From positions 1 to 64,000 of the forward strand of contig CALFBB010000003.1 in the NCBI GenBank assembly GCA_937944885.1: DNA of 64,000 bases, given 5' to 3'. Every line of letters starts with the position of its first letter. Position 1 is the first letter of the stretch. This stretch comes from an uncultured cyanobacterium. Its GTDB lineage: Bacteria > Cyanobacteriota > Cyanobacteriia > Thermostichales > Thermostichaceae. The notes under the pieces are model-generated. The model saw only the letters and a list, made by a program, of their open reading frames with translations, did no database searches and was not told where the DNA came from. Shown here one piece after another: positions 1 through 64,000 of this stretch. The translations under genes were made by a program, and so were the position numbers.

Positions 1-142
1 CAGGTTCAGTTGTACCTTGCCAAGCAGGTCTCATGTTTGCCAAGGCCTCCAGAAGTCTTTTCTGGCGGGCAATAGTGCCATACTTGATTAGAAGAGTTGT
101 GTCACATCCGCCCCTAACTAGCGAACGACGCTTCCCGTCCAT
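1..142 (-). CDS. Possible truncated reading frame at the left edge
   Basis: An open frame of about 47 codons starts with ATG at 142 and runs leftward off the window without a stop. Its product begins MDGKRRSLVRGG and is basic. I do not recognise a family, and no clear ribosome binding site precedes the ATG. It could be the start of a gene lying left of the window, or chance. Confidence 0.2.
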   Translation of the reverse strand, partial: MDGKRRSLVRGGCDTTLLIKYGTIARQKRLLEALANMRPAWQGTTEP

Positions 143-452
143 TCGTAGGATGCGCGGCGGCGTTGCTCAAAGACACAAAAATCAATGACACAAAAAATCC
201 TTGCCCTGTTTTCTCTAGCTTGATCTTCAGCGTAAATTGATTTAAGTAGAGGAATACCGGCAGGAACGAGTTGGGTCGCTGAAACCCCGCTTTATTGCCA
301 TCGAGTTGCTGCTGGGATCCCTGCCTGACAGGGTTGCCAAAGGCTGTAGCATTTCCGAAGAGGACAGAGATGCGATAAGATCAACTGGCCCAACATAGGG
401 TGGGTCATCACTCCCAAGCTTCCTTGCCGATCAACCCATCGGGGCAATCCAT
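143..452. other. Intergenic region upstream of tRNA-Thr
   Basis: This stretch of about 310 bases has no convincing gene. It contains a short direct repeat of GACACAAAAA near 170-196 and one GGGATCCC near 316. It presumably includes the tRNA-Thr promoter, but I cannot single out its elements. Confidence 0.4.
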
Positions 453-525
453 GCTGATGTAGCTCAGTTGGTAGAGCAGCTCACTCGTAATGAGCAGGTC
501 GTCGGTTCGAGTCCGATCATCAGCT
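453..525 (+). tRNA. tRNA-Thr(CGU)
   Basis: A complete cloverleaf can be folded by eye. The acceptor stem GCTGATG pairs with CATCAGC, the D stem GCTC with GAGC, and the anticodon stem GCTCA with TGAGC. The seven-base loop CTCGTAA gives anticodon CGT, which reads the Thr codon ACG. The T arm carries TTCGAGT. The discriminator base is T and the 3' CCA is not encoded. Confidence 0.95.
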
Positions 526-651
526 TTCTGACCCTACGCCCTTGGGTATCTGAGAACTGGGCTTGACCACAGGGATCAGGATCAACCCAACCTACCCTGT
601 CAGATGTTAGGCTAGGATTCTTCTGGATTGGGTGCTTGCTCTGCTGGCCCT

Positions 652-1848
652 ATGACTGTCCCCCTACCTGTTGCAGGAGCTCCACACACCCTAACCCAGC
701 CTGGCTGGCCGGAAGCGGTTTATCTACACATTCCCTTTTGTCGTCAGCGCTGTTACTACTGTGATTTTGCAACCGGTTTAGGCACCCAAGATCTGATCGA
801 AACCTATGTGCAAATGCTTTGTCGGGAAATCAGCAACCCCGCCCGCTACTCGCATTTGTCTGGAGAGCCTAACCCTTTGACCAGCATTTTTTTCGGTGGT
901 GGCACACCTTCTCTCCTGACAGTCGAGCAAGTGGAACGAATCTTACACACTTTGCAGGAGAGGCTCCCCTTTCATCCTCAGTGCGAGATTTCCTTGGAGG
1001 CCAATCCCGGCACCCTTACTCCAGCTCAATTGTCGGGTTATCGAGCTTTGGGCATTAACCGTATAAGCCTAGGGGTACAAGCTTTTCAAGCGGAGTTGCT
1101 GGCTGTTTGTGGTCGCTTACATGGGGTAGAAGAGGTCTATGAAGCTCTTCACGATCTGCGGGCTGCAGGGTTCAATAATTTTAATCTGGATTTAATTTTT
1201 GGTCTACCTCATCAAACATTGGAACATTGGCAGGAGTCCTTGCAAGCTCTGTTGGAAATTTACCCTACCCACGTCTCTCTCTATGACTTAACCCTTGAAT
1301 CCGGCACTAGGTTTGGCAGGCTCTACCGACCGGGAGATGCACCTTTACCTTCTGAAGAAACTACGGTTGAAATGTACCTGATGGCACGAGAGCTGCTCAC
1401 TCAAGCAGGTTATATTCACTATGAAATTTCTAACTTTGCCCACCCTAAATTTCAATGTCGCCACAATCGTGTCTATTGGGAAAATCGACCTTACTTCGGT
1501 TTTGGCATGGGATCGGTTGGTTATGAAGCGGGCCGGCGCATCCAACAGCCTAAAACCCTTTATGCTTACTTTGAGCAGGTGAAAGCCGGGATCCACCCTT
1601 TACCTCCTAAAACCACGCCAGAGGAAGCTTGGATGGATACTCTCATGTTGGGGTTAAGGCTTCAAGAAGGTCTGGATCTCGCCAGTTTACAAGCCAGCTT
1701 TGGTGAGGGGAAGGTCAAGCAAGCCTTGGATAGGCTGGATCCCTACTTTAAGAAGGGGTGGGCCAGTTGTGAAGGAGGTCAGCTACGACTGAACCCACCC
1801 GATGGATGGCTGTTTTCCAATGAGATTCTCAAGGATTTATTCGATTAG
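652..1848 (+). CDS. hemW: HemW-like radical SAM protein (HemN/coproporphyrinogen oxidase-like family)
   Basis: The protein is a radical SAM enzyme of the HemN/HemW family. The [4Fe-4S] motif CxxxCxxC is visible as CRQRCYYC near the N-terminus, followed by FFGGGTPS and EANPGT. HemW proteins of about 380-400 residues act as heme chaperones rather than true coproporphyrinogen dehydrogenases, and this length (about 398 aa) fits. The open frame extends to a TTG at 628, but ATG 652 is the more natural start. The gene stands alone after tRNA-Thr and is convergent with yajQ. Confidence 0.9.
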   Translation: MTVPLPVAGAPHTLTQPGWPEAVYLHIPFCRQRCYYCDFATGLGTQDLIETYVQMLCREISNPARYSHLSGEPNPLTSIFFGGGTPSLLTVEQVERILHTLQERLPFHPQCEISLEANPGTLTPAQLSGYRALGINRISLGVQAFQAELLAVCGRLHGVEEVYEALHDLRAAGFNNFNLDLIFGLPHQTLEHWQESLQALLEIYPTHVSLYDLTLESGTRFGRLYRPGDAPLPSEETTVEMYLMARELLTQAGYIHYEISNFAHPKFQCRHNRVYWENRPYFGFGMGSVGYEAGRRIQQPKTLYAYFEQVKAGIHPLPPKTTPEEAWMDTLMLGLRLQEGLDLASLQASFGEGKVKQALDRLDPYFKKGWASCEGGQLRLNPPDGWLFSNEILKDLFD

Positions 1849-1934
1849 ACCCGAAGTGATTCAGGTGGCTCACTCAATTGCTTGGCTCAAAGGGAATAAG
1901 CTTAGGCTCTGCCCCCTCCCAAAATCGGCGTCCC

Positions 1935-2426
1935 TCAGCGGTAATTCACAAATTGCAGCGCCACCGGGTAGTCCTGCTGTTTGAGCATCTGGATGACCGC
2001 TTGCAGATCATCTTTATCCTTGGCCGAGACCCGGATCAAATCCCCCTGAATGGAAGGCTGCACCTTTTTGAAAGTATCCCGGATTTGCTTGGAGATCTGT
2101 TTGGCGAGGGCGGCATCAATGCCTTTCTTGAGCCGCACAACTTGGCGAACTCGGTTGCCACTGGCGCTTTCCGGAGCCTGAAAATCAAAGATCTTGAGGG
2201 ATAAACCCCGTTTGGCGGCTTTAGTGCAGAGAATATCTTGAATCGAGCTGAGGGCCATCTCGCTGGCAGTGGTAATGGTCAGGGATCCCTCGCCTAGCTC
2301 GATCTGTGTTTGCGTATCCTTCAGATCATAGCGCTGTTTGATCTCCCGCTGGGCTTGATCCACAGCGTTGACCAATTCCTGACGATCAAAATCGCTGACA
2401 ATATCAAATGAATAGGTGGAGGCCAT
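1935..2426 (-). CDS. yajQ: YajQ family (DUF520) nucleotide-binding protein
   Basis: The 163-residue product has the start [14 protein letters not shown] and the [17 protein letters not shown] segment typical of the YajQ family. These small cytoplasmic proteins have two ferredoxin-like half-domains; family members have been reported to bind nucleotides, including cyclic di-GMP in some bacteria. The length matches the family (about 160 aa). It is convergent with hemW, with 86 bases between their stops. A role in this organism cannot be read from context. Confidence 0.92.
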
Positions 2427-2543
2427 AAGACTGATTCTGACTGCCGTTCAGTATCATAAGCCCTAGCTCTGACAAAGGGATCCCTTGCTTCCTGAGAAGC
2501 TAGAACAGAGGGAAAGCCATCAGCAAACCTGCGGAGAAGAGTT

Positions 2544-3377
2544 ATGGCCGATGTTGTTTTGATTACAGGAGCTTCCGAGGGTATTGGCAGAGCTACAGCC
2601 TTTACCTTTGCCCGCCAGGGTTATCGGTTATCCTTGGCTGCCCGCACCCCAGAAACCTTGAGGCAAACGGCCATTGACCTGGAGCAAAGCCTGAATGCAG
2701 AAGTGCTGGCCGTACCCACCGACGTTACCCAACCTGAGCAGGTGGAGAGCTGGGTGGCCAAAACCCTAGAGCGCTACGGCCGCATTGATTGCCTGATCAA
2801 CAATGCAGGTATCTGCATGAGCGGCTCTTTCCTGCAAACCACCCCAGAGCATTGGCAGCAGCTGATGGCGGTTAACTTCTGGGGCTACATTCACACGATT
2901 CGGGCTGTGCTCCCCGATATGCTGAAGCGTAAGCGGGGACAGATTGTCAATGTCGGATCCATGGGTGGAAAAATGCCCTTGCCCAACATGAGTGCCTACT
3001 GTGCCAGCAAATACGCAGTTAGTGGATTGACAGAGGCACTACGTTTAGAACTCCAACCCCAAGGGATCCAGGTGATCGGTGTTCATCCAGGTATTGTCAA
3101 CAGCAGTTTTCTCAAACGTGCCCTTTTTCTGGATGAGCTACACCCTGAAGCTGCTAGCCAGGATGCCCTCGCTGCTGATGGCTCAGCCAGAGAGCAAATG
3201 GAACAGGCGCTCCAAGGCTTCTGGGTCAGTCAGCCGGAGGAAGTTGCCACGGCTATCTGGGAGGCTGTTCGAGAGTCTAAGTCAGAGGTGGTGGTGGGTA
3301 TGGCCCGCTGGGCGGTAGGAGCCTATACCCTTTTCCCTGGCTGGGTTGGCCCGATACTGCAAGGTGCACCCAGATAG
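2544..3377 (+). CDS. Short-chain dehydrogenase/reductase
   Basis: This 277-residue protein is a classical SDR oxidoreductase. The Rossmann NAD(P)-binding motif TGASEGIG lies near residue 8, the NNAG motif follows, and the catalytic Ser and the Tyr-x-x-x-Lys pair are seen as NVGSMGG and YCASK. The C-terminus is hydrophobic, which may let it associate with membranes. The substrate cannot be told from sequence alone. A GGAGAAG sequence precedes the ATG. It is followed by the FHA gene on the same strand after about 190 bases. Confidence 0.9.
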   Translation: MADVVLITGASEGIGRATAFTFARQGYRLSLAARTPETLRQTAIDLEQSLNAEVLAVPTDVTQPEQVESWVAKTLERYGRIDCLINNAGICMSGSFLQTTPEHWQQLMAVNFWGYIHTIRAVLPDMLKRKRGQIVNVGSMGGKMPLPNMSAYCASKYAVSGLTEALRLELQPQGIQVIGVHPGIVNSSFLKRALFLDELHPEAASQDALAADGSAREQMEQALQGFWVSQPEEVATAIWEAVRESKSEVVVGMARWAVGAYTLFPGWVGPILQGAPR

Positions 3378-3569
3378 ACTCCAGGTAGCCCACTGTTTGG
3401 TAGGCTGCAGAAGCAGCGATGAGAAAAGAGAGGGTAAAGTTTAGGTATAGTGTGATGCATGGGTAGATAGCTCAGTCTAAAATTGTTTCCAGGCTCAGGG
3501 GAGCGCACTTGTTTTTGAGCTCCCTTTCTAACGGGTTGGGTTTTGGATACTGGCACCTACAGCGGAACT

Positions 3570-3935
3570 ATGGTTGATCCTGTGCCTTCTTCCTCTAGCA
3601 CCTATCAGCACATCTTGGTTGTGGAAGACCGGGATGGTCGCCGTAGCCAAGTCTTGAGCTCCGCGAAATACTTCATTGGTCGCGATTTGGCTAACGATAT
3701 TTGCCTTAATTCCCAGTTTGCCTCCCGCTACCACGCCATGCTCCTGCGTGTTCCAGCTGATCGAGAGGGGGAGTATTGCTACCGCATCCTGGATGGAGAT
3801 TTGGAGGGGAAACCTAGCACCAATGGTTTACTGATCAACGGACAAAAGATCACGACTCATCAGCTTAAGCCAGGAGATGTCATCACCTTTGGCCCTGATG
3901 CCAAAGCAATCTATCAGGTTACTCAGTCCTCCTAG
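3570..3935 (+). CDS. FHA domain protein
   Basis: A single forkhead-associated domain makes up nearly all of this protein of about 121 residues. The conserved phosphothreonine-binding features are visible: Gly-Arg in FIGRDLAND, Ser-Arg-x-His in ASRYHAML, and the STNGLLING segment. FHA domains bind phosphothreonine peptides, so the protein probably acts as an adaptor in Ser/Thr kinase signalling. The frame extends to a TTG at 3543, but ATG 3570 is preferred. Its last 17 bases overlap the end of the convergent flippase-like gene. Confidence 0.88.
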   Translation: MVDPVPSSSSTYQHILVVEDRDGRRSQVLSSAKYFIGRDLANDICLNSQFASRYHAMLLRVPADREGEYCYRILDGDLEGKPSTNGLLINGQKITTHQLKPGDVITFGPDAKAIYQVTQSS

Positions 3936-5262
3936 GCTCCCCTTCCGGGCCAGAGGCGAGATGCCTGAGTATCAGCAGCAGCAAAGCCAGTACCAAGGCC
4001 ACTTCTGACACCAAGGTGGCTGAAGCTGCCCCCCGCCAGTCCCAAATGGGGATCCAGAACCCATTCAACAGACCGTTTAGCCCCAGGGCCAGCAGTTGTA
4101 GATGACTACGGGGTTTCTGTAGGCCTGCCCCCGTCAGCACATGGGAAAGCAGCAGGTGGATCCCTTCTAGCAAAATCACCGGGCTGAGCCAGCGCAGGAT
4201 CAAGGCCGTTTCTTGGTAAGCGGATCCCAAGACCCAAGGGATCCCGTAGGATGCCAGCGCTAATCCCAGGCTGGCTAAGCTGCCGTACCCCAGTACCCAA
4301 GGGGAAAGTTGCCAGGCGTAGTTGCAGCTGTGCTGCAGCCCTTTTTGTCCCTGCCGACAGATCTCGGCAAAGTGGCTGGTGAGCAGAGCAATCATCGGTG
4401 TCTGGGAAAAATTAATCAAACGATAGGCAGCGCCATAAAGACCTGCTGCTGTTGCCGAGGCCAGGCGGGGCAAGAGCAACTTATCCAAGTCAGTGAAGGT
4501 CTTAACCGCCGCCAACCCGACGGCAAAATCCCAACCTGCTATTAGCCGCTCCCGCAGATCTTGCCAGTTGAAGGGGCTAGCTGGGTTCACGACTGGCTGA
4601 GTCCAGCGCCTCGTACCCCAAGCGGTGAGCAGCAGCACAGCCAACACCATCAACCCGTACAACACAGACCATTGGTCCAGGGATCCCCACCCCAAGGCCA
4701 CGGCTATCAACACAGCACTGACTCGGCCCATAGCCATACCGGTATCGATCAGGGCCACATCGGCAATTTGTTCCCGTGCGATTAGCAGACCCTTTTGCAC
4801 CTCTTGCACACCGATAAAGAGCAGATCCGCCAGCAGGAGCAAACCAACCACCGGCGCCGGAGTCCCTGCCAGCCAAAAGCTCAAGAGCGGCCACAAGAAC
4901 AGGGCGATGCCCCCACAACCCAAGCTGGCCAGCCACAGACTAGGACCAGCTGCATCTACAGCAGTAGAGAGCCTGGGGGATCCCGGCAGATCACCCTCCT
5001 GTCGGCTCAACCGCTGAATCAACAGCTCTGACTGCCCGAAATAGCCGAAGGGAGCAGCAAGGTTGCTGCAGGCCAAGATGGCAGAAAATACTCCAAAAGA
5101 TTCCGGTCCCAATAGCCGTGCCAAAACAATGAAATAGGTGCCCGACAACCCCAGGCGCAACCCATTGCCCACCATGAGCCAGGCGGCCTGCCGGAGCCGC
5201 CGTTGTTGTTCAGCCTTGGCTTCTTCCCTTATCTTTGCAATCGGATCAGCTTGCCGAGCCAT
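3919..5262 (-). CDS. Lipopolysaccharide/O-antigen flippase-like membrane protein
   Basis: The product of about 447 residues is a polytopic membrane protein with roughly a dozen hydrophobic segments. Its first transmembrane region resembles polysaccharide biosynthesis (Wzx/MATE-superfamily) proteins, with the typical LARLLGPESFGVFSA segment. Such proteins flip lipid-linked oligosaccharides across the inner membrane. The open frame reaches 5355, but ATG 5262 just before MARQADPIAK puts the start close to the first membrane helix and leaves a 98-base divergent spacer to mrdA. The exact substrate is unknown. Confidence 0.8.
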   Translation of the reverse strand: MARQADPIAKIREEAKAEQQRRLRQAAWLMVGNGLRLGLSGTYFIVLARLLGPESFGVFSAILACSNLAAPFGYFGQSELLIQRLSRQEGDLPGSPRLSTAVDAAGPSLWLASLGCGGIALFLWPLLSFWLAGTPAPVVGLLLLADLLFIGVQEVQKGLLIAREQIADVALIDTGMAMGRVSAVLIAVALGWGSLDQWSVLYGLMVLAVLLLTAWGTRRWTQPVVNPASPFNWQDLRERLIAGWDFAVGLAAVKTFTDLDKLLLPRLASATAAGLYGAAYRLINFSQTPMIALLTSHFAEICRQGQKGLQHSCNYAWQLSPWVLGYGSLASLGLALASYGIPWVLGSAYQETALILRWLSPVILLEGIHLLLSHVLTGAGLQKPRSHLQLLALGLNGLLNGFWIPIWDWRGAASATLVSEVALVLALLLLILRHLASGPEGEPRRTE

Positions 5263-5360
5263 AGTGTCCCTGGAGAACCCTACCGAGAGCAACCCTGTTG
5301 AGACGGCCTGCCCAGGGATCCAGTACTGTTGGTGTATGGTTGTGCCCTTGACCAAGTCTC

Positions 5361-7226
5361 ATGGCCAAACTTTACCCTGTCGACAACCGGAAAACCTTGT
5401 CTTCTCCCCATTCCAGCCCTCGTACCTCCCACCGGGTTATTCCTGCTTTACCCCGGCAGACTAGCACCCCCCATTGGCAGGGATCCCCGCCCGCCAAAAC
5501 CGTCGGCCAGAGTTATCGAGCCATTGTGCTGCTGGTGTTGAGCAGCCTATTGATTTTGGCAGGTTTGGGATCCCGGTTGGCCTACATTCAGCTGGTGCAA
5601 ACCCAGTATTACCGCCAGTTGGCCGATACCAACCGCATCCGACTGTTGCCGCAACCACCAGAACGAGGCCGCATCCTCGATCGCAATGGGGTGCTATTGG
5701 CAGGCAGCCAATTGTCCCACTCCGTCTTTCTCTGGCCCCTGGCCCAATCACAGCAACGTTGGCAGGAGATGATCCCAAAGCTGGCCCAGTACCTGCAAAT
5801 TGCCCCAGAAGAGATCACCCAAAAGCTGGAACAAGCCGGCTATCGCTCTCCCTTTCCGGTTCGGGTTTTGCGCAACGCCAGCCCCCAGGTGATCACTCAA
5901 CTGGAGGAAATGAGCCGCGAACTGCCGGGAGTAATGGTGGAAGCAGAAACAGTACGGCTTTATCCGCATGGGGATTTGGCGGCCCATTTGCTTGGCTACA
6001 CCGGCGAGATCCCGCAAGAACAACTGCAAGCCAATCCCGACTATCGGCTGGGGGATATTGTCGGTTTGATGGGGGCAGAGGAATTGTTTGAAGCCCATCT
6101 GCGCGGCCAATGGGGGGGGCGGCAGATGGAGGTGGACGCCATGGGAGAAGTCCTGCGGGTGCTAGGAGAACAGGCCCCCCAACCAGGGAAAACGCTACAA
6201 CTGACCCTGGATGTGCGCCTGCAGCAGGTAGCTGAGCAAGCGCTAGACAAGCGCAAAGGGGCGGTTATTGCCATGGATCCCCGCGATGGGTCGATCTTGG
6301 CTATGGCCAGTTATCCCACCTTTGATCCCAACCTGTTTTCCAGTCGCATCACCCAAGCTCAATGGGACGCTCTCCAGCAGCAGGACTTTCCCTTTCTCAA
6401 TCGCGGTATGCGTGCTTATCCTCCCGCTAGCACCTACAAGATCATCACCACCGCTGCTGGTATTGAGTCGGGGATCTTTCCCCCGGATACCGTGCTGCAA
6501 ACGGCTCCCTATATCCAGGTAGGGGGCTGGCGCTTCTGGGATTGGAACCGGGCCGGATTTGGACGGCTGAATTACCGACAGGCAATGGCCTACAGCAGTG
6601 ACACCTTCTTCTATCAGATTGCCCTTGGCACCAAAGCCGCTCCCCTGCAGGAATGGTCGCGCCGATTTGGGCTGGGGCAACCGACCGGAATCGGGCTAAA
6701 GGGAGAGTCTCTAGGTTTGGTTCCCGATGCTGATTGGAAGCAGCGGCACTGGCGCGAACCCTGGTATGTAGGAGATACCGTGAACATGTCCATTGGTCAG
6801 GGATTTGTGACAACTACTCCCTTGCAAATGGCAGTGGTTACGGCGGCGGTGGCCAATGGCGGTTGGCGGGTACGCCCCCTACTCTCCCGGCAGGTGATCC
6901 CCGATAGTCCGGTACCCCTGCGGCAGTCGGTGGGCCTTTCTGCGGCAACACTGCAAATTTTGCAGCAGGGACTGCGGGACGTAGTGGTCTACGGCACCGG
7001 CGGCAATGCCAACTTAGGGTCAGGCTTTCCCCCAACGGCGGGCAAAACCGGCACGGCAGAAGACCCGCCGCGACGCTCCCATGCTTGGTATGTCGGCTAT
7101 GCTCCCTATGACCAACCGGAGCTGGTAGTCGTGGTGTTCTTGGAAAATAGCGGTGGAGGTGGTGGGGCGCGGGCAGCACCGGTCTTTCGAGAGGTCATGC
7201 GGGCCTACTTCCAGCTGCAGTCCTGA
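5361..7226 (+). CDS. mrdA: Penicillin-binding protein 2 (elongasome transpeptidase)
   Basis: The 621-residue protein is a class B penicillin-binding protein that crosslinks peptidoglycan during side-wall growth with the MreB-RodA machinery. A basic, Pro/Ser-rich cytoplasmic tail of about 52 residues leads into one transmembrane helix (about 53-75). The dimerisation region contains RGRILDRNG. The three active-site motifs are STYK (about 357), SSD (about 412) and KTG (about 562). It is divergent from the flippase-like gene and followed by HU about 290 bases downstream. Confidence 0.93.
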   Translation: MAKLYPVDNRKTLSSPHSSPRTSHRVIPALPRQTSTPHWQGSPPAKTVGQSYRAIVLLVLSSLLILAGLGSRLAYIQLVQTQYYRQLADTNRIRLLPQPPERGRILDRNGVLLAGSQLSHSVFLWPLAQSQQRWQEMIPKLAQYLQIAPEEITQKLEQAGYRSPFPVRVLRNASPQVITQLEEMSRELPGVMVEAETVRLYPHGDLAAHLLGYTGEIPQEQLQANPDYRLGDIVGLMGAEELFEAHLRGQWGGRQMEVDAMGEVLRVLGEQAPQPGKTLQLTLDVRLQQVAEQALDKRKGAVIAMDPRDGSILAMASYPTFDPNLFSSRITQAQWDALQQQDFPFLNRGMRAYPPASTYKIITTAAGIESGIFPPDTVLQTAPYIQVGGWRFWDWNRAGFGRLNYRQAMAYSSDTFFYQIALGTKAAPLQEWSRRFGLGQPTGIGLKGESLGLVPDADWKQRHWREPWYVGDTVNMSIGQGFVTTTPLQMAVVTAAVANGGWRVRPLLSRQVIPDSPVPLRQSVGLSAATLQILQQGLRDVVVYGTGGNANLGSGFPPTAGKTGTAEDPPRRSHAWYVGYAPYDQPELVVVVFLENSGGGGGARAAPVFREVMRAYFQLQS

Positions 7227-7516
7227 TTCTGCTGCTTTGCAGCTATCTGGGAAGGTGACTCAGTATAAAAGTTTTCCAAGACCGACTCTCTTTTGGTCAA
7301 AGGTACCTTAAAATCTCTCGAAAACCCGCTTCCCAAAGGGCTTCTGCCCTAAGCTTAGCTGTAGAATGTGTCAGTGATTTGGAGCCGAACTGCTACACTG
7401 CGTGCAGAGCAGGCTCCGTTCCCACCCACCGATAGCGCCAGCCTGCTGCAAGGCAAGGGGCTTTGCGTTGTCGGGAGGGCACTTCAACCCTATTGCCTAA
7501 TCATGAGGAGATCAGG

Positions 7517-7822
7517 ATGAACAAGGCAGAACTTGTTGATGCCGTCGCTCATCGCGCCAATGTGACCAAGAAAGAAGCTGATGCTGTCATTTCGGCGGCA
7601 CTGGAGATTATCGTTGAAGAGGTTGCCTCCCGCGATGAAAGTGGTGAGCCAAAAGGGAAGGTGACCCTGGTGGGCTTCGGTTCCTTTGAGGCTCGTAAGC
7701 GCAAAGAACGGGAAGGCCGCAACCCAAAAACCAATCAGAAAATGGTGATCCCAGAAAGCATCGTCCCTGCTTTTACTGCAGGCAAGTCCTTCCGCGATGC
7801 AGTAGCAGGCATAAAGTCTTGA
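7517..7822 (+). CDS. hupB: DNA-binding protein HU
   Basis: This histone-like protein of 101 residues bends and compacts DNA. It begins MNKAELVDAVA and has the diagnostic GFGSFEARKRKEREGRNPKT arm, with the intercalating proline in RNP. A short insertion, ASRDESGEPKG, makes it somewhat longer than the 90-residue standard, as in several cyanobacterial HUs. The track frame starts further upstream, but ATG 7517, preceded by GAGGAGATCAGG, matches the family start. The 290-base leader before it probably holds the promoter. Confidence 0.95.
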   Translation: MNKAELVDAVAHRANVTKKEADAVISAALEIIVEEVASRDESGEPKGKVTLVGFGSFEARKRKEREGRNPKTNQKMVIPESIVPAFTAGKSFRDAVAGIKS

Positions 7823-7928
7823 GCTGGCTACGCAAGCTGTGGCCCACCATTCAATTCGGCGTAACCTGGAGAGTCATCATTGGTGTTACTGGGCAGGTTA
7901 GATCCGCTTAGGGATCCCTTTGTCAGGC

Positions 7929-9080
7929 ATGTTTTGGCCTCAGCATGGTGGCAATCGGGCTTGGGGAGCAGCCGTTGCTGGCTGTTCTCCTGCTGATATT
8001 CTTGATTTCTCAGCTAGTTTGAACCCACTTGGGCCACCCCAGTCGGTCTTACAGGCTCTGGGTAGGGCTTTATCTGAACCGGATCCGGTTGCTATCAGCC
8101 GCTATCCTGACCCTGAGTATTGGCGGCTACGTACCCGTCTGGCTCAGTATTGGGCTGTGGATCCGGAGTGGATTTTTGTGGGCAATGGAGCAGCAGAGTT
8201 GCTGACCTGGGCGGCGCGGGATGCGCAGGGGCGGGAGGTATGGCTGCCTAAGCCTGCTTTCGGTGAGTATGAGCGGGCGCTGCAGGCAGCGGGTGCAATC
8301 ATTAAGCCGTTGGGTGGGGAGAATAGCGGGGGATCCCCTATGCCTTCGGTGGAACAGATACCGCCCTCCGGACGAGGCAACCGGATTCTCTGGCTGAACA
8401 ATCCCCACAACCCCAGCGGCAGATTAATTCCACGCCAGGAGATTCTGGCACTGCTGCCCCAGTTTCAACAGGTAATGGTGGATGAAGCCTTTATGGATTT
8501 TCTACCTGGGGATGATCCTCAGGATCACTGCAAAGGTGAGATAGAAAAAGGTGAGATAGAAACAGAACCCTCCAGTAGCCAAACCCTGATCCCCCACTTG
8601 GCAGCCCATCCCAACACAGTCGTGATTCGTTCCTTAACCAAGTTTTATACATTGCCAGGGCTGCGTATCGGCTTTGCGGTAGGACACCCCGACCACTGGC
8701 GGCGTTGGCAACGCTGGCGGGATCCCTGGAGTGTCAATGGCTTGGCAGCAGTAGCAGCGGAGGCGGCCTTAGCGGATGAATCGTTTCGTCGGCGGACCTT
8801 GGCCTGGTTACCCGTAGCCCGAGAACACCTGCGCAAGGGTTTACAAGCGCTCCCAGGTTGGGATCCCTGGCCCAGTCAAGCCAATTTTGTGTTGGTTCGT
8901 TGTCCAGGTTCGGCAACCCAAATCCAACGGGCCCTTCTGCAACGGCATCGTATCCTGGTGCGGGACTGCCTCAGTTTCTCAGAGTTGGGGGATCATTACT
9001 TGCGCATTAGCCTACGTACCCTGCCCGAGCAAGAACAGTTGCTATCCGCCTGTCGGGAAATCCTGGACAATAGCGATTGA
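7929..9080 (+). CDS. CobD/HisC-type PLP aminotransferase (threonine-phosphate decarboxylase-like)
   Basis: This fold-type I PLP enzyme has the HGGN start (WPQHGGNRAW) typical of L-threonine-O-3-phosphate decarboxylase CobD, which makes the aminopropanol linker of cobalamin. It is close to histidinol-phosphate aminotransferases, so the substrate is not certain. The PLP lysine sits in SLTKFYTLPGLRIGF. A 15-bp tandem duplication at 8532-8561 gives KGEIEKGEIE, a low-complexity insert after the conserved DEAF segment. ATG 7929 is preferred over TTG 7920. The downstream gene starts about 24 bases after its stop. Confidence 0.8.
   Translation: MFWPQHGGNRAWGAAVAGCSPADILDFSASLNPLGPPQSVLQALGRALSEPDPVAISRYPDPEYWRLRTRLAQYWAVDPEWIFVGNGAAELLTWAARDAQGREVWLPKPAFGEYERALQAAGAIIKPLGGENSGGSPMPSVEQIPPSGRGNRILWLNNPHNPSGRLIPRQEILALLPQFQQVMVDEAFMDFLPGDDPQDHCKGEIEKGEIETEPSSSQTLIPHLAAHPNTVVIRSLTKFYTLPGLRIGFAVGHPDHWRRWQRWRDPWSVNGLAAVAAEAALADESFRRRTLAWLPVAREHLRKGLQALPGWDPWPSQANFVLVRCPGSATQIQRALLQRHRILVRDCLSFSELGDHYLRISLRTLPEQEQLLSACREILDNSD
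8532..8561 (+). repeat. 15-bp tandem duplication inside the CobD-like gene
   Basis: The unit AAAGGTGAGATAGAA occurs twice head to tail without a mismatch. It keeps the reading frame and encodes KGEIE twice. It looks like a recent slippage event in a surface loop. Confidence 0.9.
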
Positions 9081-9103
9081 GTCCCAAACCTTCTCAGCAA
9101 GGC

Positions 9104-9736
9104 ATGCCCATGAGTGAAGTGGTGGCCGCTTGGCCTGAATGTCGGGCCGCAATTGTGCGGGGGGTAGCCCATTACAACGATCTGGACTTGCTTAGGGCCT
9201 TTCAGCAGCAGCCGGAGGTGGCCCGCTATTTCATCAGCCTTTTTTGTCGTTACTGTAGTTGGGTGGATGGCGTGATTGCCCAGCAGGTGCCACCGGCGCA
9301 GCAAGCCGCTTGTCGAGAGCAGGTGTGGTTGCGGCTTTACTCACGGCTGCAACGCTTGGATGCCGACAGCCTCCTGGGTGGGGATCCGGAGCCTACTCTC
9401 AAGTTTTGGCTGGCAGAACAAACCCGCGAGCTGGTGCAATCTCTGGGGGGCACGGCTATGCAGGCAGTAGCCAAGCAGAGCCAACCCCATCTTTCCCCGG
9501 CCTTGGCCTGTTACCTGACCAGCGGGCTGGAAACCTTGCCGGGGGATATGCGCTTCATTTTGCTGTTGCGGGATTGCTTTGGCTGGTCACCTGCCCAGAT
9601 TGCTGCCCAGCTCAAAGCAGACGGATATTTCTTGGCCCCAGAAGATGTGGATGCCATTGTGGTTTCGGCTCGCCAGATCCTGTTTCAGTACTTGCCGGCA
9701 GATGTCCGCACCCTCTACCTTGCGTCAAAGCCCTAG
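9104..9736 (+). CDS. Uncharacterised protein with sigma-70 region 4-like C-terminus
   Basis: The protein of about 210 residues has no family I can name with certainty. Its layout resembles a small sigma-factor-like protein: a helical N-terminal half (FISLFCRYCSWVDG) and a C-terminal helix-turn-helix-like stretch, MRFILLLRDCFGWSPAQIAAQLK, reminiscent of region 4. ATG 9104 or ATG 9110 is more likely than the TTG at 9077, which overlaps the stop of the previous gene. Close spacing suggests cotranscription with the CobD-like gene. Confidence 0.65.
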   Translation: MPMSEVVAAWPECRAAIVRGVAHYNDLDLLRAFQQQPEVARYFISLFCRYCSWVDGVIAQQVPPAQQAACREQVWLRLYSRLQRLDADSLLGGDPEPTLKFWLAEQTRELVQSLGGTAMQAVAKQSQPHLSPALACYLTSGLETLPGDMRFILLLRDCFGWSPAQIAAQLKADGYFLAPEDVDAIVVSARQILFQYLPADVRTLYLASKP

Positions 9737-9907
9737 AGCAGAGAGGGGGTTCTGTGGCATGGTGATAGAGTAACCATTCACTGCTGCTCAGTTCTCCTGC
9801 TAAGCTAGTTGCGGTTGCATCCGAAGATTGAGTAGAGATCCGAGTACCGATTTTGCCGACCTCTGGATCGATCCATTTGCAATCTATTTGTCAAGCATGG
9901 GCCGTCT

Positions 9908-10984
9908 ATGAGTCCTTCTCCTTCCGCAGGTACTACCCGCTCTCTTAGCCAACCAACTCCTCATCAGGATCAGCAGGTGCAACCGGTGCCTCACCTCACG
10001 CTTCAGCAAGCTCTTGCTCAGCTGCATCTGGATGTGTTGCAAGAGTTGGATCGGTTTCGCCTCTGGCAACGTCTGCAGCGAAGGGCAACTTCTTCTTCTT
10101 CTGTGAATGCCATGTCTTCTCAGCATACTCCTGAGTCAGCGGGACAGAGTTCTTATGGGTTACACCGCTCTGGACAATCCCAGCAGAAGGATACCTCGGT
10201 ACAGCGTTCTGCACCTGTGTTGATTCAAGAGGTCGTCGAGGATCTAGAGGTTGAGGAAACCCAGAGATCTGGCAGGGTTTTCTCTCCTTGGCTGGTGCTG
10301 CTACTGTGGGCTTTCTCCTGTGCCGGCATCGGGTTTGGGGTGCGCTGGCTGATCTGGCCGGAAGAACTGTCTCTACCCCAGACCAGGAGCTTGCCTGCCC
10401 CGACCAAGCCGGAAATCCCCATCGAGATCAACTTGGCCGAATTGCCCTTGATCCCCTCACAGCCGTTGGCAACCCAAGTGGGAGAGGAGTTCTATTCAGG
10501 CGATTGGGATCCCGACCGGTTGGTTCTGGGGCTGGCCAGTACGCCCAATTGGCAGGACTTGCACATTGACCCCCTACAGAACACCCCCAACCTGTTGGAC
10601 AGCTTGCAAAGGGATTTGCCCTCAGTTACCAGTGAAGCCTCTACTGCTGAACCAAGGCCAAGAACAGTTGAGCAGCTGGTTGCCACCTTGGAGCGCCCCT
10701 CCCAGGCGGCTGAGCCTGTGGTGGCCTCCTCTCTCCCCGTCACTGCCGGTGATCTGGACTCTCTCGGGCCGAATCAAGGTGAGGGAACCTTTTTGGTTTT
10801 AACCACGTACTCAGGTGATGAGAGCTTGGCGCGGGCTCGGCAAATTGCCGAGGACGCCTTTGTAAAAGATGTGAATGGCCAGAAGTTTGTCCAGTTGGCG
10901 GCTTTTGAGCAACTGGAATACGCCCGCTACCACGCCGAAACTCTGAAAAGTCAGGGCTTTAACGTCACCATTACCGAGCAGTAG
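9908..10984 (+). CDS. Membrane protein with SPOR-like C-terminal domain
   Basis: The 358-residue protein has a Gln/Ser-rich cytoplasmic N-terminus and one transmembrane helix at about 122-144 (WLVLLLWAFSCAGIGFG). A long Pro/Ser/Thr-rich linker leads to a C-terminal domain of about 65 residues, with FVQLAAFEQLEYARYHAETLKSQGFNVTI. That segment resembles SPOR domains, which bind denuded peptidoglycan glycans at division sites. The assignment rests on pattern only. It is a single gene with about 170 bases of upstream spacer. Confidence 0.7.
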   Translation: MSPSPSAGTTRSLSQPTPHQDQQVQPVPHLTLQQALAQLHLDVLQELDRFRLWQRLQRRATSSSSVNAMSSQHTPESAGQSSYGLHRSGQSQQKDTSVQRSAPVLIQEVVEDLEVEETQRSGRVFSPWLVLLLWAFSCAGIGFGVRWLIWPEELSLPQTRSLPAPTKPEIPIEINLAELPLIPSQPLATQVGEEFYSGDWDPDRLVLGLASTPNWQDLHIDPLQNTPNLLDSLQRDLPSVTSEASTAEPRPRTVEQLVATLERPSQAAEPVVASSLPVTAGDLDSLGPNQGEGTFLVLTTYSGDESLARARQIAEDAFVKDVNGQKFVQLAAFEQLEYARYHAETLKSQGFNVTITEQ

Positions 10985-11070
10985 CTCCCAGCTCCTGGGG
11001 CTCCTCCTAAACTAAACAGGACTTATGAATGAGACCTATAGACGGAGAAGACCCCTCTCAGGGAGCTAAC

Positions 11071-11271
11071 TCACCGTCGCCTGGAGCAGCGCCGCAGCAA
11101 CCAAGTGGCTGCTGCTCGGTCTCCTTCATCCCAAGCCAATCGCTCCACAGCCACCATCACCATGGAGGCAATGGTGGCCTCACTCAGATGCTGGGAACGC
11201 AAATTCTGCACGGCTAAAGTGGCGGCATTGAGGTCGCGGCTACGGATCGCACGGAGCAGAGCGTCAGACAT
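11071..11271 (-). CDS. Small uncharacterised helical protein
   Basis: This frame of about 66 residues begins MSDALLRAIRSRDLNAATLAVQNLRS and looks like a compact helical protein. The track start at 11325 is less natural than ATG 11271. Two plus-strand frames overlap it and look like shadows. I do not recognise a family. It lies alone between the SPOR-like gene and glgX. Confidence 0.45.
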   Translation of the reverse strand: MSDALLRAIRSRDLNAATLAVQNLRSQHLSEATIASMVMVAVERLAWDEGDRAAATWLLRRCSRRR

Positions 11272-11460
11272 GGGCGAGAGCCAACTAGCCTTCTTGAGAT
11301 CTCTTTTGTCACAGCTCAACCTCAAGGGGCAGAAATTTCCCTTTTGCTTCCACTTCCTTTCAGATAGTGTAAGGGTTGGTCTTGCTTCCTTAGAATCCTT
11401 TGGGAAACGTTACACTTTTTGCTGCAGGATGTGGAGATTCTTTGTGTGCTCATCGGATCC

Positions 11461-13578
11461 CTACAAGCGGCGCAACACCACTATTGAGCGATCCCGTACC
11501 TGGATTGGTTTATCCCCTTCATAGTGGGATCCCACCTCGATGAAGCGGGCCTTGCAGGTATCGATCACCGGTGTCCATTGCCGATTTTGCAACCCTGGCG
11601 GCAGCACAAATTCTAAGGGTTCGTAATGGCCGTTGAACAGCAGCAGAAAACTATCGTCGAGGATGCGTTCTCCCCGCGGGCCGGGGGTCCTGATCCCTTC
11701 TCCGTTGAGGAAAATGCCAATGGCTTTGGCAAAACCTGCTTTCCACTGTTCTTCGGTCATTTCCCCTCCATCGGGGTTAAACCAGGTAATGTCTGCTACT
11801 CCGCGAATGGAGCGCCCCTGAAACCATTTGCGCCGCCGAAAAACCGGGTGTTGCCGGCGGAAGAAGATCAACTGCCGTGTGAAGTCCAGAAGGGAACTGT
11901 TCTCATCCGGCAGATCCCAGTTGATCCAGGAGATTTCATTGTCCTGGCAGTAGGCATTGTTGTTCCCCTGTTGGGAGCGGCCCATCTCATCCCCCGCCAA
12001 CAGCATCGGCACCCCCTGGGAGAGGAAGAGGGTGACCAAAAAGTTGCGCTGTTGCCGTCTGCGCAGAGTCAACACCTCGGGATCCTGAGTCGGGCCCTCA
12101 ACACCACAATTCCAGGAGCGGTTGTGGTTTTCCCCATCGCGGTTGTCTTCGCCGTTGGCTTGATTGTGTTTTTCGTTGTAGCTCACCAAATCATTGAGGG
12201 TGAAACCATCATGGGCGGTGATGAAGTTGATGCTGGCGTTGGGGGTGCGCCCGTTGGTTTGGTACAGGTCGGAGCTACCGGTGAAGCGATAGGCAAATTC
12301 CGCCAGAGTTTGATCTTCGCCCCGCCAAAAATCCCGCACTGTATCCCGATACTTGCCGTTCCATTCTGACCAGCGCAAAGGGAAGTTCCCCACCTGGTAG
12401 CCGCCCTCCCCTACATCCCAGGGTTCGGCAATCAGTTTCACATCGGAAAGGGTGGGATCCTGATGCACAATGTCGAAAAAAGCAGCCAGGCTATCTACTG
12501 CAAACAGTTCCCGCGCCAGCGCTGAGGCCAGATCAAAGCGGAACCCATCCACATGCATCTCGGTAACCCAGTAGCGCAGGCTATCCATGATCAGCTTCAA
12601 TACCTGCGGATGCCGCACATTCAAAGAGTTGCCACAGCCGGTAAAGTCCATGTAGTAGCGGGGATCCCCATCCACCAGGCGGTAGTAGACAGCATTGTCA
12701 ATACCCCGAAAGGACAAGGTCGGCCCGAGATGATTGCCTTCGCCGGTGTGGTTGTAGACCACATCCAGAATCACCTCAATGCCGCCTTTATGGAGGGCCC
12801 GCACCATTTCCTTGAACTCCCGCACCTGCTGGCCACAGGAACCACTGGCGCTGTAGCCGCTGAAGGGGGCAAAGTAATTGATTGAGTCATAGCCCCAGTA
12901 ATTCACCAGCCCTTTCTGCACCAGGTGGCCGGGGTGGGAAAGAAAGTGGTGAACCGGCAACAGCTCCACCGCTGTAATCCCCAGCCGTTGCAGATGGGAG
13001 ATGGCCGCCGGATGGGCCAAGCCTGCATAGGTGCCGCGCAGGTGAGGGGGAATCTCCGGGTGCAGCTTGGTGAAACCCTTGACATGCAGCTCGTAAATAA
13101 TCGTCTCGTGGGCCGGGATCCGCAAGGGTTCATCCCCCTGCCAGTCAAAGCTGGTGTCAACAACCACCCCCTTGGGCACTAGCGGTGCGCTGTCAGTTTC
13201 TGAGAAGCTGAGGTCCGCCTGCGAATCCTGCCAGTCATAACCGAAAATCTCAGGGCCAAAGCCGATCAGCCCATCCAGGGCTTTGGCGTAGGGGTCGATG
13301 AGCAACTTATTGGGGTTGAAGCGGTGGCCATTCTGAGGATCATAGGGGCCATGCACGCGGAAGCCGTAGCGCTGCCCGGGAGCAATACCGGGAATGTAGC
13401 CATGCCAAACAAAGATATCGCACTCCGTCAGCGGGACGCGAGTTTCCTGGCCCTGCTCATCGAAGAGGCACAGCTCCACAGCCGTGGCATTCTCAGAGTA
13501 AAGGGCAAAGTTGGTGCCTCGGCTATCCCAGTGGGCACCAAGAGGATATACCTCACCTGGCCAGAGGGGAACATACAT
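11461..13578 (-). CDS. glgX: Glycogen debranching enzyme GlgX (isoamylase type)
   Basis: The 705-residue protein hydrolyses alpha-1,6 branches in glycogen after phosphorylase has trimmed the outer chains. It begins with a CBM48-like domain ([21 protein letters not shown]) and continues into a GH13 catalytic domain. Key regions are [10 protein letters not shown], the nucleophile region VDGFRFDLA, the acid-base Glu in LIAEPWDVG, and [15 protein letters not shown]. The length fits the family. It complements the glucan phosphorylase gene at 34-36 kb. Confidence 0.95.
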
Positions 13579-13759
13579 GAACGAAGATCCTCTCGGCTAA
13601 ACTACAGGCCTTGAACTGTTAGGGGGAAGTTTTAGACGAGATGGCAATCGGATCCCGACAGCCCTTGGCTCTGTCATTGTTGCACACTTTCTGAGAGAGG
13701 ATGGCTCCTACCTCTACCTGTCGCCGCGGCTGCCCCTTAAACCCCGCTTAGGCTTCTGC

Positions 13760-14230
13760 TCAGTACCATCCCTGCGCATAAACTCGTTGCACCAGGTAAA
13801 ACACCAGTAGGTTGACATCCACCCGCCGCTCATCAATCATGAAGGATTCAACAGTGCTGGCCGGGGCTCCCTCGGTGGCACAGCGAAAGAACTTACGACC
13901 GTTGAGGGATCCCTCGGCAAACAACACACTAAATTGCTTTTTTCCACCTTCTAGGGAACCGATCAGCGTCTTCCCCTGCAAGCGCAGTTGCAGATCCTCA
14001 ACCCCCCGTTTGCGAAAGGCAGCTAGCGCCGCCGGAATGACATCCTCGGTGATTTCCTGTTCAAAGGGTTTCTCTTCTTTGGCTTTAGCAGCTTTCTTTG
14101 CAGTTGCTTTTGGCTCTGCTTCAGCAGCCTCTGATGCAGAGGCAGATGGATTGGCAGCTTTGGCCTGAGGGGACTTTTGGGCAGCAACCTCTTCGGGCAC
14201 AGAGGTTTCGGGGGTGGGTTCTCCAGACAT
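13760..14230 (-). CDS. DUF2996 family protein
   Basis: This protein of about 156 residues belongs to a conserved cyanobacterial and plastid family of unknown function. An Ala/Lys/Glu-rich low-complexity N-terminus of about 60 residues precedes the conserved domain, with DLQLRLQGKTLIGSLEGG and a C-terminal VDVNLLVFYLVQRVYAQGWY. ATG 14230 (MSGEPTPETS) is preferred over the track start at 14281, because the longer form would nearly reach the ndhM stop. It lies downstream of ndhM on the same strand, about 60 bases away, and may share its transcript. Confidence 0.82.
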   Translation of the reverse strand: MSGEPTPETSVPEEVAAQKSPQAKAANPSASASEAAEAEPKATAKKAAKAKEEKPFEQEITEDVIPAALAAFRKRGVEDLQLRLQGKTLIGSLEGGKKQFSVLFAEGSLNGRKFFRCATEGAPASTVESFMIDERRVDVNLLVFYLVQRVYAQGWY

Positions 14231-14292
14231 GGGAAACAGTCTCCAGCAGTAGGGAAAAACGGGATCCAGTTCAGCAGGCAATGGACGAGCTC

Positions 14293-14658
14293 TCAGCCTT
14301 TAGGAATGTATTGGCCAACAATTTCTTCTGCAGGAATCTGGGGAAAGCCCATGCTGAAATTGGGGGTACGCCCCTGTAGGTTGTAGGCAATCTCTCCATT
14401 TTTAAGTAAAGAGCGGATGAAGTGTTCCAGGTCTGAGCCAATACGGCGCATGTTGTACTCCGTCAAATCCCGCCCTTCGTAAGCAGCCACCAGCTCCTCA
14501 AAGCGGCTGTACACCTTCTGCAGGGCAGCTTCATTCCAAACCAGCTCATTATCTGGGTCGACATCCAAAGTAAAGAGGTCTTCCCGGGGCACAAAGTTGT
14601 TGTTGGCAGTAACCTCACCAGCAAAGATGTGAACATGACGAGTGGTGCATTTCAACAT
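14293..14658 (-). CDS. ndhM: NAD(P)H-quinone oxidoreductase subunit M
   Basis: NdhM is an oxygenic-photosynthesis-specific subunit of the NDH-1 complex on the thylakoid membrane, which serves cyclic electron flow and respiration. The 121-residue product matches the family throughout: KCTTRHVHIFAGEV, LDVDPDNELVWNE, YNMRRIGSDLEHFIRSLL and a C-terminal NFSMGFPQIP. The start at ATG 14658 (MLKCTTRHV) agrees with the family; the track start at 14691 adds an atypical leader. Confidence 0.95.
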   Translation of the reverse strand: MLKCTTRHVHIFAGEVTANNNFVPREDLFTLDVDPDNELVWNEAALQKVYSRFEELVAAYEGRDLTEYNMRRIGSDLEHFIRSLLKNGEIAYNLQGRTPNFSMGFPQIPAEEIVGQYIPKG

Positions 14659-14983
14659 TTCAACTGCTCCGGTCAGGATCCCAGCCTTCATCGTAATTCA
14701 TAATAAGGTACCACGCCTCTTGCCCCTTAGGGGATCCCCTGCCGCCAAGATTCCCGCTATGGTGTAGACAGGCCAGATAGCCGAGCGAGGTCAGTACTCC
14801 TGAAAATTGGGCTGCCCCGTTTTTAGTCTCTTGTTCATTCTCGCTATCGCTGATCCGACCGGCACCGGTAGAGCCCATACCCAACAAGAGGACGGGGAGC
14901 TGAGGGATTCACGAGGTTCTGGCGATTGCTTGAGCAAGTTCAGGTTGCACTCCTTCTGGTTACCCTCCTGAGTTGAGTCAGCT

Positions 14984-15787
14984 ATGAAAGTTTATATCAG
15001 TGCCGATATCGAGGGGATCACTGCCATCGCTCACTGGGATGAAGCCACCATCGGACGACCAGGTTATGAGCTGTTACGGGAACAAATGACCCGTGAAGTG
15101 ATTGCGGCTTGCCAGGGATCCCTGGCTGCCGGAGCCACCCACATCACCGTCAAAGATGCTCACGATTCTGGACGGAATCTCATCCCTGACCGACTCCCCG
15201 AGCTGGTGGAGCTGATCCGGGGCTGGAGTGGGCACCCCTACTGTATGGTGCAGGAGTTGGATCGCAGTTACGATGCCTTAATCCTGATTGGCTACCATTC
15301 CCCTGCTGGCTCCGGTGCCAACCCCCTTGCCCACACCTACACCACCGAAGTCAACCAAATCCGATTAAACGGTCAACGCATTTCTGAGTTCCATCTGGTC
15401 AGCTTCACCGCTGCCTACGAAGGGGTCCCGGTTGTTTTTTTGTCTGGAGATGCAGAGCTGTGTGCCGAAGCCAAAACTTACGATCCGGCCATACAAACGG
15501 TGAACACCCACAAAGGAAGGGGGCGATCCGTGATTGCCCGACATCCGCAGCAGATTGTAGCGGCCATCCGACAAGGGGTAGAAGGATCCCTGAGGCGGTT
15601 AGCTGAGTATCAACCGCGCCGGCTACCGGATCATTTTCGCCTGGAGGTGGACTACAAAGAACCTGCCCGCGCCTATCGACAGTCTTTTTATCCCGGTTGC
15701 CGACTGGTTTCTGATTCTACGGTTTGCCTGGAGGTTAGCGATTGGTTCGAGGTATTGCGCGCTCTGGAGTTCATTGTGCTCAGCTAG
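14984..15787 (+). CDS. M55 family D-aminopeptidase (DppA-like)
   Basis: The 267-residue protein starts MKVYISADIEGITAIAHWDE, the hallmark zinc-binding start of DppA-type D-aminopeptidases. Further conserved stretches are VKDAHDSGRN and IGYHSPAGSGANPLAHT. These enzymes form large cytoplasmic rings and remove N-terminal D-amino acids from peptides, often from peptidoglycan turnover. The gene is divergent from ndhM and is followed by a gene-poor gap of nearly 390 bases. Confidence 0.88.
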   Translation: MKVYISADIEGITAIAHWDEATIGRPGYELLREQMTREVIAACQGSLAAGATHITVKDAHDSGRNLIPDRLPELVELIRGWSGHPYCMVQELDRSYDALILIGYHSPAGSGANPLAHTYTTEVNQIRLNGQRISEFHLVSFTAAYEGVPVVFLSGDAELCAEAKTYDPAIQTVNTHKGRGRSVIARHPQQIVAAIRQGVEGSLRRLAEYQPRRLPDHFRLEVDYKEPARAYRQSFYPGCRLVSDSTVCLEVSDWFEVLRALEFIVLS

Positions 15788-16173
15788 CTAGGGATAAGTT
15801 GGTGGCCAAAGATTTAGCCGCTCGTATGGGTGCTCTCAGGTGTTGACTGGGATGGCTCCCCTTCCTTTGGAAACGGGTATTGTTGCAGAAATTGTTTGAC
15901 CCCACCCAGGGGAGTGGGTTGCCATGAGAAGCTTGAGCCTAGCGGGTGATAAAAGCCCTATCCCTTCCATTTTGCTTGCTAGACTGACTCAGCAACTCTA
16001 GAGTGAGAGTACGCAAAGGTTAGTAGCCAAATGGTTCATTCTCTATCCTTCTTTGCTTTCGCCACAGATACCATGGGATCCTAAGTTGCGACAGAGCCTA
16101 TCCTTCCCCCTACAACGGTGACTTACGGCCCGAGAACATTGTCCTATCACTTGCCTTTAACCGCAGGTCACTC
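15788..16173. other. Convergent intergenic region between the M55 peptidase gene and urtE
   Basis: No gene is visible in this stretch of nearly 390 bases between two convergent genes. A small inverted repeat, CCCAC and GTGGG with an 8-base loop, lies near 15902-15919, but no T-run follows it. One GGGATCC occurs near 16075. Nothing else was recognised. Confidence 0.5.
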
Positions 16174-16926
16174 TCAAACCGAGAGATGAGAGCGAACTTT
16201 TTCCTCATCCATTTGACCGGTCAGGCCTTCCATAATCAAGGACCCATTTTCCATCAAATAAAAATAGTCGGCTAAACTCTGGGCAAACTCGAAATACTGC
16301 TCCACCAGCAGTACAGAAACTCCCCATTCTTTCTGAATGCGGCTGATGGCTTCTTCGATCTCGATAATGATGGAGGGTTGGATCCCTTCTGTGGGTTCAT
16401 CTAACAATAACAGTTTTGGCCCTGCAACCAAGGCCCTAGCAATGGCCAGTTGCTGCTGTTGGCCCCCACTTAAATCTCCCCCAAGTCGCTTCAGAAAGGG
16501 ACGCAGAGCTGGGAACAGCTCATAAACAAACTCTGGTATAACTCGTTCTTTTGTGGGAACGGATTCTAAGCCGATCAAAAGGTTTTCTTCTACAGTTAGG
16601 TGAGGAAAGATTTCTCGACCCTGAGGTACATAACCAATCCCGGCACATGCTCTTAGATGAGGAGGATAGTGGGTGATAGGGATCCCATCAAAAGTAATGT
16701 TACCTGTACAGTCTCTTAGCAGTCCCATCAGGGCTTTTAAGGTGGTGGTTTTACCCATGCCGTTGCGACCAAGAAGGCAAACTGCCTGACCAGGAAAGAT
16801 CTTAAAAGAGAGACCCCTTACAATTAAGCTTTGCCCGTAGTAAACATTAAGATCGGAAACCTCCAGTAGAGGTTTGGATCCATCCTGGGATTTATTTTGA
16901 GTTGCAGTGGCCGCTTCTGTATTCAT
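16174..16926 (-). CDS. urtE: Urea ABC transporter ATP-binding protein UrtE
   Basis: UrtE is one of the two ATPases that power high-affinity urea uptake. The 250-residue product belongs to the LivF-like branch. It shows Walker A GRNGMGKTT, the ABC signature LSGGQQQQLA, Walker B LLLLDEPTEG, and the family phrase GIGYVPQGREIFPHLTVEENLL. It is the last gene of the urtABCDE order, about 40 bases after urtD. Confidence 0.94.
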   Translation of the reverse strand: MNTEAATATQNKSQDGSKPLLEVSDLNVYYGQSLIVRGLSFKIFPGQAVCLLGRNGMGKTTTLKALMGLLRDCTGNITFDGIPITHYPPHLRACAGIGYVPQGREIFPHLTVEENLLIGLESVPTKERVIPEFVYELFPALRPFLKRLGGDLSGGQQQQLAIARALVAGPKLLLLDEPTEGIQPSIIIEIEEAISRIQKEWGVSVLLVEQYFEFAQSLADYFYLMENGSLIMEGLTGQMDEEKVRSHLSV

Positions 16927-16967
16927 TTTCTGTTTACTCTCATCTGGAACTCATTAAGGATTGATCG

Positions 16968-17732
16968 TCATCCCCTCTTATGGGATCCGAGATAGACCTC
17001 AATCACCCGCGGATCATTCTTCACCTCCTCAAAGCTCCCCTCACACAGCAGCGCCCCTTGATGTAAGACAGTAACCTTGCGGGCAATTTGCCGGACAAAC
17101 ACCATATCATGCTCGATTACCAAAATGGTATGATTTTTAGCCAGGGATTGGATCAGTTCTCCTGTGGCTTCTGTTTCTTTATCCGTCATGCCAGCTACAC
17201 ATTCATCTAGCAATAGCAAATCTGGATCCTGAGCAATGACCATACCGATTTCTAGCCATTGTTTTTCCCCGTGGGAGAGCAAACCTGCCGGGATCCGATC
17301 CTTATGGACAAGATGAATTGTTTCTAGTAAAGCATCGACTTTATCCCTCAAATCCCGCCTGCCAAACAATGTGGGGAATACCTCTTTATGAGGATTGAGG
17401 GACAACTCTAGGTTCTCACGGGGGTTGAGGTTTTGATAAATACGCGGAGTTTGAAACTTACGACCAATCCCCAAAACCGAGATTTGATGTTCCTTGAGCT
17501 TGGTCAAATCCTTACCCTTAAACAGGACACACCCTTTGGTGGGCCTAACTTTACCTGTCAACACATCCAAGAGAGTGGTTTTACCGGCTCCATTTGGGCC
17601 AATGACCACTCGCAATTCCCCTTCATCCAAGGAAAAGTTAAGTCCATTGAGAGCCTTAAACCCATCAAAACTGACGGTGAGATCCTGGATTTGTAAAATC
17701 TGCCGGGTAGCAATAGGAGCTGCAGTGAGCAT
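16968..17732 (-). CDS. urtD: Urea ABC transporter ATP-binding protein UrtD
   Basis: UrtD is the LivG-like ATPase of the urea transporter. The 254-residue product has Walker A GPNGAGKTT, the divergent signature LSHGEKQWLEI that is typical of UrtD, and Walker B LLLLDECVAGM. A 203-base spacer separates it from urtC, unusually long for this operon, so it may depend on read-through or on an internal promoter. Confidence 0.94.
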   Translation of the reverse strand: MLTAAPIATRQILQIQDLTVSFDGFKALNGLNFSLDEGELRVVIGPNGAGKTTLLDVLTGKVRPTKGCVLFKGKDLTKLKEHQISVLGIGRKFQTPRIYQNLNPRENLELSLNPHKEVFPTLFGRRDLRDKVDALLETIHLVHKDRIPAGLLSHGEKQWLEIGMVIAQDPDLLLLDECVAGMTDKETEATGELIQSLAKNHTILVIEHDMVFVRQIARKVTVLHQGALLCEGSFEEVKNDPRVIEVYLGSHKRG

Positions 17733-17935
17733 AGGGCTTATATCCTAAAGATAGAGGTTAGACCTTGACCTGCAAGCAACCCAACACTGGATTGCAGCTG
17801 ATAGATCTGTCCAAGAAAACCGGCAATGGCCGGCCCCCTGCCAGGAACTTCTCCAGAAAGGGGACAAGTGAGGGTAGTGGCCATCCATTGTGATTTTTCC
17901 CATCAGTTTGGATCCCTTTTACCTGCAGCTGTCCA
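17733..17935 (-). other. urtC-urtD spacer with a hairpin
   Basis: This 203-base spacer contains an inverted repeat near 17819-17835 (CCGGC, three bases, GGCCGG). It could be an RNA hairpin modulating read-through or mRNA stability. The overlapping 61-codon minus-strand frame (17758-17943) shows no family features and intrudes into urtC, so I do not call it a gene. Confidence 0.4.
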
Positions 17936-19081
17936 TTAAGCAAGGGAGGTCTTAGCTAAGCGCCGACGCCAAAGTTGAAAGATAATCCACAGCTGCCGCC
18001 CTTGGGTACGCACCCAGCCTACCAATCCATCCGGTAGCACCATGACCACCAGCAGGAATAACCCGCCCTGAAAGAAGAGCCAAATTTCTGGGAAACTCTC
18101 ACTGAGAAGACTCTTGGCAAAGTTGACCAGTACCGCTCCGATCACAGCCCCAATCAAGCTGGATCGGCCACCTACAGCAACCCAAATCACCATTTCAATA
18201 GAAAAGGGGACGGACATGGCATTGGGGGAAATGATCCCTGTTTGTAATGTAAACAAAGCGCCGGCAATCCCTGCTAAGCCTGCCGCAACCGCAAATACTA
18301 ACACTTTAAATCCGGTTGGATCATAACCTGAGAAGCGCACCCGCGGTTCATCATCTCGAATGGCCACCAGGATCCGTCCAAATAGGCCACTAGTCAGATA
18401 GCGGCAGAGTACATAGGCCAAAGCCACAAACAAAATCGTTGCTACATAAATTGCAAATCGCATTTCTGCAGAATTGATGTTGAGGTCAAACAGAGTTGTA
18501 AAAGATGTCAATCCATTGGTGCCGTTGATCAATCGCTGTTGGCCATTGAAGAAGTTAAAGAAAATAATGGTGGTAGCTTGAGTTAAAATTGAGAAATAGA
18601 CTCCTCGAATCCGATTCCTAACCACCAAATACCCAAGAGCTGATGCTACCAAAGCTGGGATCAGGAAAATAGCAATAGCCGTGAATGAAAATGAATAAAA
18701 GGGTCGCCAAAACCAGGGTAGTTCTGTTACCCCATACAAACTAAAAAACTCCGGGATCCGGCCATCCGGCAGTTGCAAACTTAGGTGCATACCCAGGGCA
18801 TAGCCCCCAAGGGCAAAAAAGACCCCCTGCCCTAAGCTAAGCATTCCTGTATAACCCCAAATCAGGTCAATTCCCAAAGCAACAATGCTGAGAGCTAGAA
18901 ACCGCCCTAACAGGTTAAGACGAAAACCCGACAACACTGCTGGAAACACGAAGATCAGCAGGAGCAGCACACCCATCAGGACTCCAGCTTCTAACAGCAG
19001 TTTGTTGCGAGGGCTGAGATCCAACCCTTGAGCAGGAGTGGTTATTCCATCAGGAGTATGGGGAGAGTGAAGCACTTTCAT
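17936..19081 (-). CDS. urtC: Urea ABC transporter permease UrtC
   Basis: UrtC is a LivM-type integral membrane permease subunit. The 381-residue product has multiple hydrophobic helices and the family segments GYTGMLSLGQGVFFALGGYALG and FAVAAGLAGIAGALFTLQTG. It follows urtB by about 9 bases, indicating cotranscription. Confidence 0.94.
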   Translation of the reverse strand: MKVLHSPHTPDGITTPAQGLDLSPRNKLLLEAGVLMGVLLLLIFVFPAVLSGFRLNLLGRFLALSIVALGIDLIWGYTGMLSLGQGVFFALGGYALGMHLSLQLPDGRIPEFFSLYGVTELPWFWRPFYSFSFTAIAIFLIPALVASALGYLVVRNRIRGVYFSILTQATTIIFFNFFNGQQRLINGTNGLTSFTTLFDLNINSAEMRFAIYVATILFVALAYVLCRYLTSGLFGRILVAIRDDEPRVRFSGYDPTGFKVLVFAVAAGLAGIAGALFTLQTGIISPNAMSVPFSIEMVIWVAVGGRSSLIGAVIGAVLVNFAKSLLSESFPEIWLFFQGGLFLLVVMVLPDGLVGWVRTQGRQLWIIFQLWRRRLAKTSLA

Positions 19082-19090
19082 CCTTCTATC

Positions 19091-20248
19091 CTAGGCATCT
19101 ACCGTTCGACCTTTTTCCGGAAAGAGGCCGCGAGGGCGAAATTGTAAGAACACCACAATCAGGGCAAATACCATCACCTTGGCCATGCTGGTGGTGGCAA
19201 AAAAGTTGAGGGTATCGGTCAAAATGGGAACGCCCGGAAAGATCAAGGCCAAGGTACCAGAACCGATTAAAAAGTTGGCAATGCCGATACCCAAAGCGGC
19301 CACAATGCTGCCCAAAAGCTTGCCGACACCCCCCACCACCACCACCATGAAGGTGTCCACGATGTAGTTTTGACCGGTATTGGGCCCCACGGATCCCAGT
19401 AAGCTAACCGCAACCCCTGCTACACCCGCCAGACCTGAGCCAATGGCAAAGGTGAGGGCATCTACCGTTTGGGTCGGGATCCCGACACAGGCACTCATGG
19501 CGCGATTTTGGGTCACTGCCCGGATCCGCAGCCCCCAGCGGGTATGCTGCAGAAAAATGTACAGCCCAAGGATGCAGACAAGGGTGAGACTGATAATAAA
19601 CAGGCGCGTATTGGGCAAGAAGAGCTGACCCACCGGGATCCCGCCCCGCAGCCAACGGGGTGCTGTTACATCTCTGTTTTGCGCCCCAAACCAGGGCTGT
19701 GTAACCGCCAGGGCATAGGTTTGCGCCAGCAGCCGCCCACCCACGGTTCCAATCGCTGTGGAAAGCACCAGTAACAGGGTGAGAACCCATCCTTTGATAC
19801 GTGGCCAATCCACCCGTTTAGCCAGCAACCACCAACCCCCAAAAAACAGCAACCCAAATACCCCCAACCGTAAAGCCAGCACCCAATTGACGCTGCGGAC
19901 AAACTGCTGCAGGATTAGGCTTACTCCCCAGGTAGCCAATAGGGTTTCCAGTGGACGACCGTAGAGGAAGCGAATCACTGCCCGCTCGAGGATTAACCCC
20001 ACCAGCGCTGCCACCCCAAAAGCAGCCACTAGAGCTGGAAAGATATAGAAATCCCGCCAGGGATCCCCCCATTGCCGGAAGACATTTTGCACCACAAAGG
20101 TGGTATAGGCTCCCAGCATCATCAGCTCCCCATGGGCCATGTTGATGACGCCCATAAGGCCAAAGACAATCGCCAGCCCTAAAGCCGCCATCAGCAGCAC
20201 GGTGCCGATACTGATGCCGTTAAATAAACTGTCAAACAACAGGGTCAT
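19091..20248 (-). CDS. urtB: Urea ABC transporter permease UrtB
   Basis: UrtB is the LivH-type permease subunit of the urea transporter. The 385-residue product has the characteristic GLAIVFGLMGVINMAHGELMMLGAY segment and AIGSGLAGVAGVAVSLLGSVGP. A long central insertion with extra hydrophobic stretches (about residues 120-200) makes it longer than amino-acid LivH proteins, as I recall for cyanobacterial UrtB. ATG 20248 is preferred over the track start 20269. Confidence 0.93.
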   Translation of the reverse strand: MTLLFDSLFNGISIGTVLLMAALGLAIVFGLMGVINMAHGELMMLGAYTTFVVQNVFRQWGDPWRDFYIFPALVAAFGVAALVGLILERAVIRFLYGRPLETLLATWGVSLILQQFVRSVNWVLALRLGVFGLLFFGGWWLLAKRVDWPRIKGWVLTLLLVLSTAIGTVGGRLLAQTYALAVTQPWFGAQNRDVTAPRWLRGGIPVGQLFLPNTRLFIISLTLVCILGLYIFLQHTRWGLRIRAVTQNRAMSACVGIPTQTVDALTFAIGSGLAGVAGVAVSLLGSVGPNTGQNYIVDTFMVVVVGGVGKLLGSIVAALGIGIANFLIGSGTLALIFPGVPILTDTLNFFATTSMAKVMVFALIVVFLQFRPRGLFPEKGRTVDA

Positions 20249-20340
20249 AAGTCGGGGATCCTCATCCAAGCATTTCTTGATGGAGGGAAAGTCAACTCTT
20301 TTCCCAAAAATACTTATTCAGAACATTCAGAACAATTCCA

Positions 20341-20388
20341 GAACAATCCTGAGAACGATCCTGAGAACAATCCTGAGAACGATCCTGA
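20341..20388. repeat. 12-bp tandem repeat between urtA and urtB
   Basis: Four head-to-tail 12-mers alternate between GAACAATCCTGA and GAACGATCCTGA. Degenerate CAGAACA units precede them from about 20320. The array lies wholly in the spacer between urtA and urtB. Confidence 0.9.
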
Positions 20389-20442
20389 ACGGTGAGGCGG
20401 GATTGGCAGCCGAAAAGGGATCTCGACATTCATAGGCTGAGA

Positions 20443-21714
20443 TTACACCTGGTAACGCCCCCCCTTGGTCGGATCTGACCAGTCACAGGCATAGCCTTTG
20501 GTTTCGGCCACAAACTGGTTCCAGGGCAAGGGATCCACCGCATCGGTGGCCGAAATCACCTCGAACAGGCCATCAGAACGCACTTGCCCAATCCGCACGT
20601 ACTTGGTTAAGTGGTGGTTGCTGTTCATGGTTACCAATCCCTCTGGTGCGTCGAAGGTTTGGCCGTAGGCTGCCTGCCGAACGGCATCAATTTCCACTGT
20701 TCCGGCTTTTTCCACCGCCTGCTTCCAGAGGTAAACCATGATGTAGGCGGCTTCCATCGGGTCGTTGGTAACACGGTTTTGGCCGTACTCTGCCCGAAAA
20801 GCCTCCACAAACTTCTTGTTGGCAGGTGTATCCACCGTCATAAAGTAGTTCCAGGCAGCGTAGTGACCCTCCAGAAACTCAGGGCCGATTGCCTGCACCT
20901 CTTCTTCAGCAATACTGACGGACATAGAGGGGTAGCGATCTGGCCCTAGCCCTGCCCCTTGTAATTGGGTAAAGAAGGCCACGTTGCTGTCGCCGTTCAA
21001 GCTGTTGTAGATGATGCCACCCTTGGGAAGGGCAGCGCGGATCTTGCTGATGATCGGGGTTACTTCTGTATTGCCCAAGGGCAGGTAGTCTTCACCCACC
21101 ACAGTGCCGCCCAGGGCTTCCAGTTGCGCTTTGATGATGGTATTGGCGGTGCGGGGGAACACGTAGTCGGATCCCACTAGGAAGAACTCTTTGCCTTTGT
21201 TTTTGAGCAGCCATTCTACGGAAGGCTCGATCTGCTGGTTGGGGGCAGCGCCGGTGTAGAAGATGTTTTTGGAGCATTCCTGCCCTTCGTACTGCACCGG
21301 ATACCAGAGCATATGCTGCCTAGACTCAAACACCGGCAAAACGGCTTTCCGGCTAGCAGAAGTCCAGCAGCCAAACACCGTTGCTACTTTGTCAGAGTCG
21401 ATCAGCTTGGTGGCTTTTTCAGCAAAGGTGGGCCAATCGGAGGCTCCATCCTCCACAATCGCCTCAATCTGCTTCCCCAACACCCCACCAGCAGCATTGA
21501 TCTCTTTAATGGCTAGGCGCTCGGCATCCACCACACTGGTCTCTGAAATCGCCATGGTGCCACTGAGGGAGTGCAGGATCCCAACTCGAATGGTTTCCCC
21601 CTGAGCATAAGCGGGCAGAGAATGCTTGACCCAAAGCTGAGGACCTAGAGCTACCCCAGCTCCAGCTAGGGCACCCATTTTGATGAGTTGACGGCGATTA
21701 AGAGAATGAGCCAT
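20443..21714 (-). CDS. urtA: Urea ABC transporter substrate-binding protein UrtA
   Basis: UrtA is the periplasmic urea-binding protein. The product of about 423 residues carries a twin-arginine-type signal ([19 protein letters not shown]) ending near AYAQG, and then the mature start [19 protein letters not shown]. The segments [17 protein letters not shown] and [19 protein letters not shown] match the UrtA/AmiC-like family. ATG 21714 (MAHSLNRRQ), preceded by AAGG, is preferred over 21765. It is the first gene of the operon and follows an NtcA-type promoter. Confidence 0.95.
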
Positions 21715-21897
21715 ACCTTTGTCTCCGAGACGAAGCGGGTTCAACTGGGCAAAAACTGGTGTCACGATGAGCAGCTCGGCCTAGTCCTGGTTCTGGACTA
21801 CATCACCATCAATCGGCTGCCAAAGCAATGCAGCCCACGAAAGGGGCCATTGGCAGGCAAGAGAAGTAGCTTTCGTTGCTGTTGACCGAGCTCTGTG

Positions 21898-21941
21898 GTA
21901 TTAAACCGATTTGGCTGCCGATGAACTGTATTGCTAGCTAC
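21898..21941 (-). promoter_or_regulatory. NtcA-activated-type promoter of the urt operon
   Basis: The palindrome GTA-N8-TAC (GTATTGCTAGCTAC, 21928-21941) fits the NtcA consensus exactly. On the minus strand, 24 bases beyond it, lies TAATAC (21898-21903), a plausible -10 element. This spacing is that of class II NtcA-activated promoters, where the NtcA box replaces the -35. NtcA activates urt genes under nitrogen limitation in other cyanobacteria. The predicted leader is about 175 bases. Confidence 0.75.
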
Positions 21942-22230
21942 TTTTGTCGGTGGTATGGGTTTAACCCTCTGGGGATCCCTTGACTTGTCGGTATCTCAGA
22001 GAAGTCTGTTTTTCCGCTTTTTTTGGGTTTTTAACCAAAGCGGGATCCTGCTTCAGACCTGGCGGGAGCAGGGTCGATCCGACGGGCAGCTCCGGTATGC
22101 TTTTGGTGAGTAACCGGAACAGGAAGATCCTATCTGCCCTGAAAGGAGGCTTGGGTGGGAGCAGCCAGCCCAGAGAAAACCACTGCGTCCGCAACATGGA
22201 TTCGGTCAGGTGCAGGAAGCTATCAGGCTC
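21942..22230. other. Intergenic region between the urt promoter and a transpeptidase gene
   Basis: No gene is apparent in these roughly 290 bases. Short overlapping frames on both strands lack family features. The short direct repeat ATGGTTGCAATGATATGGTT lies near 22233, at the very end of the neighbouring gene. Confidence 0.4.
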
Positions 22231-23139
22231 CTATGGTTGCAATGATATGGTTGCAATGATCTGTCGGGCGATGGGTATGGCGGCTTCGTAGGCTTTGCCT
22301 TGATGCAGATGCAAAACCAGGGCCCAATGAGGATCGGGCAGGGGCCAAAAGGCCAATAGCCAAGCTTGAAAATCTTCTGCCCAGAGGGTTGGCCGGCCCA
22401 GGCGACGAGAGTTGAGAATGGTTCCCGACTTAGCCGCCACCGGGATCCCTTGCGGAGCAATCCCTCGGCAGGTGCCAGAAAAAGCGGCTAGACGCAAGCC
22501 GGTGTGAAGGGAATCCCAAACAGGTTCAGCCAGAGAAATGGCCGGGATCCGCACTTCTCCCTCTAGGGGTAGGCCGCGTCGGGCAATAGCCGCTGTATAA
22601 GCCAGCAAGTCCCAGGGATCCACCCCCCAGCCGGGCAGCTGACCGGTGGCCAATAGAGGTGAGGGGGCTGTTTTTGTAGCCGGGCTATTTCCTAAGCCAA
22701 AGCGCTGCAGCCATTCCCAGAGAGCCACGCTTCCCAGCTCCCATCCCAACTGGTAAAAATGCACATTGCAGGAGTGGGCCAAGGCTTCAGATAAAGTCAG
22801 GGATCCATGACCACGGGGATCCCAGCAGGGCAGGCGACCCAACCCCAACTGCGCCGGCGGATCCCACCAGCCTGGGCAATGCAGGGTGCGTTCTGCATGG
22901 GTGATCCCAGTTGCCAGAGCTGCAGCAGCAACCGCACATTTGACTGTCGAGCCAGGAGCGGCCTGAATGTGGGAGGCCTGATCCGGTTGCCAAAGGGCAG
23001 CTTTACGACCTGTCCGCAGGTTGAGAACGACAGCAAAATCCCGCGGATGAGACAGGAGGGGTTGCCCAAAACTTGCCCACCCTGCCCCCCAAGCTAAGGC
23101 AGACCCAGACAACCCAGCCCCAAAAACTCGACGCTTCAT
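22231..23139 (-). CDS. Small stand-alone penicillin-binding transpeptidase-like protein
   Basis: The product of about 302 residues looks like a bare penicillin-binding transpeptidase domain behind a basic, hydrophobic leader (MKRRVFGAGLSGSALAWGAG). The active-site triad is readable as STVK in PGSTVKC, SCN in AHSCNVHFY, and KSGT in VAAKSGT. No N-terminal dimerisation domain is present, unlike full class B PBPs such as mrdA in this window. It could be a crosslinking enzyme or a penicilloyl-sensor-like protein. It is divergent from psaE. Confidence 0.75.
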   Translation of the reverse strand: MKRRVFGAGLSGSALAWGAGWASFGQPLLSHPRDFAVVLNLRTGRKAALWQPDQASHIQAAPGSTVKCAVAAAALATGITHAERTLHCPGWWDPPAQLGLGRLPCWDPRGHGSLTLSEALAHSCNVHFYQLGWELGSVALWEWLQRFGLGNSPATKTAPSPLLATGQLPGWGVDPWDLLAYTAAIARRGLPLEGEVRIPAISLAEPVWDSLHTGLRLAAFSGTCRGIAPQGIPVAAKSGTILNSRRLGRPTLWAEDFQAWLLAFWPLPDPHWALVLHLHQGKAYEAAIPIARQIIATISLQP

Positions 23140-23238
23140 GCCCACTCAGGGACCCCGATCCCTGTCACAAAAATTCAGAAATCGCAGCCACTTCACCAAC
23201 TAGGGTAATCTGAGTTCAGGTCAATGGAGATAACCCTC

Positions 23239-23469
23239 ATGGCGATTCAGCGTGGTGCCAAAGTGCGTGTGCTGCGGAAAGAATCCTACTGGTATCGGGA
23301 TGTGGGAACTGTCGCAGCAGTAGATACCAGCGGTATTTTGTACCCGGTCATTGTCCGTTTTGACAAAATCAACTACTACAACATCAACACCAACAACTTT
23401 CGTGAAGATGAGTTAGAAGTGTTGGAAGTTCCCAAAGAAGCTAAGGCCAAAGCGACTCCTGCTACCTAA
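23239..23469 (+). CDS. psaE: Photosystem I reaction centre subunit IV
   Basis: PsaE is a stromal-side photosystem I subunit that helps dock ferredoxin and supports cyclic electron flow. The 76-residue product matches the family over its whole length: [18 protein letters not shown] and [19 protein letters not shown]. The track frame begins at 23224, but ATG 23239 (MAIQRGAKV) gives the family start. An Ala/Lys/Thr-rich tail ends the protein. Confidence 0.97.
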
Positions 23470-23542
23470 GCTGAACCTCCATCCAACAGAAGCTCCAAGC
23501 CGGGATCCCTTTGCCGGCGGGTGTGTTTAAGCCTGTTGTCCT

Positions 23543-24388
23543 GTGCCAGAGCTGCCGGAAGTTGAAACGGTTAGGCAAGATTTGCAAAGCCTTACCCTAG
23601 GGCAAGTTGTGCTAGGGGTAGAGGTGCTCTTGCCACGTACCATTGCCTACCCGACGCTGCGCGAGTTTCGACAAAGCTTGGTTGGTACTGGCTTTACCGG
23701 TTGGCAACGGCGGGGAAAGTATTTGCTGGGATCCCTGGATTCTGGGGCCTGTTTGGTTGTGCACCTGCGCATGACTGGACAGATGCTCCGGCTTAAAAGC
23801 TCCCTGCCCTTGTCAGCTCATACCCGTGTGCGTCTGCGCCTGGAGGGGGAATGGGATCTGCGCTTTGTGGATCAGCGCAGCTTTGGTCAGATGTGGTTAG
23901 TGCCTGCCGGCGTAGCCCCAGAGCAAGTGGTTACAACTCTGAAAACATTGGGACCCGAGCCCTTTGCCACGGCCTTTTCCGACAGTTATTTGCAAAAAGC
24001 CTTGCAACGGAGCAAGCGCTCCATCAAAGCTGCGCTGCTAGATCAATCTTTGGTAGCCGGGGTCGGCAACATTTACGCCGATGAAGCTCTATTTTTGAGT
24101 AGCATCCACCCGGCAACCCCTGCATTTCAGCTCTCCAGCCCTGCCATTGTCCGTCTACGGGAGATGTTGCTTCAAGTCTTGCAGACAGGTTTGGCGCAAC
24201 GGGGAACCACCTTGCGGGATTACCGGGATCTCAATGGGCTGAATGGCAACTACCAGGGGCAAGCCTGGGTTTATGGTCGAGAAGGGGATCCCTGTCGGGT
24301 ATGCGGCACACGGATTCAGCGACTAAAACTGGCAGGGCGCTCGGCCCACTTTTGTCCCTGCTGTCAACCGTCCCCCAACGATGGCTAA
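23543..24388 (+). CDS. mutM: Formamidopyrimidine-DNA glycosylase
   Basis: MutM/Fpg excises oxidised purines such as 8-oxoguanine and nicks the DNA. The protein starts with the catalytic PELPEVETV, using GTG 23543. It has the LVVHLRMTGQM segment, a helix-two-turn-helix with DQSLVAGVGNIYADEALF, and a C-terminal zinc finger with CRVC and CPCC. The length of 281 aa is standard. Its 3' end overlaps the next gene by 8 bases. Confidence 0.95.
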   Translation: MPELPEVETVRQDLQSLTLGQVVLGVEVLLPRTIAYPTLREFRQSLVGTGFTGWQRRGKYLLGSLDSGACLVVHLRMTGQMLRLKSSLPLSAHTRVRLRLEGEWDLRFVDQRSFGQMWLVPAGVAPEQVVTTLKTLGPEPFATAFSDSYLQKALQRSKRSIKAALLDQSLVAGVGNIYADEALFLSSIHPATPAFQLSSPAIVRLREMLLQVLQTGLAQRGTTLRDYRDLNGLNGNYQGQAWVYGREGDPCRVCGTRIQRLKLAGRSAHFCPCCQPSPNDG

Positions 24389-25067
24389 AGTTGTCATGTC
24401 CTCAGGATATGGTGGATCCGTGAGAAACTTTGCCAAAGCAGCTACCATCCCAGACATGAGGGCCGGTGCAGGGGATGGGCCGAAAACCGGCTGGCCAAGC
24501 TTCTTTTGGGGGGGGATCATTTTCTGGTGGCTAGGAGCTATGGCCTTGGCCCAGGTGGAGTTGGATGCTCAGTTGGGGCGCTCCCAAATAGTCTCCCCTA
24601 CCAAAGATTGCCCAGCTTGTGACCTGACGGGGGCAGAACTACCGGGGGTGGATTTGCAAGGGGCCAACCTGAAGGAGGTAATTCTCAAACGAGCCAATTT
24701 GCAAGCAGCCGACCTTTCCCAGTCAATTTTGAATTTGGCCGATTTGAGGCAAGCCAACCTAAGCCAATCGGATCAATCGGGTGCTTTTTTGTGGGAAGCA
24801 GACCTCTCCCACGCCAATTTGCAACAGGCAGATCTAACAGGTGCCAATCTACAGGTGGCGGACCTGAGCAAAGCGGATCTGCGCCAAGCCATCCTATACC
24901 AAGCGGATTTAACCGGGGCCAAGTTACACAATGCCGATTTGCGGGGGGCTGACCTCCGGGGTGCCTTCTTGGCAGGGGCCGACCTCAGGGGCGCGCTTTA
25001 CGATACCCGAACTCAACTGGATCCCAGCCTTAACCCCGCTGATCTGGGTATGGTGTTCCTCCCTTAG
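24381..25067 (+). CDS. Pentapeptide repeat protein with N-terminal membrane segment
   Basis: The 228-residue protein has a hydrophobic segment at about 40-57 (FFWGGIIFWWLGAMALAQ), which may be a signal or an anchor. About twenty A(D/N)LxX pentapeptides follow, such as GANLKEVILKRANLQAADLSQ, which fold into a right-handed quadrilateral helix. CPACDLTGAEL marks the start of the mature part. Its start overlaps mutM by 8 bases, so the two are probably cotranscribed. An extracytoplasmic location is likely; the function is unknown. Confidence 0.85.
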   Translation: MAKVVMSSGYGGSVRNFAKAATIPDMRAGAGDGPKTGWPSFFWGGIIFWWLGAMALAQVELDAQLGRSQIVSPTKDCPACDLTGAELPGVDLQGANLKEVILKRANLQAADLSQSILNLADLRQANLSQSDQSGAFLWEADLSHANLQQADLTGANLQVADLSKADLRQAILYQADLTGAKLHNADLRGADLRGAFLAGADLRGALYDTRTQLDPSLNPADLGMVFLP

Positions 25068-25103
25068 GGCCAACTCTTCCGTTGAGGTAAGAGCTGTAGA
25101 CAT

Positions 25104-25181
25104 TACAACTAAGTATTAACAACTAAGTATTACAACTAAATTAGTATCACAACTAAATTGTGTCCACTAAATTGTGTCCAC
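25104..25181. repeat. Degenerate ACAACTAA tandem repeats
   Basis: About five degenerate units containing ACTAA occur head to tail, such as ACAACTAAGTATTA, ACAACTAAATTAGTATC and ACTAAATTGTGTCC. Two variants, one ending in GTATT and one in TTGTGTCC, each repeat. They lie in the convergent spacer between the pentapeptide gene and sufS. Confidence 0.85.
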
Positions 25182-25283
25182 GACCAGCAATCAACGGATA
25201 CACAGCTTGATACTAGCTACACAGCCGGTACCAACTCTACCTCTACGAGGACAGGGCCAGGCTTATCGCTCTCTAATTAACAG

Positions 25284-26561
25284 CTAACTCAAGGCAACTG
25301 TAAAAAACTCTACAGCTTCTGCCAACACTTCTAGGAAGCGATCCACCTCCGCCAGCGTGTTGTAGAGGTAAACACTGGCGCGTGCTGTCGATTGTAGCTT
25401 CAGATATCGGTGCAACGGCTGTGTACAGTGGTGACCTGCCCGAATGGCGATGCCTTGCTCATCCAGCAAGGTGGAAAGATCGTGAGGGTGAATTGCCTCT
25501 ACTGAAAAACTGACCAAGCCCGCCCGCTGCTTTGGATCGGTAGGGCCATAAACTGTAACACCTGGTATCTGTTGGATCCCGTCCAAAAGACGTGTGATCA
25601 GCTGCTGCTCATGGGTATGAATGCAATCTAGACCGATCTGACTCAAGTAATCAACGGCTGCTCCCAATCCTACCGCCTGAGCAATTGCCGGAGTACCAGC
25701 CTCAAACTTGTGGGGAATATCCGCATAGGTGGCGTGATCCAAATACACATCGGCGATCATCTCCCCGCCACCCAAAAAGGGCGGCATGGCTTGCAAGAGA
25801 TCTCGCTTACCGTAGAGGACACCAATTCCGGTCGGGCCACACATTTTGTGCCCCGAAAAGGCTAACCAGTCACAATTCAAAGCCTGCACATCCACCGGCA
25901 AGTGGGGCACACTCTGACAGGCATCCAACAGGACCTTAGCGCCGTAGCGATGGGCTAATTCGATCACTTCCTGAACCGGGTTCAGGGATCCCAGCATATT
26001 GGAAACCTGAGCCACAGCCACCAAACGGGTACGATCACTGAGCAAAGATTGATAATGCTCCAGATCCAACTCCCCCTTGGGGGTGATGCGAATGAACTTC
26101 AGGTGAGCCCCCGTCTTCTGGGCCACCAACTGCCAAGGAATTAAATTGCTGTGGTGCTCCATCACTGAGAGAATGATCTCATCCCCCTGGGCAAGGGTGC
26201 TCAGCCCCCAGCTGTAGGCCACCAGATTGATGGCTTCACTGGCGTTGCGGGTATAGATAACTTGCTGAGGTGAGGGAGAATTGATGAAACGGGCAATTTT
26301 CTCCCGTGCTCCTTCATAGGCATCAGTGGCTTCATTGCTAAGCGTGTGCACGCCCCGATGCACATTGGCATTGGAATGCCGGTAGTACTGATCCACAGCT
26401 TGTAAAACCACTTGCGGCTTCTGGGAAGTGGCGGCGTTATCTAGGTAGATTAGCGGATGGCCATTCACCTGCCGCTGCAAAATTGGAAAATCAGCCCGCA
26501 CCTGGAGGGCTAGATCGGCTGCGACATCAACCTTGGGACGGGAAAGAGGGGATACGGCCAT
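25284..26561 (-). CDS. sufS: Cysteine desulfurase SufS
   Basis: SufS takes sulfur from cysteine for iron-sulfur cluster assembly, passing it to SufE or SufU. The product of about 425 residues has the group II signatures: the PLP lysine in FSGHKMCGPTGIGVLYG and the active-site cysteine in RAGHHCTQPLHRY. YLDNAATSQKP lies near the N-terminus. The track frame runs back to 26720, but ATG 26561 (MAVSPLSRP) gives a normal length. No sufBCD genes are adjacent here. Confidence 0.93.
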   Translation of the reverse strand: MAVSPLSRPKVDVAADLALQVRADFPILQRQVNGHPLIYLDNAATSQKPQVVLQAVDQYYRHSNANVHRGVHTLSNEATDAYEGAREKIARFINSPSPQQVIYTRNASEAINLVAYSWGLSTLAQGDEIILSVMEHHSNLIPWQLVAQKTGAHLKFIRITPKGELDLEHYQSLLSDRTRLVAVAQVSNMLGSLNPVQEVIELAHRYGAKVLLDACQSVPHLPVDVQALNCDWLAFSGHKMCGPTGIGVLYGKRDLLQAMPPFLGGGEMIADVYLDHATYADIPHKFEAGTPAIAQAVGLGAAVDYLSQIGLDCIHTHEQQLITRLLDGIQQIPGVTVYGPTDPKQRAGLVSFSVEAIHPHDLSTLLDEQGIAIRAGHHCTQPLHRYLKLQSTARASVYLYNTLAEVDRFLEVLAEAVEFFTVALS

Positions 26562-26719
26562 AGTCTTTGCATAACACCCGTTTTCCTCAGTATGGCATCG
26601 CTCTTGACCAACACCTGCAGAGACGGTCACTCCATCCACACCCCAGTTCATCCCTGCACTTGTCAAAAGATGTAAATCGATGTTAAGTTTAATTAAGTAA
26701 AGTAACAGAGGTATTAACA

Positions 26720-26938
26720 ATGCAAGCCTCCCCTCGGATCCCTTCTCGCATGGATTCTGCCGCCGTTGCCCAGTACTACGACACCACTAATGATTGGGTT
26801 CCGGGTTGGACTGAACAAGCGGAGCGTTGGAATGGCCGTTTGGCCATGCTCGGTTTTGTAATCAGCATCGCCACGGAAGCGGTATTGGGCCACAGCGTTT
26901 TCGCCAGCACCTTGGCACAGTGGTTGGGTCTGCAATAG
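26720..26938 (+). CDS. High-light-inducible protein (Hli/Scp)
   Basis: This 72-residue one-helix protein carries the chlorophyll a/b-binding-like motif ERWNGRLAMLGFVISIATE. Hli proteins bind chlorophyll and carotenoid in thylakoids and protect photosystem assembly intermediates under high light. AGAGG precedes the ATG. A second hli gene lies 78 bases downstream on the same strand, with an almost identical core motif. Confidence 0.93.
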   Translation: MQASPRIPSRMDSAAVAQYYDTTNDWVPGWTEQAERWNGRLAMLGFVISIATEAVLGHSVFASTLAQWLGLQ

Positions 26939-27016
26939 TTCTAATAAATAGACTTAAGCAGGGCTTGACTTCTTTTTGGAAAAGCCCAAAACTATCCACC
27001 TTCATGCTTTGAGCTA

Positions 27017-27325
27017 ATGATGACCGGTAACCCTTTGCTTCCTTACATCCTCGTCATGCTGGTCGGACTGGTGACAGCTGTGACGGTTGGCTCGATGGCC
27101 TTCTTTAACTCCAAGCGTCCTGCTGGTTGGGAAAGTGCTGGACGCCCCCGATATATTCCCCAGTATGGTCAAGACAGCGAAACTCCACCCGAGTGGGAAA
27201 TTGGCTGGACCGAAAGGGCGGAGCGTTGGAATGGACGGTTGGCGATGCTAGGGTTTGTTATCAGCATTGCTGTTGAAGCTGTTGTTGGCCACAGTGTGCT
27301 TGCCGCTGCTTTTGGATTGCGCTAG
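27017..27325 (+). CDS. High-light-inducible protein with extra N-terminal helix
   Basis: This 102-residue Hli protein repeats the ERWNGRLAMLGFVISIAVEAVVGHSV core of its upstream neighbour. An additional hydrophobic helix at about 9-30 (LPYILVMLVGLVTAVTVGSMAFF) precedes it, giving two predicted membrane segments. It may start at ATG 27017 or at the next codon, ATG 27020. A terminator-like hairpin follows at 27365. Confidence 0.92.
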   Translation: MMTGNPLLPYILVMLVGLVTAVTVGSMAFFNSKRPAGWESAGRPRYIPQYGQDSETPPEWEIGWTERAERWNGRLAMLGFVISIAVEAVVGHSVLAAAFGLR

Positions 27326-27364
27326 CTAGCTGGCCAGCTAGCGGGTATGGTTGAGCAACCTAGG

Positions 27365-27392
27365 AGCCACCCCCTTCGCGGAGTGGCTTTTC
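27365..27392. terminator. Rho-independent-like terminator between hli and opcA
   Basis: AGCCAC and GTGGCT form a stem with a 12-base loop, followed by TTTTCT on the plus strand. It sits between the convergent hli and opcA genes. A strong palindrome, CGCTAGCTAGC...GCTAGCG, lies just before it at the hli stop. Confidence 0.7.
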
Positions 27393-27425
27393 TGCTCTGT
27401 TGAAAACTGATTAAGAGGGTTAGAA

Positions 27426-28556
27426 CTAGAGCTTGAGGATCTGATCCACCACCGCCAAAGTTTCTTCGTAAAGGTGATCGGCGCCGAGCCGCTGTAACTC
27501 AGCTGCCAAAAGCACATCCAGATCATCCTGCTCGAGGGGAGCCACCTGGCGAATGGTACAGCTCTGAGCTCCACCCATCGCTTCCATACGCATACAGCCT
27601 GTAGTTTCCGAACACAGAACAGTACAGGCATTTGCATCAGTATCGGAAGACGTGAGGCGCACCCCGATCAAATCCCCTGGCTGAGTTGCTTCCGAAGCCA
27701 AGGGCACCGCCGCCAGTTCTGCTATAACCTCACCCCCTGTCTGGGTTTGGAAGCGAATGCGATCGATCAGATAATCATGTTCTTTGTTTTGTACCCGTTC
27801 TACAGGGATCCAACCGAGGCGGCTGGCCAGCCAACCCAGGAAAAGAAAGGCCTGACAGGGATTTCCTGCCTTATAGTCAAGGGTAACGCGATCCACCAGC
27901 TGTAGAGATTCTCGCCGATCCGGCGGATCGAAAGCTTGGGCCGTCAGCTCCTGCCAAGGGTTAAGCCGCTTCCAATTTAAATCGCCACACTGCCGACCTT
28001 CGGTCGTGAGCAGGTGCATTTCTCTCAAGTCTTCTTCCGGGTTGACAAAGCTGCGTGAATCGACAATGACACGGTTGCTCAAGGCAACCAACTTTTGAAA
28101 CAGGAGACTGTTCAAGTCCAGATCCCCCTGCCACCACAAAAAGGTGGGTAAGCTGGGGATTAACAGCGAAGCAACGGCACTACAGGCTCGTACAAAATCA
28201 GATTCCGGCGCTTTTAGGGTGATGTACTCGCAACACACCAAAGAGCTACGCTGTTCAAGGGTAACAGGGCAATAGGCTGCCACTTGCGATTCAATCACAT
28301 CATTTGCGGATCCCTCTCGTTTGGCACGCAAGTCGATCACGCGGCAGGGGTTTTGAGCGGCAATTGCTTCCACTGTAGGTGAAGGCAGCAGGAGAGCCTC
28401 GTCTAAGGATTCGTATACTACCAGGGTGAAGGTGGCAGCACGGGTGGCAACACTCTCTCCTTTAGAAGACCAAATCTTGTTCAGTTCCTGCTCAATATCC
28501 TCGATGGAGACATCTTTAGGGGGTTGTAACGGTAGGATGGCGGCAGGTTGCTCCAT
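27426..28556 (-). CDS. opcA: Glucose-6-phosphate dehydrogenase assembly protein OpcA
   Basis: OpcA activates glucose-6-phosphate dehydrogenase allosterically and so supports the oxidative pentose phosphate pathway in the dark. The product of about 376 residues has the family segments DVSIEDIEQELNKIW, TFTLVVYE and LPTFLWWQGDLDLNS. AGGAGGAG lies directly before tandem ATGs at 28559 and 28556; 28556 has the better spacing. zwf is not in the window. Confidence 0.92.
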   Translation of the reverse strand: MEQPAAILPLQPPKDVSIEDIEQELNKIWSSKGESVATRAATFTLVVYESLDEALLLPSPTVEAIAAQNPCRVIDLRAKREGSANDVIESQVAAYCPVTLEQRSSLVCCEYITLKAPESDFVRACSAVASLLIPSLPTFLWWQGDLDLNSLLFQKLVALSNRVIVDSRSFVNPEEDLREMHLLTTEGRQCGDLNWKRLNPWQELTAQAFDPPDRRESLQLVDRVTLDYKAGNPCQAFLFLGWLASRLGWIPVERVQNKEHDYLIDRIRFQTQTGGEVIAELAAVPLASEATQPGDLIGVRLTSSDTDANACTVLCSETTGCMRMEAMGGAQSCTIRQVAPLEQDDLDVLLAAELQRLGADHLYEETLAVVDQILKL

Positions 28557-28896
28557 CATCTCCTCCTGGAGTGGGCTCTTGGGAGTGGGCTCTTGCTCGA
28601 TTCTAGGCAAAAGGGACTCGCTTGTCAGAAGGGCTTAAGCTCAAGTACAGATTGGCAGGCTGAAGAAAGCTCTTATCAAAACAAAGAATTTGGTGTGTAT
28701 ACCTTTGTTATCGTTTGGGTCACGGCAGGTGGACACTGGCAAGCAAACATTAGGACATAAGACCGATACCGGTAGCCTTGAAGCTGCGGATGTCTGCTAT
28801 GGGCGACTGATTCAAGAAAATTGATATCGCTGTTCTATTGGCTTACTGCCCCTTAGGGCCATCTATCAAGGGGGAGTTTCCGGATTCGAAGGAGGA
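28557..28896. other. opcA upstream region and tRNA-Gly downstream region
   Basis: No gene is seen in these 340 bases. A perfect 14-bp tandem repeat, GGAGTGGGCTCTTG twice, lies at 28568-28595, just upstream of the opcA ribosome binding site. Promoter elements for opcA are expected here but not assigned. Confidence 0.5.
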
Positions 28897-28968
28897 AGCG
28901 GGCGATGAGACTCGAACTCACGACATCCAGCTTGGGAAGCTAGCGTTCTACCACTGAACTACGCCCGC
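28897..28968 (-). tRNA. tRNA-Gly(CCC)
   Basis: On the minus strand a full cloverleaf folds: acceptor GCGGGCG with CGCCCGC, D stem GTTC with GAAC, and anticodon stem CTAGC with GCTGG. The loop TTCCCAA gives anticodon CCC, which reads the Gly codon GGG. The T loop is TTCGAGT and the discriminator is T. No CCA is encoded. Confidence 0.95.
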
Positions 28969-29070
28969 AGCCTTCAATAATTCTATCAAAACCCCCTTGC
29001 CCCAGTCAGTAGAGCATCCGCCTTATGCTAGGGGACATACCAGAACCTTAACAGAATGGGTAACCTTATC

Positions 29071-29670
29071 ATGTCAACCTTGTTCCCTTGGCCGTATCGC
29101 ACCCCAGGGATCCCTGACTCTGCCTTCGAACGTATTCCAGGGATCCCTATGAGCCCCAGAGAGGTGCGGGTGTTGGTGCTGAGTCAGTTGCGTTTGGGTG
29201 AGAACCACTGTCTGTGGGATGTTGGTGCCGGTACTGGCACCATTGCCGTTGAAGCAGCCCTCTTGTGCCCAAAAGCCCAAGTCATCGCCATCGAACGGGA
29301 TGCAGAGGTTATTAGCCTGATCGAGGGCAATCGCGAGAAATTTGGTCTAGGCAACATCCAGATCATCCAGGGTACTGCCCCAGACTGTCTGCGGGAACTG
29401 GCTCCAGCGCCAGATCGCATCTGTATTGAGGGGGGGCATCCTTTGCAGGAGATCTTGGAGGCCTGCTGGCAATACCTCAGCCCACAAGGTCGGATTGTGG
29501 CCACCACCAATTCTTTGGATGGTCTATACGGCCTTTCTGCCGGATTAGCAGCTGTGCAAGCTCGTCATGTGGAGGTCATTCAATCTGCAGTCAATCGCCT
29601 AGAACACCGCGGGCGGGCACACATGCTGGTGGCACTGGATCCCACCTTTATTTTGAGTGGCGAAAAGTGA
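29071..29670 (+). CDS. cbiT: Precorrin-8 methyltransferase-type protein CbiT
   Basis: CbiT methylates C-15 and decarboxylates the C-12 acetate of the corrin ring in cobalamin synthesis. The product of about 199 residues has the SAM-binding motif LWDVGAGTGTIAVEAA and the family opening PYRTPGIPDSAFERIPGIPMSPREVR. ATG 29071 gives the usual start; the frame also allows ATG 29056. CbiE, often fused or adjacent, is not here. Confidence 0.9.
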   Translation: MSTLFPWPYRTPGIPDSAFERIPGIPMSPREVRVLVLSQLRLGENHCLWDVGAGTGTIAVEAALLCPKAQVIAIERDAEVISLIEGNREKFGLGNIQIIQGTAPDCLRELAPAPDRICIEGGHPLQEILEACWQYLSPQGRIVATTNSLDGLYGLSAGLAAVQARHVEVIQSAVNRLEHRGRAHMLVALDPTFILSGEK

Positions 29671-29861
29671 ACTAAGTTTTACATGATTATGTTTACATTA
29701 TTTGGCAAATCCTTCCAAATGGATATCAGTGGGATGGAGTTAGACGTCCTCAAGCAAGTGGGAAAAACTGACAGGCAGCAGAAATCTTAAGCTATACCAA
29801 TGTTTCCCGATTACATACCCAAATCTGCTCTTATACCAGATACAGAGAGCTGCGAAACCTC

Positions 29862-30089
29862 ATGGTTATGGATCAATGCCAGTACCCGTTTCGGGAGTCA
29901 CGGGAAGTCAGATTGCGGCAACTGTTAATTCGGGAACGCTGGCCAGAAATGTTGAAGGGCTGCCGCGCCTGTATCCATTGGGACGACTTCAAACGGCCCG
30001 AATGCTGTGGAGATTGTGGCATTGGCGACAAACGCAGAGAAGATAGAAGAGAGATCTCGACAGAGAGTCACTCTAGCAAGTCCTCATGA
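29862..30089 (+). CDS. Small cysteine-rich protein of unknown function
   Basis: The 75-residue frame has a cluster of cysteines, GCRACIHW and PECCGDCGIGDKR, that could bind metal or an Fe-S cluster. The C-terminus is rich in charged and Ser residues. I do not recognise a family. It is an isolated plus-strand gene; ATG 29868 is an alternative start. Confidence 0.5.
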   Translation: MVMDQCQYPFRESREVRLRQLLIRERWPEMLKGCRACIHWDDFKRPECCGDCGIGDKRREDRREISTESHSSKSS

Positions 30090-30473
30090 ACGTGAGGAGA
30101 GGCTCTGTGTAAACCTCTGGGATTATAGCCTGTGATCCGGTATTAGATTCTCCATGAGTGCCGGCCTATAATCCGCCGTCAGGCCCATAAGCAATGTTGT
30201 AGGCAATCCAGCAAAGAGTTGTACCGATACCGAGGCAAAGGTGGTGGGTTTTCACCCAAAAACCAGGCAGTAAAGTCGGGGCCAAGCAAAAGTCTTGCTG
30301 ATGCCGGGATAGCGGAGTTACTAAAGGGGGTCTTCTGTGCAAAGTCTCAAAAGCCAAGGGTAAGTTGTGCAGGTTCTGCTGGCCTACTTCAGCAGGTGCA
30401 ATCTCAGTAAGTGGCTTGCGGCAGGAATCCTCAGTGACAAGACCGGGAATCCTGCCTTTTACTTCTAGTACTT
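30090..30473. other. Gene-less region with structured-RNA features
   Basis: About 380 bases lie between a plus-strand small gene and the convergent rlpA-like gene without a convincing coding frame. The right part (30290-30460) contains two hairpins and a T-run, listed separately as a candidate RNA. Confidence 0.5.
30290..30460 (+). ncRNA. Candidate structured RNA ending in a terminator hairpin
   Basis: CTGCTG and CAGCAG (30376-30395) form one hairpin. GGCAGGA and TCCTGCC (30420-30456) form a second one followed by TTTT. The nearest plus-strand gene ends at 30089, about 330 bases earlier, so this terminator may serve a separate transcript. The 5' end is a guess and no promoter was assigned. 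It could also be the distal terminator of the small cysteine-rich gene. Confidence 0.3.
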
Positions 30474-30893
30474 CTAGAGTGAACGTTGGAAGGATGCCAC
30501 ACTCATCAAAATACCGGAGAGGGGTAGTTCTTCTGAGGGCAGGAGACGCACTTCTACCTGAGCCACTCCCTGCTCATAGATGCCTAGCTCACGGGCTGCG
30601 ACGGTGGAAATATCCAGATCCCGACCGCGAATAAAGGGGCCGCGATCCAAGACGCTGACCACCACCTTCTGCTCGGGCTGCTCAGGGTTGGTCAACAGCA
30701 AGCGCGTACCAATCGGCAAGGTTCGATGGGCAGCAACAAAGTCTTGTTCCGGTCGAAAGAGACTGCCATCCTTAAGCCGATTCCAACTCTGCCCAGGCGG
30801 TAATTGGCCATAGTGGCTCACCACCATCTGTTCTGGCTCTCCAGGCACCGTCGGCAAGAGGGCAATCAAAGCACTGGTCAGCAAATCAATCAT
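30474..30893 (-). CDS. RlpA-like double-psi beta-barrel protein
   Basis: The 139-residue product has a short hydrophobic N-terminus and one RlpA-like domain. Visible motifs are SHYG, FVAAHRTLPIGTRLLLTNPEQ, and VVVSVLDRGPFIRGRDLDIS, with the catalytic-type Asp-Arg-Gly-Pro. Such proteins are lytic transglycosylases or their inactive relatives at septal peptidoglycan. GAGGAGGAGTGA precedes the ATG. It is shorter than full RlpA and lacks a SPOR domain. Confidence 0.85.
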   Translation of the reverse strand: MIDLLTSALIALLPTVPGEPEQMVVSHYGQLPPGQSWNRLKDGSLFRPEQDFVAAHRTLPIGTRLLLTNPEQPEQKVVVSVLDRGPFIRGRDLDISTVAARELGIYEQGVAQVEVRLLPSEELPLSGILMSVASFQRSL

Positions 30894-31219
30894 TCACTCC
30901 TCCTCAACACGCTGCTAAAATGTGTTCGGGGACACAGTGACGTTGATTTTTGCTGCAAGTTCCATCAGGCGTCAGTGACCCTGCTCAAAGATGCAGGTTT
31001 TTAGGTTCAGGGATCCCCCCTGGGGAAGGCTTTAGCATCTCCTCTTGAGCTAGCCGCACCACCGGCGAAAGGGGCAAGTTGAGGATCATTTTCTGGAAAT
31101 GCAAACTACTGTATCGATTTCCACATACTTCTCCACAGCTCGCAGCCTTCCTTAGAATTTGAGCTAGAGTGAGTCCAATTAGTTTCTGCGGTAGGCCACC
31201 TTTTTGGGAGGGCAAAGCC

Positions 31220-31471
31220 ATGAATGTTGGAGATCGGGTGCGGGTACGTACCAGCGTAATCGTCTATCATCACCCCGAACATCGCAATCAACCCTTTGAT
31301 ATCAAGGGTTTGGAAGGGGAACTCAAGGCGGTGATCCGAGATTGGAATGGCCGTCCGATCAGCGCCAATTTCCCTTATCAGGTGCAATTTGGCAGCAAAT
31401 TTCGCGCCCACTTGCAGGCGGATGAGTTAGAGGTCATCGAGTCGGTTGCCCCTTCAGAGACAGCGGCCTAG
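31220..31471 (+). CDS. ftrV: Ferredoxin-thioredoxin reductase variable chain
   Basis: FtrV is the variable (alpha) subunit of ferredoxin-thioredoxin reductase, which relays photosynthetic electrons to thioredoxin and so light-activates enzymes. The 83-residue product matches the family: MNVGDRVRVRTSVIVYHHPEH, FDIKGLEGEL and FPYQVQFGSKFRAHLQADELEVI. The track frame starts at 31169, but ATG 31220 is the family start. Its end overlaps the convergent downstream gene by 4 bases. Confidence 0.94.
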   Translation: MNVGDRVRVRTSVIVYHHPEHRNQPFDIKGLEGELKAVIRDWNGRPISANFPYQVQFGSKFRAHLQADELEVIESVAPSETAA

Positions 31472-31941
31472 TTGAGGCCCAGTAAGGTACGGTTGGTTTC
31501 AAGAATGGGTTTGAGTAGGCTCAACTCGTCGTAGCTTAGATAGTTGGCTAAGACTTCCTGCAAGAAGCGGTAGGTAGCCTCACAGCTACGTTGGGTTCGA
31601 AAAGCGCGCATCAAAGTTTGAAACCAGTAGAGAAATCGCTCCTTATAACGCTGCTCATCATCCAAAAGCATAGCCAGGGCCGAAAGGCGCAAAACCCTTA
31701 CCGTGTCTGCCTTCCACTTGTTGCTGAAGTCTTCTACCCCGCGCATGAGTAGGTAGGGATCCAGAGCACGCATTTTCCTCTCCACATCCCGGATGATTTC
31801 AGCTTCTGCGTTCTGAATCTTGTGATAGGCGCTCAGGCGCAGATCAAAGGAGGCCAAATAGGTCTCCATAAATTGCATCTCCTCGTCCCTAAGGTAGCGT
31901 CCATCGGCAGCGATGCTCAGTTCACGCAGTCGAGTCAGCAT
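31468..31941 (-). CDS. Phycobilisome-family (globin-like) protein without bilin cysteine
   Basis: The 157-residue helical protein resembles phycobiliprotein subunits in length and in its helical pattern, with DGRYLRDEEMQFMETYLASFDLRL near the N-terminus and a KADTVRVLRLSALAMLL helix where bilin-binding subunits have their chromophore segment. Its only cysteine lies in RTQRSCEATYRF, not at the usual bilin site. It is probably a non-pigmented relative, perhaps a regulator or assembly factor. The family call is by pattern and moderately certain. It is convergent with ftrV. Confidence 0.6.
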   Translation of the reverse strand: MLTRLRELSIAADGRYLRDEEMQFMETYLASFDLRLSAYHKIQNAEAEIIRDVERKMRALDPYLLMRGVEDFSNKWKADTVRVLRLSALAMLLDDEQRYKERFLYWFQTLMRAFRTQRSCEATYRFLQEVLANYLSYDELSLLKPILETNRTLLGLN

Positions 31942-32184
31942 GAGAAATGCCCAAGATAGAAAGGAGCAGCAAGAGCGGCAGCAACCTGGCTAGGCCTCGA
32001 AAACCTGTATCGATTCAATCCTATCCCCCAAGCAAGCTCTTGGATTGAAAGATCTGGCGGATCCTCAGCAAACCTCTCGGCCAGGTTAATATTAATTAAT
32101 AGTCTGTTGTCGTTAGAGCCCACCCGACCCCAGATTGCCCCCTGTGAATTCAATAAGAAACACCCTTTGGGAGGAAACGCTTCC

Positions 32185-34101
32185 GTGAGTCAGAAAGGTA
32201 AAAGTAAGAAATGGAGAAGTGCGGGGCTGTACGCGCTGCTGGCCATCGTATTGATTTCTTTGGCCACAACCTTTTTCGGTACCCGCCCGGCTGAACGCCA
32301 AGAGATCAGCTACTCTGACCTGATCAGCCGCGTCGAACGAGGTGAGGTCAGCAGGGTTTTGGTGGAAACGACCCCTGATGGTCGCCAAATTGCCATTGCC
32401 GAGGCTGAGGTGAACAATCGTGCCACGCAGGTACAGGTCAATCTACCCCCCCTTACCCCGGAGTTTGAGAGCACATTGGTTGCCAAAGGAGTGGAGTTGG
32501 CGGTGCGCCCTGTCCAGGAGGATGGGCTCCTTGGACGTATCCTTAGCACCTTCTTCCTGCCGGTTTTGTTGCTGCTTGGCTTATTCTTCCTGCTGCGCCG
32601 TGCCCAAACCGGTCCTGGCAGCCAAGCCCTCAATTTCGGTAAGTCGAGAGCACGGGTGCAAATGGAACCCAAAACCCAGATCACCTTCAACGATGTGGCC
32701 GGCATTGAACAGGCCAAGTTGGAGCTGGCTGAGGTGGTGGACTTCCTGAAGAATTCTGAGCGCTTCACGGCTTTGGGAGCCAAAATCCCGCGCGGGGTGC
32801 TGTTGGTGGGCCCTCCAGGTACCGGTAAAACCCTGCTGGCCCGTGCTGTGGCCGGAGAAGCGGGGGTTCCCTTTTTCTCCATTTCCGGCTCGGAATTTGT
32901 GGAAATGTTTGTCGGGGTGGGGGCTTCCCGGGTACGGGATCTGTTTGAGCAAGCCAAGCAAAATGCCCCTTGTATTGTCTTCATCGATGAAATCGACGCG
33001 GTCGGTCGCCAACGGGGGGCTGGTTTGGGCGGTGGTAACGATGAACGGGAGCAAACCCTGAACCAGTTGCTCACAGAAATGGACGGCTTTGAGGGCAACT
33101 CCGGCATTATCGTGATTGCTGCTACCAACCGACCGGATGTCTTGGACGCAGCACTGCTGCGACCGGGGCGCTTTGATCGCCAAGTAACGGTGGATCGTCC
33201 TGACTTCCAGGGCCGCTTGGAAATCCTCAAGGTACACGCCCGCGGCAAAACCCTCTCTGCCGATGTGGATCTGGAGAAACTGGCCCGCCGTACCCCTGGT
33301 TTTACGGGGGCAGACTTGGCCAACCTCCTCAATGAAGCAGCCATTTTGGCCGCCCGCCGTAATCTCACCGAGATCTCGATGGATGAGATCAACGATGCGG
33401 TGGATCGGGTGCTGGCCGGCCCTGAGAAGAAAGATCGCCTCATGAGCGAGCGGCGCAAGGAGTTGGTGGCCTATCATGAGTCGGGTCATGCTTTGGTAGG
33501 ATCCCTGCTGCCCAACTACGATCCCATTCAAAAGGTAACCATCATCCCCCGTGGACAGGCGGGTGGTCTCACCTGGTTCATGCCCAGCGATGATGACATG
33601 GGATTGACCACCCGTGCCCATCTCAAAAACATGATGACGGTTGCGCTAGGAGGCCGGGTTGCCGAGGAAATTGTCTACGGTGAGTCGGAAATCACCACCG
33701 GTGCTGCCAGCGATCTGCAACAGGTGGCGCGGATTGCCCGTAACATGGTGACCCGCTTTGGCATGAGCGATCGCTTGGGGAATGTTGCTTTGGGTCGCCA
33801 GTCCACCAACATCTTCCTGGGTCGAGAGATTGCTGCCGAGCGGGATTTCTCCGAGGAAACTGCTGCCATGATCGATGAAGAGGTGCGGCGGCTGGTGGAT
33901 GAAGCCTACGCACGGGCCACCCGTCTACTCACTGAAAACCGCGCCCTCTTGGATCGCATAGCCCATCGTCTGGTAGAAGCGGAGACCATCGATGGGGAAG
34001 AGTTGCAGGCGATTATCGACAGCTCAGAGGTGGTGGTGTTGCCGCCTGAGGATGAGCCGGAGCCATTGACTCTTCCGGTGGCCATGAACGCCGGTGCCTA
34101 G
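32185..34101 (+). CDS. ftsH: ATP-dependent zinc metalloprotease FtsH
   Basis: FtsH is a membrane AAA+ protease; cyanobacterial homologues degrade damaged D1 during photosystem II repair. The 638-residue product has two N-terminal membrane helices (about 13-30 and 118-140), Walker A GPPGTGKT near 209, Walker [10 protein letters not shown] near 263, the second region of homology around [19 protein letters not shown], and the zinc motif HESGH near 431. GTG 32185, preceded by GGGAGGAAA, is chosen over the track start 32107 and gives the family length. Confidence 0.95.
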
Positions 34102-34166
34102 TTCCCTCACAAGAAGCACCGGCCGAACCTGAGCTGGCCAGCTTGACTGCTTTATGAGCAAGAAAG

Positions 34167-34196
34167 GCCCACCTAAAAATTGGGTGGGCTTTTTTT
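34167..34196 (+). terminator. Rho-independent terminator of ftsH
   Basis: GCCCACC and GGTGGGC form a strong stem with an A/T-rich loop, followed by seven T residues. It lies about 65 bases after the ftsH stop and before the convergent glucan phosphorylase gene. Confidence 0.9.
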
Positions 34197-34220
34197 GTTG
34201 GTTTGGGAAGGTTAAGACCT

Positions 34221-36422
34221 TTAACCGGCCAGGACAGACCCGTATAGACCGGGCTGAGCTCCGGCAGGCACAGACTCCGGCTCATACATCTTCAACACAT
34301 ACTCCTTCACCATGCGGTCAGTGTTGAAGACAGGGTTGAGGGTGCGAATTGCCTCTTTCATGCGGGCCACCCAGCGGCGCGGGATCCCCTGCTCATCCCG
34401 GTCGTAGAACATGGGGATCACCTCATACTCCAGCAGATCGTAGAGGGAATTGGCATCCAAATCATCTTGGGCCGCCGGGTCAAGGCCATCGATTTCTTGG
34501 CCAATAGCCCAGCCGTTACGACCGTTGTAGCCTTCCGGCCACCAGCCATCCAGAACCGACAAATTCAACCCACCGCTAAAGCCCACTTTCTGCCCTGAGG
34601 TACCGGAAGCTTCCAAAGGGCGACGTGGGTTATTCAGCCATACATCCACCCCTTGCACCAAGTTACGGGCCACATAGGCATCGTAATTTTCAATAAAGGC
34701 AATGCGATCCGCCACCTCAGGCCGGTTCGACCATTCCACCACCCGTTGGATCAGGCGTTTCCCTCCCTCATCCCGTGGGTGAGCCTTACCGGCGAAGATA
34801 ATTTGAACCGGATAGTCTTTGTTGGTGAAGATGCGGTTGATCCGCTCCATGTCCCGTAGGATCAGATCCCCTCGCTTATAAGTGCTGAAACGGCGGGCAA
34901 ACCCAATGGTGAGGATCTTTGGATCCAGCAGATGCCCCACCGCCTGAATGCGCTCATTGGGTTCGCCACGATTACGTCGGGCCCGCAAAACACGGTGACG
35001 GGTAAAAGACACCAGACGCTCCCGTAAAGCTGCTTTACGCCGCCACAACTCCTCATCGGGAATGTCATTCACCCTAGCCCACACCTCAGGGTCTGAGATG
35101 CGCTCCAGCCAATCCGGCCCCAAGTATTGGTCGTAGAGATTCCAGAAAAGGGGCGAGATCCAGGTGCGAGCGTGAACACCATTGGTAATCGAGCCAATCG
35201 GCACTTCATCCACAGACCGATCCGGGTAAAGCACATGCCACATTTCGCGGGATACCCGTCCGTGCAGCTTACTCACCCCATTGGCCGCCCGTGCATAGCG
35301 CAAAGCCAGCACCGTCATGTTAAAGCGCTCCCAGGGATCCCCGCTGCGCCGAGCCCCTAAGGCCAAGAATTGCTCCCGCGTCAGACCCAATTGCGGCCAG
35401 AAGGAAGCAAAGAAAGCATCCATCTCATTGGGACTAAAAGCATCGTGACCCGCCGGCACAGGGGTATGAGTGGTAAACAGACATTTCTCCCGAACCTTCG
35501 GCTCTGCCGCCAAAAAGGGCGTTCCGCGGGCAACTTCTTCCCGCAACAGCTCCAAAGTTAGGAAAGCGGCATGTCCCTCGTTCATGTGGTAGACCGAGGG
35601 ATCCAAGCCCAACTGGCGCAACAGCCGCACCCCCCCGATACCGAGGATGCACTCTTGGGCAATGCGAGTATCGGTGCTACCCCCGTAGAGATGAGCCGTG
35701 ATCCAGCGATCAATGGGGTCATTTTCTTCCAGATCGGTATCCAGCAAAAAGAGGGGCACTCGACCCACATCCACTCGCCAAGCCCGGGCCTTAACCATTC
35801 GCTGCCGCATCGCCACCTCCACCATCAGAGGACAGCCGTCAGGACGGCGTACCAAAGTGAGGGGCAGCAACTCCACTTCAGAATCCTCATAGAGCTCCCC
35901 CTGCCAGCCACTGTTATCGAGGCGCTGTTGGAAGTAGCCCTGACGGTAGAGCAATCCAATCGCCACCATCGGCACACCCAAATCGGAGGCAGACTTAAGA
36001 TGATCAGCCGCCAACATACCCAAACCACCGGAGTAGGTAGGCAAAGACTCGTGCAAGCCATACTCGGCACAGAAGTAGGCAATCGGGTGCTGCCAGTCAT
36101 AGGATTTCATGGTGCGCTTAGCCCAGGTATCCTCGGCGGCCATGTAGGCCCGGTAGGATTGCACCATCCGTTGCAAAGTGGCTAAGTAATTGACATCCGT
36201 GGCCAAAGCTGCCAGCCGCAAATAGGAGACCTCCTCCAGCATCCGTACAGGGTTGTGGGAGGTTTTCTCCCACAAAGCCGGATCCATTTCCCGAAAAATG
36301 GTCAGGTGATCCGGGTTCCAAGTCCACCAATAGTTGCGGGCGATCTCGCACAACGGCATCAAAGCCTCGGGCAGTGCGGGACAACGCTCGGGAAAAGCAG
36401 GGGCTAGGGTGGCAATGGACAT
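34221..36422 (-). CDS. glgP: Alpha-glucan phosphorylase (short form)
   Basis: The enzyme releases glucose-1-phosphate from glycogen. The 733-residue product belongs to the short alpha-glucan phosphorylases (GT35): it shows YFCAEYGLHESLPTYSGGLGMLAADHLKSA, FTTHTPVPAGHDAF and EASGTSGQKVGFSGGLNLSVLDGWW, with the PLP lysine near 612. It is about 100 residues shorter than the classical enzymes and lacks their regulatory regions. It works with glgX at 11-13 kb. Confidence 0.93.
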   Translation of the reverse strand: MSIATLAPAFPERCPALPEALMPLCEIARNYWWTWNPDHLTIFREMDPALWEKTSHNPVRMLEEVSYLRLAALATDVNYLATLQRMVQSYRAYMAAEDTWAKRTMKSYDWQHPIAYFCAEYGLHESLPTYSGGLGMLAADHLKSASDLGVPMVAIGLLYRQGYFQQRLDNSGWQGELYEDSEVELLPLTLVRRPDGCPLMVEVAMRQRMVKARAWRVDVGRVPLFLLDTDLEENDPIDRWITAHLYGGSTDTRIAQECILGIGGVRLLRQLGLDPSVYHMNEGHAAFLTLELLREEVARGTPFLAAEPKVREKCLFTTHTPVPAGHDAFSPNEMDAFFASFWPQLGLTREQFLALGARRSGDPWERFNMTVLALRYARAANGVSKLHGRVSREMWHVLYPDRSVDEVPIGSITNGVHARTWISPLFWNLYDQYLGPDWLERISDPEVWARVNDIPDEELWRRKAALRERLVSFTRHRVLRARRNRGEPNERIQAVGHLLDPKILTIGFARRFSTYKRGDLILRDMERINRIFTNKDYPVQIIFAGKAHPRDEGGKRLIQRVVEWSNRPEVADRIAFIENYDAYVARNLVQGVDVWLNNPRRPLEASGTSGQKVGFSGGLNLSVLDGWWPEGYNGRNGWAIGQEIDGLDPAAQDDLDANSLYDLLEYEVIPMFYDRDEQGIPRRWVARMKEAIRTLNPVFNTDRMVKEYVLKMYEPESVPAGAQPGLYGSVLAG

Positions 36423-36834
36423 AGTACAGATACCTGGGGATAGTGTTTAGACTCAAAAAAGAAGGACAGGGCAATCCTGGTAAACGTGTTTCAATTATTG
36501 GGTCAATTCTCAGGATTTGGGCAGGAGAATTCAAGATCTCTACAAGATTCCCAAAAGATGGAAATCCGATCTTCTCAAGATCCTCTGGACTTGACGACCC
36601 TATCGGCAAGTGCCGGAGAGCTAGTGGTCATAGCCAACTCAGCCATCCGTAACGTAAAAGATACCGGGACATCTCAACAGAAAACTTTCTTGCCGTCAAT
36701 GAAATCCATAGAATCACAACAGACTCTCAGGAATCAACCTGGTAGGTAAGATAGAAACTCTCTCTTGCACAAAATCCTGAAAGCTGCTGCTGCTTTTGCT
36801 ACCCAATACACCATCCTGCCCCTTTACTCCCCCC
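36423..36834. other. Intergenic region upstream of glgP
   Basis: These 412 bases separate the glgP start from the stop of the next minus-strand gene. They probably hold the glgP promoter, but I cannot assign it. An 87-codon plus-strand frame (36486-36749) has no family features and is not called. Confidence 0.45.
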
Positions 36835-38079
36835 TTAGCGTCCCTCGACCAATGCCAGACTCGTATTGCGGTAGTAATGGCTGAGAATCTGCTGATAGGA
36901 ATAATCTTGGCTGGCCATGCCGGCAGCACCCCACTGGCTCATGCCCACCCCATGTCCGTAGCCCCGCCCCCGAATCTCAAAAAGCACCGGTAAAGATCCG
37001 GTCATGGGAGCCAAGCTAGCCGTAGTTGATACAGCACCGCGGGGGCTGATGGAAATCATGGTGCTGCGTAACCCCAGTAACCGACGAAACTCACCGGCAT
37101 TCAAGTCCTTGCTACCCTGCGACCCAACCAAACGTAACATCATTGCCCGTCCCCAAGGGGAGCTGCGCAATACCTCCACCGAGCGAATCGCCCCAATCCC
37201 AGAGGCTAGCTGCTGGATTTGCTGAGCGGGGATAGTGGCCGTCCAGCTAAATACAGGGGAGTTGTGATCAAAATCCGGCACCCCCTGTAGATAGGGGCGT
37301 GACTCCAGCCAAACATTCGCCGCATCATCGGTATGCCCCCCTGCAGAGGCATGGAAAACAGCATCGATTAGCTGTCCTTGGTAGGTGAGAACCTGTCCGG
37401 CAGTCTCGCGGGCTGCCGCTTGGGTACGGCTGGACTCGGCAGCCACCCCCTTGTAGACCTGCCAATCCACACCATTCCCCAGATCAAAAGGTTGGTTGGA
37501 GCGGCGGCTGCGATGGTAAAGCGCATAGGTTCGGGAGGCTACTGCCTGGGCCTTCAGGGCCTCAAGAGGGAAACGATGGCCCATCTCACTGCCCACCACA
37601 CTAGAAACATAATCATCCAACCCCACTTGATTGATGGCGATGACCCCACTCTCCCCTGGGATTATCTCCACCAAGCCGCGGTACCAGTGCTGGTCAATGA
37701 ACACCAGCCCCTCCGGCGATGTCGGCTGCAGGTAGAGGCGTTGTCCCTGCTGGCCAGCTAAGCTGACCCCTGCACCCGCACGGGTGGCCCGTAACGGTTG
37801 CATCGCTTGAACCTCAGCCAGAGGTTGCCCCTGGTCATTCAGCAGCCGGGCTCCCGTAGAGCTCCCGAGAGTCACCTGCGGCTTATTGACGGCAATGCCC
37901 ACCCGCAGCAATACGCGCGCCTGCACTGGGAAAGTCAGACACAGCCAGGCCCAAATCAGAAGGGCAATACCCTTCAACCAAGCGGACTGAGGATGGGATA
38001 GAAAATGAGAGGAAGGAGAAGAAAAGAGGGCAACAGGCACGCACCAGATCCTCAACATGAGCAACGACAGCCTGAGCAA
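36835..38079 (-). CDS. SpoIID/LytB domain protein
   Basis: The 414-residue protein has a hydrophobic N-terminal segment (LKGIALLIWAWLCLTFPVQA) that looks like a signal peptide or anchor. The SpoIID domain carries GLDDYVSSVVGSEMGHRFPLEALKAQAVASRTYALYHR, and the C-terminus has GRGYGHGVGMSQWGAAGMA. SpoIID-type proteins cleave glycan strands lacking stem peptides. Outside sporulators the role is peptidoglycan remodelling. ATG 38058 is an alternative start. Confidence 0.9.
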   Translation of the reverse strand: MLRLSLLMLRIWCVPVALFSSPSSHFLSHPQSAWLKGIALLIWAWLCLTFPVQARVLLRVGIAVNKPQVTLGSSTGARLLNDQGQPLAEVQAMQPLRATRAGAGVSLAGQQGQRLYLQPTSPEGLVFIDQHWYRGLVEIIPGESGVIAINQVGLDDYVSSVVGSEMGHRFPLEALKAQAVASRTYALYHRSRRSNQPFDLGNGVDWQVYKGVAAESSRTQAAARETAGQVLTYQGQLIDAVFHASAGGHTDDAANVWLESRPYLQGVPDFDHNSPVFSWTATIPAQQIQQLASGIGAIRSVEVLRSSPWGRAMMLRLVGSQGSKDLNAGEFRRLLGLRSTMISISPRGAVSTTASLAPMTGSLPVLFEIRGRGYGHGVGMSQWGAAGMASQDYSYQQILSHYYRNTSLALVEGR

Positions 38080-38250
38080 TGGGCGCAGAAATGAATGTTA
38101 GGAATCAAAAGATGGACAGGTAGGCCGGACAGGTAGGGGCTCTTGGAGGGGTGCAACCCACCTCAAGAACCACAGGAGAGTAGTGGTCAGACCCGTTATG
38201 ACAGTATCAAAAACATCCTGCAGATGCACGACCCTAACCGGACAAAATCA

Positions 38251-38805
38251 CTAGGGATGGGGTGGGATCCCTCGCAAATGGGAGAACCACTGCAGCAGCA
38301 GTTGCCGACACTCTGCCTCGCAAACCCCGCCGATCACCTCCGGACAATGGAAGCTAGCGCCGGATGCAGGCAAATTCAGCACACTGCGCAACGCGCCGGC
38401 CTTGGGGTCATCAGTGCCGTAGATCACCTGAGCCAGTCGAGATTGGCTGATCGCCCCGGCACACATTGGACAGGGTTCGAGGGTCACATATAACCGACAG
38501 CCCCACAGTTGCCAGTCTCCCAAGCGTTGGCCTGCTTGGCGCAAAGCCAGAATCTCGGCATGGGCCGTGGGATCCCGATCCCGTTCTCGTCGATTGCCAC
38601 TGAGGGCTAACAACTCTTCTCCTGGGCCGACCACCAGGGCTGCCACAGGAATTTCGCCGGCCTCCCCTGCTGCTTGAGCCGTCTCAAGAGCCAACTGCAT
38701 CCAGGCGCGATGGACTTGCCAGGGATCCCGACCACCTGGCTGTAAGGCGTTGGGGAAATTGCCCTTAGTCCTGATCATTTTCAGCCTTTCGAGCACTAGC
38801 GTCAT
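38251..38805 (-). CDS. tadA: tRNA-specific adenosine deaminase TadA
   Basis: TadA converts the wobble adenosine of tRNA-Arg(ACG) to inosine. The zinc-site motifs are clear: HAEILALRQA, with His and the proton-shuttling Glu, and PCPMCAGAI with two cysteines. The product of 184 residues has an N-terminal extension before the core deaminase; starts nearer the core are possible. It is an essential, usually single-copy gene. Confidence 0.93.
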   Translation of the reverse strand: MTLVLERLKMIRTKGNFPNALQPGGRDPWQVHRAWMQLALETAQAAGEAGEIPVAALVVGPGEELLALSGNRRERDRDPTAHAEILALRQAGQRLGDWQLWGCRLYVTLEPCPMCAGAISQSRLAQVIYGTDDPKAGALRSVLNLPASGASFHCPEVIGGVCEAECRQLLLQWFSHLRGIPPHP

Positions 38806-38978
38806 CTTCCAGATTTGCTAGCTTGATCACAGGTGGCCCCGCTAAATGAAAGTATCAAGAAATATCAAGAGAAATATTAAGTGTGGGTTAGGCTAGCCGA
38901 CAGGGAACCCGTGCCTGCTAGCTGCTTACAGTTTCTGCTTTTTCATCGGCATTGCACAGCTTTGGGAGGAATCGAATC

Positions 38979-40199
38979 ATGGTGCGGATTCTACGACACA
39001 CACTTCTGGCGATGATTTTGTTCGGTGGAGGCGTTGCGGGTGGAGTCTGGCTCTCGTCTCGCGCTGGGCAAGAATGGTTGCAGCAAAACCCTATAACTGC
39101 TTGGACGCAGCGGGCTACGAAAGAGGTGCCATCTCGCCTACCTCAGGCTGGGCCTCGTTCTGCTGATGTTGTTCGACCTTCCAACTTCATTGCTGCGGTT
39201 GCCGAAGAAGTGGGGCCGGCGGTAGTGCGTATTGATGCGACTCGCACAGTGGCACGGGTGGTCAACCCTGAGCTGTTTAACCAGCCCCTGTTCCGCCGCT
39301 TCTTTGGGGATCAAATCCCACAGCTGCCGCAGGAGTTTCAGCGGGAAGGGACGGGCTCCGGCTTCATCATCGATGCCAACGGTTTGATTATCACCAATGC
39401 CCATGTGGTGGAGGGCAGCGAGCGGGTCACGGTGCATTTGCTGGACGGGCGCACTTTTGAGGGGGAAGTGAAAGGTTCTGACCCGATTACAGATATAGCT
39501 GTGATCAAGATCGAGGGTGAAGATTTGCCCACCGTGACCTTAGGAGATTCCGACCAGGTGCGACCCGGGGATTGGGCGATTGCTATCGGTAACCCACTGG
39601 GTCTGGATAACACGGTTACGGCCGGGATCATTAGTGCGGTGGGCCGTTCCTCCGGTCAAATTGGGGCTGCCAACAAGCGAGTGGCCTTTCTGCAGACGGA
39701 TGCAGCCATTAACCCCGGCAACTCCGGTGGCCCCCTCTTGGATGCCGAAGGTCGTGTGATTGGGGTGAACACGGCCATTTTCCAACGGGCCCAGAGCGTT
39801 GGTTTCTCCATTCCCATCAACCGGGCGATGGAAATTGCCGAACAACTGATCAGCACCGGTCGTGTCGATCACGCTTTCCTCGGTATTCGCATGATCACCC
39901 TTAGCCCACAAGTGGTTGAGCGCCTCAACCGGGATCCACAGCGTCCTATCACCCTAACCGTACAGGAGGGAGTTTTGATTGGACAAGTGATCCCTGGTTC
40001 TCCAGCTGAGCAAATCGGTTTACAGGAGGGCGATGTGATTATCCAGATCAACGATCAGCCCATCCGCGATGCGGAGCAAGTTCAGCAGCTGGTAGAGGCG
40101 ACTGGCGTAGGCAATACCCTCACTGTGCGGGTGAACCGGGGCGGACGGGAGCAATCCTTTGAAGTCAGAACCGGGGTACTGCCTGCTGACTCCCGGTGA
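38979..40199 (+). CDS. HtrA/Deg-family serine protease
   Basis: This trypsin-like periplasmic or thylakoid-lumen protease performs quality control of envelope proteins. The product of about 406 residues starts with a signal-anchor (LLAMILFGGGVAGGVWLSS). The catalytic triad is H (TNAHVV, about 141), D (TDIAVIKI, about 171) and S (NPGNSGGPLLD, about 248). A C-terminal PDZ domain carries VLIGQVIPGSPAEQIGLQEGDVI. ATG 38979, preceded by GGGAGGAA, is preferred over the TTG at 38952. It could be HhoA, HhoB or HtrA; I do not choose. Confidence 0.93.
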   Translation: MVRILRHTLLAMILFGGGVAGGVWLSSRAGQEWLQQNPITAWTQRATKEVPSRLPQAGPRSADVVRPSNFIAAVAEEVGPAVVRIDATRTVARVVNPELFNQPLFRRFFGDQIPQLPQEFQREGTGSGFIIDANGLIITNAHVVEGSERVTVHLLDGRTFEGEVKGSDPITDIAVIKIEGEDLPTVTLGDSDQVRPGDWAIAIGNPLGLDNTVTAGIISAVGRSSGQIGAANKRVAFLQTDAAINPGNSGGPLLDAEGRVIGVNTAIFQRAQSVGFSIPINRAMEIAEQLISTGRVDHAFLGIRMITLSPQVVERLNRDPQRPITLTVQEGVLIGQVIPGSPAEQIGLQEGDVIIQINDQPIRDAEQVQQLVEATGVGNTLTVRVNRGGREQSFEVRTGVLPADSR

Positions 40200-40204
40200 G
40201 TTTT

Positions 40205-40231
40205 CTGCCGGTTGGAGCGCAGGGCCGGCAG
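40205..40231 (+). terminator. Hairpin after the HtrA-family gene
   Basis: CTGCCGG and CCGGCAG form a perfect 7-bp stem with a 13-base loop, 5 bases after the stop codon. No T-run follows, so it may be a weak terminator or an mRNA-end stabiliser. Confidence 0.45.
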
Positions 40232-40235
40232 AGAC

Positions 40236-40323
40236 CTCAAGAGGTTAAGACGCAGGAAATCCCTGAGGCAACCCAGGGAGTCTCCACGCAGATTTGTTTG
40301 GATTGGTGTAGAGAGGATGTCAA
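40236..40323 (+). mobile_element. IS200/IS605 right-end-like remnant, copy A
   Basis: The segment begins CTCAAGAGGTTAAGA, continues GCAGGAAATCCCTG, has an imperfect hairpin (TCCCTG...CAGGGA) and ends GGATGTCAA. It is closely similar to the segment at 44891-44970. The arrangement of GCAGGAA, hairpin and GATGTCAA resembles the 3' end of TnpB-encoding IS200/IS605 elements. No transposase gene remains. The family link is from memory of such ends, not a search. Confidence 0.55.
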
Positions 40324-40351
40324 TGTGCAGGGAAAGTCAAGGCTGCTGCAC

Positions 40352-40837
40352 CTAGTGACCATGGGCTAGGAGATTCGGATGAAAAGGCTGTAAAGTCTCT
40401 TGAAACGGTATCCCGCTGCAGGTTAACCAATCCCGCAGGGGAGCATCTGACAACACCAGGATCTGCCCTGCTGGGGAAATCTGGACCGGTCGATGCCAGT
40501 TTCCCATTTGGTGGAGAACCTGTCCCATTTGCATCAGATTCTCAGGTTGGACTAGGAGTACAGGCTCTGCTTGAGCCTGAACGCGAATTTGCCGCTGCTT
40601 ATCTACATAGAGCAGATCCCCGTCATGGAGATGGGTGCCGCGGGGCAACATCAATTGCAGCTCACTGCCTTGATCACTGACTAGCCGTTGTCGGGAGCGC
40701 TGCCGGTCATGCCAGGAGAGAGTAACCACCTCAAGGCGGCGTGGGATCCCATCCTTAGGTTCATCCGGCAGCTGTAACACGGTAAGGGTTGTTCCATGCC
40801 TACCTTCAGCTAGGGGAGTATAGGACTCTTCGGACAT
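40352..40837 (-). CDS. ureE: Urease accessory protein UreE
   Basis: UreE is the nickel chaperone that delivers Ni to apo-urease. The product of about 161 residues has RLVSDQGSELQLMLPRGTHLHDGDLLY in its N-terminal domain and the metal-binding-domain motif HQMGNWHRPVQI, which keeps the conserved His. The C-terminus ends HPNLLAHGH, a reduced version of the usual His-rich tail. ATG 40837 shares a base with the upstream gene's TGA, implying translational coupling. No other urease gene is in the window. Confidence 0.88.
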   Translation of the reverse strand: MSEESYTPLAEGRHGTTLTVLQLPDEPKDGIPRRLEVVTLSWHDRQRSRQRLVSDQGSELQLMLPRGTHLHDGDLLYVDKQRQIRVQAQAEPVLLVQPENLMQMGQVLHQMGNWHRPVQISPAGQILVLSDAPLRDWLTCSGIPFQETLQPFHPNLLAHGH

Positions 40838-41181
40838 CAAACAGACTCCAGATATTGGTTGAGATCCTCTTGCAAACGAGACAGATCCACCTCCGTAGAC
40901 AGACGCAGCAATGGGGTTTTCAAGGTCACCAATACCTTGGCAGCATGGGGACCCGGCCAGATATTAGGGTTACAAAATACCTCTAGGTTCAGCTCTTGTG
41001 CAGAATGACGAAACTCCACAGGCGGTTGAGGTTGCTGTCGGGGGCGGCCGGGATGGAGCTGGAAGCGTTCTAAGAGGGTACCCAGAGCCTGCCGCAACTG
41101 CAGCGCAGCCTGAGGGGAAAGGGAAAAACTGGCCGACCCGCTTGCGAAGTTAAGGACAAACTGAGGAGAATAGAGGGTCAT
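40837..41181 (-). CDS. Uncharacterised protein coupled to ureE
   Basis: This 114-residue product has no family I recognise. It begins MTLYSPQFVLNFASGSASFSLSPQAALQLRQAL and ends with an amphipathic LSTEVDLSRLQEDLNQYLE. No membrane segment is evident. Its stop overlaps the ureE start (TGATG), so the two are cotranscribed and probably translationally coupled. Context alone would suggest a link to urease maturation or metal handling, but this is inference. Confidence 0.7.
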   Translation of the reverse strand: MTLYSPQFVLNFASGSASFSLSPQAALQLRQALGTLLERFQLHPGRPRQQPQPPVEFRHSAQELNLEVFCNPNIWPGPHAAKVLVTLKTPLLRLSTEVDLSRLQEDLNQYLESV

Positions 41182-41208
41182 AAAGGCCCGTATCGCGGGA
41201 GGGCAGAA

Positions 41209-41535
41209 TTGGATAACAACAACATCTTACGTCAGCTACTGCTGATGGGTGTGGGTACAACCGCCCTGTTGGCGGAGCAATTGAAGAAGGCCGCCGATGA
41301 TCTGGTGCAGAAGGGGCAACTCAACCCAGAAGATGCATCGAATGTGATCAACAGCTTGCTCAACCAGGTAAAGTCGGAACAAAGCAACCTAGAATCCTAC
41401 ATTCAACGGCAGGTGCGCAACGTCCTACAGGATTTGGGAGTACCGCGCCAGTCGGAAATGGATGAACTGCGGGGGCGGCTGGATCGGCTGGAGCGACAGG
41501 TGCGCAATTTGGAAAATCAGGTTTACCGTAGGTGA
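41209..41535 (+). CDS. Phasin-like coiled-coil protein
   Basis: The 108-residue protein begins [36 protein letters not shown], resembling phasin-family polyhydroxyalkanoate-granule-associated helical proteins. It ends with a heptad-like coiled coil ([23 protein letters not shown]). The start is TTG at 41209, preceded by GGGAGGG; ATG 41248 is the alternative. It is divergent from the ureE-coupled gene with only 27 bases between starts, and leuD begins 25 bases after its stop. Confidence 0.72.
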
Positions 41536-41560
41536 GTCTTCCAGGTTCAAAGTTACCCCC

Positions 41561-42163
41561 ATGCCAAGTGAAGTCTTGACCATAACCGGGCGCGGGATCC
41601 CACTCTTAGGTAATGACATCGATACGGATCGGATTATCCCGGCTCGCTTCTTAAGGTGCGTTACTTTTGAGGGCCTAGGCCAGCATGTCTTTGCGGATGA
41701 CCGCGCCCAAAGTCAAGGATGCCATCCCTTTGATCAGCCCCAGTACCAAGGGGCAGAGATTTTGGTGGTCAACGCCAACTTTGGTTGTGGTTCCAGCCGT
41801 GAACATGCCCCCCAGGCGCTGGCAAAATGGGGCATCCGCGCCATTCTGGGAGAGAGCTTTGCTGAGATTTTCTTCGGGAATTGTCTGGCCATGGGGATCC
41901 CCTGTGTAACCATCAGGGCGGAGGTGGCTCAAACTCTGCAAATGCAGATTACCACCCAGCCGCAGTTGCTCCTGACGCTGGACCTATTGACCAAGCAAGT
42001 CAGCTGGCAGGATCATACAGCACCTGTGGATTTACCGGAGGGATCCCGGCAAATGTTGATCCAGGGCACCTGGGATGCAACTGGACAATTGTTGGCAGCT
42101 CAAGAGCAAGTCAAACAAGTGGCAGCCTCTTTGCCCTATGTGCGTTGGCAGCAGGCCGGTTAA
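41561..42163 (+). CDS. leuD: 3-isopropylmalate dehydratase small subunit
   Basis: LeuD is the small subunit of isopropylmalate isomerase in leucine synthesis and pairs with LeuC to form a [4Fe-4S] enzyme. The 200-residue product has the swivelling-domain motifs [30 protein letters not shown] and [15 protein letters not shown]. The track frame begins at 41462; ATG 41561 is the family start. leuC is not adjacent. Confidence 0.94.
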
Positions 42164-42168
42164 AACCC

Positions 42169-43239
42169 TTGAGAACCCTACCCGATACCTACAGCTGGTT
42201 GGGCACCGCCGACCCGGAGTTTTTGGATCTGGCCATCCGGGAAATTGAGGCAGCGGATCCCCAGGCTACCGTCTGCCGACTCGAGGGTGCTCCCGGTCTG
42301 GTGTGGGTGGGTGGCCGGTGCTCTTTTGCCGCTCTAGCCGAGGCTTGGCAGGCGGTACCCCCGATTTTTCTGCGCCACCTTTGCCCCATTCACCAGGAGT
42401 ACCTTTTTCCAGAGGGATCCCTGGGTGCACTGACCTTGGCAGATAGCCTGTTGGCGAGCATCCATCCTGACTTGACCTTTTCTGTCCAGACGCGCTTGTT
42501 CGGGAAGCTGAATCTCAGGCCTTTCCAGGTCAATCAAGCTTTGGCAGAACAGGTGATCTCAGCTACCGGTGCTCCTCTAGAGGTCAAAGATCCGCAGCAA
42601 ATTCTCTCGGTGTTGATCTTGGCCTTGGCAGACGGGATCCGGGTGTACATTGGTCTATCCCACGCAAGGCAAAACCTTTCCAATTGGGCGGGTGGGATCC
42701 ACCGTTTCCGCCGCGATCCGGGGCAAATCAGCCGGGCAGAATGGAAGCTGCTAGAGGCCATCCAGGTGTTTCAGATACCAACAGTAGCAGGAGGCCGAGC
42801 CTTGGACTTAGGGGCGGCTCCGGGGGGATGGACCCGGGTGCTGCGGCAGCATGGCCAGGAGGTTACAGCTGTGGATCCAGCAGAGCTGGACAGACGCCTA
42901 GCCCAGGATCCCGGTATTCATCACTATCGCCTCAGCGCCCAAGCCTATCTGGACCGTCATCCTGGCCGGTTTCACCTCATCCTTAACGATATGCGCATGG
43001 ATAGCCGTGATTCGGCCCGGTTGATGGTCAATTTTGCCCCTCACCTAGAACCCGGAGGGGCTGGGGTGATGACCCTGAAACTACCCAGCCACCACCGCCT
43101 ACAGGTTCTCCAGCAAGCTCTCCGCATTCTTCAGGGAGCCTTTCCGGTTGTCAAAGCCCGCCACCTCTTTCACAACCGCAGTGAGGTGACGGTGTACCTG
43201 CAAACTTTAGCAACAGAAGATTTGCCTCTACCCCTCTAG
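42169..43239 (+). CDS. FtsJ-like (RlmM-type) RNA 2'-O-methyltransferase
   Basis: The product of about 356 residues has a THUMP-like N-terminal half and a C-terminal Rossmann methyltransferase domain with the SAM motif ALDLGAAPGGWTRVLRQHGQEVTAVDP. NDMRMDS and VMTLKLP match positions of the catalytic Lys-Asp-Lys-Glu tetrad of the FtsJ fold. It resembles RlmM, which methylates 23S rRNA. The track frame from 41881 overlaps leuD entirely; an in-frame TTG at 42169, five bases after the leuD stop, is the likely start. Confidence 0.82.
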   Translation: MRTLPDTYSWLGTADPEFLDLAIREIEAADPQATVCRLEGAPGLVWVGGRCSFAALAEAWQAVPPIFLRHLCPIHQEYLFPEGSLGALTLADSLLASIHPDLTFSVQTRLFGKLNLRPFQVNQALAEQVISATGAPLEVKDPQQILSVLILALADGIRVYIGLSHARQNLSNWAGGIHRFRRDPGQISRAEWKLLEAIQVFQIPTVAGGRALDLGAAPGGWTRVLRQHGQEVTAVDPAELDRRLAQDPGIHHYRLSAQAYLDRHPGRFHLILNDMRMDSRDSARLMVNFAPHLEPGGAGVMTLKLPSHHRLQVLQQALRILQGAFPVVKARHLFHNRSEVTVYLQTLATEDLPLPL

Positions 43240-43291
43240 GGATGTCCAGGTCTAGGGATGTCCAGGGCCATGGTAATCTCCAATGGCAATC

Positions 43292-43486
43292 TCAATCGGC
43301 AGTTTCGACCAGGCGAATCTCGCGGCGAAGAACCATCTGGCGGATGGAATCAAGCAGCTGGACTTCTTCAGGCGAGATTTTGCCATCGGCTCGGATAGCC
43401 GTTACAATCTGCTCCATTTCCATACGGGTGAGCTTCTTGTCTTCCAAAGCTCGATCCACCAACTCTCGCAGTTGCAGGAACTCCAT
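43292..43486 (-). CDS. Small TerB-like or EF-hand-like protein of unknown function
   Basis: The 64-residue acidic helical protein begins MEFLQLRELVDRALEDKKLT and contains RADGKISPEEVQLLDSI, a segment reminiscent of TerB or EF-hand loops. GAGGAG precedes the ATG by about a dozen bases. It is convergent with the methyltransferase gene. The function is unknown. Confidence 0.7.
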   Translation of the reverse strand: MEFLQLRELVDRALEDKKLTRMEMEQIVTAIRADGKISPEEVQLLDSIRQMVLRREIRLVETAD

Positions 43487-43601
43487 GTTGCGGCTGCTCC
43501 TCTATCACTGAGCCTAGGTTAAACGACCCCGGCAAAGATCCGGCTCAAGTGCAAGATTCTCTTCAGGTATTCTTAGAAAAAGTGTACTGAAGAGAGGATT
43601 T

Positions 43602-43850
43602 ATGGCTGGCTCGGATCTCGGTGCTGTTGTGGGTAATCAGGCGGGGCACGACTGTGCCACCCTTTGCAGAGATGGGTGTGTCCTGGGGGAGGCTTGTCCT
43701 CACCGGGAAGCGGCTCGCCAAGCAGTTGCTTTTGTTATGAGTACCGACTGGGATACGTTGATGAGTATTGCCGAATCCAAGAATTTACCTACCCAGGAAT
43801 CAGATCCTCTCAAGGCTTTGGATGCCTACTTTCCTGGTTCCCAACCTTGA
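43602..43850 (+). CDS. Small cysteine-containing protein of unknown function
   Basis: The 82-residue product has an N-terminal cysteine cluster, GHDCATLCRDGCVLGEACPHREA, possibly metal- or cluster-binding. A helical C-terminal half follows (STDWDTLMSIAESKNLP). AGAGAGG precedes the ATG. I do not recognise a characterised family. Confidence 0.62.
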   Translation: MAGSDLGAVVGNQAGHDCATLCRDGCVLGEACPHREAARQAVAFVMSTDWDTLMSIAESKNLPTQESDPLKALDAYFPGSQP

Positions 43851-43941
43851 GTTAGGCTGCACCACTCGTGACAAGGGGATCCCGGCTAAGGTCAGGAGGA
43901 TTTTTTGGGTCATACTAGAGGCAACGAGATCCTCAAATGCT

Positions 43942-44355
43942 ATGGTTTTGCCCTGGATCATTCTCGGACTGGTTTTAATTGCAGCGGAGTTGTTTTTGCC
44001 CGAGTTGGTGGCCGGATCTGTAGGCTTGGCAGCACTTGTGGCAGGATCTTTAGCTTATCTAGGGTTGCCGATTTGGGTACAGTTCTGTGGCTGGATCGGC
44101 ATGTCAGTTTTATTTGTTATCTTTACCCGCCGACTGGTGCCACAGAGCTCAGCTCAGCTAGAAGAATCCCGTGAGGCGCGGTCAGTGACCGCTATTCCAG
44201 CCGGTGGGCGGGGTCGAGTGTCTTACCTGGGCTCCACCTGGAATGCTAGGTGCAGCATCCCCGGCTTGGAGATAAAAGCGGGGCAGGATCTGTACGTGGT
44301 GGAACGGCAAGGCAATACCTTGATTGTGATACCAGCCAAGATGCTGAAATCCTGA
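43942..44355 (+). CDS. NfeD-like membrane protein
   Basis: The product of 137 residues has two or three N-terminal membrane helices (MVLPWIILGLVLIAAELFLPELVAGSVGLAALVAG). A C-terminal OB-fold domain follows, with GGRGRVSYLGSTWNARC and GQDLYVVERQGNTLIVIP. NfeD-family proteins partner with stomatin-like proteins in membrane quality control. The track frame starts at 43768, but ATG 43942 gives the family start. No stomatin gene is adjacent. Confidence 0.86.
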   Translation: MVLPWIILGLVLIAAELFLPELVAGSVGLAALVAGSLAYLGLPIWVQFCGWIGMSVLFVIFTRRLVPQSSAQLEESREARSVTAIPAGGRGRVSYLGSTWNARCSIPGLEIKAGQDLYVVERQGNTLIVIPAKMLKS

Positions 44356-44501
44356 ATCCCAAATGGCTCTTATTTTCAGCCCTAGCAGGTAGAGAATGGA
44401 TATTATTTGCCCGTGCGCCGGATTTCTTAGCCTCCGTGCCGGATCCCTGGATATGGGTGTGCATTAACGGCAAGAATCTGTCATAATCGCAAGAGCTAAA
44501 C

Positions 44502-44575
44502 CGGGATGTAGCGCAGCTTGGTAGCGCATCTGCTTTGGGAGCAGAGGGCCGCAGGTTCAAATCCTGTCATCCCGA
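44502..44575 (+). tRNA. tRNA-Pro(UGG)
   Basis: Acceptor CGGGATG pairs with CATCCCG, D stem GCGC with GCGC, and anticodon stem TCTGC with GCAGA. The loop TTTGGGA gives anticodon TGG for proline. The T loop is TTCAAAT and the discriminator is A. No CCA is encoded. Confidence 0.95.
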
Positions 44576-44811
44576 TCACAGTAGGTTCCCGAACCCAAAT
44601 GGAGTCTGTTGCATGGTTCAGTTGGTTGTGCCCAGCAGTGGCATACAGCCGTGGGTGCAGCCTGCCAAAGTATGGAGGAGCAATTGTGTACAGGCTAGCG
44701 GTAAAAGGCAAGGATAGGGATGGCTCATCCGGTAGACGGCCTAGGAACAACGGCTAAGACACCGGCAACCGGTAGAGAGCAAACCACAACGAATACTCAG
44801 ATCTGTCTGTG

Positions 44812-44970
44812 GGCAGCCAGTAAACGTTCAACAAAATGCCTGTGAAACGGGTCTGAGGGGAGTTGATGCTTTCCGCTTAGGCTTAGCTTGCTCAAGAGGT
44901 TAAGAAGCAGGAAATCCCTGGAGCAACCCAGGGAATCTCCACCCATAGATTTACAGGGAAAGGATGTCAA
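44812..44970 (+). mobile_element. IS200/IS605 remnant: decayed tnpB tail plus right end, copy B
   Basis: The part 44891-44970 is the counterpart of copy A and ends in the same GGATGTCAA. The sequence before it translates, with interrupting stops, as fragments such as MPVKR, GELMLSA and LAQEVKKQEIP, which look like the tail of a TnpB-type protein running into its 3' end. This is inference from pattern. No intact transposase exists. It lies between tRNA-Pro and the end of folC. Confidence 0.5.
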
Positions 44971-44985
44971 AGCGTCTTCCAATTC

Positions 44986-46347
44986 CTACTGGGCGAGATC
45001 CCATCCTAAGCACTTTTGCATGACCTGCCCCAGTAGGTAAAGGGATCCACACAGCACAGGGGGAGGCTCCTCTGGGGTACTCGGCTGGGAAAGCTGGGCC
45101 AAAAAAGCCGATAGATCGGGCAGCACTTGTACATGAGCAAGGTGAGGTTGTCGCTCCTGGGCTAGTTGTGCCAGTTGTACGGGATCCACACCGGCATGAT
45201 CTGCAATCGGCAGTGTAAACAGGCGATCGCCCGGGCGGAGCAAGGTGCTTAGAATGCCAGCCACATCCTTGGTGCTCAAGATGCCGATGTACCAGGTGAG
45301 GGGGCCGGGGTAATGTTCATCCAAGTAGTGGCGGAGGGCTTGGGCCGCAGGTAAGTTGTGGGCACCGTCCATTAGCAATACCTGGGATCCAATCTGCACT
45401 CGCTGCAGGCGCCCCGGCCAACGGGTGAGAGCAAACCCTTTTTCTACGGCAGCATCTGGGATCGACCAGCCCTGGTCTCGCAGAGTTTGGATAATCTCTA
45501 GGGCGACTGCAGCGTTGATCAGCTGAACATCCCCGACAAGGGGCAAGTGAAGGGAGAGTCCTTGCCAGTTCACCCTCTGGGGCCCCGACCATTGCAAGGG
45601 TGCGGCCATGCGCACCGAGATCCGCAACTGTTCCGCTTTGGCGTCAATCACCGACTGCACCTCTGGGGTTTGCGGTGCGCATACCAAGGGGATGCCTGCC
45701 TTGAGAATGCCCGCCTTTTCAGAGGCAATTTGCGGCAGGCTGTTGCCCAAACGCTGCCAGTGATCCCAACCAATGGAGGTAATTGCCGTAACAATCGGAT
45801 CAATCCCAGCATTGGTGGCATCCAGTCGTCCTCCTAGGCCCACCTCCAGCACCACGACCTCTACCGCCTGCCGGCGAAAATACAACCAGGCTGCAGCTGT
45901 TACCACCTCAAACTGCGTAGGAGAGGGCTCGTCCGGGAGGTAAGCCTGCAAGGTATCCCGTACCTGAGCCAACACCTGGCTCCAATCTTCAGGGGAGATA
46001 TACTGCCCATTTAGCCAGATGCGCTCCCGCCAGTGCACCAAATGGGGGGAGGTATAGCGACCGACGCGATAGCCTGCTGCCCACAAAACATGGCTGACCC
46101 AAGCACAAACGGATCCCTTGCCGTTGGTACCCGCCACATGAATCACCGGGATCCCAGCCTGGGGTTGTCCTAAGCGTTGCAACAACACTTGCATCCGCTC
46201 TAGGCTGAGATCCACGCCAAAGTGGCCTAGCGACTCCAGAAAACCCGGCCAATCCCAATCAGTAGAGATTCCATCCCGGATGGGAAAAAAGATCAACGGC
46301 AGATCCTTTTGGCTCAAGTTTGTCACCCTAGCAAAAACAGATTCCAC
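44986..46347 (-). CDS. folC: Folylpolyglutamate synthase/dihydrofolate synthase
   Basis: FolC adds glutamates to folates and, in many bacteria, also makes dihydrofolate. The 453-residue product has the Mur-ligase-type P-loop HVAGTNGKGSVCAW, the TSPHLVHWRERI segment, VVLEVGLGGRLDATN and VLLMDGAHNLPA. It starts at GTG 46347. It runs in the same direction as serA, which lies upstream of it. Confidence 0.93.
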   Translation of the reverse strand: MESVFARVTNLSQKDLPLIFFPIRDGISTDWDWPGFLESLGHFGVDLSLERMQVLLQRLGQPQAGIPVIHVAGTNGKGSVCAWVSHVLWAAGYRVGRYTSPHLVHWRERIWLNGQYISPEDWSQVLAQVRDTLQAYLPDEPSPTQFEVVTAAAWLYFRRQAVEVVVLEVGLGGRLDATNAGIDPIVTAITSIGWDHWQRLGNSLPQIASEKAGILKAGIPLVCAPQTPEVQSVIDAKAEQLRISVRMAAPLQWSGPQRVNWQGLSLHLPLVGDVQLINAAVALEIIQTLRDQGWSIPDAAVEKGFALTRWPGRLQRVQIGSQVLLMDGAHNLPAAQALRHYLDEHYPGPLTWYIGILSTKDVAGILSTLLRPGDRLFTLPIADHAGVDPVQLAQLAQERQPHLAHVQVLPDLSAFLAQLSQPSTPEEPPPVLCGSLYLLGQVMQKCLGWDLAQ

Positions 46348-46416
46348 CCTTCAAGATGAGTGCCTAGCTTGGACATGGCTGCGAGCTCGCTAGGCTAACA
46401 GCCACCCTCTAGCGGA

Positions 46417-47997
46417 CTAGAGATTAACCACAAAGGCATCCCGGATCCCTGGTTGCTTGAGTACTTCCTCGATAATCCCGTCCGGCAGCGGATCGTCCAG
46501 GCTGAGCACCATCACCGCATCACCGCGAATTAACTTGCGTCCCACCTGCATACTGGCGATGTTGACGTTGTAGGCCCCTAGCAGGGCACCAATGCGCCCG
46601 ATGATCCCTGGCATATCCCGGTGCAGGGTCATCAGCATATTGGCAGCAGGTGGGACGTTAATCGGAAACTCGTCAATCTGGGTGACCCGTACTTCCCGCT
46701 CACCGATCAGTGCCCCTGACACGGAGCGGATGCCATTGGGGCCATGGGCGATTAAGGTCAGTGAGCCAGAATAGTCTTTAAGAGAGGGATCCCGGGTTTC
46801 CACCACGCGAATGCCCCGCTCTTTGGCCTCAATGGAGGCGTTGACGTAGTTAACCCGTTCCCGCAAAGCAAGGGTGAGCAACCCCTTCAGGGCGGCAACG
46901 ATAATCGGTTGACCATCTTTTTCCGCCAAGTCCCCCTGTAAGCGGATCTCCAGCTGGCTGACCCGATCCCCCGCCAATTGCCCGACCAAGTTGCCCAAGG
47001 TTTCCGCCAGATTCAGGTAGGGCTTGAGTTTCTCTAGGACTTCCGCCTGCAAGCCGGGGATGTTCACGGCTGAGCGGGCTGGCAATCCCAGCAACACATC
47101 CCGGATTTGCTCAGCTACATCAATGGCCACATTGACCTGTGCTTCTTCGGTGGAGGCCCCTAGGTGGGGGGTGAGCAACACCTCTTTGCCCAAAGAAAAC
47201 AGCGGTGACTCTGTCAGAGGCTCAGAGGCAAACACATCCAAGGCAGCCCCGGCAATTTTGCCCGAAGCTAGGGCTTCGTACAGGGCTTGCTCATCCACCA
47301 ACCCACCACGGGCACAGTTGATCAGGCGAGCGGTCGGCTTCATGAGGCTAAAGGTTTCGGCATTAAAGAGGTTGGTGGTCTCGGGGGTTTTGGGGATGTG
47401 CAGAGTGATGTAATCGGATTCTTGCACCAAGGTTTTGAAATCCACTAGGCGCACCCCCAGTTGCTCGGCTCGCTCCATGGAGAGGTAGGGATCATAGGCC
47501 AGTAACTTCATGCCCATGGCTTTGGCAATTTGCGCCACATGGGATCCAATCCGACCTAACCCCACAATCCCTAGTGTCTTTTTATAGACTTCCACCCCGA
47601 CAAACTCCTGCCGCTTCCACAAACCGGATTTTAGGGAGGCATTGGCATCCGGGATGTGGCGGGAAAGGGCCATCATGAGGGCAATGGCATGTTCGGCAGC
47701 AGCAATGGTGTTGCCTTCTGGGGAGTTGACGACGAGGATCCCCGCTTTGGTGGCGGCAGGCACGTCGATGTTGTCTACCCCCACCCCGGCGCGACCGATG
47801 ATTTTTAAGCGGCTGCCCGCCTCGATCACTTCCCGGGTCACCCGCGTACCGGAGCGCACCATGATGGCATCGTATTCAGGGATAACGGCAATCAGCTGCT
47901 CAGGGGTGAGTTGCGTTTGCACATCCACCTGAGCCACTTGGGAGAGAATCTCAATCCCAGCCTGATCAATGGGATCCGTGACAATAACTTTGGGCAT
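46417..47997 (-). CDS. serA: D-3-phosphoglycerate dehydrogenase
   Basis: SerA oxidises 3-phosphoglycerate in the first step of phosphorylated serine synthesis. The 526-residue product is the long form: a catalytic and Rossmann domain (GIVGLGRIGSHVAQIAKAMG, NCARGGLVDE, TPHLGASTEEA), an intervening domain, and a C-terminal ACT domain (LHRDMPGIIGRIGALLG) for allosteric control. The track frame runs to 48084; ATG 47997 (MPKVIVTDP) is the family start. Confidence 0.95.
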   Translation of the reverse strand: MPKVIVTDPIDQAGIEILSQVAQVDVQTQLTPEQLIAVIPEYDAIMVRSGTRVTREVIEAGSRLKIIGRAGVGVDNIDVPAATKAGILVVNSPEGNTIAAAEHAIALMMALSRHIPDANASLKSGLWKRQEFVGVEVYKKTLGIVGLGRIGSHVAQIAKAMGMKLLAYDPYLSMERAEQLGVRLVDFKTLVQESDYITLHIPKTPETTNLFNAETFSLMKPTARLINCARGGLVDEQALYEALASGKIAGAALDVFASEPLTESPLFSLGKEVLLTPHLGASTEEAQVNVAIDVAEQIRDVLLGLPARSAVNIPGLQAEVLEKLKPYLNLAETLGNLVGQLAGDRVSQLEIRLQGDLAEKDGQPIIVAALKGLLTLALRERVNYVNASIEAKERGIRVVETRDPSLKDYSGSLTLIAHGPNGIRSVSGALIGEREVRVTQIDEFPINVPPAANMLMTLHRDMPGIIGRIGALLGAYNVNIASMQVGRKLIRGDAVMVLSLDDPLPDGIIEEVLKQPGIRDAFVVNL

Positions 47998-48244
47998 GAG
48001 CAGCGCTAGCCTAATGGAATGCAGGACAGGAAAGATTAATGCAGGTGACCCAGTAGCTGCAGTTGAGGTGGATCCCACCCACAACTGACATAGGAGTACA
48101 CTTTAATCTACCGCGAAAGTCCCCCAGTCAGTTTAATGACCTGCTCGGGGAGGGCCCGCTCCCTGCTTTTCGGAGGTGGGATGCAGGTAACATGGAGCTG
48201 AGCTGCCTCGCCGGCACCCAAGATGAATCGACTGGATTTTCTGC

Positions 48245-49144
48245 ATGATTGCCCCCACTCCTTCTGCTGGATTTCAGCCCCTGTCGGTAGCCTTCACCTG
48301 TAGGGATCCCAGTCAAGTACAAATGCCAGTTGCGGATTTGTTGGCGGCTCTTCCCCCCTCCCCCCTGCTGAAACTGACAGAGCCGCAAGTGGCCGATCTG
48401 CGGGTGGAGCTGTTACCGGATGCGATCTACCACTTTTACTGGCAGGGGGAAACTTCTGCCAGGGTAGCCTTTCGGATCCCGGTGAAAAAGCTACAAGCCC
48501 TACCTCGCAAGCTGTTGCGCTTGCTGGAGCATGTGGCTGCCTTTAACAATCTACTGCGGCTTAGACCCCCTAGCGATGCCCTTAGTAGCGTCTTGTCTGT
48601 GGAGTTTCTCCAACTGGAAACCCCAGCTAGCCGTTCTGCAGCAGCAGAGGTCAGCCCGCTGCCCCGCAATGAGCAGGGGCAGGTTCAAATCTCGGCAGGC
48701 CGTAATCTGGCCATTGCCCTCAAGAACAATGCCCCTACCCCCGTTCATGTTTATGCCGTCGTTTTCGATGAACGGCAGTACAGTGTGGATTTGGTTTACC
48801 CCTACCAGCCGGATTTACCAGCCCGCCTGCGCCCCAATGAGACGCTGCTGATCGGAGCTGGGCCGCGCTACTTGTTGCAGATGCAACTCCCGGCAGGTCT
48901 GAGTACAGCGGTGGATCGCTTCAAGATCTGGGTCAGTGGTGGCAGCATACAGCCGGGTGTGATGATCCTGCCCCCCCTGGGGCAACGTCTGGAACCGCCT
49001 TCCGAGGATCCCTATGGAACTGGTTCTCGATTGGATCGGGATATACGGCTAGCCATCTTGGGTAAATCCGGTAATACTCCCCTGCCGGCTTTTGTCGAGG
49101 ATCCCTGGTGGTGCCTGGAGCAGGCGATCCAGATTGGAGCCTAG
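48245..49144 (+). CDS. Uncharacterised protein with DUF4384-like C-terminus
   Basis: The 299-residue product has no clear enzymatic motif. Its second half, SAGRNLAIALKNNAPTPVHVYAVVFDERQYSVDLVYPY followed by RLRPNETLLIG, resembles the beta-rich DUF4384-type domain found at the end of some caspase-like and kinase proteins in cyanobacteria. Here it stands without a protease or kinase domain. It is divergent from serA. Confidence 0.65.
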   Translation: MIAPTPSAGFQPLSVAFTCRDPSQVQMPVADLLAALPPSPLLKLTEPQVADLRVELLPDAIYHFYWQGETSARVAFRIPVKKLQALPRKLLRLLEHVAAFNNLLRLRPPSDALSSVLSVEFLQLETPASRSAAAEVSPLPRNEQGQVQISAGRNLAIALKNNAPTPVHVYAVVFDERQYSVDLVYPYQPDLPARLRPNETLLIGAGPRYLLQMQLPAGLSTAVDRFKIWVSGGSIQPGVMILPPLGQRLEPPSEDPYGTGSRLDRDIRLAILGKSGNTPLPAFVEDPWWCLEQAIQIGA

Positions 49145-49349
49145 CCCCGCCATCTGAGTTGGGCTTAAACTCAAAATCGTTGCTGATGATCTTGGATTGA
49201 CCTTTTGCGGAAGAAAGCAGGGGATCCCTTTAGTCTGGTTATTTAGCACTTAAAACGTTTAGGTGTGAGCTGTAGTGACTGGAACATGGTATCGCCGACA
49301 GGTTTGCTGCTTTAGCCGTTGGGAAAAATAGAGAGAGGCTTGGCAAGGG

Positions 49350-50195
49350 GTGACTTTGATGGTGTTGGCCACCGGCTGTTTTGCTTCTCTGGGGGCGATG
49401 ATCTGGCTCAACTCTCCCACTATGCATCCTTTTCAGATTGTTTTTCTGCATCATCTGTTTGGTTTTTTCACCCTTGTGCCACTACTGGCACGGGTCGGAG
49501 TTCAGTCTCTAGGCACTGCAAAGCTCGGTCTTTACCTGTCGCGAGGTGTGATCAGCACGGTGGGGATGTTGCTTTTGGGCAGCTAGCCTGCTGCCGCTTG
49601 CCGAAGCAGCGGCCCTCCGTTTGATTCAGTTGTTGTTTGCCAGCTTGATTGCAGTACTGATACTGCACGAACAGATGCGACCTGACCGTTGGTTGGCCTT
49701 GGGTTTTGGGTTTACCGAACTTTGGTGATGTTGAGGCCGGGGTTTCAGGAGGGATGCCTAGGAATGTGGCTCAGCTTGATGGCTTCCGCCCTGTTTACTT
49801 GGATCAAGATCGTCGTCAAAATCTTCTCCCGCACCGAATCAAGTATCAGGATCACAGCCTACATAGGCCTGTTGCAAACTCCGATGTCGTTTCCGGCCGC
49901 CGTTTGGGTTTGGACTTGGCCCCCTGCTGAGCAATGGCTGTGGATGGTGGCCATGGGATTGCTGGGTACCCTTGGGCAGATAGCCCTCACCCAAGCCTAC
50001 CAGTTAGCGGATATAACCCTAGTAATGCCTCTGGATTTCTCGCGCTTGATCTGGGCTAGCTTGATCGGATTTTGGGTTTTTGCCGGGATCCCGGAGGGGT
50101 GGACTTGTTTAGGCGGGGCACTCATCCTTGCTGGAGCCACATCAGCGTTGTACGGAGAGGCACGCTGGAGAATGCTAAAAAAAACAAGCTCGTAG
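49350..50195 (+). pseudogene. EamA/DMT-family transporter, frameshifted
   Basis: Three pieces in different frames together read as one EamA-type transporter of about ten helices. The pieces are MTLMVLATGCFASLGAMIWL to GMLLLG; then LLPLAEAAALRLIQLLFASLIAVLILHEQM in another frame; then LVMLRPGF to the end at 50195. Frameshifts lie near 49585 and 49715. No single frame spans the family domain, so it is very likely inactive unless sequencing errors caused the shifts. Confidence 0.8.
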
Positions 50196-50780
50196 CGGTA
50201 GCCCTTGAGACTCCCCCAGGGCTGACTCTACAAACAAACAGAGCCTGGGCTGACTGAAGGGTACTACGCCACCCATTGATTGTCCCACATCTCTCGTCAG
50301 TTAAAAAACCTGCCAGAAGGACTCCAGCAGGCCAGCAAAGCTTGGGTTACCCTTGCAGATCGAGCAACAGACTTTAGGTTATCCCTCGATCAACTTGCTT
50401 GAATCTGACCTTGAACCTGACTAAGGATGACCCATGGTCACGCAGCCGAGTTAATCGGGTTATCTGCTGGTGAAGGACTTCCGACACTCATCTTCCTTGA
50501 GTAAACACAACTCAGATAGAAAGCGAGTAGAAAGTGAGCTTCACGCTTCGTCGACTTGTTTGCCAGAGGTCTCAGCGTGCTGCCACCGTGCGACTCACGG
50601 CGGAGACAAATCAGGGAAACTCTCCAGAGATTTTGTCTATATTCACCATGTCATAGGCAGCCTTCATTCCGACCCTTACCCTGCGGGTAGAGTGCGGGGC
50701 TTCCCGCCGATTAAGCCAAATCACCCTAAGCCACTGCCTATTGGCCAACCAGGAGGCCTCGAGCAGATTCACGAGCAGAT
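50196..50780. other. Gene-poor region with possible element remnants
   Basis: No convincing gene lies in these 585 bases. On the minus strand, around 50650-50720, GGGAAGCCCCGCACTCTACC and an ACCC-GCA-GGGT hairpin resemble another class of TnpB-element 3' ends. Near 50757-50780 a 12-bp unit (GAATCTGCTCGT/A on the minus strand) is duplicated. Both are weak signals. Confidence 0.4.
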
Positions 50781-50993
50781 TCAGTTGTCGTAAACCCGAC
50801 ACTCAACAGCATCTGGATTTTCGGCACAGTGCTGCTCCAGACTACTTGGAGTAGTGGGTTGGTGACTGCGGGCCGCTAGGACCTCTTCTACTGCATCCCA
50901 GGCAGCACGGCAGTGGGGATCCCCTTCACCAAACTCGGAACAGATCTTACGAGCGTTCTCCAGTTCTTTGGCAATAACGTCAGACAGTCCCAT
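50781..50993 (-). CDS. CP12 domain protein
   Basis: CP12 is a small disordered protein that, when its cysteines are oxidised in the dark, ties GAPDH and phosphoribulokinase into an inactive complex and switches off the Calvin cycle. The 70-residue product has the AWDAVEEVLA helix and C-terminal SLEQHCAENPDAVECRVYDN with the cysteine pair. The N-terminal cysteine pair is also present (KICSEFGEGDPHCRAAWDAVEE). The gene is monocistronic. Confidence 0.92.
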   Translation of the reverse strand: MGLSDVIAKELENARKICSEFGEGDPHCRAAWDAVEEVLAARSHQPTTPSSLEQHCAENPDAVECRVYDN

Positions 50994-51213
50994 GTACTTG
51001 AGCTCCTCTAGGTAAGTAGGGCCATTGGCACGCAGGTAGAATCGGTGAACACCGGGCTGTTTGGATCAATCATATGAGTCATATGAGTCCAGAAAGGATA
51101 GCCCTAGGCTAACCGATCTCACCAATTAGATACAGTCCTATTCTAAGCAACGGCAGTGGGGAGATGTACTCACCCTTTTGGAATCTCTTTGGGATCCTTC
51201 CGCGCACTCTTCT

Positions 51214-51894
51214 TTAGGTCCCAAACAGTTGCCCGATCTGCTGCCGCACCCACTGTGGGGATCCCTGCTGGCGCACCTGACCCTCCGACAGGAAGATTGC
51301 TCCATCCGCCCATTCCAGCTCCGCCAGACGATGGGTGACCCAGAGGGCGGTGATCCGCTCCTGATCCACCAGTTGTCGCACGCACTGCAACAAATCTGCC
51401 TGGCTATCGGGATCCAAAAGAGCAGTAGGCTCATCCAGCAGCAGCACTTGAGCGCGGCGGGCCAAAGCTCCTGCCACAGCAACCCGTTGCTTCTGCCCGC
51501 CACTGAGGCTGTGGATGGGTCGGCGGATCATCGATAGGAGACCCACTTGCTCAAGGGCTGTTTCCACCCGTTGGCGGATTTCTGCCAAGGTGAGTGGCTC
51601 TGCCCCTAGCCCGAAGGCCACATCTGCCCCCACCGTCGGCATAAACAGTTGATGATCCGGATTTTGAAAAACATAGCCCAGTCGCCCGTTGATCTGCAGG
51701 TGGCCGCAAAGGGGCTGGGGATAGGTCAGGGATCCCGATAGCAGCTGCAACAGAGTTGATTTGCCACTGCCATTGGGCCCCAGCAACATCCACAGTTGCC
51801 CTGTGGGAATGACAAAGCTGCACCCCTGTAAAACAGGTGGGCGCTCCGGCCAAGCAAAGGTAAGATGCTCCACCCGAATTGCTACATCCTCCAT
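51214..51894 (-). CDS. ECF-type ABC transporter ATPase (CbiO/EcfA-like)
   Basis: The product of about 226 residues is an ATP-binding subunit. It has Walker A GPNGSGKST, a Q-loop in GYVFQNPDHQLFMPTVGADVAFGLG that is typical of energy-coupling-factor ATPases, the signature LSGGQKQRVA and Walker B VLLLDEPTALLD. ECF transporters import vitamins or Co/Ni. No T or S component is nearby, so the substrate is unknown. ATG 51894 is preferred over the TTG at 51915. Confidence 0.87.
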   Translation of the reverse strand: MEDVAIRVEHLTFAWPERPPVLQGCSFVIPTGQLWMLLGPNGSGKSTLLQLLSGSLTYPQPLCGHLQINGRLGYVFQNPDHQLFMPTVGADVAFGLGAEPLTLAEIRQRVETALEQVGLLSMIRRPIHSLSGGQKQRVAVAGALARRAQVLLLDEPTALLDPDSQADLLQCVRQLVDQERITALWVTHRLAELEWADGAIFLSEGQVRQQGSPQWVRQQIGQLFGT

Positions 51895-51933
51895 AGGGAT
51901 CCCCACCCGAGACAAAGCAGAGGCAAAACAGGC

Positions 51934-52203
51934 TCAGTTCTCCAGCCGAGCTGTAAAACCTGTACGGGATCCGATGGGGCTAGCACCCCCCGAGTTAGAG
52001 GTCATTTGTACGCCACACAATTCTGCCGTAAGGACAAACACCTTTTTGCCGGTGCGGTCACAGGTGAGTTCTAGGCTCTTGGGCGACCCTTCTTTGAGAG
52101 CATTGACAACACTTTGGTAGGCTTGGTTGGCTGCTTCTGCCTCCTTCTGCTGGATGACGATGGCCGCCGGATTCCCTTTCAGTAACAATTCCAGAATGTG
52201 CAT
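51934..52203 (-). CDS. Conserved small protein of unknown function
   Basis: The 89-residue product begins MHILELLLKGNPAAIVIQQKEAEAANQAYQ and continues with a short beta-rich half, SLELTCDRTGKKVFVLTAELCGVQM. It looks like a conserved cyanobacterial small protein but I cannot name the family. ATG 52203 is preferred over the track start at 52260. It lies directly upstream of the ECF ATPase gene on the same strand. Confidence 0.68.
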   Translation of the reverse strand: MHILELLLKGNPAAIVIQQKEAEAANQAYQSVVNALKEGSPKSLELTCDRTGKKVFVLTAELCGVQMTSNSGGASPIGSRTGFTARLEN

Positions 52204-52443
52204 AATAGACCGTTCGCGTGTTGTGCCGTAAGCAGCAATAATTCCAGTATTACAGCTCAAGCAGATCCGCAGGCAGATCTGATTTCAGGACTCCCCCGGT
52301 TGATAACCGACATCCTCTACTCCTACAGAGTCAAACCTTCCACCTTGGCCTCCAAGGTGGGTTGTGCCTGCTAAGCAGAGCAGTTGGATCCCTGGGCAGT
52401 TTACTCATTCACTGCTGCTTGTCACCCCAAAGGCTCCCTTTCT

Positions 52444-52800
52444 ATGAACAGAGGGCAGACTGTTGTCCTGCTACTGGCTCCTTTTTCTGTGCTGGTAACT
52501 TCCGCAGCTTGGGCACAAGATTTGCAATTCACCTTGCACCACAAGATTTGCAATTCACCTTGCACAATTAAAACTGCCAGCACTTTGACGCAGTTTTACA
52601 TTACCACCAGTGGCTTGGACAGCTGGGCAGAAAACTTACTCCCCAACCCGATTGAGCCAGGCGGAAGTGCCACCGTCACCATTGCCGATAGGGAAGCCAT
52701 CTGTGAGTAGGATGTCCTCGGCATTTTTGAGAGGGGCGTGGAAGCTGAGGACTATGAACTTGACCTGTGCGAGCTAAGCTCCTACACCCACACAGAGTGA
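52444..52800 (+). pseudogene. Small secreted protein interrupted by a stop and a duplication
   Basis: The frame starts with a signal peptide (TVVLLLAPFSVLVTSAAWAQ) and reads FYITTSGLDSWAENLLPNPIEPGGSATVTIAD, a pattern of small secreted beta-rich proteins. An in-frame TAG at 52708 is followed by 29 more sense codons (DVLGIFERGVEAEDYELDLCELSSY) to a TGA at 52800. A 26-bp unit starting at 52516 is repeated at 52542. The downstream continuation shows that the TAG truncates an originally longer protein. Confidence 0.7.
52516..52565 (+). repeat. 26-bp duplication in the broken secreted-protein gene
   Basis: CAAGATTTGCAATTCACC and the next six bases (TTGCAC) recur exactly 26 bases later. The duplication is not a multiple of three, but a nearby extra T appears to restore the frame. 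Confidence 0.85.
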
Positions 52801-52817
52801 GTTCAGGCCGTAGGCTG

Positions 52818-53714
52818 CTAAGAGCAAGTTGGGACTGGAACTGGGTTGTCTTGATTCAGGCTACCAAACCACTCCAGTAGGGCCGTCGGTATACACAGAC
52901 CCGGATTCTCTTGCACCTGTAGCCGTTCCAGTTGAGGTAGCTCCGCCAAAAAGAGCGGTAATTCTCCTGTCAATCGGTTACCAGCAAGGCGCACATCCCG
53001 CAGCTGCCTCAGATTCCCTAAAGCTGCTGGCAGGGATCCACTCAAACGGTTCTGCGAGAGGTACAGGTTTTCCAGGTTGGCAAGCTGTCCCAGTTCCGCC
53101 GGGATGGGGCCCGATAATTGGTTGTGGTCTAAAAATAGCCCCTTGAGATTGCTCATCTGACCCAGCTGGGGCGGAATGCTGCCGCTGAGTTGGTTGTTCT
53201 GCAAGATCAGGTTTTCTAACTGCTGCAACTGTCCTAATTCTGCTGGGATAGATCCCGATAATTGGTTGTGATCCAAAAACAAACCTCGCAGATTCTGCAG
53301 CCGGCCTAACTCGGCTGGGATGGACCCAGAAAATTGGTTGTAGTCCAAAAACAGCTGTTCCAGTTGGCTGAGCTGCCCCAGTTCTGGTGGGATCGGGCCA
53401 GACAGCTGATTGTAGCTGAGGGAAAGCCCCCGTAGCCGCTGAAACTGCCCTACCTGTGGGGGAAGGGATCCTGTCAACCCTTGCCGATCCAACACCAGTT
53501 CAACCAGACATTGACCCTGATCAAACAGGGCCACCTCTTCTACCGCTATATCTGGTCGGCCCATTTGCTCGAGCAGTTGCAAAAGCAGGAGCCGATCCTG
53601 TTGTCCACAGCTAGGAACCGGTGAGGTTGCTGCAGTCCATCCCACCAAAGCAGAAGAGGTCAACAGGCATAAAACCCACAGGCCCTGCCGAAAAAGCCAT
53701 TTCAGGAATCGCAT
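52818..53714 (-). CDS. Secreted plant-type leucine-rich repeat protein
   Basis: The 298-residue protein starts with a hydrophobic signal (LWVLCLLTSSALVGWTAATS) and a short cysteine-containing cap (CGQQDRLLLLQLLEQMG). About eight 24-residue repeats of the plant-specific class follow, of the form LxxLxLxxNQLSGSIPxELGQL. A cap with NPGLCIPTALLEWFG ends it. Plant-type LRRs are typical of plant receptor kinases but also occur in some bacteria. A ligand-binding surface outside the cytoplasm is likely; the partner is unknown. Confidence 0.9.
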   Translation of the reverse strand: MRFLKWLFRQGLWVLCLLTSSALVGWTAATSPVPSCGQQDRLLLLQLLEQMGRPDIAVEEVALFDQGQCLVELVLDRQGLTGSLPPQVGQFQRLRGLSLSYNQLSGPIPPELGQLSQLEQLFLDYNQFSGSIPAELGRLQNLRGLFLDHNQLSGSIPAELGQLQQLENLILQNNQLSGSIPPQLGQMSNLKGLFLDHNQLSGPIPAELGQLANLENLYLSQNRLSGSLPAALGNLRQLRDVRLAGNRLTGELPLFLAELPQLERLQVQENPGLCIPTALLEWFGSLNQDNPVPVPTCS

Positions 53715-53927
53715 CCGGGGTGCTCTTTCTGGTTGATCATAGGAATTTTGATCACAGTAGCACCCGGGCCGGGGGCCACCTGGATTACCTTATTTTGCCT
53801 TCAGGATCTTGTTATACCCTTGAAGGGTTGACTTTTGAGAGACCTCTGAAAACCGGAAACCAACGGAGCTGACCCGGTGATGGTTCAGCTACACTGAAGG
53901 GCTGTCAGCTGTTTATTTTCCTCTTCT

Positions 53928-55163
53928 ATGGCCAGGATTAACGACCACTACCTCAAGCTGAAAGCCGGATACCTGTTTCCGGAGATTGCTCGTCGGGTGA
54001 GGGCTTTTGCCGAGGCCAACCCCACAGCTTCCATTATCAAGATGGGTATCGGTGATGTCACGGAACCTTTGCCGGAAGCCTGTCGGGCGGCCATGATCCG
54101 CGCCGTAGAGGAGATGGGGGATCGGGCTACCTTCCGCGGCTATGGGCCTGAGCAGGGCTATGAGTGGCTGCGCCAGGCAATTGCCGAGCATGATTTTCAA
54201 GCGCGGGGCTGTGATATTGATGCATCGGAGATTTTTGTCTCCGATGGCTCCAAGTGCGACTGTGGCAATATCCTGGATATCCTCGGCCACGACAACATCA
54301 TTGCCGTTACGGATCCGGTTTATCCGGTGTATGTGGATACGAATGTTATGGCAGGACACACGGGACCAGCCAATGACCGCGGCGAATACGAAGGGCTAGT
54401 CTACCTGCCGATCACTGCAGACAATCAGTTTACGGCTGACCTACCTGAGCAAAAGGTGGATGTAGTCTATCTTTGCTTCCCCAACAATCCAACTGGGGCA
54501 GTAGCAACACAGGAGCATTTACAAGCTTGGGTGGACTATGCCCGTGCCCATGGTGCTTTGATTTTGTTTGATGCTGCCTACGAAGCCTACATTACCGAGC
54601 CTGGGATCCCGCATTCCATCTACGAGATAGAGGGAGCCAGAGATTGCGCCATTGAGTTTCGCTCTTTTTCCAAGACCGCCGGCTTTACGGGCACTCGCTG
54701 TGCTTTTACCGTAGTACCCAAATCTCTGCAAGGGGAAACCAGCGATGGATCCCGGGTGGATCTGTGGAGCTTGTGGAACCGCCGCCAGTCTACCAAGTTT
54801 AACGGCGTGTCCTACATTGTGCAGCGAGGTGCAGAAGCTGTTTACTCAGAAGCTGGCCAAGCCCAGGTGCGGCAACTGGTGAAGTTTTACCTAGAAAATG
54901 CCCGCATCATTCGGGAGCAACTCACGGCCGCCGGGATCCAGACCTATGGCGGAGTCAATGCCCCCTACGTTTGGGTGAAGGCCCCCCATGGCCTGAGCAG
55001 TTGGGAGTTCTTTGATAAGCTGTTACACCATTGTCATGTGGTAGGCACTCCTGGCTCCGGTTTCGGCAGTGCCGGGGAAGGGTATTTGCGCCTATCTGCC
55101 TTTAATAGCCGCACCCTTGTGGAAGAAGCGATGCGCCGCATTGCCAGCACTTTTGAGCCATAA
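53928..55163 (+). CDS. dapL: LL-diaminopimelate aminotransferase
   Basis: DapL converts tetrahydrodipicolinate directly to LL-diaminopimelate, the lysine and peptidoglycan precursor route used by cyanobacteria and plants. The 411-residue product has [26 protein letters not shown] and the PLP lysine in [14 protein letters not shown] (about 248). It starts at ATG 53928 and is divergent from the LRR gene. Confidence 0.95.
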
Positions 55164-55184
55164 CTGCGGGTCAGCTGAATATCC

Positions 55185-55214
55185 GGGGAGAAACCTGTCA
55201 GAGGTCTCCCTTTG
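55185..55214 (+). terminator. Terminator-like hairpin after dapL
   Basis: GGGAGA and TCTCCC pair around an inner ACCT/AGGT stem, followed by TTTGAATTT. The T-run is short, so strength is uncertain. Confidence 0.6.
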
Positions 55215-55297
55215 AATTTCCAGAATTCAAGTTCACGTGGGGTGAAGGGTATTCGGAGGGCCTTTGTCTTTCCCGTGCCCTTACGCAGGTTATATTT

Positions 55298-55329
55298 CCT
55301 TCATATCCTTCGTAAATATATGATGAAGG
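55298..55329. promoter_or_regulatory. Inverted repeat upstream of the hemerythrin-like gene
   Basis: CCTTCAT and ATGAAGG form a 7-bp inverted repeat separated by 18 bases, ending about 15 bases before ATG 55344. It could be an operator or an RNA hairpin around the translation start. Confidence 0.35.
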
Positions 55330-55343
55330 GAGTGATTTCAGTG

Positions 55344-55955
55344 ATGCGTGCCATGTCTTCTACGGATCCTGCTCGCCCCTTGGCTGCCCTTTGCTCTAGT
55401 CAGCATCGCGTCATCTTGCAACTTTTAAGCCAACTCTCTCAGGCAACCGATTGGGATCTCGGCCAACGGCGAACAGCGATCCAAAAATTACGGCAACGCT
55501 TATCTCGTCACATTCAACTGGAACGCCATGCCCTTTATCCTCTGCTGCGATCCTCCCTGGATGGCGATGCCGACCAATGTGCTCAGATTAACCATCAGGA
55601 GCAGCAGCTGCGGGATTTGCTGCCACAGCTAACCTGCTTTTTGCATCAGGCGGAGCGCTCTCCTCAGCAACTCGATCCTGCTGTGGCACTGGGCTTCTAT
55701 CATCAGCTCCGTGTTCAGTTCCAGCAGGAAGAACAGGTTCTTTACCCCCTCTTAGCCAACTGTGTCTCTGCTGCAGCCGAGCAACGGCAACTGCACCTTT
55801 TTCGTCGACGTCTGCAAGCTACTCTATCCGCTCATTCCCCGGCATCCCGGAGCCGTCGCCCTAGCTTAGAGGAGTTGGAACGGCAAGCGGTAACCCGGCC
55901 TGTGTTGCCCGGCGAGCAGTTTCGGCCAAACGGAGTGCAGTTTGTTGCTCCTTAA
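55344..55955 (+). CDS. Hemerythrin-like (HHE domain) protein
   Basis: The product of about 203 residues has a helical bundle with His/Glu pairs spaced as in HHE cation-binding domains: SQHRVILQLL, HIQLERHALYPLL, NHQEQQLRDLL and FQQEEQVLYPLL. Such proteins bind a di-iron centre and sense or store O2, NO or iron. A Arg/Ser-rich tail follows. The frame opens at 55212; ATG 55344, with GGGAG 11 bases before it, is preferred. Confidence 0.8.
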   Translation: MRAMSSTDPARPLAALCSSQHRVILQLLSQLSQATDWDLGQRRTAIQKLRQRLSRHIQLERHALYPLLRSSLDGDADQCAQINHQEQQLRDLLPQLTCFLHQAERSPQQLDPAVALGFYHQLRVQFQQEEQVLYPLLANCVSAAAEQRQLHLFRRRLQATLSAHSPASRSRRPSLEELERQAVTRPVLPGEQFRPNGVQFVAP

Positions 55956-55984
55956 CCGGCTTGTGTGGGTAACCTGACCATGTC

Positions 55985-56390
55985 GGCCCCTTTGCTTTGT
56001 TACCGGCGGATTGGGTTCTACAGGCGCAGCGGCTAGTTGGTACCGCCAGCAGGTACTGACAGTCTTTCAAGAGATTGACCTCTTGATCGCGCCCCCACAA
56101 CCCCTTGCTCCGCCCCCTTCATTGGCCAAGAAAAGAGGGTGATCGATAGGGTGGAGGTGCTGACTCGGCCCAATCTCGGCCTCCATACTCAGCCTCTTTC
56201 CTTTATCGGCCTACCGGTGCTCTCAGTACTCCTGCGGGAACCCGGCTCTCTCGGGGTACAGCTGGTGGCCGCTCCCTATCAAGAAGCTAAGCTACTGCGG
56301 GTGGCCGCTTATTTGGAGTCGCTCAGGATCCCCAACGCTCAACCCGTTGAGATGCAAAGGGATCCCAGAGAAAAGTTTTTCCGTATCTAG
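55985..56390 (+). pseudogene. Amidase-signature enzyme fragment, AtzE-like
   Basis: The frame at 56139-56390 reads VLTRPNLGLHTQPLSFIGLPVLSVLLREPGSLGVQLVAAPYQEAKLLRVAAYLE, the C-terminal end of amidase-signature hydrolases such as AtzE. Upstream pieces in other frames, WVLQAQRLVGTA and WYRQQVLTVFQEIDLLIAP, match the region just before it. The first three quarters of the gene are missing. It is a decayed gene remnant. Confidence 0.75.
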
Positions 56391-56663
56391 CGTCTTTTTA
56401 AAGTTACTTCCAATATCAAACACTAGATATGTAGATTACTAGGGGTTTCTGAGGAGCTTTTGGACAAGATTAAGTTAGTGCAGATACAAGCCAAATCCCT
56501 GTCTGGGCAGGGCAGAGAACACTTTGCAGATAGGTGAGGTTTAAGTATCTAGATTAAAGGTAAATAAGGCTCAGAATTGTTGTATCGGATGACCCTTTTT
56601 CGGATCCTGGTCGATAGAATAAACGGCATAAAATAAACGCGACCCCCAATCCGGACTCTATCT

Positions 56664-57569
56664 ATGGATCACTCTGCTTCCGTGGCCCGCCGCTACATGA
56701 AACTGTGCGAGGCCTATCTCTCCTTGAATGAAGCCTTTGACAGGTTGGATCAATCCCACAGCAGGCTACAGCGCCACTGCAAAGGGCTGCTCAGCTATTT
56801 CAGCACAGTTCACCAAGCTCTGGCTCAGCTGCCCCTTTTACAACAACAGGTGGAGCAAAGCAATCGCTGGCTCAACTCCCTGCAAGAAGAACTGCAGATT
56901 AAGGAAGCTCGAATCGGTGAACTGATTGCCAACTACGACCAAGTCTGTGGCCAGCTAGATGCTAGCCAAGCAGAACTCATGAGTGCTCAAGCCCTGATCG
57001 AGAAACTAGAAGTAGAAAATGCCCAGGTGTTGGAACGGTTGAGTCAGCTGACCCACTTGGAAAATGAGATGGCCAGCTTGCGGGAGCAACTGGCCCAAGC
57101 CAACACCGCTCGCCAAGAAATGGAAGCTCAAAATCGTCAGCTGGAACGAGCCTTGGGAGACCGGGAGCAACAGATTTACAGCCTGCAAGAGCGACTGGCG
57201 CAAGCCGAAGAGGAGATCGCTCTTTTGAGAGCGCAACGGGAAGAAGCTCGGCAAATCGCCCAACTGGCCACCAGCCGTGCTGAACAGGCAGAAGCCAACC
57301 TGCACACTCAGGGCCAGGAAATGCAAGCCTTACAGAGCAAGCTGTATCGCGCCGAACAGCAACTGGCCACGATCACTCTCAATGAGCTGGAACTGCTGCT
57401 CAGCGACGAGTCGATGACCACACTCCAAGAGACGGAACGGGCAATGGAAGTGGATAAGCAAGTCCTGGAAGCCTTGCCGCCTTCTTTTTCAGAAACTGAG
57501 AGCATTCTGCGGGAGATCGATCAGTTTATTTTGGAGTTTTCTGGGCAGGCAAGCCCCCAAGCGGCCTAA
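56664..57569 (+). CDS. Long coiled-coil protein of unknown function
   Basis: The 301-residue protein is almost entirely predicted coiled coil from about residue 60 to 245 (LASLREQLAQANTARQEMEAQNRQLERALGDREQQIYSLQERLAQAEEE). An N-terminal helical segment begins MDHSASVARRYMKLCEAYLSLNEAFD. No membrane segment or signal is seen. A structural or scaffold role is possible but cannot be specified. A terminator-like hairpin follows at 57631. Confidence 0.75.
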   Translation: MDHSASVARRYMKLCEAYLSLNEAFDRLDQSHSRLQRHCKGLLSYFSTVHQALAQLPLLQQQVEQSNRWLNSLQEELQIKEARIGELIANYDQVCGQLDASQAELMSAQALIEKLEVENAQVLERLSQLTHLENEMASLREQLAQANTARQEMEAQNRQLERALGDREQQIYSLQERLAQAEEEIALLRAQREEARQIAQLATSRAEQAEANLHTQGQEMQALQSKLYRAEQQLATITLNELELLLSDESMTTLQETERAMEVDKQVLEALPPSFSETESILREIDQFILEFSGQASPQAA

Positions 57570-57630
57570 AGCGAGGGAATCCCTTCTCTTTGGCCTTTGC
57601 TCAGCCGGGATCGGCTGGGAAAATATGAGG

Positions 57631-57654
57631 GCTGTCCTGCGAGGCAGCTTTTTT
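57631..57654 (+). terminator. Terminator after the coiled-coil gene
   Basis: GCTGTC and GGCAGC form a stem with one G-T pair, followed by TTTTTT. It lies between the coiled-coil gene and the convergent gcvP. Confidence 0.75.
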
Positions 57655-57700
57655 GTTGGCTTGTAAGGACTTGTAAGGATCAGAATCCGGTTGAGGGAGG

Positions 57701-60613
57701 CTAGTCCTCCAACCAAGGTTGGCAACTACAAACCAAATGCCGATCCCCGTAGGCATTGTCAATGCGACTAACGCTCGGCCAAAACTTGTGGGCTTTGACC
57801 CAAGGGGCAGGGTAGGCCGCCAGCGAACGGGAATAGGGACGATCCCAGTGATCCGCTGCCACCACCGGGGCAGTGTGAGGGGCTAATTTGAGGGGGTTAC
57901 GTAAGGGATCCATTTCCCCCCGTTCAATAGCAGCAATCTCCTGGCGAATGGCAATCATGGCCTCACAAAAGCGATCCAATTCTTCTAGAGACTCACTCTC
58001 GGTGGGTTCCACCATCATGGTGCCTGCCACTGGCCAAGAGATCGTCGGGGCATGGAAACCGTAGTCCATCAGCCGCTTGGCTACATCCTCCACTTCAATG
58101 CCGGCACTTTTTTTCAGGGGGCGCAAATCCAGAATGCACTCATGGGCCACCCAGCCGCCGGATCCCTTGTAAAGCACGGGGTAATAGGGATCCAAGCGCT
58201 TGGCAATGTAGTTGGCATTCAAAATGGCCACCTGGGTTGCTAGGGTGAGGCCGGCGGATCCCAGCAGGCGGATGTAGACCCAGGGGATCGGCAAGATACT
58301 GGCACTTCCCCAAGGGGCGGCACTGACTGGGCCATTGCACCCCGGTAAGAAAGGATGACCGGGCAAATAGGGCAACAGATGGGCGGCTACCCCGATCGGC
58401 CCCACCCCTGGGCCACCGCCCCCGTGGGGGATACAGAAAGTTTTGTGCAGATTTAAATGGCAAACATCGGCCCCCAGCTCAGCAGGACGACAGAGACCCA
58501 CCTGGGCATTGAGATTGGCCCCGTCCATGTACACCTGCCCACCGGCCTCATGCACAATTCGGCAAATGTCACGGATCCCCTCTTCAAATACTCCATGGGT
58601 AGAGGGATAGGTAATCATCAAAGCCGCCAGCTGGTGGCGGTGCTGCTCCACCTTGGCCTGTAAATCCGCCAGATCAACATTGCCTGCCCCATCACAGGCG
58701 ACACTGACCACCCGCATCCCTGCCATGACCGCACTGGCCGGGTTAGTGCCGTGGGCAGAGGTGGGAATTAGACACACCTGCCGATGCCCTTCTCCGCGAG
58801 CCTGGTGGTAACGGCGAATGGCCAACAGCCCGGCGTATTCTCCTTGGGAGCCGGCATTGGGCTGGAGAGAAATCCCGGCAAAGCCGGTGATCTCCGCTAA
58901 CATCTGTTCCAGTTGGGCAAATAGCTTTTGGTAACCGCGCGCCTGCTCCAAAGGAGCAAAAGGGTGAAGCTGAGCAAACTCCGGCCAGGTAACCGGCAGC
59001 ATCTCCACGGTGGCATTCAGCTTCATGGTGCAAGAACCCAGCGGGATCATGGAGTGGGTCAGCGACAAATCCCGACTTTGTAAGCGGTGGATATAGCGCA
59101 GCAGCTCCGTTTCCGAGTGGTAGCGGTTGAAAACGGGGTGGGTGAGATAAGAGCTGGTGCGAATCAAAGCAGAGGGTAAACTTTGGCTAAGAGGGGGATC
59201 CCCAATCTCCTCCAACAGGGATCCGGTAAACACGTAGAACAGATCCCGTAGATCCTTGGAAGTGGTAGCTTCATCTAGGGTTAGCCCCAAGGTTTGCTCA
59301 TCAATTTGACGGAGATTGATCCGCTGTTCAACGGCACGAGCTTGAATCTCTTGGAGTTGGGCAGGGGATGGGCTTTTCACCCAGAAGGTATCGAAGAAGT
59401 GCTCCGGCCCCACCTCGTAGCCTGCCTCACGCAGCTTAGCTGCCAAGTTGTGGGCCTGTTGGTTAATGCGCAGCGCCATCTGACGCAACCCTTTGGGGCC
59501 GTGGTAGATGGCGTACATGGAAGCCATCACCGCCAAAAGCACCTGCGCCGTACAGATGTTGCTGGTGGCCTTATCACGGCGGATGTGTTGTTCCCGGGTT
59601 TGTAAAGCCAGCCGCAGTGCCGGATTGCCTTCGGCATCTTGGGAAACCCCCACCAGGCGTCCCGGCAGGAGGCGCTTGTGTTCGGTGCGGGTAGCAAAAT
59701 AAGCAGCGTGGGGGCCCCCATACCCTAGGGGAACACCAAACCGCTGGGTGGATCCCACCACAATATCAGCTCCCCATTCCCCCGGCGGTTGGAGCAAAGT
59801 GAGGCTAAGGAGATCCGCCGCCACGGTTACTTGGATCCCCTGTTGGTGAGCCTGCTTCACCAACTCGCGGTAGTCGCGAATTTCACCATAGGTATTGGGG
59901 TATTGCAGCAACAATCCAAAACCGGCCTGATCCAAGCAAAACTCCGCCGGATCCGCCACCCGAATCTGGATCCCCAAGGGTTCAGCCCGTGTTTGCAGCA
60001 CCGCTATGGTTTGGGGGTGACAGCCTCGATCCACCCAAAACAGCCGGGATCCCTGGCGAGCCAGCCCATAACTGAGGGTCATGGCTTCTGCAGCTGCCGT
60101 GGCTTCATCCAGCAACGAAGCATTGGCAATCTCCATGCCCGTCAGGTCAATCACCATCGTTTGGAAATTCAACAGGGCCTCTAAGCGTCCCTGGGCAATC
60201 TCCGCTTGATAAGGGGTGTACTGGGTGTACCAGCCGGGGTTTTCCAGAATGTTGCGCTGAATCACGGGCGGAGTGAGGCAGTTGGCGTAGCCCATGCCCA
60301 AAAAGGAGCGCCACACCTGGTTTTGAGCAGCAATTTCCTTGAGCTCCGCCAACACCTGCTGCTCGCTGCGTGGGGATCCCAGTTGCAGAGGCCGTAGGGT
60401 ACGAATTGCTGCCGGTACAGCTTTCTCCGTCAATTCCTGGAGGGATCCCAGCCCTAAAGCCTGCAGCATCTGCCCAATCTGCTCTATATCCGGGCCAATG
60501 TGCCGCCTCACAAACTGCTCTGGCTGCTGAAGAAGCTCTAGTTCAGGGGATTGGGGTTGCTCCTGCGCAGAAGAGATGGCAGGGGCTGGATTGAGAATGG
60601 CAGAGTCAGTCAT
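57701..60613 (-). CDS. gcvP: Glycine dehydrogenase (decarboxylating), P-protein
   Basis: GcvP decarboxylates glycine in the glycine cleavage system and is important for photorespiratory glycolate metabolism in cyanobacteria. The 970-residue product is the full single-chain P-protein, with [17 protein letters not shown] near the start, [31 protein letters not shown], and the PLP lysine in [18 protein letters not shown] (about 724). gcvT and gcvH are not adjacent. It is divergent from psbU with a 131-base spacer. Confidence 0.97.
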
Positions 60614-60744
60614 GGTGCAAAGCTGGACTCAGGAAAGAGACTGTTTACCGATCATAGTTGTTAAAAATTGTTTCTGTAGGGATCCAGATCCGGTCTCAGC
60701 CCTCGATTTGAGGTTGAGGGGATGAGACACTAAATGGTCGGAGG

Positions 60745-61167
60745 ATGTTATTGCTCAATCAGATGAGACTCTTGAATCCTGTTCGGAGAAGTGGTGTTAT
60801 GCGTTGTCTGCTGTCCGCCCTTGTTCGCATTCTGTTAGTTCTGTGCCTGAGCTTTGCCCCCTTGGGAATTCTGGGTGTGGCTCATGCTGCACAACTCCCT
60901 GCTGTGAAGCATCTGGATACCCCGATTGATGTCAACAACACCATTTTGCGTAACTATCGTCAACTACCGGGTTTCTATCCCACCCTGGCGCGTATTTTGG
61001 TTCAAAATGCTCCGTACAGCAGCTTAGAGGATATGCTGCAGATCCCAGGCCTGACAGAAGAGCAAAAAGCTTTGATCAAGGCCAATGCCGAGAACTTTGT
61101 CATCGGCGAATATCAGGAGGGAGCTAACCAGTTGGAAAACCGCATCAACCAGGGCTACTACGGCTAA
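60745..61167 (+). CDS. psbU: Photosystem II 12 kDa extrinsic protein
   Basis: PsbU is a lumenal extrinsic subunit that stabilises the oxygen-evolving cluster and adds thermal tolerance. The 140-residue product has a signal peptide with a hydrophobic core ([23 protein letters not shown]) ending near AHAAQLP. The mature domain carries [48 protein letters not shown] lies just before ATG 60745. Confidence 0.95.
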
Positions 61168-61228
61168 TTCCGGCGCTGTGAGGGGAATTGCTCATTTGAC
61201 TGCCTTCTTACTGAGTTAAGGAGGCAGC

Positions 61229-62260
61229 ATGCCCTACGATAACGTTTGCAAGTACTTGGTGGAATTGTTCCCGGATGCTTTTGCCGAGTGGTTACTGGGA
61301 TCCGCTGTCCCCTTGGTTCAGTTGCAGCCGACGGAGTTATCCACCGAGCCGATCCGAGCTGATTCCCTGATTCTGCTGAGGGCTGAGAATCTGATTTTGC
61401 ATCTGGAGTTCCAAACTGACCCTGATCCGGATATTCCTTTTCGCATGGCGGATTATTGCCTGCGCCTCTATCGCCGCTACCCAGATCAACAGGTGCGGCA
61501 AGTTGTGGTCTATCTGAGAAAAACCCGCTCGGAACGGGTTTACCAGACCTCTTTTCAAAGAGGGCTTCTATCCCATCAATTTGAGGTGTTGCGGCTGTGG
61601 GAGCAGGATCCGGAGACCCTGTCTCGGTACCCAGGACTGTTGCCCTTTGTAGTGCTGGCAAAGCCTGAAGAGCCAGAGCCAAGCTTACGGCAGGTGGCCA
61701 GAGCGATTGCAGAAATAGCAAACCCAGCTCTCCAGCAGGAAGTCAAAGCAGCTACTGCTGTTCTGGCAGGATTAATATGGACGCCAGAGGAGATCAGCAG
61801 AGTACTGGGAGGTCTGGCGGTGAGGGAGTCTGTGATTTACCAGCGATGGCGGGCAGAAGCGCTGAAAGAAGGGCGAGAAGAAGGGTTACAGCAAGGGTTA
61901 CAACAAGGGTTACAACAGGGGTTACAACAGGGGCTACAGCAAGGGTTACAACAGGGGTTACAACAAGGGTTACAACAGGGGCTACAGCAAGGGTTACAAC
62001 AGGGGCTACAGCAAGGGTTACAACAGGGGTTACAGCAAGGGTTACAACAGGGGCTACAGCAAGAAGCAGCCCGTCTGACCCTAGGTCAACTGCGGCGCAA
62101 GCTGGGTCCTTTGCCAGAGGAGATATCTGAGAGCATCCGGCTTCTGTCTACCCAGCAATTGGAGACTCTGGCGGAAGCCTTGTTGGACTTTCAAAGCTTG
62201 GCCGATTTGGTTCACTGGCTCAGGGATCCCTCCTCTAATGAGCATGCGATTGAACCTTAG
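61229..62260 (+). CDS. Rpn-family PD-(D/E)XK nuclease with GLQQ repeats
   Basis: The 343-residue product belongs to the Rpn/transposase-like nuclease family. The nuclease-core features are PIRADSLILLRAENLILHLEFQT, with the Asp and Glu-x-Gln, and FRMADYCLRLYRRYPDQQVRQVVVYL. A stretch of fifteen consecutive GLQQ tetrapeptides (about 219-278) then leads to a helical C-terminus (LGQLRRKLGPLPEEI). Such repeats form an amphipathic helix. Proteins of this family are common and numerous in cyanobacteria. GGAGG precedes the ATG. Confidence 0.88.
   Translation: MPYDNVCKYLVELFPDAFAEWLLGSAVPLVQLQPTELSTEPIRADSLILLRAENLILHLEFQTDPDPDIPFRMADYCLRLYRRYPDQQVRQVVVYLRKTRSERVYQTSFQRGLLSHQFEVLRLWEQDPETLSRYPGLLPFVVLAKPEEPEPSLRQVARAIAEIANPALQQEVKAATAVLAGLIWTPEEISRVLGGLAVRESVIYQRWRAEALKEGREEGLQQGLQQGLQQGLQQGLQQGLQQGLQQGLQQGLQQGLQQGLQQGLQQGLQQGLQQGLQQEAARLTLGQLRRKLGPLPEEISESIRLLSTQQLETLAEALLDFQSLADLVHWLRDPSSNEHAIEP
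61883..62062 (+). repeat. Fifteen-copy 12-bp tandem array encoding GLQQ
   Basis: Fifteen perfectly phased 12-bp units (GGGTTACAACAG and variants GGGTTACAGCAA, GGGTTACAACAA, GGGCTACAGCAA) span 180 bases. All changes are synonymous. Unit length is a multiple of three, so copy-number changes keep the frame. Confidence 0.97.
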
Positions 62261-62311
62261 CTCCTGTCGGCTCGGAATTCTGGTGCAACCTCACTTATCC
62301 GACTCGGCTCT

Positions 62312-63391
62312 ATGAAACTGCCACGGGTGCTGATCTGTGGCTACTATGGCTACGGCAATGGTGGCGATGAGGCGTTGTTGCTGGCCCTCCTGCAGCAGCT
62401 CCAACAGTTGTCTGTTCCCGTGCAGCCGGTGGTACTCTCTCGTCAGCCTGCCCAAACGGCAGCCACCTACTCGGTCTTAGCTTGCCCTCGCTTTAACGGG
62501 TTGGCTCTCCAGCGTTGTTTACGGGAGGCCAAAGCTTTTGTTTGGGGTGGAGGCAGCCTGTTGCAGGATCGCACCAGCTGGCGAAGTCCTCTCTACTACC
62601 TGGGGGTGATGGGCTTGGCTCAACAACTGAAGCTCAAAACTTTTGCCTGGGCCCAGGGGATAGGCCCGCTGGATCGAGGGTGGATCCGCTACTTGGCACG
62701 ACACTCCTTGGCGGGTTGTACGGCCGTAAGTGTGCGCGACAAAGTCACCTCAGCATTACTGGAAAACTGGGGGATCCCTCACCAAGTGGCTCCGGATCCG
62801 GTATGGGGTTTAACGGCCAAAAGGCTACCAGAATGGGATAGCTGGCCACAACCCCGTATTGCAGTGGTATTACGCCAGCACCCTCACCTGACACCGGCTC
62901 GCCTAGAGGCCATCAGTCAGGGACTGAGACAACTACAAGCTTCTACCGGCGCCTATTTCTTGTTTATTCCCTTCCAGTTAGCTCCCCAGGGATCCCCAGA
63001 TCTAGGGGCCGATTACCGCTTGGCTCAGGATTTGCAACAGCGTATGCCTGGCCATAGCCAGATCCTGGAAATTCGGGATCCCTGTTTGCTGAAGGGGAGT
63101 TTCCGCGGGGTAAGCTTGGTGATTACAATGCGCTACCACGGCTTGGTGATGGCAGCAGCAGAGGGCTGTCGTTGCTTTGGTCTTAGCTATGACCCCAAGG
63201 TAAGAGCTTTGTTGCAAGAGTTACACATGCCTGGCTGGGAGTTGGAAACCTTTCCCACGGAGGTAGAAACTCTGCATCAGCATTGGTTAGCCTGTTACGA
63301 GCAGGGTTTAGCCCTTACCCCTGCGGATATTCAGGCTTGGGTCCGGCGTTCTGCCCGGCACGGGGACCTTCTCAGACAGCATCTAACCTGA
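62312..63391 (+). CDS. csaB: Polysaccharide pyruvyl transferase CsaB
   Basis: CsaB adds a pyruvyl ketal to cell-wall or surface polysaccharide, which in some bacteria anchors S-layer proteins. The 359-residue product has the family start RVLICGYYGYGNGGDEALL, VWGGGSLLQDRTSWRSPLYY, AWAQGIGPL and VITMRYHGLVMAAAEG. It starts at ATG 62312, 51 bases after the Rpn-family gene, on the same strand. Confidence 0.92.
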   Translation: MKLPRVLICGYYGYGNGGDEALLLALLQQLQQLSVPVQPVVLSRQPAQTAATYSVLACPRFNGLALQRCLREAKAFVWGGGSLLQDRTSWRSPLYYLGVMGLAQQLKLKTFAWAQGIGPLDRGWIRYLARHSLAGCTAVSVRDKVTSALLENWGIPHQVAPDPVWGLTAKRLPEWDSWPQPRIAVVLRQHPHLTPARLEAISQGLRQLQASTGAYFLFIPFQLAPQGSPDLGADYRLAQDLQQRMPGHSQILEIRDPCLLKGSFRGVSLVITMRYHGLVMAAAEGCRCFGLSYDPKVRALLQELHMPGWELETFPTEVETLHQHWLACYEQGLALTPADIQAWVRRSARHGDLLRQHLT

Positions 63392-63500
63392 GAAGAGCCG
63401 TCCCAGCTTGCCACCGCCAGCCCCCTCACTGATCCGATTGGGAACAGGGGAAAGACGGGGTTACTGCTTTGGTTAAGATCACAGCCTATCTATTCATGTC

Positions 63501-64000
63501 ATGCCCTCTATGACTGCACAAGTCCACCCCCTTACCCGCACAGAAGTTCTGAGCGCCCTGATTCTCACCAGTGGGAGTTTAACTCTCCTAGCTGGTCTAT
63601 GGGGTTGGCTGGGATCCGTACCCATTCCATTGTTTTGGGATCCACTAGCGCTGTTGTGGGGATGCGGGTTAGGGCTAGGGGTAATTTTGCTCAGTGAGCT
63701 GGTTTATCAGGCTTGGCCTGCTTACCGTCAGGCTGCCCGTGCCTATCTGGGCTTGGTGGTGGATCCCTTGCAATGGGGGGATGTGTTTTGGCTGGGCCTG
63801 TTGCCGGGTTGGAGCGAGGAATGGTTGTTCCGTGGCGTGTTGGTCTCGGTAGCTGTGGCCGGCCCCCTGGGCTGGATAGGGGGGATCCTCTGCAGCAGTC
63901 TTTTGTTTGGGGCGCTGCATTTGCTGGAATGGCGGGGCTGGCCCTATGCCTTCTGGGCTACTCTCGTTGGGGTGCTGCTGGGTTTGGGGTTGTGGCTTTC
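63501..64000 (+). CDS. CPBP-family intramembrane protease, cut by the window edge
   Basis: The frame runs off the window's right edge after about 166 codons. Several hydrophobic segments surround the motifs EEWLFRGVL and FGALHLLEWRG, the catalytic Glu-Glu and His of CPBP (Abi, type II CAAX-like) intramembrane glutamic proteases. ATG 63501 or 63510 is the start. It is missing from the ORF track because it has no stop in the window. Confidence 0.85.
   Translation, partial: MPSMTAQVHPLTRTEVLSALILTSGSLTLLAGLWGWLGSVPIPLFWDPLALLWGCGLGLGVILLSELVYQAWPAYRQAARAYLGLVVDPLQWGDVFWLGLLPGWSEEWLFRGVLVSVAVAGPLGWIGGILCSSLLFGALHLLEWRGWPYAFWATLVGVLLGLGLWL

Follow-up and report, generated by a model that had tools for sequence, protein, structure and literature searches.

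GGGATCCC, an alternate HIP in place of HIP1 in two related cyanobacterial genera, has a coupled GGATCC core and sites that persist between species

What HIP elements do has been a standing question since the 1990s. The class comprises palindromic, GC-rich octamers that are hugely over-represented genome-wide, and alternate HIPs are found where HIP1 (GCGATCGC) is low (Elhai, 2015, PMC4390886). One such word, GGGATCCC, ranks first among the octamers of two Synechococcus strains, JA-3-3Ab (OS type A) and JA-2-3B (OS type B), at 1160 and 1345 copies per Mb, with HIP1 at an observed-to-expected ratio (O/E) of 1 in both (PMC4390886, Table 2, rows t and u). HIP1 itself has been reported as maintained by selection (Xu et al., 2018, as cited in PMC6604393). 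In a full-text literature search, Elhai (2015) was the sole match naming both GGGATCCC and HIP1, and in view of its Table 2 the replacement of one by the other is already known, having been published for two close relatives of the cyanobacterium studied here. What we add is a motif-free relative that bounds the clade, a core-plus-flank grammar of the word, its site-by-site persistence, its effect on one tripeptide, and the observation that the methylases and MutL tested do not track it. Beyond the published pair, with which our genome shares the octamer, the near-absence of HIP1 and the density, the comparison covers a further congener, a sister genus (G007) and the motif-free basal relative (G006). 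The DNA comes from a hot-spring-type cyanobacterium, which uses GGGATCCC where most cyanobacteria use HIP1.

An exact match scan of the window, by which we mean the whole 64,000-nt stretch analysed, found 62 GGGATCCC (Table 1), 165 GGATCC and two HIP1. Markov models of first, second and third order predict only 2.2, 4.0 and 9.7 copies of GGGATCCC, and the corresponding expectation for GGATCC is 22 or 50. GGGATCCC is by far the top palindromic octamer, the runner-up, CTGGCCAG, having 8 copies. The first 10 kb hold 24 GGATCC, 12 GGGATCCC and no HIP1, in line with the hand counts of the sequence-only reading (about two dozen and about eleven), which had noticed HIP1 twice, as many times as it occurs in the whole window. 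Nor is the abundance local or close to Markov expectation: the 2.82-Mb genome of the window carries 3,094 GGGATCCC (1098 per Mb, or about one per 900 bases) vs 73 copies of a reversed-string control, together with 29 HIP1, and in an 806-kb sample GGGATCCC stands at O/E 33 against a first-order Markov model and HIP1 at 0.9. The excess is thus confirmed as real and genome-wide, and the claim of that reading that GGGATCCC replaces HIP1 as the dominant palindrome is both right and in the literature since 2015. Along the window the sites are evenly distributed (9, 9, 9, 5, 5, 8, 8 and 9 per 8 kb), and their gaps are near-Poisson (coefficient of variation 1.005), slightly too few being shorter than 50 bp and a slight clustering showing at 20 kb. 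Regular spacing was therefore rejected, and at the scales examined this near-random arrangement does not point to a spacing function. The genome has a GC content of 54.6%.

Table 1. Positions of GGGATCCC and HIP1 in the window, with the sites kept in all five same-genus genomes (ortholog alignments)
Feature	Position	Context	Same-genus genomes keeping the site
GGGATCCC, 62 starts (exact match scan)	314, 2282, 2477, 4238, 4680, 4977, 5480, 5567, 7911, 8330, 8719, 8860, 10506, 11526, 12661, 13906, 14731, 15115, 16679, 19476, 19635, 20060, 21972, 22442, 22816, 23502, 23728, 24285, 25985, 29107, 29140, 31010, 34381, 35334, 38264, 38569, 38722, 40743, 41594, 41894, 42040, 42414, 43876, 46148, 46786, 48303, 49221, 50085, 50916, 51258, 51729, 51896, 54603, 56359, 59195, 60046, 60373, 60442, 62223, 62771, 62989, 63075		
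GGGATCCC	4238..4245	coding, Gly-Ile-Pro frame	5/5
GGGATCCC	4680..4687	coding	5/5
GGGATCCC	5567..5574	coding, penicillin-binding protein 2 gene (5361-7226)	5/5
GGGATCCC	8719..8726	coding	5/5
GGGATCCC	8860..8867	coding	5/5
GGGATCCC	19476..19483	coding, Gly-Ile-Pro frame	5/5
GGGATCCC	19635..19642	coding, Gly-Ile-Pro frame	5/5
GGGATCCC	20060..20067	coding	5/5
GGGATCCC	23728..23735	coding	5/5
GGGATCCC	24285..24292	coding	5/5
GGGATCCC	34381..34388	alpha-glucan phosphorylase gene, Gly-Ile-Pro frame	5/5
GGGATCCC	35334..35341	alpha-glucan phosphorylase gene	5/5
GGGATCCC	50916..50923	outside called ORFs, no assigned protein frame	5/5
GGGATCCC	60373..60380	glycine dehydrogenase gene gcvP	5/5
HIP1 GCGATCGC	33767..33774	one of two in the window	
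HIP1 GCGATCGC	45223..45230	the other of the two	

Among 390 cyanobacterial genomes sampled from the class, more than 1000 GGGATCCC per Mb occur only in the window's genus (all six species, about 1100-1370 per Mb) and in one sister genus of the same family, represented by G007 (about 1430 per Mb); beyond the family, the next in rank has 608 copies in a 5.6-Mb genome, vs 461 for the control. Two of the same-genus genomes (2,932,766 and 3,046,682 bases) we take to be Synechococcus JA-3-3Ab and JA-2-3B, an assignment supported by the agreement of their densities, 1158 and 1344 per Mb, with the published values. G006, from the third and basal genus of the family, has 392 GGGATCCC in 4.4 Mb (89 per Mb) and 121 HIP1, and no HIP of any kind stands out in 312 kb of it; its motif-free status rests on a draft assembly (91% complete, 5% contamination). 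GATC in the same 312 kb is still at 2.35 times its first-order expectation, like the other genomes, and is about 2.3-fold over-represented throughout the family. The neighbouring family is represented by G008 (5,066,637 bases, presumably Synechococcus PCC 7336), with 17 GGGATCCC and 8,312 HIP1. A single order thus offers a natural experiment, in which one genome has HIP1 (G008), one has neither word (G006) and seven have GGGATCCC, so that the search for a cause can be directed at a gene that one branch acquired or altered. A gcvP tree that includes outside cyanobacteria places G006 outside G007 and the window's genus (support 97/92), and a mutL tree with G008 does the same weakly (67/70, with a long-branch warning). 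On these two trees, one well supported and one weakly so, the simplest reading is a single origin of GGGATCCC on the branch to G007 and the window's genus, in an ancestor that had lost or was losing HIP1. As to whether HIP1 sites were turned into GGGATCCC where they stood, 1 of 11 HIP1 positions of G008 has a GATC in the window's genome, a comparison with too few aligned sites to carry weight.

How is the word built? In 806 kb of the window's genome, G at -1 and C at +1 around GATC co-occur 2,219 times vs 1,727 expected (odds ratio 3.5), and the same coupling has an odds ratio of 9.0 in G007 and 0.84 in G006. Once the GGATCC core is present, the outer G and the outer C are each found at 64-65% of sites (60% in G007), vs 24-29% at GATC sites lacking the core. 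The two outer bases are nonetheless independent of each other given the core, since they occur together 919 times vs 924 expected (odds ratio 0.96-0.99). The coupling of the inner flanks and the independence of the outer ones indicate a hexamer that behaves as one coupled unit and to which each outer base is added separately. Around CGATCG, the core of HIP1, the inner flanks are likewise coupled in G008 and in twelve named cyanobacteria (odds ratios 2.4 and 7.7), and the outer G and C are enriched only with that core (0.62-0.82 vs 0.22-0.30), although pooling the twelve genomes leaves some dependence between the outer sides (odds ratio 2.0). The two-level rule of core and flanks is therefore much the same in both words. 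Both are octameric palindromes around GATC present about once per kb, with identical outermost bases, but the inner pair is C..G in HIP1 and G..C in GGGATCCC, which makes the latter an alternate HIP rather than HIP1 proper. It resembles the class in being palindromic, GC-rich and hugely over-represented where HIP1 is low, and in its density (1098 per Mb, and 1158-1431 in motif-rich relatives), which lies inside the class range of about 500-2500 per Mb; deviations from it, too, are most frequent at the outer bases, and the central AT is the part that varies least. Other short over-represented genomic words include Chi sites and DNA uptake sequences, but neither is known as a perfect palindrome around a Dam site.

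Individual sites are retained as well. In alignments with five congeners at 77-83% identity, 65-76% of the window's sites are identical, vs 15-26% of all octamers; in larger alignments 66-79% of the GGGATCCC sites of the window's genome are kept, and 81% between G002 and G005. Across genera, 20 of 55 sites (36%) are kept in G007, where the octamer background is 7%. Codons lying wholly inside the motif whose amino acid is conserved are identical in 61/67, 83/87, 56/59, 60/63 and 78/82 cases in the five congeners, where the behaviour of the same codons outside the motif predicts 40.0, 59.6, 36.3, 38.2 and 58.8 (p from 7e-8 to 2e-10); the five comparisons share ancestry and are not independent. 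Where sites differ between congeners by one base, the GGATCC core is mostly left intact: these differences sit mostly at positions 1 and 8 (for example 23/32 and 25/37), and the central AT accounts for 3 in either of these two pairs. All three reading frames are used, and the site at 50916, outside the called ORFs, is kept in all five congeners, so the pattern is no peptide or single-codon effect. We conclude that GGGATCCC is a DNA-level signal whose individual sites persist across species and genera, although persistence alone does not separate selection on each site from a protective bias of mutation or repair.

The central GATC had led the sequence-only reading to suggest a shared methylation or repair cause as conceivable, and in nearly all relatives this GATC is a Dam site. 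A full-length Dam-type PF02086 protein is encoded in G001, G002, G004, G005, G006 and G008, a near full-length one in G007, and one cut off at a contig end in G003. The window's genome yielded none; its synteny with G005 breaks off where contig C28 begins, close to the expected locus, and a gap in the assembly probably explains the absence. Only PF02086 among the three families tested is common to most motif-rich genomes; the cytosine methylases PF01555 and PF00145 are absent from the single-contig G004, the genome taken as JA-2-3B, and from the window's genome. By eye, the Dam proteins of G002, G004, G005 and G006 are alike, that of G001 is different and that of G007 resembles that of G008, so the same type occurs with and without the motif and different types occur with it. 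MutL is present in 9 of 9 genomes tested, G006 included, and mutH has been reported absent from all cyanobacteria (PMC5101192). PF01555, PF00145, PF02086 and the presence of MutL fail to track the motif and were rejected as its drivers. A GGATCC methylase from another family is possible.

In the reading that we prefer, and hold to be evenly poised between right and wrong, GGGATCCC is an alternate HIP that replaced HIP1 once on the stem of the two genera, and a putative reader of GGATCC at Dam-type sites keeps each site in place. Such a factor would read GGATCC around the GATC as a symmetric unit, would make weaker, additive contacts to the outer bases, and would exert selection or biased repair that retains each GGGATCCC. 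The passage from HIP1 to GGGATCCC would then require only a swap of the inner base pair (G-C-GATC-G-C to G-G-GATC-C-C), through a changed core specificity of the reader. We infer this candidate reader, and the cause is not established; no candidate has been found so far, which counts against the proposal. In a tentative version, less likely than not, the reader is a protein peculiar to this lineage, which was acquired once G006 had diverged and took over from an older HIP1 reader. If this version were true, HIPs would be where a protein acting chromosome-wide binds, one base pair would suffice to switch its specificity, and its gene could be found by comparing G007 and the window's genus with G006.

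A less likely driver of the motif is a DNA methyltransferase specific for GGATCC that has gone unrecognised, or what is left of a restriction-modification system, on the pattern of HIP1 with its CGATCG methylase. A widespread methylase acts at the hexamer core of HIP1, every HIP has been credited with a matching enzyme (PMC4390886), and the hexamer-core grammar of the two words is similar. Most HIP1 hosts have the CGATCG methylase, but no GGATCC partner was found for GGGATCCC among the tested families: PF01555 and PF00145 are not common to the motif-rich genomes, and PF02086, which by kinship to DmtA should recognise only GATC, also occurs in G006. Neutral, memoryless replenishment, in which mutation bias makes sites come and go and only their total is kept, appears improbable. 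It would gain from the fact that the motif fills 87-95% of Gly-Ile-Pro, which alone gives a high overlap between species, but where a Gly/Arg/Trp-Asp-Pro tripeptide is conserved, presence of the motif in one species is predictive of its presence in the other. The counts for both, first only, second only and neither species are 18/2/1/7 (p = 2e-4), 20/1/1/7 (p = 4e-5) and 15/2/4/7 (p = 0.01) in three pairs that share species, with four-fold sites identical at only 57-67%, so sites are not simply refilled at random.

The mismatch repair ratchet directed by GmeC, in which methylation of a newly arisen GC on the daughter strand biases repair toward the palindrome (Elhai, 2015), accounts for HIP1 and three other alternate HIPs but was not applied to GGGATCCC in that work (PMC4390886). 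A density near 1 per kb fits the set point of that model, and independent filling of the outer flanks is expected of a process acting on one side at a time. However, GGGATCCC has no GC dinucleotide, so the published model as written does not apply to it; moreover, the clade shares no cytosine methylase of the tested families and MutL is equally present in G006, and we regard this ratchet as quite improbable here. Very-short-patch-like repair restoring C over T at GGATCC seems very improbable. In one species pair C/T changes make up 9/25 of outer-position changes vs a 63% background (p = 0.007), but the other two pairs with enough data are not significant (11/23 and 20/36), and a signature that was strong in a small one-direction count of the window faded in larger two-direction alignments. 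Nor are T variants clearly depleted, the outer C-to-T variant having an O/E of 6.3 vs 8.1 and 12.4 in the window's genome and 9.2 vs 8.7 and 10.0 in G007, and a depletion of GGACCC, considered as a sign of T-to-C repair, is explained by general avoidance of GGWCC. An artefact of composition or codon usage, for which the GC content and the family-wide GATC excess might be invoked, is refuted by the counts of GGGATCCC (33-fold over first-order Markov; control 73 vs 3,094), by the lack of such an excess in G006 at similar GC, and by codon usage itself, which predicts far fewer motif-encoded Gly-Ile-Pro than are seen.

Indeed, in 207,000 codons of the window's genome 237 of 272 Gly-Ile-Pro (87%) are written GGG-ATC-CCn, vs 41 expected from codon usage; the fraction is 141/148 in G002 and 9/29 in G006. 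Within the window the sites fall in the three reading frames 19, 16 and 19 times. Gly-Ile-Pro is also the most over-represented of 4,164 tripeptides (O/E 5.55), whereas in G006 it ranks 129th of 1,692, and its frequency per 1000 residues is 1.32 vs 0.37 in G006, so the pressure alters amino acids too. For these protein counts ORFs were called mechanically, a source of noise without obvious bias. That protein sequence tolerates the motif, as had been proposed from the sequence, is correct but understated: with three frames used, 87% of Gly-Ile-Pro captured and this tripeptide in first place, the motif also shapes protein sequence, and a DNA word can drive one tripeptide to the top of a proteome.

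In each of the five genomes sampled from the family, GATC exceeded the first-order expectation about 2.2-2.5-fold, whether or not the genome carried the GATC-centred octamer palindrome. The dam-like gene was compared in three motif-rich congeners and carried a variable insert at a single point: in G003 (L043), the insert is a repeat that encodes HRVSVAEQ, present three times and running up to the contig end, and in G002 (L039) and G005 (L040), differing inserts occupy the same point. The Dam-type protein (PF02086) of a further congener, G001 (L038), was clearly unlike the congeners' version, as if it had been replaced by transfer.

The AvaII-type site GGWCC was strongly avoided in samples of four motif-rich genomes. 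Observed-to-expected ratios for GGACC/GGTCC were 0.27 in the window's genome (the window, L260-L279 and L299-L318), 0.09 in G005 (L339-L358), 0.05 in G002 (L319-L338) and 0.01 in the sister genus, G007, where 312 kb (L220-L239) held seven copies, both strands included; in the sample of motif-free G006, from the basal genus, the ratio was 0.55. Such scarcity looks like restriction avoidance. Despite it, a search of the window's genome for the cytosine-methylase family PF00145 gave no match.

GAGCTC, GGCGCC, CCGCGG and TGCGCA were nearly missing from G007 (2-4 copies against 75-109 expected; L220-L239), and methylase fragments were numerous there, which together suggests several restriction systems. 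In G006 (L240-L259), CCTAGG, ACTAGT and GCCGGC were depleted and CTGCAG was in excess (356 against 142 expected, first-order Markov).

Follow-up and report, generated by a model that had tools for sequence, protein, structure and literature searches.

A probable class II NtcA-type promoter with a non-canonical -10 element in front of urtABCDE in a Thermostichus-type cyanobacterium

Are the urea transporter genes of a hot-spring cyanobacterium under nitrogen control and, if so, through which promoter elements? The question is raised by a 64 kb stretch of DNA, analysed as a whole and called the window here, in which the first-pass annotation had recognised the operon urtABCDE preceded by a class II NtcA-type promoter. 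The gene assignment has been verified on the minus strand at 16174-21714, since the five subunits, all encoded on the same strand, each score above the NCBIfam cut-off of an equivalog-level model:

20443-21714, minus strand: urtA, urea ABC transporter substrate-binding protein (TIGR03407, 606.8 bits)
19091-20269, minus strand: urtB, permease (TIGR03409, 377.4 bits)
17936-19081, minus strand: urtC, permease (TIGR03408, 440.2 bits)
16968-17732, minus strand: urtD, ATPase (TIGR03411, 360 bits)
16174-16926, minus strand: urtE, ATPase (TIGR03410, 327 bits)

The start codon of urtA is the ATG at 21714, which is conserved in the genus together with a GGAG, and the relatives of the protein include that of Synechococcus sp. 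M44_DOE_062 (92%). A further in-frame start, GTG, is found upstream of this ATG, at 21765. In two of the genus loci (L002 and L003) a 14-codon frame (ATG ACA ATC CTT GAA AA...) comes to a stop a few bases short of the urtA ATG; the equivalent stretch of the window shares the reading frame of urtA from GTG 21765. This short frame is possibly due to chance.

Control of the urt genes by NtcA is established in other cyanobacteria, as had been said at first pass: urtA is among the Anabaena genes with canonical NtcA promoters and is also a ChIP-supported target (PMC3898017), the Anabaena genes are described as NtcA-controlled in a further source (Valladares 2002, as cited in PMC6737895), and the same control has been reported for Prochlorococcus (PMC5607370). 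Within the literature covered, which takes in genome-wide predictions only partly, no paper was found with an NtcA site at urtA in the present genus. The best explanation of the locus, which the comparisons given below make very likely, is a class II (CRP-like) promoter through which NtcA activates urtABCDE in a Thermostichus-type cyanobacterium, the window belonging most likely to the hot-spring 'Synechococcus' A/B lineage. The elements of this promoter and of its predicted transcript are the following:

21928-21941, minus strand: NtcA-type box GTAGCTAGCAATAC (GTA-N8-TAC) with conserved triplets, centred at 21934.5, which is -41.5 from the predicted start
21900-21905, minus strand: TTTAAT, the predicted -10 element, separated from the box by 22 bases (N22), a spacing conserved in six of six genus species
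21898-21903, minus strand: TAATAC, at N24, not conserved in the genus and probably not the -10 element
21893, minus strand: predicted transcription start (G), 7 bases past the -10 element
21715-21893, minus strand: predicted 5' leader of urtA, some 179 nt long, without an Rfam match and with ordinary folding

The exact match to GTA-N8-TAC claimed for this position is indeed there, as GTATTGCTAGCTAC on the plus strand, 213 bases ahead of the urtA ATG. Its description as a near-perfect palindrome does not hold, since, with the box kept in register, self-complementarity is confined to the outer GTA and TAC (0 of the 8 interior positions), and TAGCTA, which had been called central, is seen on direct reading to sit off centre. 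Taken by itself, such a match is weak evidence. The bare motif occurs 6 times in the window against 3.4 expected, and 13 of 100 shuffles reached at least 6; furthermore, a whole-genome count of the box followed at N22 by T...AT gave 10 and its reversed control 8, and pattern counting of this sort was set aside as too unspecific. Both the bare motif and its combination with a loose -10 element being near chance, the case rests on comparison, and whatever significance the sequence has comes from its conservation.

The urtA upstream regions of six genomes of the genus (L001-L006) were therefore aligned. They share a block reading AA-R-GTA-N8-TAC-N2-TTC, then AAT-S-GGTTT-R-AT, farther upstream of which the sequence diverges between subgroups of the genus. 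Within the block, GTA and TAC are invariant and in register in all six species, which are related and thus not six independent witnesses (G001, G003 and G004 are nearly alike over the promoter), while the interior of the box is invariant at a single one of its eight columns. The whole alignment holds three invariant 3-N8-3 combinations, two of which belong to the block of the ribosome-binding site and start codon; the third, GTA-N8-TAC, is the single palindrome among them. Conservation in related genomes, proposed at first pass as a check on the box, thus came out in its favour within the genus, as it did before urtA across the cyanobacteria. Besides, a genome of the same family carries a second urtA relative (L131, G007:C263:18462-19722), 72-74% identical and spread over two overlapping frames; inspection by eye of the sequence read upstream of it showed no GTA-N8-TAC.

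The alignment also bears on the -10 element, which had been assigned to TAATAC. This hexamer is present where it was placed, on the minus strand at 21903-21898 and 24 bases past the box, but it is not a conserved -10 element: its counterparts in the relatives are TGATGT, TGATAA and TGATGG, it ends in C, and the tally of spacings over all fetched urtA loci contains no TAN3T at N24. The conserved hexamer begins two bases before it, at N22, and reads TTTAAT in the window and TTTGAT in the other five species of the genus (TTTRAT overall), so that the assignment has been moved to TTTAAT. From the position of this hexamer, 21905-21900, a start at 21893 is predicted, which would centre the box exactly on the canonical -41.5 (PMC3898017); the start implied by TAATAC would place the centre at -43.5. 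Neither form of the hexamer is a TAN3T, the A of position 2 being absent in six of six species, so the promoter would be NtcA-type but non-canonical in its -10, rather than strictly canonical. The region 21650-22300 contains no pair of sigma-70 -35 and -10 elements, and the arrangement is in this respect that of a class II promoter, which has no functional -35 element and in which the box takes its place. As regards the leader, the Rfam search gave no match up to E = 5 and the predicted folding was no better than that of shuffled sequences (z = +0.71), results on which a riboswitch or other RNA element in it was rejected.

The same block can be read differently, NtcA binding to the box but mainly repressing. 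The TAC of the box begins a hexamer resembling TAN3T (TACAGT, TACGAT or TACAAT in the genus, with TAC-R-R-T kept in six of six species), which might be the -10 element of another promoter blocked by NtcA, and repressed genes with the box downstream of the -35 element do exist, namely rbcL and gor (PMC3898017). Nevertheless, no acceptable -35 element stands upstream of this hexamer in the window, this reading offers no explanation for the GGTTTRAT conserved at exactly N22, and the urt genes of other cyanobacteria are NtcA-activated according to PMC5607370 and PMC6737895, all of which makes repression improbable beside the activation preferred here.

A wider comparison was made outside the genus, taking one genome per family in 18 families (L007-L024) and the 300 bp next to urtA. 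GTAN8TAC was present in 14 of the 18 families (0.89 in dinucleotide shuffles), and in 12 it was followed by TAN3T at N21-N24 (0.04 in the shuffles). With the relaxed pattern GTN10AC, 90 of 100 non-genus loci were positive against a shuffle mean of 3.5 and a maximum of 8, although many of these loci come from close relatives and the count per family is the fairer one. The loci lacking a perfect box, mainly from Nostoc and its relatives, have mostly GTN10AC variants, for instance GTATAAGAAGTAAC, with the -10 element at N23. Over all fetched loci TAN3T lies at N22 (25 loci) or N23 (14), other spacings being rare, and in the majority of urtA promoters from outside the genus it stands at one of these two distances. 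A chance GTA-N8-TAC, with the real and constitutive promoter elsewhere, would agree with the near-chance counts in window and genome, but it is very improbable given a box invariant in six species despite its variable interior, the recurrence of this arrangement ahead of urtA in most families of cyanobacteria and the failure to find a sigma-70-like promoter in the region.

Activation by NtcA also presupposes the protein, and each of the nine genomes searched encodes it. The copy of the source genome scores 388 bits against TIGR03697 (cut-off 245 bits), and its recognition-helix region is near-identical to that of the solved NtcA, with conservative differences only. Use of the box by another CRP-family protein is the least probable reading of all: the NtcA family model does have five other matches in the source genome, but these are weaker and NtcA alone exceeds the cut-off, GTAN8TAC is the consensus for NtcA, and the box does not fit the known consensus of CRP, TGTGA-N6-TCACA. 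Moreover, in the ntcA promoter of the genus a TAN3T hexamer follows GTA-N8-TAC, and the glnA promoter has GTATCAGAAACTAC followed by TAGGAT at N22, with one mismatch in the box in three species, the source genome included. These boxes, with their -10 elements at N22 or N23, indicate that the NtcA promoter rule holds in the lineage. A search of 700 bp ahead of amt and of ureC in the genus found no conserved box; ureC may be internal to an operon and is then uninformative. Altogether, the genus footprint, the recurrence at urtA, the presence of NtcA and the promoters of ntcA and glnA support the class II NtcA-type promoter proposed at first pass.

In Anabaena sp. PCC 7120 the promoter of urtA likewise has its box ahead of the gene and class II geometry, and the operon product is the same (PMC3898017, PMC6737895), whereas canonical promoters have a TAN3T in the place of the present TTTAAT, or TTTGAT in the relatives. 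In Prochlorococcus MED4 the urt operon is likewise NtcA-regulated, and the comparison with it is one of regulation. Within the genus itself, glnA and ntcA share box and spacing with urtA but keep TAN3T (e.g. TAGGAT, TACTTT, TAGCTT). The conserved non-TAN3T -10 is thus the sole unusual feature of the predicted promoter, and it may mean a stricter dependence on NtcA. That TTTRAT is a weak -10 element maintained by selection in this early-branching thermophilic lineage, making urea uptake strictly NtcA-dependent, unlike glnA and ntcA with their TAN3T, is a tentative idea, and rather an unlikely one.

From these comparisons we infer NtcA binding, activation, the start site and an operon transcript, which could be connected as follows. 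Under nitrogen limitation 2-oxoglutarate would rise and charge the NtcA dimer. PipX is a co-activator of NtcA, and the dimer with PipX would bind GTAGCTAGCAATAC at -41.5, in the place of a would-be -35 element. The bound protein would then contact RNA polymerase and recruit it to the poor TTTAAT, 22 bases downstream, giving a transcript that would start near 21893 and run through the leader of some 179 nt and from urtA through urtE. In all likelihood the promoter is a nitrogen-starvation switch of the ordinary kind, a correct but unsurprising new instance of a known regulon. With it, a well-known circuit of nitrogen control takes in the urea transporter of one lineage of hot-spring cyanobacteria; general understanding is left unchanged, while the promoter coordinates supplied are precise and open to testing.

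Two observations concern the neighbouring sequence. The gene upstream of the promoter (22231-23145, minus strand) encodes a short transpeptidase resembling penicillin-binding protein 2 (104 bits against a cut-off of 455 bits) and carries at its 3' end a short tandem duplication, atggttgcaatgat. Furthermore, the usual cyanobacterial HIP1, GCGATCGC, occurs just twice in the window, and the palindrome GGGATCCC occurs 62 times (e.g. near 21973) against about 1.4 expected from base composition; it is a lineage-specific highly iterated palindrome.
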